The notes beneath the pieces are model-generated. The model did not search any database. It saw only the letters and a program-made list of their open reading frames with translations, and was not told where the DNA came from. 25,514 bases of DNA, taken from the IMG/VR virus record IMGVR_UViG_3300032087_004293, positions 1 through 25,514 of that record; one strand, written 5' to 3'. Positions 1 through 25,514 of the stretch are shown here, piece after piece; position 1 is the stretch's first letter; the number at the start of each line of letters is the position of its first letter. Origin of the DNA: a virus. The translations under genes and the position numbers were made by a program.

Positions 1-70
1 CATTTCGGGATGAATAGACATAATCAAAAGGCAACTGTCTTAGCCTACCTCTTTAATCTTTTCTTAACCT

Positions 71-265
71 TTATATCGTTTCTTCTAGGTACTTTTTCTC
101 TACTTCATACGGCTCTGTATACATGAAATCAACCATATCCTCTATATAAGGTGGCAACCATTCATGCACAGGACCACAATTACCCCAATTCACTGGTTGC
201 ACACAATTCATTACCACGACGGACCAAAACGCCATCAGGTAATTCCACACCGGATATAAATTCAC
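71..265 (-). CDS. Small hypothetical protein (64 aa, GTG start)
   Basis: I do not recognise this protein. It would start with GTG overlapping the TGA of the upstream minus-strand gene (GTGA overlap at 262-265), an arrangement typical of translational coupling and the main reason to believe it. The N-terminal third is hydrophobic and Trp/Val-rich and could be a membrane segment. The C-terminal third is acidic with Tyr and Glu. No catalytic motif is visible. It may instead be chance coding below the upstream gene. Confidence 0.4.
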   Translation of the reverse strand: MNLYPVWNYLMAFWSVVVMNCVQPVNWGNCGPVHEWLPPYIEDMVDFMYTEPYEVEKKYLEETI

Positions 266-681
266 GACCTGATAAGACTGCTGCTATACCCAGATGCATT
301 ACTCATTAACCCACCTAGACAACTGCAAAATGCAAAATATTGCGCAACCTCATTCCTCGCACGCATCTTCTCCTGTATAACACCACTAACCTCCCCATTC
401 CCATCCTTCTCCCACTCCAATACATCCGCCTTAACCAGTGTCTTACCCTCCTTATCCGTTAAATCTTGCGTCGTCTTCGTACTAACCGCTAACTCATACT
501 CAGTTAATGCCGCTCGGACATTCGTAACCGCATCAGCACTAATATCCTCTAGCTGATTAGCACAATCTTGTATACAAGTTAACGTATATTGTCCAAATGG
601 TACACCCAAACATTCAATAATCCGCAGATCATCCCCGCTTACCCAATTACCACTGGTATCTAGCGCCATGATCGGCATCAT
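262..681 (-). CDS. Putative virion neck / head-tail connector-like protein (139 aa)
   Basis: The protein has a short N-terminal GDDLRIIECLGVP-type segment, a helical middle around the KTLVKADVLEWE stretch, and a Gly/Ser-rich end finishing SSLIRS. This layout reminds me of small connector-like proteins encoded near capsid genes of cyanobacterial and other siphoviruses; that is recollection, not a search. The start is uncertain: the first Met lies only 6 bases from the divergent gene at 688, and the Met at 669 is an alternative. The gene is on the minus strand, away from the virion module that begins near 6.6 kb, which is odd for a connector. Confidence 0.55.
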   Translation of the reverse strand: MMPIMALDTSGNWVSGDDLRIIECLGVPFGQYTLTCIQDCANQLEDISADAVTNVRAALTEYELAVSTKTTQDLTDKEGKTLVKADVLEWEKDGNGEVSGVIQEKMRARNEVAQYFAFCSCLGGLMSNASGYSSSLIRS

Positions 682-687
682 ATACTC

Positions 688-927
688 ATGATTAGTGTGC
701 CAAGTGACATATATTCACCTATTATGAATACAATTGACCCGAAAACATTGACCCTTAATTCCCTAGCACTTCTCCTCGCCGTCAGATGTAAATCAAAAGA
801 AGCAACTAAACAACTCCTAGGACGCTTCTATCACCAAATGTCCGAAAAACAAGCTAAAACTTTCATGAATCGTACAATAATGCTTCTCGAACCTAAAGAA
901 CGTGATTGGTTGAAAAATTTATGCTGA
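688..927 (+). CDS. Hypothetical helical protein (79 aa)
   Basis: The protein is not recognised. It is predicted mostly helical, with a basic middle and a Met-rich C-terminal half ending EPKERDWLKNLC. It is divergent from the 262-681 gene with almost no intergenic space, so either its true start is the internal Met at 724 or the promoters overlap the coding sequence. No Shine-Dalgarno site is obvious. The C-rich base composition continues into the next genes. Confidence 0.5.
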   Translation: MISVPSDIYSPIMNTIDPKTLTLNSLALLLAVRCKSKEATKQLLGRFYHQMSEKQAKTFMNRTIMLLEPKERDWLKNLC

Positions 928-1006
928 CTTCACCACCTCCAAAAATTCACTTCCCCCAAAATCCACCCCGTAAATACCCCTACATTCCACCCCCTTTCCC
1001 CTAATC

Positions 1007-1135
1007 ATGAATAACCGTGATGCTAAAAAACGCCTACGGTTACTAGCTTGGAACGCTTTCTTTAATGCCTTTATCCTCCTTACTAATTGCTTCATCGTCG
1101 CAGGTGTCCTCCGTCATTGGAACGATGTTATCTAA
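1007..1135 (+). CDS. Small single-pass membrane protein (42 aa)
   Basis: A short basic N-terminus (MNNRDAKKRLRLL) is followed by a hydrophobic segment (AFFNAFILLTNCFIVAGVL, about residues 17-35) and a short polar tail, the pattern of a single transmembrane helix with the N-terminus inside. Its 3' end overlaps the preferred start of the next gene (1125) by 11 bases, suggesting coupling. The function is unknown; a holin-like or host-membrane role is possible but unsupported. Confidence 0.5.
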   Translation: MNNRDAKKRLRLLAWNAFFNAFILLTNCFIVAGVLRHWNDVI

Positions 1136-1439
1136 CTCCTATCGCCAACGTCTTCTTAAAATCTGTCAGGCAATCTCCTCTAATTCCCCCGTCCCACTTA
1201 ATGATATCGTCTGGGTTACAAAATTAGCTAAAGCTAATACATCCGCTCGTAATCTCCTCCAACAAGCTCGTAAACTCGCACTCAATAATAATCCCCCTGA
1301 CTCCCTAGACTCCTTCATAACTCAACTTAATATCGGTGACCCCGACCCCCAAAATCATCTCTCCTCCCTTAACTCAATTGATGATCTCGTAAATTGGTTT
1401 AAACAAGATAAACCCGATGACTGGCGGCAACGAGACTGA
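1125..1439 (+). CDS. Hypothetical helical protein (104 aa)
   Basis: I chose the Met at 1125 (MLSNSYRQRL...) because the 60 bases upstream encode the 42-aa membrane protein in another frame. The frame is open from 1065, so a longer form is possible. The product has a basic helical N-terminal half, a Pro/Asp-rich linker and an acidic C-terminus with NSIDDLVNWFKQDKPDDW. No family was recognised. It is the last gene before a 330-base non-coding stretch. Confidence 0.55.
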   Translation: MLSNSYRQRLLKICQAISSNSPVPLNDIVWVTKLAKANTSARNLLQQARKLALNNNPPDSLDSFITQLNIGDPDPQNHLSSLNSIDDLVNWFKQDKPDDWRQRD

Positions 1440-1477
1440 TTTTTATAAAAAATTTTTCGAGGGGGTAATCTTGGCTG

Positions 1478-1539
1478 GTACATTTGTACTACGGGGTGGG
1501 GGGGTACATTTGCACTACTCGGTAGTACGTTTGCACTAC
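1478..1539. repeat. Three 15-bp direct repeats, GTACRTTTGYACTAC
   Basis: Copies lie at 1478-1492, 1504-1518 and 1525-1539. They differ at one or two positions, are spaced 26 and 21 bases apart, and each is partly palindromic (GTAC or GTAGT on one side, GTAC or ACTAC on the other). This is the pattern of binding sites for a dimeric regulator or an initiator, in a non-coding region upstream of the early small-gene chain. Confidence 0.7.
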
Positions 1540-1689
1540 TGTTAAGTTTTATGACGCTTCATAACGTTTCGCAACACATCAGCTTAGTTGATCGATGATG
1601 GTTGATTGATCAGCGCTTCTGATATCAGCTCCTCTGATCCACAGGGGGAGAACCATAAGACAGAATAATCATAAACTTTTATGAACAAT

Positions 1690-1768
1690 CAGGCATCAGG
1701 GCCCTGGTGTCTGTATTGTGTGGTGGTGATCGAGAGATCACAAAAAACAAAAAACCGGACACGATCCT
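1690..1768 (+). promoter_or_regulatory. Early-gene leader, copy A
   Basis: The copy begins with a 24-base inverted repeat (1690-1713, 12 pairs counting G-T). TATTGTGTGG follows, then a hairpin GTGATC-GAGA-GATCAC (1726-1741) with a GNRA loop, an A-rich spacer, and CGGACACGATCC ending one base before the ATG at 1769. The same elements recur before the genes at 3113 and 3353, and the terminal box also precedes 2320. Confidence 0.7.
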
Positions 1769-1948
1769 ATGAACCTCTATCCCTTCGGTCGCAGCGATGA
1801 TGACCATGCCACCTGGATGGCCAAGACCTGCAGCGCTCACCTCTACTGGACTGGCACCACTGGCAAGCGACCTGATCCCTTCTTTCAAACCAGCCAACGA
1901 CTGAACCTCCACACCCTCCTGAACCAGCACCCCTGCCCCCTGTATTGA
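1769..1948 (+). CDS. Small hypothetical protein (59 aa)
   Basis: The ORF encodes MNLYPFGRSDDDHATWMAKT and continues with a Thr/Gly-rich middle and a Leu/His/Pro-rich C-terminus. It is accepted because its ATG sits one base after the conserved leader box found before three other early genes, and because a GC-rich hairpin (1957-1972) follows its stop codon. It contains two Cys and four His but no spacing typical of a zinc finger. The function is unknown. A longer frame on the opposite strand lacks comparable support. Confidence 0.65.
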   Translation: MNLYPFGRSDDDHATWMAKTCSAHLYWTGTTGKRPDPFFQTSQRLNLHTLLNQHPCPLY

Positions 1949-1956
1949 CCCCACAA

Positions 1957-1972
1957 GGCCCCTACGGGGGCC
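1957..1972 (+). terminator. GC-rich hairpin after the 59-aa gene
   Basis: GGCCCC-TACG-GGGGCC forms a perfect 6-bp stem with a tetraloop 8 bases after the stop codon. There is no T-run, so termination would be weak or factor-assisted; an mRNA-stabilising role is also possible. Confidence 0.5.
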
Positions 1973-2234
1973 CCTTCCCCTGTCCCCTTGCTTCCCTACT
2001 CATGACCCTCTCAACGCTTCCTAAAAAACGCCCTGTCCTCCCTGGGGAATCGCTCCCCCCTGCTCCCCCTGTATGGCCGGGCCCTGCCCCTCAGCTGCCC
2101 CCTGTCGGCCTGTCCCCTGCTGGACGCCTCAGCCCCGTCTGCATATCGCTAGCGGTCAACGGGTACGCTCTCCCCCTGTGGGCTCTCGCATGATCACGCT
2201 TACTCTGTTCTCCCTGTTTGGCGTCGCTTGTGCT

Positions 2235-2319
2235 CTCTCCCCTGCAGGATCTCTGCAGGATGTTGAGAGAAACGAAACAAAATGGCGCCAATTAACAACA
2301 ACAAAACGGACACGATCCC
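2235..2319 (+). promoter_or_regulatory. Early-gene leader, copy B (divergent)
   Basis: A two-part hairpin lies upstream: CTCTC at 2235-2239 pairs with GAGAG at 2265-2269, enclosing CCTGCAG-GATCT-CTGCAGG (2241-2259). An AACAACAACAAAA spacer and the CGGACACGATCC box then precede the ATG at 2320. It lacks the TATTGT element and the tetraloop hairpin of copies A, C and D, so only the last 25 bases are clearly shared. Confidence 0.55.
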
Positions 2320-3021
2320 ATGGCAAACAAGAAACCTAAGGGCTTCATTCTTCAACGGTTAAATTCACCAATTGACGGCAAACCTTGCGTAGTTATTCTC
2401 ACTTTAGAGAGCGCTAATCGTAAAACGGGCAACATGGCCCAAGTTTGGATTTTGCGCGAGGATATTAACCCGGTCGCCGCAATCGCCAGCGGAGATGACA
2501 TCAGCATCTGCGGGAATTGTCCCCATAGATTGAACCCGACCACCGGTAAAAGGACTTGTTATGTGAACCCTGGACAGGCACCTTTGGCTGTCTGGCGCAC
2601 ATTCAAGGCCGGCAAATATGGCAAGCTGAGTGATCTTAATCCTGAGGATTTGCACGGTAAAAGCATACGCTGGGGGGCATATGGCGACCCTGCCATTATC
2701 TCCCCTGCGCTGTTTCAAACTATTAACGAGCATGCTAAATCCCATACGGGTTACACTCACCAATGGCGTGAACAGTTTGCATCACCTTTCAAGGGTTATT
2801 TTATGGCGTCATGTGACGGCCTGCAGGATTATCTGGAGGCATCCGCTCATGGCTGGAAATGCTTCAGCGTCGCCCCTAAAGGCCTGGAAGCCCCCGGCAA
2901 GCTGTGCCCGGCCACTGTGACCGGTTCAGCCGCGCAATGCCTCTCCTGCCGCCTCTGTGACGGTGACAAGGTCGACGTGTGGGTTGAGGCCCATGGTCGC
3001 AGTGCTGCTTATGTTAAGTGA
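2320..3021 (+). CDS. Cys-rich phage protein, possibly DUF7227-like (233 aa)
   Basis: This is the largest gene of the early region. Visible features are a CGNCPHR motif (about residue 67) with CYVN about 15 residues later, an IRWGAYGDPA segment, TGYTHQWR, and a C-terminal cluster of CP...QCLSCRLC spacing, which together suggest structural metal (zinc or iron-sulfur) binding. The protein resembles uncharacterised phage proteins that I associate with DUF7227, seen in actinophages and cyanophages; this assignment is from memory. The start is fixed by the conserved leader box directly before ATG at 2320. A hairpin terminator follows at 3032. The function is unknown. Confidence 0.85.
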   Translation: MANKKPKGFILQRLNSPIDGKPCVVILTLESANRKTGNMAQVWILREDINPVAAIASGDDISICGNCPHRLNPTTGKRTCYVNPGQAPLAVWRTFKAGKYGKLSDLNPEDLHGKSIRWGAYGDPAIISPALFQTINEHAKSHTGYTHQWREQFASPFKGYFMASCDGLQDYLEASAHGWKCFSVAPKGLEAPGKLCPATVTGSAAQCLSCRLCDGDKVDVWVEAHGRSAAYVK

Positions 3022-3031
3022 TGTTACAAAC

Positions 3032-3047
3032 GGGGGCTCAGGCCCCC
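3032..3047 (+). terminator. GC hairpin after the 233-aa gene
   Basis: GGGGGC-TCAG-GCCCCC forms a 6-bp stem 10 bases after the stop codon. No T-run follows; the next leader begins immediately. Confidence 0.6.
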
Positions 3048-3052
3048 TGATG

Positions 3053-3112
3053 GTCTATTGTGTGGGGGTGATCGAAAGATCGCAACTCGACAAACAACAA
3101 CGGACCCGATCC
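3053..3112 (+). promoter_or_regulatory. Early-gene leader, copy C
   Basis: The copy contains GTCTATTGTGTGG, the hairpin GTGATC-GAAA-GATCGC (3068-3083, GNRA loop, one G-U pair), CTCGACAAACAACAA, and CGGACCCGATCC ending directly before ATG 3113. It aligns without gaps to copy D, exactly 240 bases downstream. TATTGT could serve as a -10 element, but no -35 match is visible. Confidence 0.75.
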
Positions 3113-3250
3113 ATGTTCAACACTGTTCTGAGCCTCTCGGCTGCCCTTGTCGTGATCGTTGGCCTTCCTGGCCTGATCGAATCGACAGAATCGCAGCTGA
3201 TAAAAATGGAGGCCACCCGGTCCGAGATAATCCGTGCCGCGTTGCGCTGA
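3113..3250 (+). CDS. Small membrane protein (45 aa)
   Basis: The protein begins MFNTVLSLSAALVVIVGLPG, one hydrophobic helix at about residues 4-21, followed by an amphipathic charged tail ending IIRAALR. The start is fixed by the leader box. An upstream frame extension to 2957 lies inside the previous gene and the leader and is not credible. It could be a signal-anchored inner-membrane peptide; holin-like or host-takeover roles are only guesses. Confidence 0.7.
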   Translation: MFNTVLSLSAALVVIVGLPGLIESTESQLIKMEATRSEIIRAALR

Positions 3251-3270
3251 TTGTTTCGAATCATTACAAG

Positions 3271-3291
3271 CGGGGGAATCTCCCCCGTTTT
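3271..3291 (+). terminator. Rho-independent terminator
   Basis: CGGGGGA-ATC-TCCCCCG is a perfect 7-bp stem followed by TTTT, 20 bases after the 45-aa gene. Confidence 0.75.
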
Positions 3292-3352
3292 CGTCTATTG
3301 TTTGGAAGTGGCCAACAGGTCACGCACCTCGACAACTCAACGGACTCGATCC
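3292..3352 (+). promoter_or_regulatory. Early-gene leader, copy D
   Basis: The copy contains GTCTATTGTTTGG, the hairpin GTGGCC-AACA-GGTCAC (3308-3323), CTCGACAACTCAA, and CGGACTCGATCC directly before ATG 3353. Relative to copies A and C the stem changes T-A to C-G at the fifth pair and A-T to G-T at the fourth, so pairing is kept while sequence changes. Confidence 0.75.
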
Positions 3353-3499
3353 ATGGCAAACATCACAGCCAAGACCACCAAGCCGGTCATTCTGGAGGCC
3401 TACAAGGCTTCTCAGGCTGATCTGACCACCGCACAGGTGGAACTAAGGGTCGCCCTCGTCTGGGCCATTCTGGCAACACTCTGGGCCTTGGCCTTCTGA
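3353..3499 (+). CDS. Small membrane-anchored protein (48 aa)
   Basis: A Thr/Lys-rich N-terminus and a short helix (EAYKASQADLTTAQVELR) are followed by a C-terminal hydrophobic segment (VALVWAILATLWALAF), giving a tail-anchored topology opposite to that of the 45-aa neighbour. The start is set by the leader box; the frame extends upstream to 3251 only through the leader. The two membrane peptides under the same leader suggest joint expression. The function is unknown. Confidence 0.7.
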   Translation: MANITAKTTKPVILEAYKASQADLTTAQVELRVALVWAILATLWALAF

Positions 3500-3505
3500 T
3501 CCACC

Positions 3506-3530
3506 GGGGGCTTCGGCCCCCTTCCTTTTT
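3506..3530 (+). terminator. Rho-independent terminator (TTCG loop)
   Basis: GGGGGC-TTCG-GCCCCC followed by TTCCTTTTT, 7 bases after the 48-aa gene. C(UUCG)G is an exceptionally stable tetraloop. Confidence 0.8.
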
Positions 3531-3544
3531 CTTTATTCTCTCCC

Positions 3545-3673
3545 ATGCAGTACGAATCACCTTTTCTCGGCTGGATTGTTCCCCTTGATTACCAGGAACC
3601 CGCCGATGATGAAGATTACATTGAACCGGAAGATAACAGCGATTACGATGATTCTGGAGAGTTCACATTGTGA
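3545..3673 (+). CDS. Small acidic protein (42 aa)
   Basis: The protein begins MQYESPFLGWIVPLDYQEPA and continues with a run rich in Asp, Glu and Tyr. It is strongly acidic and could be a DNA-mimic or inhibitor-type peptide, though nothing proves this. The gene lies between two strong terminators (3506 and 3692), which supports a discrete gene. It lacks the leader of its upstream neighbours and has no clear Shine-Dalgarno site. Confidence 0.6.
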   Translation: MQYESPFLGWIVPLDYQEPADDEDYIEPEDNSDYDDSGEFTL

Positions 3674-3691
3674 GATTCCAGTGTTAACTTC

Positions 3692-3716
3692 GGGGGCTAA
3701 TCAGCCCCCTTTTTTT
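3692..3716 (+). terminator. Strong rho-independent terminator
   Basis: GGGGGCT-AATC-AGCCCCC is a perfect 7-bp stem followed by seven T, 18 bases after the acidic gene. It closes the early small-gene chain. Confidence 0.9.
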
Positions 3717-3731
3717 ATCAACAAAAAACTT

Positions 3732-3839
3732 AACAAACGATCATAATTCTTAACATTAACAATTCTTCATAAATGGTCACATTTCTTAACATTAATAATT
3801 CTTAACAAACGATCACATTTCTTAATGTTACAAAATGTA
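3732..3839. repeat. Three tandem 36-bp AT-rich repeats
   Basis: Units lie at 3732-3767, 3768-3803 and 3804-3839. The shared core is a YGATCA-like word followed by TTCTTAACATTAA. Units 1 and 3 both begin AACAAACGATCA; unit 2 diverges at its start. There is no gene in this 300-base stretch (3674-3975). Tandem sites upstream of a promoter suggest cooperative regulator binding, or initiator iterons. Confidence 0.75.
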
Positions 3840-3856
3840 ACGTTACAAAACGTAAC
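3827..3856. promoter_or_regulatory. Two abutting 15-bp palindromic operators
   Basis: GTTACAAAATGTAAC (3827-3841) and GTTACAAAACGTAAC (3842-3856) are dyads placed head to tail. The first overlaps the third 36-bp repeat. They lie about 70 bases upstream of a sigma70-type promoter. A dimeric repressor or activator is the likely ligand. Confidence 0.7.
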
Positions 3857-3922
3857 GTTCGCTATCACTCACTATCGCGCCTATCTGTAACATTTCTTAA
3901 TATTAAGTTTTTCAACAATCCC

Positions 3923-3950
3923 TCGACAGGGAGTCGCGCGGCGCTACAAT
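3923..3950 (+). promoter_or_regulatory. Sigma70-type promoter
   Basis: TCGACA, a 16-base GC-rich spacer, then TACAAT. The ATG of the 45-aa coiled-coil gene lies 26 bases beyond the -10 element, with GGGAGA as a likely ribosome-binding site. GGGGT at the predicted mRNA start can pair with ACCCC just before the ATG. Confidence 0.6.
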
Positions 3951-3975
3951 AAAGGGGTCCACACGGGAGAACCCC

Positions 3976-4113
3976 ATGGGTCGCATTGCTGACCAGATGA
4001 AACAACACCTCGACAGGCTCAGGGAGCTCGACGAGAAGCAACAGCGGGACATCGAGAAACTGCTCGAGACCACCCGCAAGCTGATCGACGAACTACCTAC
4101 CTACGAGGACTGA
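3976..4113 (+). CDS. Small coiled-coil protein (45 aa)
   Basis: The protein starts MGRIADQMKQHLDRLRELDE. It is almost entirely charged helix with Leu/Ile at heptad-like spacing, so a short dimeric coiled coil is likely. It is preceded by a promoter and GGGAGA, and followed by a GGCCCC-TTCG-GGGGCC hairpin, so it forms its own transcription unit downstream of an elaborate operator region. A small regulator or host-protein ligand is plausible, but the function is unknown. Confidence 0.75.
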   Translation: MGRIADQMKQHLDRLRELDEKQQRDIEKLLETTRKLIDELPTYED

Positions 4114-4118
4114 CCACC

Positions 4119-4137
4119 GGCCCCTTCGGGGGCCTTC
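4119..4137 (+). terminator. Hairpin terminator (TTCG loop)
   Basis: GGCCCC-TTCG-GGGGCC followed by TTCT, 5 bases after the coiled-coil gene. The T-run is short. Confidence 0.65.
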
Positions 4138-4277
4138 TCCAGTACCCGCCCACCACCCTCACTATCACGGGCATATTCGAGCAGTCAAGCATTTGCAACA
4201 CTTTGTAACATAAGCAATCGTCATCAGCGGGGGCGCGGGCCATCAGCATTCCTGATCATTAACTTTTGTGAAAAGGG

Positions 4278-4306
4278 TTGCCTTTGGCCGCCAGAGTCTG
4301 TATATT
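4278..4306 (+). promoter_or_regulatory. Sigma70-type promoter
   Basis: TTGCCT, a 17-base spacer, then TATATT, 38 bases before the ATG at 4345. This is a good match to the bacterial housekeeping consensus. Confidence 0.65.
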
Positions 4307-4344
4307 GAAGATGTCCAAAACAAGGGCTTTGACCCACTCCAACT

Positions 4345-4545
4345 ATGGCACCTTTTGAATTCAACCAACCCTACGAATTCGTGGGGCTTGAGCCTCAGGA
4401 AATCAAAAATGATTTCGAAGAATTTGTTTTAGGAACTGTTCACGATCTAGAAGCCGCCGAAAAATTAATTTTCTGCCTGGCTAACTACATCGGAACCGAC
4501 ACACTGGGACAATTTCTAGATGACAAATTGATGGGCCGCCAGTGA
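4345..4545 (+). CDS. Small acidic protein (66 aa)
   Basis: The protein begins MAPFEFNQPYEFVGLEPQEI. It is acidic and probably helical after residue 20. The ATG lies 38 bases after a TTGCCT-17-TATATT promoter, with no strong Shine-Dalgarno. No family was recognised. It is the first of four closely spaced small genes up to 5057. Confidence 0.7.
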   Translation: MAPFEFNQPYEFVGLEPQEIKNDFEEFVLGTVHDLEAAEKLIFCLANYIGTDTLGQFLDDKLMGRQ

Positions 4546-4590
4546 TGCAAACCGGGGAGGCAATCGTCTCCCCATTCCACTCAATCTGTA

Positions 4591-4716
4591 ATGTTCTTCG
4601 TGTTCTTCGGCATCGTTGTATTCTGCACAGCTTGTTATGACTCATCACTCAAAACGATCCAGGCTAACGAAAAGAAATGGGATGAAATAAATAAAAAAAA
4701 TAAAAAAAATAAATAA
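4591..4716 (+). CDS. Small membrane or secreted peptide (41 aa)
   Basis: The protein begins MFFVFFGIVVFCTACYDSSL, a hydrophobic N-terminus ending in Cys residues, then a polar Lys/Asn-rich tail encoded by an A-rich run of AAA and AAT codons. The segment before the second Cys loosely resembles a lipobox but lacks a clear Leu at -3. The A-rich tail may be slippery. Support is moderate: it fits the spacing between neighbours and has a sensible membrane topology, but there is no ribosome-binding site. Confidence 0.45.
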   Translation: MFFVFFGIVVFCTACYDSSLKTIQANEKKWDEINKKNKKNK

Positions 4717-4752
4717 AAAATAATTTACCAAAAAAAATCACCAACAAAAAAA

Positions 4753-4878
4753 ATGAGTGACTCTTTCTGCATTGCCGTTCCCTTCTCATTTGACCTATTC
4801 AGATGCACTTTAGCCATCGAAATGTGGCCGAATGATTTCTACGATTTCCTTGCACAAATCGACGGAGACTACGAATGA
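4753..4878 (+). CDS. Small hypothetical protein (41 aa)
   Basis: The protein begins MSDSFCIAVPFSFDLFRCTL and ends in an acidic segment rich in Asp and Tyr. Its TGA overlaps the ATG of the next gene (ATGA at 4875-4878), a classic coupling arrangement that supports both ORFs. An A-rich stretch precedes the start with no Shine-Dalgarno. The function is unknown. Confidence 0.6.
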   Translation: MSDSFCIAVPFSFDLFRCTLAIEMWPNDFYDFLAQIDGDYE

Positions 4879-5057
4879 ACTGGTATTCTTTCTCCGCTTC
4901 AATGACAATTGATTGGCATAATAAATGCCTTGTTTATGTAAAAGCCGATGACCTAAATTCTGCCTACAGTAAGCTCGAAAATGCGGGATTTGCTGACTGG
5001 AGATATACCGAACGACCGTCGGCCTATGTACACCTGGAAACGCACGAATTGCGCTGA
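4875..5057 (+). CDS. Small hypothetical protein (60 aa)
   Basis: The protein begins MNWYSFSASMTIDWHNKCLV. It looks like a compact alpha/beta domain: a beta hairpin (NKCLVYVKADD), a helix (LNSAYSKLENAG), then a strand region (WRYTERPSAYVHLE). It is translationally coupled to the 41-aa gene. A long palindrome and a strong terminator follow. No family was recognised. Confidence 0.7.
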   Translation: MNWYSFSASMTIDWHNKCLVYVKADDLNSAYSKLENAGFADWRYTERPSAYVHLETHELR

Positions 5058-5080
5058 TACATATCTATATATTATATTAT

Positions 5081-5114
5081 TATATATATCTTAGTGTACA
5101 CTAAGATATATATA
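5081..5114. repeat. Perfect 34-bp palindrome
   Basis: Two 17-base arms meet at 5097/5098 with no loop; the centre is CTTAGTGTACACTAAG flanked by TATA repeats. It lies between the stop at 5057 and the terminator at 5123. A regulator operator, recombination or nicking site, or mRNA 3'-end hairpin are all possible. Confidence 0.8.
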
Positions 5115-5122
5115 AAACAGGG

Positions 5123-5149
5123 CCTCCGGTGGATTCACCGGGGGTTTTT
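5123..5149 (+). terminator. Rho-independent terminator
   Basis: CCTCCGGTG-GATT-CACCGGGGG is a 9-bp stem with one G-T pair, followed by TTTTT. It ends the 4345-5057 gene group. Confidence 0.88.
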
Positions 5150-5587
5150 CAGTATCTGGTACCCACCCACCACCCATATCACTATCATATTCGTTCGCAC
5201 TTCAAAAAATTTACAAAACTTTACTCCTCTCAGAATCGCCTGGAAGCCGCCTGAAATCGCCTGACCACCCCGATATACCTGAAGCAGGGTTAAGGGGCCT
5301 TGTAGGGCCGTACAGATACCTTAGAGAGGACGTTAGGGGGCGCCACCCCATTTCCCTTCCCATCAGGCCCTGTCATATTCCTTCGTATTTCGTGTACTTA
5401 TAATAAGTATGGCCCCCGATCAGAAAAGCTAATACGACCAAATACAGCACTAAAAACAACAAAAACCAGGCCTGTCGGAAAGTGCAAATACTATTAGCGA
5501 ACTAGATATAGAGAAGTACTAATAACCTGTTACCCATTGTATTCTAGTAGTATTCTATTAGTATTTAATAATATATATAAGTGTCAT
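5150..5587. other. Non-coding stretch with inverted 11-mers
   Basis: No gene is seen. Contents are a 15-bp palindrome TACTTATAATAAGTA (5395-5409) and four AATACTANTAG-like 11-mers: two on the plus strand (5487-5497, 5515-5525) facing two inverted copies (5544-5554, 5555-5565). An AT-rich run then leads into the iteron array. The stretch up to 5771 also lacks a gene. Confidence 0.6.
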
Positions 5588-5694
5588 ATCGGACAATATT
5601 GCTATTTTCATCGGACAATACTGCTATTTTCGTCGGACAATATTGCTATCGTATCGGACAAAACTGCTATCGTATCGGACAATATTGCTATTTT
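5588..5694. repeat. Five tandem 21-22-bp iterons
   Basis: Units start at 5588, 5610, 5632, 5653 and 5674, sharing ATCGGACAATATTGCTAT with a few substitutions. The 21-22-bp period is two helical turns, so bound protein would line up on one DNA face. AT-rich runs flank the array on both sides. The pattern fits replication-initiator iterons or a multi-site operator. A 67-codon minus-strand frame across the array encodes a repeat peptide and was rejected. Confidence 0.85.
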
Positions 5695-5739
5695 AAAGGA
5701 AGGAAAAAAATAAAAAAAATAATCTAGAAAAAATAAATT

Positions 5740-5748
5740 GGTATGATA
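5740..5748 (+). promoter_or_regulatory. Variant late-motif site (GGTATGATA)
   Basis: This differs at one fixed position (A for C) from the GGNANNCTA motif of the virion genes, and lies 23 bases before the ATG at 5772. Confidence 0.35.
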
Positions 5749-5771
5749 GGTGGCCCAAAAAATAATCTGGC

Positions 5772-5951
5772 ATGTCTGAACAAACTCCAAGTCCGAAGGA
5801 AGTGCTTGCAAGTTTGATTAGTTCGTTTTCAGCAGCTGAGGTAAGTGGAGATCCAATCCTGCGGAATTATGCACGACAAAATCTTCAAACCATGCTGCAA
5901 CGTTATGAGCTTGTCGAGATCCAGAAGCCAGAAGCTGAAGTAGAGGATTAA
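5772..5951 (+). CDS. Small helical protein (59 aa)
   Basis: The protein begins MSEQTPSPKEVLASLISSFS; two helices and an acidic tail are likely. The gene lies directly downstream of the iteron array and an AT-rich run. Its TAA overlaps the TAA of the convergent minus-strand gene (shared TTAA at 5948-5951). If the iterons are an operator, this is their nearest target. The function is unknown. Confidence 0.65.
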   Translation: MSEQTPSPKEVLASLISSFSAAEVSGDPILRNYARQNLQTMLQRYELVEIQKPEAEVED

Positions 5952-6115
5952 CGAATATTACCTTCGAGGATGTATTTAATGCAGTTAGGATGTTGGGCGA
6001 TGTATTCACTTCTTTCAGCTACCTGCAAGCGGGCATCCATCTTGGATTCAGCTTCAATCAGAACATGATGTTTTTGGTTGTCTGAGTCTGTCCAGCAGAC
6101 GGTGTAAATAGTCAT
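5948..6115 (-). CDS. Small hypothetical protein (55 aa)
   Basis: The minus strand reads MTIYTVCWTDSDNQKHHVLI, then a helix (ESKMDARLQVAERSEYIAQH) and a final strand (CIKYILEGN). The strand-strand-helix-strand look and length resemble the 60-aa protein at 4875 in general style, but no clear identity is seen. It is convergent with the 59-aa gene and lies downstream of the beta-barrel gene, separated from it by a terminator. The function is unknown. Confidence 0.65.
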   Translation of the reverse strand: MTIYTVCWTDSDNQKHHVLIEAESKMDARLQVAERSEYIAQHPNCIKYILEGNIR

Positions 6116-6130
6116 CGTAGGGGCAAATAA

Positions 6131-6152
6131 AAAGGGGCCGAATGGCCCCTTT
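6131..6152 (-). terminator. Bidirectional-type terminator
   Basis: AAAGGGGCC-GAAT-GGCCCCTTT is a perfect 9-bp stem. On the minus strand it is followed by a T-run (plus-strand AATAAAA), 10 bases after the stop of the beta-barrel gene. Confidence 0.8.
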
Positions 6153-6162
6153 GTTGATCTGT

Positions 6163-6528
6163 TTAGAAACTGTACTTCAGGCCGAGCTTACCACCATAGC
6201 CATTCTGATCGGTTTTGCCGGCAGTTACGAGGGACACTTCACCGTAGGCACTGAGCTTATCGGTCAGAGGGATGCCACCGCCAGCTTTGGCGGAAAACAC
6301 GGTTTCGGAGTCGCCACCATTTGGAAGTTGGACCTGGGGTCCACCTTGGATGTAATAGGAGGCAGCACCAGCGGTACCTTCGTATCCGACATGCAGGTCG
6401 GTGGCAGCACCGCCATATTCAGAACCGGTCCAACCAGCATTGGTTTCGACGTTGACGTAGGGGCCAGCAATAGCACCAACAGGTGCCAGGGCAGCGATAG
6501 CTACGGTGGCAAGAGTGGCTTTGATCAT
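6163..6528 (-). CDS. Secreted beta-barrel outer-membrane-like protein (121 aa)
   Basis: The chosen start gives MIKATLATVAIAALAPVGAIAG, a textbook signal peptide with probable cleavage after the Ala-rich stretch. The mature part begins GPYVNVETNAGWTGSEYGGA, followed by alternating beta-strand segments and a C-terminal KLGLKYSF ending in Phe, the usual last-strand signature of outer-membrane barrels. At about 100 mature residues it would be a small barrel, or a single domain that oligomerises. I associate GPYVNVETN proteins with marine picocyanobacteria and some of their phages (recollection). The upstream Met at 6582 is rejected because a -10-like TATATT lies within that extension. The gene runs against the virion genes with its own terminator, which suggests acquired host-derived cargo. 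It may remodel the host envelope. Confidence 0.8.
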   Translation of the reverse strand: MIKATLATVAIAALAPVGAIAGPYVNVETNAGWTGSEYGGAATDLHVGYEGTAGAASYYIQGGPQVQLPNGGDSETVFSAKAGGGIPLTDKLSAYGEVSLVTAGKTDQNGYGGKLGLKYSF

Positions 6529-6549
6529 CTTAGCTAAGAAAAAGAACGG

Positions 6550-6577
6550 TGCGAATAACTTCGCATAACTCAATATA
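6550..6577 (-). promoter_or_regulatory. Putative promoter and leader hairpin of the beta-barrel gene
   Basis: On the minus strand TATATT (plus 6572-6577) could be a -10 element, with a weak TTGAAG 19 bases upstream. The predicted leader contains TGCGAA-GTTA-TTCGCA, a perfect 6-bp stem (6550-6565), about 20 bases before the ATG. Confidence 0.4.
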
Positions 6578-6623
6578 CCCATTTGTTGCAGGAAAACTTC
6601 AATGTAGTCAGGAGATTATGACT

Positions 6624-6764
6624 ATGAATATTGAAAAACAAAGGAGAAAGCTTGTTTCCTTGATGGAAAAAGCTCAGAATGCACTGAGTCGTGAAGAATC
6701 TAAAGAAATCCTTAAAAAAGTAAAGAAAGTGGGGAAGAAAATCGCCAAGAATTCGGAAATCTAG
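6624..6764 (+). CDS. Small basic helical protein (46 aa)
   Basis: The protein begins MNIEKQRRKLVSLMEKAQNA and ends in a Lys-rich helix (KKVKKVGKKIAKNSEI). An AGGAG lies 9 bases before this ATG; an ATG two codons earlier is possible but too close to the Shine-Dalgarno. The frame is open to 6549, but that part is promoter region. It is strongly basic, so DNA or RNA binding or a packaged internal protein is plausible. It is the first gene of the rightward virion module. Confidence 0.7.
   Translation: MNIEKQRRKLVSLMEKAQNALSREESKEILKKVKKVGKKIAKNSEI
6755..6763 (+). promoter_or_regulatory. Late-motif site GGAAATCTA
   Basis: Matches GGNANNCTA, 13 bases before the first ATG of the 6777 gene and overlapping the end of the previous gene. 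Confidence 0.5.
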
Positions 6765-6776
6765 GCTAGGGATTTA

Positions 6777-7283
6777 ATGGCTATGGCTAGTCCGTTACTG
6801 GAATATTGGAACGGGCGGGTTAAAGTCACCAGCCAGGGTACTGTAACGATTACAAATGGACGCCCAGTCGTTTCCGGCGGCACGGAATATATCATCAAGT
6901 GTTATGTAAAACGTATCCAATATACTGGTGTAACAAGTGGATCTAAACCTGTTCCGCTTGCTTCTCAATTAGAAGGCAGAATGCTGCCTGGTGCGAGTGG
7001 AGATAAGTTTTATTATCGTGGTTTTGCCCTTCAGAAAGCCGCCCTAGGCGGTGAAAATTGGTTGGGTGATCTAACTGGTCTAACGTTTACAAACATCACC
7101 GCACAGGAGCAGTTCTTGCTGCCTGGAACTGAAATTGACTTCAAGTTTGGTGATGATCCAGTGATGAACGCTAAGATCGAAAGATCTAGTGGTCAATTTG
7201 GTGGTCAAGGGATTGATGAAATCCTGTATCCCGCTCTTGGCGGCGTTGAAATTCAAATTACTGCATCTGATCTGCAAAACTAA
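6777..7283 (+). CDS. Putative head-tail neck protein (168 aa)
   Basis: The protein is beta-rich, with an N-terminal LLEYWNGRVKVTSQGTVTIT segment and a middle segment with AGRMLPGASG-like turns. It sits directly before an HK97 gp10-like protein and the tail chaperone, where head-closure or adaptor proteins usually lie. Its 3' end overlaps the next ATG by one base (TAATG). The assignment is mainly positional; no motif is diagnostic. A second ATG at 6783 is an alternative start. Confidence 0.6.
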   Translation: MAMASPLLEYWNGRVKVTSQGTVTITNGRPVVSGGTEYIIKCYVKRIQYTGVTSGSKPVPLASQLEGRMLPGASGDKFYYRGFALQKAALGGENWLGDLTGLTFTNITAQEQFLLPGTEIDFKFGDDPVMNAKIERSSGQFGGQGIDEILYPALGGVEIQITASDLQN

Positions 7284-7852
7284 TGCCTCAAAAGCGAGTA
7301 AAATCAACGGGCGCCAAGGTTTTAAAGAGCCTTATGAACGCAACCAAGGATATTGAAAGGGAGCTTGGCACGGTAGAAACAGGCATTACAGTCAAGTCTT
7401 CTGCTGATTTTACAGATCTCAAGACACTTACTAGGAAATTTCCGAAAGCAACTAGAGCCGCTCATATCGAAACACTAAAGTTCTTAGGCGAAGAGCTGGA
7501 ATTAGCGCTGGGTATCGCCATGGAATCTAAGGTTTGGCAGAACAATGATTGGCCATATGGTGATGGAGACATCGTTCAGTTTGGCAATTTGAGAGATTCG
7601 TTAAAGATTGAGACTACGGAGGAGGAGATCAGGATTTCTTACATGGAGGAATATGCAGCCATTGTTCACTTTGGTGGATATATTCATCTTTATGGTAATG
7701 TTCATAGTCGTGTTTACATGCCGGCAAGACCGTGGATTAAGTCTGTGCTGTTAGGTGGAGGTCCAGTTGATAAATTTGACTTTACTGGACTTTATCGCAA
7801 AAAATTCGACTCATTAATGAAGCAATTGCTCAAAGGTGAAGGGGTCGAGTAA
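7283..7852 (+). CDS. Tail completion / neck protein, HK97 gp10-like (189 aa)
   Basis: The helical N-terminal half (DLKTLTRKFPKATRAAHIET) is followed by a YAAIVHFGGYIHLYG...RVYMPARPWI stretch at about residues 124-152. Such an IVHFGG...MPARPWI segment is typical of phage virion-morphogenesis and HK97 gp10-type tail-completion proteins, which sit at the neck and join head to tail. The gene overlaps the upstream gene by one base, and the chaperone gene follows. The family call is from recognition of the motif pattern. Confidence 0.75.
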   Translation: MPQKRVKSTGAKVLKSLMNATKDIERELGTVETGITVKSSADFTDLKTLTRKFPKATRAAHIETLKFLGEELELALGIAMESKVWQNNDWPYGDGDIVQFGNLRDSLKIETTEEEIRISYMEEYAAIVHFGGYIHLYGNVHSRVYMPARPWIKSVLLGGGPVDKFDFTGLYRKKFDSLMKQLLKGEGVE

Positions 7853-7857
7853 GGTTT

Positions 7858-7866
7858 GGTATCCTA
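7858..7866 (+). promoter_or_regulatory. Late-motif site GGTATCCTA
   Basis: Matches GGNANNCTA, 19 bases before ATG 7886, right after the stop of the gp10-like gene. Confidence 0.5.
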
Positions 7867-7885
7867 TGCCGCTCGTAGATGAGTT

Positions 7886-8443
7886 ATGGCAGTTCTTCCT
7901 TTTGTTGTTCAACCCCGAAAGAATACTGAAAAGGTCTTAATCGGTAACGAAGAAGTCGGGATTATTGAAATTGAGCGCAAGGGTTATTTAACTGTTGCAG
8001 AGAAATCTTTCGTCGAAAGTGTGACGCAAGGCTCTGACGGCGTTTCGTCAATGGTGTTTCTAGCTAATAAGATCGCTTCTGCTAATAAGACCACTCCTGA
8101 AAAGGCATATGCAGCTATTACTAACGCAATGTCTGGCGAGACAGGTACTAAGCTTGCAAATGTAGTTATTCAAAACTACGCAGAAGAACTTGCTGAGGTT
8201 ACTTCAAAGCTTTCTGAGTCGATGCAACGCCGACAGATTGCTGCTGCTACTGTGCTGCTTAAGACGCGAGTTGCATCAGACTGGGCGATCGAAGACACCA
8301 TGGATCTTGATCCTGAGCTGTTAGCTGAAATTGCAAGTCTTTATGATCAGGAAGAGCAACGTATTCCTGTAGCTAAAAAGACTCCGCAAGAGGAGGCTGA
8401 AGAAGTCGTGGGAAAGTCAAAAGAGGAGAATGGGGACAAGTAA
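7886..8443 (+). CDS. Tail assembly chaperone, G-like (185 aa)
   Basis: A folded N-terminal region (VLIGNEEVGIIEIERKGYLT; then helices with LSESMQRRQIAAATVLLKTR) is followed by an acidic tail (PELLAEIASLYDQEEQR) and a Lys/Glu-rich end. This matches the general form of siphovirus tail assembly chaperones, which bind the tape measure protein while tube subunits assemble around it. A G GGA AAG slippery heptamer near the 3' end, in the correct phase, leads into a long overlapping -1 frame (to 9048), as in lambda G/GT. The longer product would be about 387 aa. The gene is placed before the tube gene rather than between tube and tape measure. Confidence 0.82.
   Translation: MAVLPFVVQPRKNTEKVLIGNEEVGIIEIERKGYLTVAEKSFVESVTQGSDGVSSMVFLANKIASANKTTPEKAYAAITNAMSGETGTKLANVVIQNYAEELAEVTSKLSESMQRRQIAAATVLLKTRVASDWAIEDTMDLDPELLAEIASLYDQEEQRIPVAKKTPQEEAEEVVGKSKEENGDK
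8410..8416 (+). promoter_or_regulatory. -1 ribosomal frameshift site GGGAAAG
   Basis: In the zero frame the heptamer reads G GGA AAG, identical in sequence and phase to the known lambda G/GT site. Slipping back one base gives GGG AAA and continues in an open frame to 9048. AGAGGAG (8421-8427) downstream does not show an obvious strong pseudoknot. Confidence 0.85.
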
Positions 8444-9048
8444 CCCCATTTGATGAGATCTTTTGGGAACTGAAATCTTTATATCCAGGCGATAAAGAAT
8501 TTGCATTAAATAGTTACAGTTCATTGCCGTATGAATATGTGCTAGATGCATATGAAAAAGGGCTGAAAAATCATAAGCTGCGGCTTCATCAAGATGAGGC
8601 TCCAGTCGCTTTGTTGACTTCACTTTTTGCTAACGCGAATAGGGACAGCAAGAAGCAGAAAAAGCCATATACAATGAATGACTTTTTTCTGTATCAACCT
8701 ACAGATGAGAGAGATGTCCCGACGGGCGTCTATGGTGCGGCAGCGATGAAATTGATCGAAAACAAAGAATTCCCTGGATGGGCTTATACCTTCTATAAAG
8801 ATTTGAAGGCGTCTGCTGACGGCCCAGCTCCTGATCTCCTTGCCTTCAGTCATAAGCATGCAATCTTGCTCGCTCCAATGATTAGGGATGAGACAGTTAA
8901 GGGTATGTTAATCAGCGAAGATATCGTATCAGATCAAGTAATTGAGATGCGGTCAAATACAGGATTGACTTTAAAATTAAAAATTCCTCCTCAAAAAATA
9001 AGGTACATAGCAGAAGAAAACGTAGAGCTAGAGATTGTTAGTGATTGA
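8416..9048 (+). CDS. Tail assembly chaperone, T-domain reached by -1 frameshift
   Basis: The frame is open from inside the upstream gene and has no good initiation site of its own. It reads VKRGEWGQVTPFDEIFWELK just after the slip, then a helical domain (YEYVLDAYEKGLKNHKLRLH) and a beta-rich C-terminus ending VELEIVSD. It adds about 210 residues to the first 177 of the G-like protein. In lambda the T part binds tube subunits and the G part binds the tape measure protein; the same is inferred here. The 3' end overlaps the antisense HNH gene by 11 bases. Confidence 0.78.
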   Translation, partial: VKRGEWGQVTPFDEIFWELKSLYPGDKEFALNSYSSLPYEYVLDAYEKGLKNHKLRLHQDEAPVALLTSLFANANRDSKKQKKPYTMNDFFLYQPTDERDVPTGVYGAAAMKLIENKEFPGWAYTFYKDLKASADGPAPDLLAFSHKHAILLAPMIRDETVKGMLISEDIVSDQVIEMRSNTGLTLKLKIPPQKIRYIAEENVELEIVSD

Positions 9049-9445
9049 CAAAGACAGCTCCATCGTAAACATCGCCTGAATTAGGGATGTTGCTTAGTTC
9101 AGTTGTCATCCATTCGCGAATTCGATATTCGCGTTCCATCGTGTAACATTCTTGCCGGCGGAACCATTCAACCCAGTCTTCAGACCCTTTTGAATGATTA
9201 CAGCGTTTGCAGGCTGGGATGCAATTTGAGGTTTTATCTTCACCACCTTTAGCGCGTGGCTTGACATGATCTAGTGTCAATGATGCGTCGTCAATTGGTG
9301 GAGTCCCGCAATATGCACAACAGTTACACCAGGCATCTTTAATTGATTGACGCCACAAATGCTTAGCTTCTTTTCTTGTCATTGCCTCAAGATTGAAAAG
9401 GTAATCGTGGATCCTTTGCCGGATCGGGAAGTCCTTTGCGATCAT
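9038..9445 (-). CDS. Free-standing HNH endonuclease (135 aa)
   Basis: Zinc-finger pairs are CAYC (Cys43, Cys46) and CKRC (Cys79, Cys82). The HNH core is LTLDH (Asp59-His60), Asn74, and NHSKG (Asn83-His84). A basic Trp-containing C-terminal helix (SEDWVEWFRRQE) follows. Such genes act as homing endonucleases or nicking enzymes and spread between phages. It lies antisense between the chaperone and the tail-terminator gene, overlapping the former, with no promoter visible. The insertion may explain the unusual spacing here. A packaging-associated HNH role is less likely, because no terminase is nearby in the window. Confidence 0.88.
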   Translation of the reverse strand: MIAKDFPIRQRIHDYLFNLEAMTRKEAKHLWRQSIKDAWCNCCAYCGTPPIDDASLTLDHVKPRAKGGEDKTSNCIPACKRCNHSKGSEDWVEWFRRQECYTMEREYRIREWMTTELSNIPNSGDVYDGAVFVNH

Positions 9446-9538
9446 TGAGTATTTGTTGAGACTGAACCGCGAAGGAATGAGGCAAGTGGGCTTCTCATAA
9501 GCGCTTTAGCGGTTGTCTTCTTTATAGTTCCTGTGATG

Positions 9539-9547
9539 GGCAGACTA
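9539..9547 (+). promoter_or_regulatory. Late-motif site GGCAGACTA
   Basis: Matches GGNANNCTA, 21 bases before ATG 9569. The identical 9-mer recurs before the tape measure gene (10823). Confidence 0.55.
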
Positions 9548-9568
9548 GAAGCAGATTTTTAGAGCCAA

Positions 9569-10030
9569 ATGGCACAATCTTTTGCTACAACTCCGCAGAG
9601 GATTTATGACGTTTTGGCTAATGATGTAACCTTCGCCGGTTACCTAGGTACTTATACATTTTCCAATGGTAGTACAAGCAATTCGCTTGTTATTTTGACG
9701 CCCGGAGAGAAGCTCCCGCAGTTATCTTCTCAGGTTGGATTAGAGTGCATTATTCATGATTCTGGGGATGTAAGTAGAAAGGATTATGTTAATGATGTTT
9801 CTGATTTTTTAACTACTTGGAAGCTGTTTTTAATTGTGTGGGATGGAGCTACTGGAAGCGATCTAGATGCCGCTGTAAAGCGGATTATGCACCTGTTCTA
9901 TGGCAGTACATCTATCGAGACTTTAGCGACGGCTGAGGGCCTTGGAGCGCGTGTTCAGACGATGGTTATGATCCCAGAGAATGGCGGTTTGCATCAAGAT
10001 GCCGTCAATATTCTGGATTCTTTACCGTAG
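9569..10030 (+). CDS. Putative tail terminator protein (153 aa)
   Basis: The N-terminal helix (PQRIYDVLANDVTFAGYLGT) is followed by a strand-rich core (SNSLVILTPGEKLPQLSSQV; TTWKLFLIVWDGA) and a helix (GSDLDAAVKRIMHLFYG). This resembles the alpha/beta fold of tail terminator (gpU/gp17-like) proteins that cap the tube, which normally adjoin the tube gene as here. The sequence match is by general pattern and position, not a diagnostic motif. Confidence 0.6.
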   Translation: MAQSFATTPQRIYDVLANDVTFAGYLGTYTFSNGSTSNSLVILTPGEKLPQLSSQVGLECIIHDSGDVSRKDYVNDVSDFLTTWKLFLIVWDGATGSDLDAAVKRIMHLFYGSTSIETLATAEGLGARVQTMVMIPENGGLHQDAVNILDSLP

Positions 10031-10057
10031 GGGAATCAATAGTATTCCAGACCATTA

Positions 10058-10066
10058 GGAACACTA
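10058..10066 (+). promoter_or_regulatory. Late-motif site GGAACACTA
   Basis: Matches GGNANNCTA, 58 bases before ATG 10125, followed by a GC hairpin. The identical 9-mer precedes the scaffold gene. Confidence 0.55.
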
Positions 10067-10072
10067 CGTTAG

Positions 10073-10093
10073 TGGGGTGAATCCCCCATTTTT
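10073..10093 (+). terminator. Hairpin with T-run in the tail-tube leader
   Basis: TGGGG-TGAATC-CCCCA followed by TTTTT lies between the late-motif site and the tail-tube ATG. It may terminate upstream transcription or act as a 5'-leader element; similar hairpins occur before scaffold and capsid genes. Confidence 0.6.
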
Positions 10094-10124
10094 GCTTAGT
10101 TTTCAGCATTCTGGAAATTCACCC

Positions 10125-10772
10125 ATGGCTAACTATTCAGCCGCTTTTGGCTATAAATTCTACCTGCTTCCGCTTGCCTCTGATCAGGTCGACCTGGCTT
10201 TCACCGGCATCACCACCGGCACCGGTCTTCAGTCTGCCTCCACTGGCTTCCTGAAAGTTGACGACACCGTTGCTGGTGACGAAGGTAATCTTGCTGCCGA
10301 CAACGACACCATTGCATACAACAGCACCACCGGTATCTTTACCGTTGAGTCACAAGCTTATGCGATGGACGGCACGACTGCCACTGACAAGCCCCTCAAG
10401 CTGCTTGGTCTGACCAACGCTTCCCTGGAAACCGATACCTCCAGCGAAGACATCATCACCTATGACCGCACGACCAAGGGTTACAACACCAATATTGCAA
10501 CCACCAAGTCGTTCAGCATCTCCCTGGAAGGTGTGGCTGACTTCAAGAGTGCTGCTTATCAGGTGCTGCGCTTAACTGAAGCCAACACCGTTAACAACAG
10601 CCTCCGCGTGAAGTTTGCTCGTATTGGTCCTACCGGCACCGATGAAACTATCTACGGTTATGGCACCCTTGAGGGCTATTCTGAGTCGATCGAGGCGGGC
10701 TCCGTCGTTTCCTGGAGTGCTACCCTTAACGGCTATGGTCCATATGTCATCGACATCGACGCCAACGCCTGA
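10125..10772 (+). CDS. Major tail (tube) protein (215 aa)
   Basis: The start MANYSAAFGYKFYLLPLASD is preferred; the frame extends to 10077 through a hairpin. The protein is Thr/Ala/Gly-rich and beta-dominated, with a middle TYDRTTKGYNTNIATTKSFS segment followed by SLEGVADF, like TP901-1/lambda V-type tube proteins (pattern recognition). It forms the stacked rings around the tape measure protein. Codon choice (AAC, ACC, GGC, CGT, CTG) differs from neighbours and matches the capsid gene, as expected for a very highly expressed protein. It is flanked by hairpin terminators on both sides. Confidence 0.82.
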   Translation: MANYSAAFGYKFYLLPLASDQVDLAFTGITTGTGLQSASTGFLKVDDTVAGDEGNLAADNDTIAYNSTTGIFTVESQAYAMDGTTATDKPLKLLGLTNASLETDTSSEDIITYDRTTKGYNTNIATTKSFSISLEGVADFKSAAYQVLRLTEANTVNNSLRVKFARIGPTGTDETIYGYGTLEGYSESIEAGSVVSWSATLNGYGPYVIDIDANA

Positions 10773-10797
10773 TAATAGCTGACAAATTGACGAGAAG

Positions 10798-10819
10798 CCC
10801 CGCTACGGCGGGGTTTTTT
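10798..10819 (+). terminator. Rho-independent terminator (TACG loop)
   Basis: CCCCGC-TACG-GCGGGG followed by TTTTTT, 25 bases after the tail-tube gene. Confidence 0.92.
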
Positions 10820-10822
10820 CTT

Positions 10823-10831
10823 GGCAGACTA
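10823..10831 (+). promoter_or_regulatory. Late-motif site GGCAGACTA
   Basis: Matches GGNANNCTA, only 4 bases after the T-run of the preceding terminator and 24 bases before ATG 10856, a position that favours a promoter. Confidence 0.6.
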
Positions 10832-10855
10832 TTTTAGCTAATTCTGGCCATCAGA

Positions 10856-13800
10856 ATGTTATCAATCCCGGTTGTAATTGGAGTTCAGACCGGCGATATT
10901 AAGAATGCGCTAGATGATTTAGAGCGTGGAGTTAACGATGCTCTTTCAAAGTTAATCCGTAAAGATAACAAGATAACGGTTGAATATTTCTTCGATTCCA
11001 ATGGGAATGAAGTAAGAAGAGAACTTGATGCGGTTGCAGCAGCAAATAGGCGCGTTGAAAATGAGCGAAGAAGGTCCATCGGTGGAGAGAAAGGTTCTAT
11101 TGGTCGTGCAAAAGCTTATATCAAACAGTTAGAACGTCAACGCCAAGAAATTAAGGCGAACACCAAAGAATTTTATCAATTAGGCGCTTCTTTATTTAAA
11201 GCGAAGGCAGATTTACGCAGCCTGCAAGGAGTTCAGGAAGGTAGCACTGCAGCCTTAAGAGAACAAAGAGCTGATTTAATTAAATTACGCGATGGCGTTA
11301 AGCGTTCAAGTGATCAATATAGAATTCTTACTCAGAGGATTGCAGAGCTGGATAGGCAGCTCGGAAAATCAACACCAAAGGTAGAAAAACAGTTTAAGCT
11401 GTTCAGTCTTGCCGGCAAGATTGCAGTTGCTGGTGCAGCCTTTAACTCTTTAAGTGCAGCGGTTCGATCTGTAGGTAATGCCGCAAGTGTTTATACTCAG
11501 CGTCAAAAAGAGATTGAAGCGTTTGATCTTGCTCTGAAAAATGTTGGATTCACTCAAGGTCAAGTCTCTGTAACTTTCAATAAAGCTGCTGATATTGCAG
11601 GGCGACTAGGTGCTCCACTGCGTCAAGTTGAAGGGCTTTATAAACGGATGGTTCCAGCTTTGCAAGCTGTAGGCGCAAGTTCAGAAGAGACCGACAAGTT
11701 TATTGAAGGCATCTCGGCTCGTACTCAAACGCTCGGATTATCTACTGAGCAATCCGGTCGATACTTAGAAGCATTCGCTCAGGTATTATCGAAAGGCAAG
11801 CTCCAGGCAGAAGAACTTAACCAACAGATCTCTGAACTTGACGGTTCTTTCCGCGTCCAATTAGCGGATGCATTGAATGTTACGACTCAAGAATTAAATG
11901 AAATGATCAGCAGGAGTGAAATCACTGCTGATGTGTTTGTTGATGCCGTCAACAGGATGGCAAACGGAACTGAAGAGCTAGTCAAGAGGGTAAAAGAAGG
12001 AAGAGCTACAATTCAACAGCTTCAAAACTTAATTGAAATTATTGACACAAAAAATATTGAAAATATTGGCAAGGCTTTAGAGCCGACGATTAAGAGCTTC
12101 TTGAATATTCGTTTATCTTTTGCTAATTTTATTAAAGAATTTCAAAAAACAAAAGTTTTTGAAGTTCTTGTTAAAATTGTTAATAACACAAGCAAAGGGC
12201 TTGAAAATTTTGTTTTTCAAATATTAAAATTAGCGGAAGTTTTAACAAATCTGCTTTCGCCATTTGCTTCAGTTATTGGTGTTTTTGCAGATTTAGACTC
12301 GTTTTTAGGGGGAGGGATCACGCAAGTACTTGCTTATATTGCTACGTTTGCGCTCCTCAGCAAGGGTTTTTCAAAGTTAGGCGGTACATTTAAAGATGTA
12401 ACGTTTAGATTGAATACATTTGGCGATTCATTTAAAAAGCAGTTAAACACAATAAAAACTACCACGACTGGGGTGAAGCGGTTTAGAGACACCTTGATGT
12501 TGTTGGGTAAAGAGACTGGGAAAACCGTACTTGGTTTAACAGGATTAAGAAAGGCATTTTTCAGGTCGGCAGGTTCAGCTAAAGTAGCCGGCAAAGAAGT
12601 ACAAACGTTTAGCTTTTCGGCGAAAAAAGCAGCAGTCAATATAAGGAAATTTGGAAGAAATCTTCGCAAGGATTTAGCTGGTGGGCTCCTCGCTTTATTT
12701 AATCCAATAACTGGTGCAATTGCACTTTTTACAGCACTTGCCGATGCTATTGTTCAAGTGTTTCAAGCTTATGGCAAAGGTGCTAGTGCATTTGATGAAT
12801 ACTTTAGATTAGTCAAAGAAGTAAATGAAGAGAATGGGAATTTAGTTGCCAGTAACAAGAAAGTTGCGGGTAGTGTTGAAGAGGAAGCCGGCAGAGTGGT
12901 TGCAGCTAATAATTTTCAAGGTGCCAGCTGGGCCGCTCTTGCTTCTGGAGTCTTAGTTGCAGGAGGTGCCCTTGCTTTTACAATAGCGACCGCAGGTGCA
13001 GGTACTCCTGCACTTATTGCTGCTGGAGCAGCATTAGCGGGCACCGCTGCCGCTGCAACTAAATCTGGCGAAGCTTTTGCAAGAGCACGGAACCTATCAG
13101 GCTTTACTGACAAGATGAAGGAAGCCGCAAAAGTAAGTGATGAGTTGGCTTCAAAAATTAAAGGTGTAAATGAAATTGAGGATTTACGGAATGGCGATCT
13201 TGCAGAACAAATCAGTTTAACTGATGGCTTTATCCGAACAGAAAAAGAAAGAGCTGCTCAAATTGAAGAAAGGATTCGGTCTCTAAAAGAAGAAGGCAGC
13301 CAGAATGATGCTTTGGTTGAATCACTTCAGGAAGAATTAAAGAGCGTTCAAGGCGGAATCCAAGGATATACAGCGCTGAAAAATATTCAAGAAGACGCTT
13401 TAGCAACTAATATTGCATTTACTAATTCATCTGATAAACAAACGGCTTCGGTTGAAGTATTAGCTGCTGCATTAAAGAAACAACAGGATGCTATTGACAT
13501 AGGAGCACTTCAAGCTCAAACAGCAGCAATTGAAAAATTCGGACAAAGTCAAGCTGACGCCGGTAAATTAACAGCAGCAAATTTAGGTGTTGAAATTGCA
13601 CGATCTGAACAATTGGTTGAAGCGAGTGAAAAATATATAATTGAGCTGCAAAGAAGGCAATCTGTAAACCGAACAGTTAATTTAGAAGAGAAAAAGGCAC
13701 TAGAAGATTTAACAAAAACTGTAGCTCAGGAAAGGCAAAAACAAGCTCAATTACAAGCTCAAGTTAAACTTGCAATCGTTGATGCTTTTGAGGCTGGAAT

Positions 13801-15112
13801 TAAAAAAGCTCAGGAACTTGGAGATGTTTATGGTAGAGTTTCAAACAATCTGAAAGGCGCATTTGATCAAGTTACCTCTAGCTTGAGCGGTGGAATTCAA
13901 AGTGCCGTCGGCTTGATTGATACTGTTGTTGAAACTGAAATTCGTGGATTAGAAAAAGGCGACAGAAAGAGAAAGCGCATTATCCTTCGGCAGTTAAAAG
14001 CTCAGGCGACTGCAATCCGAATAGAGGACAGCATTGCTCAATCTAAACTTCGGGTGCAAACTTTAATTGCAAAATCTGAAGCAAGGATTGCTCAATTCCG
14101 ACTTCAGGCAGAAGCAAGGATCGCAGAGGCTCGTGGTGAGACGAAGTTAGCTGCTGGATTAAGGGAAGCTGCTCAGTTCCAGAATCTAATTGTTGACAGT
14201 ATTGAGTATAGCTTTGAGATTGAAAGTAAAAGGCTTGAAATTGAAAGGCAGCGCAAAGAACAAATGTTGGTCAATAAAGGTCTTGAGGAGGGTATCGGGA
14301 GAAGTGCTACTCGCACGGCCAATGCAATTGGTGTCCAAAATACTAGTCTAAAGGAATCAGAAGCACAATTGAAATCGATGGAGGAAAAAGGAGATAAACT
14401 AGCCACCAGAATTGAAGACGGTGCTGAGAAAATGCAATCTTTTAAAGAAGATGCTAATAGAACTTCAGTTGAAGAAGGCGAAGAGACGGCAAGAGGAACA
14501 GCAGAAGCATTAGAAGCTGCTAAAGAGTATGCGAAAGAACTTGGCGGTAATTTTGAAGATACTTTAGTCAGGATGGCAGATGCAGAAGCAAGTGCCGCAA
14601 GGATGGAAAGTCATCTAAAAAACAGTGTTGAATTTGCCAACAAATTAGCGAGTACCATTACATCAGGTAATCCAGCCCGTGCAATGGGCGGTCCTGTTGA
14701 GTCCGGTCGGTCTTATCTTGTTAACGATGGCGGTGGACGGGAAGGTTTCCTGAGCAATTCTGGTAAGTTCAGCATGTTGCCGGCAGCAAGGAACATTAAC
14801 TGGACTGCTCCTAGTTCCGGTACTGTGATCCCTGCGAATTTAGTGAATCAATATCGCAATGCTCTTGCTGGTCAGGAAGTAAAAGTCTCTGGCGCTTCAA
14901 TTAAAACAAGTGATGCTCGTGCTAACAGCCTGTCGGCAAGCCTTGATTCTGGCAACCTAATCCAGCGGATGGCAGCAGTTATGGGCGCTTCTGGGGGTGA
15001 TCAACGAATCACTAATCACGTCACGATTCAAAGCCAGGAACCTGTTACTGATGCTTCTAAAATCATGACCAATGTCGCCCGCATGCGTCTTCGTCGTGGA
15101 GGAAATATCTGA
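10856..15112 (+). CDS. Tape measure protein (1418 aa)
   Basis: This is the longest gene. The N-terminal 180 residues are charged coiled coil. Residues about 190-370 match the tape-measure N-terminal domain pattern, with TLGLSTEQSGRYLEAFAQVL and GKLQAEELNQQISELDG-type segments. Hydrophobic Ala/Gly-rich stretches lie near 690-735, long Glu/Lys/Gln coiled coil spans about 760-1270, and a GGPVESGRSYLVNDGGGREG segment lies near residue 1280, common at tape-measure C-termini. The protein fills the tube lumen and sets tail length; at roughly 1.5 angstrom per residue the tail would be about 210 nm. The stop overlaps the next ATG (TGATG). Confidence 0.95.
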   Translation: MLSIPVVIGVQTGDIKNALDDLERGVNDALSKLIRKDNKITVEYFFDSNGNEVRRELDAVAAANRRVENERRRSIGGEKGSIGRAKAYIKQLERQRQEIKANTKEFYQLGASLFKAKADLRSLQGVQEGSTAALREQRADLIKLRDGVKRSSDQYRILTQRIAELDRQLGKSTPKVEKQFKLFSLAGKIAVAGAAFNSLSAAVRSVGNAASVYTQRQKEIEAFDLALKNVGFTQGQVSVTFNKAADIAGRLGAPLRQVEGLYKRMVPALQAVGASSEETDKFIEGISARTQTLGLSTEQSGRYLEAFAQVLSKGKLQAEELNQQISELDGSFRVQLADALNVTTQELNEMISRSEITADVFVDAVNRMANGTEELVKRVKEGRATIQQLQNLIEIIDTKNIENIGKALEPTIKSFLNIRLSFANFIKEFQKTKVFEVLVKIVNNTSKGLENFVFQILKLAEVLTNLLSPFASVIGVFADLDSFLGGGITQVLAYIATFALLSKGFSKLGGTFKDVTFRLNTFGDSFKKQLNTIKTTTTGVKRFRDTLMLLGKETGKTVLGLTGLRKAFFRSAGSAKVAGKEVQTFSFSAKKAAVNIRKFGRNLRKDLAGGLLALFNPITGAIALFTALADAIVQVFQAYGKGASAFDEYFRLVKEVNEENGNLVASNKKVAGSVEEEAGRVVAANNFQGASWAALASGVLVAGGALAFTIATAGAGTPALIAAGAALAGTAAAATKSGEAFARARNLSGFTDKMKEAAKVSDELASKIKGVNEIEDLRNGDLAEQISLTDGFIRTEKERAAQIEERIRSLKEEGSQNDALVESLQEELKSVQGGIQGYTALKNIQEDALATNIAFTNSSDKQTASVEVLAAALKKQQDAIDIGALQAQTAAIEKFGQSQADAGKLTAANLGVEIARSEQLVEASEKYIIELQRRQSVNRTVNLEEKKALEDLTKTVAQERQKQAQLQAQVKLAIVDAFEAGIKKAQELGDVYGRVSNNLKGAFDQVTSSLSGGIQSAVGLIDTVVETEIRGLEKGDRKRKRIILRQLKAQATAIRIEDSIAQSKLRVQTLIAKSEARIAQFRLQAEARIAEARGETKLAAGLREAAQFQNLIVDSIEYSFEIESKRLEIERQRKEQMLVNKGLEEGIGRSATRTANAIGVQNTSLKESEAQLKSMEEKGDKLATRIEDGAEKMQSFKEDANRTSVEEGEETARGTAEALEAAKEYAKELGGNFEDTLVRMADAEASAARMESHLKNSVEFANKLASTITSGNPARAMGGPVESGRSYLVNDGGGREGFLSNSGKFSMLPAARNINWTAPSSGTVIPANLVNQYRNALAGQEVKVSGASIKTSDARANSLSASLDSGNLIQRMAAVMGASGGDQRITNHVTIQSQEPVTDASKIMTNVARMRLRRGGNI

Positions 15113-15513
15113 TGGCACTTGGTGATTTTACTATTACTTATGGATCGTATACTGCAACCTTTGATAAGTTTAATGGAGAGCAATTACCTAGGTCTATTCT
15201 GGGGCAAGCCTCTTTAGAGTTTTCACAATTAGGCGCGGGATACGCTACAGGCCCAGCAAAAAAACAACGCAAAATTTGGACGGTTGCTGCTTACGCTAGT
15301 GAGCAAACATGTTTGACCACTTTAACATTATTTGATGCTTGGGATACTCAAAGGGCATTAGGCAAGAACACTGCAGAAGTTGCTGTTTATGATGAGCTGT
15401 TCGGCTCGGCGGTTTCTGCAAACGCTTTCTTTTCAACCGCTCCTGCTATCTCATTAATTGGCCCTGGCAATAATATTACTTATCTCATCAGCTTTGGATT
15501 GACGGAGGTATAA
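15112..15513 (+). CDS. Distal tail / minor tail protein (133 aa)
   Basis: The protein begins MALGDFTITYGSYTATFDKF. It is beta-rich, with no motif beyond a compact tail-protein look. It is coupled to the tape measure gene by a one-base overlap, with GGAGG just upstream, and the hub-sized gene follows without a gap. Position suggests a distal tail component linking tube end to hub. Exact homology is unknown. Confidence 0.62.
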   Translation: MALGDFTITYGSYTATFDKFNGEQLPRSILGQASLEFSQLGAGYATGPAKKQRKIWTVAAYASEQTCLTTLTLFDAWDTQRALGKNTAEVAVYDELFGSAVSANAFFSTAPAISLIGPGNNITYLISFGLTEV

Positions 15514-18500
15514 ATGTCTTACATCAATACTAGTGCTGGTGTAAAAATTTATATTAATTTTACTGAGGCAACTGAATATTTAATTCAGGGTTCTTTGTCC
15601 GATGACAGTGTATATTCTAGTAATATTATTACGACTAGGGGTCAGATTATTCTTGGCGGTACAACAGATGTTTTTGATTTTGATAGAACTAAATATCCAA
15701 TCGGGTCGCGGATTGACCTTTGGGTTAAATTAGACAACGGGACCACATCAAGGCATCCCAAGTCTCCATTGTATATCATCAACTCTAGTACAAATGTTCA
15801 AGATAGAACATTAACGCTAGAGGTTGGATGTTCATTGGCTTTTATTGGCGAAAGGGAAGATCAATATCAAGCAGCGGTCAAAAGTTTGTTCGGAAGTATT
15901 CTGGATTTAAATGATCTCAAAAGCTTTCAAATTGATGAATATAATTTATCGACACTTTCAAGTTATCTCGCATGTGTTGGCAAGGCAATTTACCAAGATA
16001 AATATGGTCATGTACAAGTATTAAAAGCTTTTGGGCGGGACGGTCTTGGCGCGAAAAGGAGTGGCGGCAAGTTTACTTCTTTTGATAAATATACCGCAAT
16101 TTCTATTGAGTCAATTTCAGAAAGTTCCATTGAACCAGACATCGACGCCATCCTTGTAGAGGCAGAGTTTGATGTACCCATTTTAAAAGAGGATAGCGAG
16201 GAAGAAGAGAACAATAACAATACAAATCGCCCTGAACCATTAATTACTTCTGTTACATATCGAACGGTAAAAGCGCCGTCAACAAGTGGAAGTATTGTCC
16301 TTGGTGGAGGTCCAAACGCATTAACAAATCAATCTAATCCTAATACAGGTACAATTGATAGCCCTAGCGAATGGGATGGCGAGACAATTGGATATAATTA
16401 TCAAGTTACAGGCGAGATGGAAGCCGCCGAAAGAGATGTTAAAGAAAAGGTTACTAGTGGTCGCTATGTTGAATACAACGGTCCTGGCAATCAAGTTTCA
16501 CTTGAGCAGACTTGGGAATATTCTTCGGCGGCAACTTGGGCCAGTACTGCTGTCAGCAACAGTCTGAACTTAATTATTCCACAGGTCAATCAAGGAATTG
16601 AAGAGATTAATGGATTGCTGCAAAAATGTAATCAATTTCTTGACAAAAGAGATGAGCAGGATCAATTTTTAGAAGATAATTCAACTAACCCGGACTGGCT
16701 ATATTATCATTACAAAGGAAAAGCCTTTTATGATCAAGCTCAAAACTACTGGGCAGGGCTTGAAGATTTTGTAAAAGCTGCAAATCGAATTAGTACTGAA
16801 TATGATGGTGTTTATAATTTAGCTAATGTAAACGAAACTGTTTATAAGTATGGACCTGCCGGCGAAGTTATCAGCGAAGTCAGCAGATCTTATGTCCATC
16901 CGGCATCTAGAGAGGGCGCTCAATCTCACAATATCTATAAATCATGGACTGTTGTTGCTGGTCCTACTGGAATTCAGACTCGTTTTGATTTAGGATACAC
17001 CGTAACTTGGGAAGAAACTGAGATTGTAAATGAAGGCAGGCTGCCTGGCGAAGACGGTCGTGCAGAAAAGTTTGAAAATGATCTTTTTGGTGTGCGTGAA
17101 GAACCTTTATATCTCACATCTCAAACAACAAAAACATATGAATATGGTTCTGATTGGACGACAGAAATTGAAGAATATATTGATTACGATGATGGAACTA
17201 ATAATTACAGGAAAGAGAGTTATTCCTCTTCTGACTCTGCAAGTCCAGCTCAGCCAGATCGTATTGAAGATGAGCTTACTGGCGAGAATGCTGATTATTT
17301 GGATGAAAGCAGTATTGATACTGGAAGGGACAATGCAGACAGCCCTGATTTAGACGAAGACCGAGGAGGTGTTTTAGATGACCCGACAGATTATTGCATC
17401 GAAAAAACTGAAAAAGAAGATCACAGTTTTGTAGTAAATATATATAACGATCCTTATAGAGGTAGCACTGATTGGTTTGGGAAACCAAGTGCTTATTTAA
17501 AAAAGGTGTCGATGCCCTTGTCTTTTGTCCCGATCAAGCCAATATACAATCCAGTAACAGAAACTTGTAGTTTAAATCATTTGGCTGCTACCTTAAGTCG
17601 ATATGATGATTACATCAGAAGATATGCCTATGTGATGGCAAAAAAGATCACGGGTGACAACCGTGGATTCAGAATTACTGAAAAGATGAGAGCTGAGGTT
17701 TTTAATTATTATCCTTTCTATCCCATTCAACTATCTTTTCAATCTGCAAACAAAGGTTTCTACACCAGAGCTGCATCTTCTAGCTGGGTATTTGATTCAG
17801 AAAATTGCATATGCTCTTTTGACTGTATGGTTACAGGAAATACATCTGCAACGTATTTCCCCGATCCATCGACGAAAGTTGTTTACATTAAGACTGAATC
17901 AGCCACTACTTTAACAAATGCCAATTTAAAACTGCAATCAACAACGAATAAAGTTAAAATAACCTCATTGCCTACAACTGGCACTGTAACATTAAGTGGC
18001 GCAAATGTTTCTGTTGGCGATGAAATTGATGTAAGCGATATTACTGCAAACAATCTAGTGTTTACTCCCAGCAGTGGTGGCACTGTAAAAATTGACCTTA
18101 CTTATCAAGCCTTAGACAGTAACGGAGCCACATTAAGCAGCATTGAAAATATTTACCCACTCGACACTTCTATTATCATAACTCCTGAAAATTATGCTGC
18201 CGACGGTGGTGAGTTTACTGCAAATACATCAAACAATGGTTTTGATTGTGACGGAGGCAACTTTGATGATGCTACGACGAACGGTGGGCCTCTCAGTATG
18301 GAGGCTGGGGACTTCGACACCGGAAGTACTGTTAGCCTTCCTCAACCGCCGTTACCGAGCCAAGCAACCACCGCTAATGGCGACTCTGACCCTGAAAATG
18401 ACTTTGGTGTAAATGTCAAAGATGGCGATGACACTGTAATTGCAGTTTCTACTCTACCTTCGGATGAAGGAGATTTTAATGGCACTTTAGATATTAATGT

Positions 18501-18702
18501 TACTGCGGACTTTGTAATCAATTCGCGTTGTTTACTTTCTACTGAAATCGTCGAAACACTTGAGTGGGATTACGGTTTCTTCAAAGTCGCACTTGGCACT
18601 GATATTGATTTCGGTACATTTGCTGCCGGCAATACCTTTGACGCTGACTTTGGTACTATAACCGCTCCACAGCAGCCTGCACTGGCATCCTATGTGAGCT
18701 AA
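15514..18702 (+). CDS. Large tail-tip (hub/host-specificity) protein (1062 aa)
   Basis: GGAGG at 15504-15508 precedes the ATG, which directly follows the upstream stop. Residues 1-110 look like a hub domain (TTRGQIILGGTTDVFDF, PIGSRIDLWV, LTLEVGCSLAFIGERE). The middle is acidic and Asn/Tyr-rich. Residues about 670-770 contain VSMPLSFVPIKPIYNPVTE and RITEKMRAEVFNYYPFYPI, which may close the hub. The C-terminal 280 residues are Thr/Asp/Gly-rich beta repeats, probably a central fibre. By size and position after the distal tail gene this is the tail-tip protein contacting the host. No peptidase or lysozyme motif was found. Confidence 0.75.
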   Translation: MSYINTSAGVKIYINFTEATEYLIQGSLSDDSVYSSNIITTRGQIILGGTTDVFDFDRTKYPIGSRIDLWVKLDNGTTSRHPKSPLYIINSSTNVQDRTLTLEVGCSLAFIGEREDQYQAAVKSLFGSILDLNDLKSFQIDEYNLSTLSSYLACVGKAIYQDKYGHVQVLKAFGRDGLGAKRSGGKFTSFDKYTAISIESISESSIEPDIDAILVEAEFDVPILKEDSEEEENNNNTNRPEPLITSVTYRTVKAPSTSGSIVLGGGPNALTNQSNPNTGTIDSPSEWDGETIGYNYQVTGEMEAAERDVKEKVTSGRYVEYNGPGNQVSLEQTWEYSSAATWASTAVSNSLNLIIPQVNQGIEEINGLLQKCNQFLDKRDEQDQFLEDNSTNPDWLYYHYKGKAFYDQAQNYWAGLEDFVKAANRISTEYDGVYNLANVNETVYKYGPAGEVISEVSRSYVHPASREGAQSHNIYKSWTVVAGPTGIQTRFDLGYTVTWEETEIVNEGRLPGEDGRAEKFENDLFGVREEPLYLTSQTTKTYEYGSDWTTEIEEYIDYDDGTNNYRKESYSSSDSASPAQPDRIEDELTGENADYLDESSIDTGRDNADSPDLDEDRGGVLDDPTDYCIEKTEKEDHSFVVNIYNDPYRGSTDWFGKPSAYLKKVSMPLSFVPIKPIYNPVTETCSLNHLAATLSRYDDYIRRYAYVMAKKITGDNRGFRITEKMRAEVFNYYPFYPIQLSFQSANKGFYTRAASSSWVFDSENCICSFDCMVTGNTSATYFPDPSTKVVYIKTESATTLTNANLKLQSTTNKVKITSLPTTGTVTLSGANVSVGDEIDVSDITANNLVFTPSSGGTVKIDLTYQALDSNGATLSSIENIYPLDTSIIITPENYAADGGEFTANTSNNGFDCDGGNFDDATTNGGPLSMEAGDFDTGSTVSLPQPPLPSQATTANGDSDPENDFGVNVKDGDDTVIAVSTLPSDEGDFNGTLDINVTADFVINSRCLLSTEIVETLEWDYGFFKVALGTDIDFGTFAAGNTFDADFGTITAPQQPALASYVS

Positions 18703-18703
18703 T

Positions 18704-18712
18704 GGAAGCCTA
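18704..18712 (+). promoter_or_regulatory. Late-motif site GGAAGCCTA
   Basis: Matches GGNANNCTA, starting 1 base after the hub stop codon and 18 bases before ATG 18731. Confidence 0.55.
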
Positions 18713-18730
18713 CGCTGGATTGGTAAGTAG

Positions 18731-19144
18731 ATGGCTATTTTTTCTGCTGAAGAACTAAATCAACAGGCAGAGCTATCGTACTTACGCGGCACATATTTAG
18801 TGGCTTTATTAAATAGTTCAACTGGTTACACCCAGACTGTTACTTACGCTGATATTACTGGAGATGAGGTCGTTGCCGGCACGGGTGGATACGCTAGGTT
18901 GACGTTTACATATTCCGCCGCTGATCTGCTTGCATATTCAAAAGGTCAGCCACTGGCGCAAAAGACTGCAAATTTCATTCACGACGGATCATCTGGTGAT
19001 ATAGTTTTTACTCATGTTGCATTGTTAAGGCAAGTAGGGAGTGATTTCACGGTTGTTGCAATTGAATCAATTGGTCAAACTGCAACATTAACCAACGGGA
19101 AAACAGCGGTAGTCAACGTTAAAATTCTGCATGGTAGACCATGA
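18731..19144 (+). CDS. Tail-associated structural protein (137 aa)
   Basis: The protein begins MAIFSAEELNQQAELSYLRG. A small helix and then a beta-rich body with GYARLTFTYSAADLLAYSKG and GSSGDIVFTHVALLRQVGSD suggest a virion beta-sandwich, perhaps a trimeric fibre-base or tip component. Its TGA overlaps the next ATG (ATGA), so it is coupled to the following adaptor-like gene. The family is not recognised. Confidence 0.6.
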   Translation: MAIFSAEELNQQAELSYLRGTYLVALLNSSTGYTQTVTYADITGDEVVAGTGGYARLTFTYSAADLLAYSKGQPLAQKTANFIHDGSSGDIVFTHVALLRQVGSDFTVVAIESIGQTATLTNGKTAVVNVKILHGRP

Positions 19145-19398
19145 ACGACCTACTTAATACTTTAAAAGACACGAATCAAGCGAGTCGTATTGATGCGATT
19201 GAGAAATCTTATCAAGGCGATGGGACAGCACAATCAAACCATGTCGTAAAATGGAAAGGTTATGATACGAATGGAAGGAGTCTTGTTGAGGCTAATGGTA
19301 AGATTCACGCGGCAAAGAACTTAGGAAAAACGACTCCGAAAGCTGATCAAACTGTACTACTTAGGACCGGCAGAGGCATCAAAGTTATTGCTTATTGA
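19141..19398 (+). CDS. Small tail-adaptor domain protein (85 aa)
   Basis: An N-terminal helix (NDLLNTLKDTNQASRIDAIE) is followed by a compact domain with WKGYDTNGRSLVEANGKIHA and a basic beta end (TVLLRTGRGIKVIAY). The compact domain repeats in the N-terminus of the next protein (WQGYSTDGRAIVKQDGKFKA), so the two are paralogous modules. Coupling overlaps occur at both ends or nearly so. A role attaching or capping the fibre is inferred from this pairing. Confidence 0.65.
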   Translation: MNDLLNTLKDTNQASRIDAIEKSYQGDGTAQSNHVVKWKGYDTNGRSLVEANGKIHAAKNLGKTTPKADQTVLLRTGRGIKVIAY

Positions 19399-19400
19399 TC

Positions 19401-21263
19401 ATGGGATTAGAGGAAAATGTAAAAGCTTATGCAGATCAAGCTAGACAGATTCTGCTGGCTCGTCAGCTTAAAAGCGAAGAAACTAAAGCGGGTAAAGCGT
19501 ATTGGCAAGGATATTCAACAGACGGACGGGCTATTGTAAAACAGGATGGTAAATTCAAGGCGGTAAGAGTTGTTGGGAATGCGTCTGTCCCAAAAGATAA
19601 AGTTGTTTATATCGATGAAACAAATACAGTAGACGTTGGTTATGTTCGTAAAACTGAGGCAAGGCAAGAGCGTGTTGTTAAAAAGAATGAACCGCTGCCA
19701 CTTGTAAAACGACGCAGACCAGTAATTCTAGTTGATGAGGCAGATAAGCCTTTGGAAATTCCAGCTCATGGATTTCACGTTGTTGTTTATACAAAGAGGG
19801 TGCCGGAAACTGGACATGGCGCAGCCATGGCTGATGGTAACCAAATAAGTGCAGGAACTAGCCCAGACGTAGACGTAACGGGCACAATGGTAAGTCGATT
19901 TTTCAATCAAGGGTTTAAAGTGCCGGCATATCCAGCAACGACTTCAACATATGGAATTGTACTTCTATGTGCAGTTGTACTTGCCAGTAGTGGAACGACA
20001 CAGACTTGTAGCGCTTCAATTAGCGGAGAACAGGTAGATCTTAGTGTTGAAGCTACGTCAGCGCCAGGATTTCAGGACTGGGAAGAAGCGGAGACAGATC
20101 CGCTTTATTTTTACCAATCTGGTGCAAATAGGAATTATTTGTCATATACATATAGCAGAGATGCTGGTTCAGCAGGCCCTAATTATCAATTTGCAAGGGC
20201 TCAAGCTGCTGCAGAATATAGAACATTGCCTGATGCTATTTATTATTACGATATTGCAAATGGTAGCACTAGAGCCGTCAATCTAAATTTTTACTTTAGT
20301 GAAGATATTGTAGATCACGAAATTTGGCATAATTTTGTAACAAGAGAAGGGCAGAATTTAATTGCATACACTATTTTTTATGTAAGAACAGCTACAGTTG
20401 GATCTCCTGAGATAGTACCACCAGAAATTGATGGAGTCTATAATGATGGACAGATTAGTCATTGGTGGTTACATTTAAGATTTAACTTGACAACAGGTAA
20501 AAAGGAATCCAATAGGTCTGTTATTAGCACTAGGTATGATGGAACAGATTGGATTAGTTTTAACGATCGATTTATTGCTCGATATTCAATCTCAAATGGA
20601 TTAAACTTGCTTAATCTCAATTGCTTCTTTAGGGAAACAAGAGACGCTGAGCGATATGATAATCAAATGAGGCCAGATGTCTTTGATCGACCAGACGATC
20701 CAGATGTAAGTGGATTGTTCTCAAATGCTTTTGATGGCGACTGGTTGTCAAGTTGGTCAGGGGTAACTGGATCCGCCAATATTAATGATGTGCTTGGTTT
20801 GCTGCAGTGTTCTTACAAAAATGGACGATATTATCGCAATGCAGACAGTTTGATGCCTCTTTATTGGGATGGATCAGAGGGGACACAGCCATTTATTACT
20901 GAATACGAACCGCCGGAAAGCTCAAACTTTTATGATGGAGCAGGTGGTGCAGACAATGATATCTCAACCTTTCTCAGCGAATTAAACAACGATGGCACTA
21001 CTTCAACGTTTGCAGGTTTCTATGATGGCACTGCTGAAGGTGACTCTATGGACATAGCAAACTGGGTGCGTTATGGAAGAGCCTATGAATATAGAGATAC
21101 TGCATCAGGGGATGATGTAATGGGACGCTTTGGCCCCCCTGCAAATATTCAACTAACACAAGATGCAGAGGGCACTTTTAATCTCCCTGAATTTGTAGAT
21201 AGCAGACATGGAGAGCGGATGCATAGAGATACATGGAGTTCTTTCGTGCCAGAAGCTCAATAA
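19401..21263 (+). CDS. Tail fibre / tip protein with N-terminal adaptor domain (620 aa)
   Basis: ATG at 19401 lies 3 bases after the previous stop; a TTG at 19395 would add two residues. Residues 1-80 repeat the domain of the 85-aa neighbour. A basic linker (RRRPVILVDEADKPLEIPAH) is followed by a large Tyr/Trp/Asn/Asp-rich beta region with no fibre repeats, typical of a globular receptor-binding or enzymatic domain. HEIWH occurs at about residues 306-310, an HExxH form; whether it is a real zinc site is open. A structural or host-recognition role is inferred from location. Confidence 0.68.
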   Translation: MGLEENVKAYADQARQILLARQLKSEETKAGKAYWQGYSTDGRAIVKQDGKFKAVRVVGNASVPKDKVVYIDETNTVDVGYVRKTEARQERVVKKNEPLPLVKRRRPVILVDEADKPLEIPAHGFHVVVYTKRVPETGHGAAMADGNQISAGTSPDVDVTGTMVSRFFNQGFKVPAYPATTSTYGIVLLCAVVLASSGTTQTCSASISGEQVDLSVEATSAPGFQDWEEAETDPLYFYQSGANRNYLSYTYSRDAGSAGPNYQFARAQAAAEYRTLPDAIYYYDIANGSTRAVNLNFYFSEDIVDHEIWHNFVTREGQNLIAYTIFYVRTATVGSPEIVPPEIDGVYNDGQISHWWLHLRFNLTTGKKESNRSVISTRYDGTDWISFNDRFIARYSISNGLNLLNLNCFFRETRDAERYDNQMRPDVFDRPDDPDVSGLFSNAFDGDWLSSWSGVTGSANINDVLGLLQCSYKNGRYYRNADSLMPLYWDGSEGTQPFITEYEPPESSNFYDGAGGADNDISTFLSELNNDGTTSTFAGFYDGTAEGDSMDIANWVRYGRAYEYRDTASGDDVMGRFGPPANIQLTQDAEGTFNLPEFVDSRHGERMHRDTWSSFVPEAQ

Positions 21264-21272
21264 GAACAGTAA

Positions 21273-21281
21273 GGAATACTA
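21273..21281 (+). promoter_or_regulatory. Late-motif site GGAATACTA
   Basis: Matches GGNANNCTA, 19 bases before GTG 21301. Confidence 0.55.
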
Positions 21282-21300
21282 GTTCAGCGTTTTCAAGCTT

Positions 21301-22650
21301 GTGGCACTTCAATTCAGGAGAGGGACTGCTGCAAATAGGACGGCGGATAACTTTACTCCTGTAGTTGGCGAACCTATTTTCGAGACTGATACAAATAAGC
21401 TTTACATTGGTGATGGAAGCACCGTAGGTGGAGTTGACATTTACAATGGCTTAAATCTTGCCAATGTTAATGATGTCACGTTGATTACGGAGACAATTGA
21501 GAATCCAGACACATATTCAATTGCCACTAATGTTGTAACATTAGTTTTTGACGCGGGGCATAGCTTTGTCGCAAATCAAAGCATTACAATTGCAAACTCA
21601 AGTGTCGCCGCATTGAATGGAACTTATACAGTTACAAGTGTTACGGCTACGGATGTTGTAATTCCAACTACGGGGCAAGCCGATATTGGTTCGACGGCTC
21701 TTACAGCAGATGTTAATGCAAACATTGTAAATGGCAGAGTTTTAGCGTGGGATTCTGCAGATTCTGCATGGAAAGATACAGATCCTAATGCTGCTCTTGA
21801 AATCGTTGGAGACACGTCACCTCAACTAGGTGGAAACCTCGATACAAATGGAAACGATATTGTTAGCACAGGAACAAATGATATTGACTTTGATCCTGCC
21901 GTCGGGCAAAACGTCGTTTTCAGAGGCAACGCGACTGACGGGTCTGGTCGAATTGTATTAAATTGCGAGCAAAATACTCATGCAATTACAATTCAAGGTC
22001 CAGCTCATGCTGCTGCTGCTAATTACACTTTAGTCCTCCCAACAACTGATGGAGATGCTAATCAATACTTAGTCACTGATGGCAGTGGTAATTTATCCTG
22101 GCAGACACCATCAAGTGAACTTCTCTATACACGATTCAGATACAATTCTGCCGGCACACCAGGTTCTGTTAGTGCGGGTTCTCAATTGCTAGGCGTTGAT
22201 GCAGCGCTAGGTAGCTGGTCGGAGATGACCTTTGCTAATAATGCAACCAATGGAACAAATATTGGATCTGCTGATTTCAACCCAACATTAACAGGAATCA
22301 ATACGACTACTGGCATCTTTGATAATATTCCTGTTGGCGTATACAGGATTGACGTTGCCTTGCAGTTGACAATTAACAATTTAGCAACAAATAGCTATCT
22401 GCGTTATAACCATTTGGTACAGGCTCGAAATGGAGCAACAGTTATTTCTGCTATTGGGCAAGATTTTAACTTTACAACTACTGGAACCGCTCCGGGTTCT
22501 GCTGTAACACAAGACGTTAAGTATTCTCTAACTGTTCATCTTGAGAGCACGACTCTTGCGAACAATGATGTTCGGATCTTACTAGACCAAGATCAAGGTC
22601 CAGATTATTTCTGTAGCGTTGGATTCATTACATTTACAAAGATCGCTTGA
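21301..22650 (+). CDS. Tail fibre with MTD_N-like N-terminus (449 aa)
   Basis: GTG start. The beginning MALQFRRGTAANRT, then PVVGEPIFETDTNKLYIGDG, is the pattern seen at the N-termini of many phage fibres, including the major tropism determinant N-terminal domain of Bordetella phage BPP-1. The middle is Thr/Val/Asn-rich beta, with a QGPAHAAAANYTLVLPTTDG segment common in cyanophage fibres. The last 170 residues look like a C-terminal beta-sandwich head. It probably binds the host surface. No reverse transcriptase or template repeat is present in the window. Confidence 0.8.
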   Translation: MALQFRRGTAANRTADNFTPVVGEPIFETDTNKLYIGDGSTVGGVDIYNGLNLANVNDVTLITETIENPDTYSIATNVVTLVFDAGHSFVANQSITIANSSVAALNGTYTVTSVTATDVVIPTTGQADIGSTALTADVNANIVNGRVLAWDSADSAWKDTDPNAALEIVGDTSPQLGGNLDTNGNDIVSTGTNDIDFDPAVGQNVVFRGNATDGSGRIVLNCEQNTHAITIQGPAHAAAANYTLVLPTTDGDANQYLVTDGSGNLSWQTPSSELLYTRFRYNSAGTPGSVSAGSQLLGVDAALGSWSEMTFANNATNGTNIGSADFNPTLTGINTTTGIFDNIPVGVYRIDVALQLTINNLATNSYLRYNHLVQARNGATVISAIGQDFNFTTTGTAPGSAVTQDVKYSLTVHLESTTLANNDVRILLDQDQGPDYFCSVGFITFTKIA

Positions 22651-22652
22651 TA

Positions 22653-22661
22653 GGAACACTA
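22653..22661 (+). promoter_or_regulatory. Late-motif site GGAACACTA
   Basis: Matches GGNANNCTA, 2 bases after the fibre stop codon and 33 bases before the scaffold ATG. Confidence 0.58.
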
Positions 22662-22673
22662 GCGCGTTCATTT

Positions 22674-22690
22674 AGGGAGTGATTCCCTTT
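22674..22690 (+). promoter_or_regulatory. Leader hairpin of the scaffold gene
   Basis: AGGGA-GTGAT-TCCCT followed by TT, ending 4 bases before the scaffold ATG. The loop GTGAT and the GGG/CCC stem recur in the capsid-gene leader. It could hide or space the start codon, or act as an attenuator. Confidence 0.55.
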
Positions 22691-22694
22691 TACC

Positions 22695-23432
22695 ATGTCG
22701 GAAGAAAACACCAAAGTCTCTGAGATGGAGACTGGCGGGCAAGATTCTGCACCCCAGGGATCTACTGAAGATAAATCTCAGTACAGTCCTGATGAGGTAG
22801 CAAACCTCGTCAAAGCACTGCGTTCTGAACGTGAGGCTCGTAAAACTTATGAGCGTCAATTTAAAGAAAAGGAAGCGCAGTTGATGAAGTTGAAGGATGT
22901 CGACCTTGATCGATATCAACAACTTGAGGCTGATGCTGCACGTGCTGCAGAAATTGAGTCACGTTATGGCGAGACCATCCAGGCAATCGAGGAGAAGTAT
23001 GGCCGGCAGACCGCTGAGGCGGAAGGCAAGGCTAAACAGGCGGAACAACAGATCAACGAATTCAAGAAGCGGTATGCCTTGGAGAAGGTATTCATTTCTG
23101 CTGGAGGTCGAACAGATGCTGCGGATGGCGTATCGTTCTTTGATATGTTTGCTGAGCAACTGAGTGGTCGGTTCCGTCAGGAGCCTAATGGCGCGATTAC
23201 TGTTGTTGATGCCCAAGGTGATCCCATTCTGGATAACGAGTCTGGCAAGCGTATTTCCCCTGAGGATTTTGTTGCTAGTTTCAAAACTCACCCTGTCTAT
23301 GGCACCTTCTTCAAAGGTGTTAAGGGGTCTGGAGCTGGACTCAACTACGCCGGCACTGATGCAAATGGCATGCCAGTAGAGGACTTGACGAGTCTTTCTA
23401 GGGAAGAATTGTTCCTGAAAGCATTTAGTTGA
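22695..23432 (+). CDS. Capsid scaffolding protein (245 aa)
   Basis: A polar N-terminus (MSEENTKVSEMETGGQDSAP) is followed by long charged coiled coil at about residues 35-135 (KALRSEREARKTYERQFKEK onwards), then a C-terminal segment with FFDMFAEQLSGRFR and PEDFVASFKTHPVYGTFF and a final SLSREELFLKAFS helix. Long coiled coil plus a position just before the major capsid gene is the standard scaffold arrangement. It acts inside the procapsid and is then expelled or degraded; no separate protease gene is visible in the window. A strong terminator follows. Confidence 0.85.
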   Translation: MSEENTKVSEMETGGQDSAPQGSTEDKSQYSPDEVANLVKALRSEREARKTYERQFKEKEAQLMKLKDVDLDRYQQLEADAARAAEIESRYGETIQAIEEKYGRQTAEAEGKAKQAEQQINEFKKRYALEKVFISAGGRTDAADGVSFFDMFAEQLSGRFRQEPNGAITVVDAQGDPILDNESGKRISPEDFVASFKTHPVYGTFFKGVKGSGAGLNYAGTDANGMPVEDLTSLSREELFLKAFS

Positions 23433-23437
23433 TACAC

Positions 23438-23459
23438 AAGCCCCGAAAGGGGCTTTTTT
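23438..23459 (+). terminator. Rho-independent terminator (GAAA loop)
   Basis: AAGCCCC-GAAA-GGGGCTT continuing as a T-run, 5 bases after the scaffold stop codon. Confidence 0.93.
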
Positions 23460-23480
23460 ATTGGGAAGAATAGAAGTTTC

Positions 23481-23489
23481 GGAATTATA
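23481..23489 (+). promoter_or_regulatory. Variant late-motif site GGAATTATA
   Basis: Differs from GGNANNCTA at one fixed position (A for C). It lies 21 bases after the scaffold terminator and about 120 bases before the capsid ATG, giving a long leader. Confidence 0.4.
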
Positions 23490-23537
23490 TGTTAGAAAGC
23501 ACCCGGTTTTGACTGGCCGTGATGGTTAGCAGGCAGG

Positions 23538-23570
23538 GTGTTCCGAGTTAGGGCGTGATGCCCTGGACAC
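23538..23570 (+). promoter_or_regulatory. Structured leader of the capsid gene
   Basis: The inner hairpin AGGGC-GTGAT-GCCCT (23550-23564) is enclosed by GTGT(T)CC pairing with GGACAC with a bulge. The inner hairpin matches that of the scaffold leader with a compensating A-T to C-G change next to the loop. Confidence 0.55.
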
Positions 23571-23610
23571 GTTTCACCTTTCCTTTGTTAACCACAGGAG
23601 TTTCATTCCA

Positions 23611-24513
23611 ATGGCCCTTAATCTTTCCGAGGCTAAAAAGCACTCTCGGAACCCCCAGGAACTGGCAATCGTTACCGAACTGTCTGCTGGTCCTCTGCTG
23701 AGCGTCCTCCCCTTCCGTGAAATCCAAGGCAACGGCCTGTTCTGGAAGCGTGAGGAGTCCCTCGGTGACGTGGGTTTCCGTAACTACAACGCTAGCTACA
23801 CCGAGACCTACGGTGAAGTGAGCCAACAGTCTGAAAGCCTCCGTCTGTTCGGTGGCGACATCAAGATTGACAAGGCAATTCTTGACCTTGAAGGTGGCGA
23901 ATCCCGCGCTTATCAGGTGCAGTCCAAGACCCGTGCAATGCGTCTGGCTTGGGAATCCCTGTTCATCAACGGTGACTCCAACCAATCTCCTTCTGAGTTT
24001 GACGGTCTGGCTGCTCGCCTGCCTGCCGCTGACTTTGCAACCAACTCTCAGGTGATCCGCAACGCTTCCTCCGCTGCGACCCTGGACCTCGGTGCTCTTG
24101 ACGAAGCTATCGATGCTGTGGATGCCAACGGCGGCACCAAGTATCTGGTGATGTCGAAGTCTGCCCGTCGTGCCCTGACCGTCAAGGCTCGTGCTTCGGC
24201 TCAGATTGATATCGCTCGTAACGAGTTCGGCTACCAGCAAATGGTGTATGCCGGCCTGCCCGTGATCGAACTGGATCGCGACCACCAGAACGTGGCTATC
24301 CTTGATGCCACCCCTGCTGATCAGTCCATCTATGTCGTCACCTTCGGCAACGACCTGCTGACCGGTATTCAGAACGGCGGCGTCCAGGTCCGTGAGCTGG
24401 GTGAGTCCTTCTCCACCCCTCAAATGATCACTCGTGTTGAGTGGTATTGCGGTCTGGCACTGGTTAATGGTCGCGCTGCTGCTCGCCTGACCAACGTTGA
24501 CGCTACTGCTTGA
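23611..24513 (+). CDS. Major capsid protein, HK97-fold type (300 aa)
   Basis: AGGAG lies 10 bases upstream of the ATG. The N-terminal helix (MALNLSEAKKHSRNPQELAI) is followed by LSVLPFREIQGNGLFWKREE and GDVGFRNYNASYTE, which resemble the N-arm and E-loop region of short HK97-fold capsid proteins of non-cleaved type. Later segments (KYLVMSKSARRALTVKARAS, NEFGYQQMVYAGLPVIELD) fit the P- and A-domains. The length is typical for capsids without a delta domain. Codon use is strongly biased to C-ending codons, like the tail tube gene. Flanked by terminators, it forms its own unit. Confidence 0.9.
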   Translation: MALNLSEAKKHSRNPQELAIVTELSAGPLLSVLPFREIQGNGLFWKREESLGDVGFRNYNASYTETYGEVSQQSESLRLFGGDIKIDKAILDLEGGESRAYQVQSKTRAMRLAWESLFINGDSNQSPSEFDGLAARLPAADFATNSQVIRNASSAATLDLGALDEAIDAVDANGGTKYLVMSKSARRALTVKARASAQIDIARNEFGYQQMVYAGLPVIELDRDHQNVAILDATPADQSIYVVTFGNDLLTGIQNGGVQVRELGESFSTPQMITRVEWYCGLALVNGRAAARLTNVDATA

Positions 24514-24541
24514 TTTAGCTAACATCAGCTAGCGAGACATC

Positions 24542-24567
24542 AAGGGGCTTCGCCCCCCTTTTTTTTT
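24542..24567 (+). terminator. Rho-independent terminator
   Basis: GGGGC-TTC-GCCCC with further flanking pairing, then nine T, about 30 bases after the capsid stop codon. Confidence 0.92.
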
Positions 24568-24575
24568 GTGTAATT

Positions 24576-24584
24576 GGGAACCTA
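24576..24584 (+). promoter_or_regulatory. Late-motif site GGGAACCTA
   Basis: Matches GGNANNCTA, 8 bases after the capsid terminator T-run and 59 bases before ATG 24644. Confidence 0.55.
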
Positions 24585-24643
24585 ATACAGAACCAAGTCG
24601 TCACCTGTTGGACGTGGGTTTGTAAATCTTTCTTTTTAGTATC

Positions 24644-24994
24644 ATGGCTGCACGCTCTTCGGGGATGTTCCCCCGCGAGAAGTTTGATCTTGACGCAAAC
24701 TTCGCTCTGACCACTTCTGCTGTTACTCAGGGTGTGACCCTGGCTAACATCAAGACCATCCGCGTCATCGTTCTTGGCGCTGCAAGTATTGACAACGCTG
24801 GCACCAACAAGGTGACCGTTGATGTTGGCAACCAAACCGTTGACTTCAACCTGGCTGACCTGGACGAAAACGGCACCGGCATTGCCCACCTGCGTGGTGC
24901 TCTGTGCGACGGCGACAACCAAGCTTTCTATACCCTGGGCGGCACCGCTACTGTCAGCGGCGTGTTCCTGGATATGGTTGACAACGTCGGCTGA
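24644..24994 (+). CDS. Small head protein, possible capsid decoration protein (116 aa)
   Basis: The protein begins MAARSSGMFPREKFDLDANF. It is beta-rich and Thr/Val/Asp-rich, with a TIRVIVLGAASIDNAGTNKV strand region and a VSGVFLDMVDNVG end. It lies directly after the capsid gene, has the same high-expression codon bias and its own motif and terminators, so it is likely an abundant virion protein. A decoration or capsid-stabilising role is inferred from position; no family was recognised. Confidence 0.65.
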   Translation: MAARSSGMFPREKFDLDANFALTTSAVTQGVTLANIKTIRVIVLGAASIDNAGTNKVTVDVGNQTVDFNLADLDENGTGIAHLRGALCDGDNQAFYTLGGTATVSGVFLDMVDNVG

Positions 24995-25007
24995 TTTTAA
25001 TCCTTAC

Positions 25008-25016
25008 GGAATAATA
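25008..25016 (+). promoter_or_regulatory. Variant late-motif site GGAATAATA
   Basis: Differs from GGNANNCTA at one fixed position, 29 bases before ATG 25046, with a terminator-like hairpin between. Confidence 0.4.
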
Positions 25017-25017
25017 G

Positions 25018-25042
25018 GGGTGGCTTAGTGTCACCCTTTTTT
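25018..25042 (+). terminator. Hairpin with T-run before the 82-aa gene
   Basis: GGGTG, a 9-base loop, CACCC, then TTTTTT. It ends 3 bases before ATG 25046, so it is either the terminator of the 24644 gene or a leader element. Confidence 0.65.
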
Positions 25043-25045
25043 ATT

Positions 25046-25294
25046 ATGCATTTACCTAAGTTGCCTACCGTCTTTGTCAAGGGTGGCGAAGAGCGCAAGG
25101 CGTTTTTTACTGTTCAGGCTCGTGAGCTGATTGCCGCCGGCTGGGTTGAAAAGGGCACTGAAGCACCTAAGCCTGTTGTAAAAGAAGAGCCTAAGGTTGA
25201 GGCGCCTGCAGAAGAGCCTGCTGTTGAAGAACCTGTTGCTGAGGAAAAGCCCAAGACTGTGCGTCGTCGCACTACCAAAAAGGTTGAAGAATGA
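25046..25294 (+). CDS. Small protein with Lys/Glu/Pro-rich tail (82 aa)
   Basis: MHLPKLPTVFVKGGEERKAF opens a compact domain with ARELIAAGWVEKG, followed by a low-complexity tail of alternating Glu, Pro, Lys, Ala and Val and a basic RRRTTKK end. A GTG at 25028 would extend it through the hairpin and is less likely. Such small globular-plus-charged-tail proteins are common beside phage capsid genes. The function is unknown; it is coupled to the next gene by ATGA. Confidence 0.7.
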   Translation: MHLPKLPTVFVKGGEERKAFFTVQARELIAAGWVEKGTEAPKPVVKEEPKVEAPAEEPAVEEPVAEEKPKTVRRRTTKKVEE

Positions 25295-25476
25295 TGGACG
25301 ATATTCAGTATCTAAAGGGTCCACGTTATATTGATGGCGTCAACATTGATGCTGATATTATTGCCGACGAGCCCGTAGTTACTGTTCGTCAAATTAATGA
25401 TCCTGTAAATGATGGGAGCTTGGGTAAACCTACTTATGCTCCTGGGTCTATGAATAAAGACGGTACGCCATTGTAA
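25291..25476 (+). CDS. Small hypothetical head-region protein (61 aa)
   Basis: MMDDIQYLKGPRYIDGVNID opens a short, acidic, probably extended protein with a Gly/Pro-rich end. ATGA overlap with the previous gene implies coupling; a second ATG at 25294 is equally possible. No motif is visible. Confidence 0.6.
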   Translation: MMDDIQYLKGPRYIDGVNIDADIIADEPVVTVRQINDPVNDGSLGKPTYAPGSMNKDGTPL

Positions 25477-25480
25477 AAGC

Positions 25481-25489
25481 GGAAACCTA
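25481..25489 (+). promoter_or_regulatory. Late-motif site GGAAACCTA
   Basis: Matches GGNANNCTA, 18 bases before the ATG at 25508, suggesting that another virion gene starts at the window edge. Confidence 0.5.
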
Positions 25490-25507
25490 ATAAGAGGTAT
25501 CAAACCA

Positions 25508-25514
25508 ATGGCGA
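25508..25514 (+). CDS. Start of a further gene, cut by the window edge
   Basis: ATGGCGA follows AAGAGG (a possible Shine-Dalgarno, about 25493-25498) and a late-motif site. Only two codons are present, so nothing can be said of the product. Confidence 0.4.

Follow-up and report, generated by a model that had tools for sequence, protein, structure and literature searches.

The nine-base motif GGNANN(C/A)TA, found before the virion genes in a stretch of viral DNA of 25,514 bases (the whole stretch analysed, hereafter the window), is almost certainly a true late promoter signal. We estimate a probability of roughly 80% that it is the late promoter common to a lineage of marine cyanobacterial siphophages and is read by a SigF-like sigma factor of the phage. 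The motif would act as the single-element extended −10 promoter of the virion genes, and the host RNA polymerase core would be reprogrammed by a phage SigF-like (group 3) sigma that has kept regions 2 and 3 and has no recognisable region 4. The holoenzyme would recognise the element and start RNA approximately 5–7 nt after the last A, and many short late units would each have a start of their own, in many cases immediately behind a terminator.

The window covers the whole of its IMG/VR record. The complete genomes of relatives span 71–108 kb compared with 25.5 kb here, and the window is therefore very probably a genome fragment. Its capsid protein shares 71–73% identity with those of Synechococcus siphophages S-CBS2 and S-CRES1-3 and 50% identity with that of Prochlorococcus phage P-SS2; the window phage is a relative of these viruses. 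The region of 6.5–25.5 kb constitutes a virion module with recognisable genes for tail completion, the major tail protein, the tape measure, the scaffold and the capsid. The elements and associated features are listed in Table 1.

Table 1. Putative promoter elements and associated features of the window.
Feature	Position	Strand	Basis or remark
Putative late promoter element GGAAATCTA, gene 6777	6755..6763	+	Exact match; 22 nt before ATG; overlaps the stop codon of the preceding ORF
Putative late promoter element GGTATCCTA, gene 7886	7858..7866	+	Exact match; placement
HNH endonuclease gene	9038..9445	-	Opposite-strand insertion between virion genes
Putative late promoter element GGCAGACTA, gene 9569	9539..9547	+	Exact match; placement
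Minus-strand copy GGAATACTA	10040..10048	-	Back-to-back with 10058; such pairs recur in relatives
Putative late promoter element GGAACACTA, major tail protein gene	10058..10066	+	Exact match; placement
Putative late promoter element GGCAGACTA, tape measure gene 10856	10823..10831	+	Exact match
Putative late promoter element GGAAGCCTA, gene 18731	18704..18712	+	Exact match; placement
Putative late promoter element GGAATACTA, gene 21301	21273..21281	+	Exact match; placement
Putative late promoter element GGAACACTA, scaffold gene 22695	22653..22661	+	Invariant in 5 aligned relatives
Intrinsic terminator upstream of the putative capsid promoter	23438..23460	+	
Possible second variant element GGAAGAATA, capsid gene	23464..23472	+	Kept in most of 50 relatives, though less well than 23481
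Putative variant element GGAATTATA (A at position 7), major capsid gene 23611	23481..23489	+	50 aligned relatives
Capsid mRNA leader, conserved helix and inner hairpin (about 23499-23541)	23490..23610	+	Covariation
Intrinsic terminator after the capsid gene, shortly before element 24576	24542..24567	+	
Putative late promoter element GGGAACCTA, gene 24644	24576..24584	+	39 aligned relatives, mostly GGGAACCTA, GGAAACATA or similar; preceded by terminator 24542-24560
Putative variant element GGAATAATA, gene 25046	25008..25016	+	Near-invariant in 37 relatives
Putative late promoter element GGAAACCTA, gene 25509	25481..25489	+	Exact match; placement

All ten exact plus-strand sites (GGNANNCTA) reported in the earlier note were recovered at their coordinates, and three further matches in the module had been overlooked, namely, 14951, 18684 and, on the minus strand, 10040. 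The match at 14951 lies inside the tape-measure gene, and that at 18684 lies inside the upstream gene and is not kept in four relatives; both look like chance and were dismissed as promoters. The one-mismatch forms at 23481 (GGAATTATA) and 25008 (GGAATAATA) proved genuine, with strong conservation across 50 (23481) and 37 (25008) aligned relatives, so that position 7 of the motif may be C or A. The raw number of matches in the window was 16 compared with 9.5 expected, and 3 of 100 shuffles were equally high; counts were dismissed as sufficient proof because this enrichment is weak. Placement was decisive, as the earlier note had argued. In the virion module, a start codon lies 22–68 nt downstream of 11 of the 12 plus-strand sites (18684 being included solely through its position 20 nt before 18704) and of neither of the two minus-strand sites, and the same placement test on 400 permuted patterns gave a mean of 0.26 and a maximum of 3. 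An unbiased scan of gapped 6-mers (8–10 wide) upstream of the virion genes ranked GG.A..CTA first, with presence in 10 of 19 upstream regions against 7 for the runner-up. The distance previously put at 18–24 bases is correct at six sites when counted from the end of the motif to the start codon; the remaining sites have gaps of 13, 33, 58 and 59. As had been claimed, virion genes devoid of the motif overlap the gene before them or abut it.

Several sites showed local features. The major tail protein gene starts at 10125, with a GTG at 10077 also possible, and a terminator-like hairpin (10071–10090) lies just 3′ of the element at 10058. The element at 10823 is immediately 3′ of a G+C-rich hairpin and T-run. 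The position of 18704 is occupied by GGAAGACTA or GGAAAACTA in four relatives, and blocks of nucleotide similarity with several relatives begin 3–6 nt from the element at 21273.

Across 130 aligned sites, the information was restricted to GG-A--CTA, with A or C favoured at positions 3 and 6, T preceding GG and a weak purine preference at positions 14–15, a candidate start. No conserved −35 or upstream element was detected in these sites. Sigma70-type matches (TTGACA/TATAAT, 16–18 nt spacing) numbered 21 in the virion module, below the 32.7 expected from shuffles. With a consensus of GGNANNMTA, the motif matches neither the sigma70 boxes nor the T4-type late box, in agreement with the first description; readings as sigma70 promoters or as TATAAATA found no support in the aligned sites and sigma70 counts.

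Start-codon placement was scored in the window, S-CBS2 and S-CRES3. In the virion regions, an annotated start is found no more than 70 nt downstream of 25 of 30 sites in S-CBS2 (mostly at 27–34 nt) and of 23 of 25 sites in S-CRES3. The non-virion parts displayed little excess, with 4 of 8 (S-CBS2) and 2 of 7 (S-CRES3) sites before starts versus 0.6–0.7 for permuted patterns. P-SS2 contains 19 plus-strand and 3 minus-strand matches in the 100 kb covered. At 80 capsid-gene loci of relatives (1 Mb), 580 plus and 59 minus matches were counted; permuted patterns averaged 241 plus-strand matches at the same loci and reached 534; the signal at these loci is therefore the strand bias of 10:1, not the number of matches. 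When one position was relaxed at a time, every fixed base mattered, and A at position 7 was among the best-tolerated substitutes (353 plus, 139 minus). Orthologous sites are also kept at 22653 and 24576 (5 and 39 aligned relatives). The motif is rare within genes and nearly always lies on the coding strand, contrary to the equal frequency inside genes that the earlier note had named as evidence against a promoter; the preference of that note for a late promoter is supported by the recurrence of the motif before virion genes of the annotated relatives that carry the sigma. A chance or compositional artefact, to which the mildly high raw count in the window could be ascribed, has a negligible probability given where the sites lie, their strand bias, the top rank of the motif and its conservation in relatives, and is refuted by the placement, the bias at the 80 loci and the leader spacing described below.

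The capsid element is located approximately 120 nt from the start codon, and a conserved RNA leader lies in between. The stem of this leader begins 7–12 nt after the element in 78 of 79 relatives, compared with a chance rate of 6.5% (the count uses the relaxed pattern GGNANNHT, and 75 fit GGNANNMTA); the remaining locus, where the leader was missed by the anchor, shows GGTAACCTA there by eye. This near-fixed spacing links the element to the place where the RNA begins and not to the start codon, which speaks for a promoter. The earlier note had left room for a signal at the RNA level, either a processing site or a translation enhancer near the start codon, which would suit the narrow modal distance to the start codon (27–34 nt) and the strand specificity of the motif. 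Such a signal fits poorly with a start-codon distance that varies and with a capsid element positioned relative to the leader helix. In addition, 11.7% of sites, compared with 1.0% of control sites, have a terminator ending no more than 30 nt before them, minus-strand copies cluster back-to-back with plus-strand ones in the fashion of divergent promoters (copies 10–19 nt leftward are over-represented), and the motif resembles a known cyanobacterial −10 element. We consider an RNA-level signal very improbable.

The helix and inner hairpin of the capsid leader are backed by compensatory changes, with 96% of cells paired compared with 31–44% in slid controls. In the window (23490–23610) and in relatives (L009, L024, L028, L078 and others), the leader comprises an outer helix and an inner hairpin with a (U/A)GA loop, both supported by covariation, and likely a second similar hairpin (GGGCGUGAUGCCC). 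An Rfam search of the window, including the leader, returned zero matches. The leader is possibly a regulatory or stabilising RNA. At L135 (17498), L145 (16282) and L157 (16379), back-to-back elements are followed by a leader with GGCG(A/C)GA(U/C)GCC hairpins of the capsid-leader type.

Opposite-strand back-to-back pairs spaced 13–18 nt apart were observed at 10040–10066 in the window, 38440–38464 in S-CRES3 and 38358–38381 in S-CRES2; in the latter two phages, the minus-strand copy precedes a minus-strand HNH endonuclease gene. Terminator-like hairpins with a 5′ arm beginning within or directly after an element were found at 25008–25038 in the window, where the hairpin (25016–25038) begins at the last base of the element, and at 32942 and 33353 in S-CBS2 and 60675 and 61093 in S-CRES3. 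RNA started at these elements would lack part of the hairpin, and read-through RNA would carry it. Promoter–terminator overlap was dismissed as a general rule (4.1% versus 2.6% in controls) and appears to be a local curiosity.

The window fragment encodes no sigma gene. The earlier note had suggested that a phage sigma might be found elsewhere, and a SigF-like sigma indeed co-occurs with the motif in relatives. In a tblastn search of 50,697 phage records, the gene of this group 3 sigma was detected in S-CBS2, S-CRES1-3 and P-SS2 only, with weak partial matches elsewhere, and it follows terL in the annotation tables of those phages; the protein is gp077 in S-CBS2 and ORF003 in P-SS2. The SigF-like sigma is also encoded at 67 viral-contig loci and shares contigs with the capsid genes closest to that of the window (L009/L154 and L012/L155). 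A scan of genome contigs for cellular relatives of the sigma yielded one contig only, from a MAG labelled Proteobacteria. In whole records with the sigma, the plus/minus counts of the motif were, for example, 38/5, 32/5, 30/3, 20/3 and 36/7, and two sigma-bearing contigs stored in the opposite orientation gave 9/20 and 2/23. Records lacking the sigma were not clearly biased (S-CBS1, 1/0; S-CBS3, 0/0; S-CBS4, 6/9; P-SSP7, 7/4; Mwe-JY26, 18/13) or were intermediate (Syn5, 6/0; T4-like S-PM2, 48/25 in 196 kb); the latter two indicate that a mild strand bias is possible without the sigma.

The alignment of 27 sigmas revealed strong conservation of regions 2 and 3 and a variable C-terminus. Pfam recognised region 2 only. 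SigF was the top NCBIfam match of four phage proteins, the matched stretch mostly stopping before region 4, at scores of 73–83 bits, far under the cut-off of 261. The C-terminal profile gave zero matches against solved sigmas. In the predicted model (pLDDT 83, pTM 0.45), helices account for regions 2 and 3, the linker is poorly predicted and the C-terminus forms three helices; the top fold matches of the model were mostly sigma factors.

A second phage sigma (S-CBS2 gp061 type) occurs on many of the same contigs and likewise has no Pfam region 4 match; the assignment of the motif to the SigF-like sigma therefore rests on SigF kinship and likeness to the SigJ element known as the J-Box. It is unlikely, though conceivable, that the late promoter is read by this RpoD-like sigma or by a host SigF or SigJ, and cyanobacterial hosts do possess SigF-type sigmas with a similar −12/−10 element. 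However, the second sigma of S-CBS2 best matches cyanobacterial RpoD (the S-CRES2 counterpart is ambiguous), the patterns before non-virion genes suit an RpoD-like sigma better, and group 3 sigmas are uncommon in Prochlorococcus according to the authors of the P-SS2 genome (PMC2784084). The SigF-like phage sigma remains the preferred candidate.

Upstream of the non-virion genes of S-CBS2 and S-CRES3, the leading patterns were TG.TA..CT and TG.TA..AT, which are extended −10 sequences and suggest a second promoter class in these phages. They were observed at 46–72 kb in S-CBS2 (L090) and 3–29 kb in S-CRES3 (L091). The site at 5740 of the window, previously listed as a one-mismatch copy of the motif, does read TTGGTATGATAGG and is an equally good match to TGnTAnnAT; positions 5739–5748 (TGGTATGATA) suit the extended −10 class and the late element alike, and the listing stands only in part. 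A division of labour between two sigmas is plausible. We would give even odds to a cascade of two sigmas without region 4, in which an RpoD-like sigma would read TGnTAnnCT before replication genes and a SigF-derived sigma would read GGnAnnMTA before virion genes. Each sigma would recognise just one extended −10 element, and the late system would derive from the cyanobacterial SigF/SigJ regulon.

The motif was compared with known systems. The features of a single-element late promoter were found here, namely, one coding-strand element before late genes, no conserved −35 and a phage sigma with no recognisable region 4, the sigma being known through relatives only. The phiEco32 sigma (gp36) has no region 4, recognises a single element and starts RNA 6–8 bp downstream (PMC8948821). 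The middle/late promoters of gp36 (tAATGTAtA) are similar to those proposed here in a phage sigma with no recognisable region 4 and the single element before late genes, whereas the element, sigma origin and host all differ, and the starts were mapped in phiEco32 and are predicted here. In T4, gp33 stands in for the domain 4 function lacking in the sigma-like protein (PMC2988020). T4 late promoters (gp55, with gp33 and clamp gp45) also possess a single −10-like element and a sigma-like protein lacking domain 4 function, but the window element differs from the TATAAATA late box and is not T4-like. The late promoters of phage 7-11 (GTAAtg-16-aCTA; sigma SaPh711_gp47) (PMC8948821) likewise form a late regulon driven by a phage sigma, with a −10 part ending in CTA; by contrast, the 7-11 promoter has an upstream part and the 7-11 sigma has region 4.

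In cyanobacterial SigJ promoters, an extended −10 GGGaAtacT (J-Box) is combined with a weak −35, and transcription starts 10 bp away from the centre of aAtacT (PMC6495340). Aligned one base in, GGaAtaCT is common to the J-Box and the window motif, whereas the latter lacks a fixed third G, has a fixed final A and would drive phage virion genes. The type 3 promoter of Synechocystis SigF has TAGGC at −32, and SigF needs GGTAA at −12 (PMC2758279). The GGNA part alone is common, and the 130 sites contain no conserved −32 element; the motif thus does not fit a type 3 promoter. Unlike the SigJ and SigF elements, the motif almost always has A at position 9, and its position 7 is nearly always C (or A). 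A promoter of a single-subunit RNA polymerase of SP6/T7 type, suggested by a loose CACTA likeness, was set aside because no such polymerase gene was noticed in the annotation tables of the relatives; S-CBS2 gp034 and P-SS2 gp085, annotated as 'RNA polymerase-like' or 'DNA-directed RNAP', are short and located in the tail region.

No earlier report of the motif was found in the open-access literature covered by the search. The P-SS2 genome paper of 2009 predicted only sigma70-type promoters (PMC2784084), and the motif is a candidate answer to a question dating from that time, the target of the divergent group 3 sigma. The sites would provide a late-gene regulon map for a widespread and little-studied group of marine cyanobacterial viruses, and the motif may serve as a marker of late genes in metagenomic contigs. 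The putative sigma–promoter pair is compact and may be suitable for structural study of extended −10 recognition without region 4.
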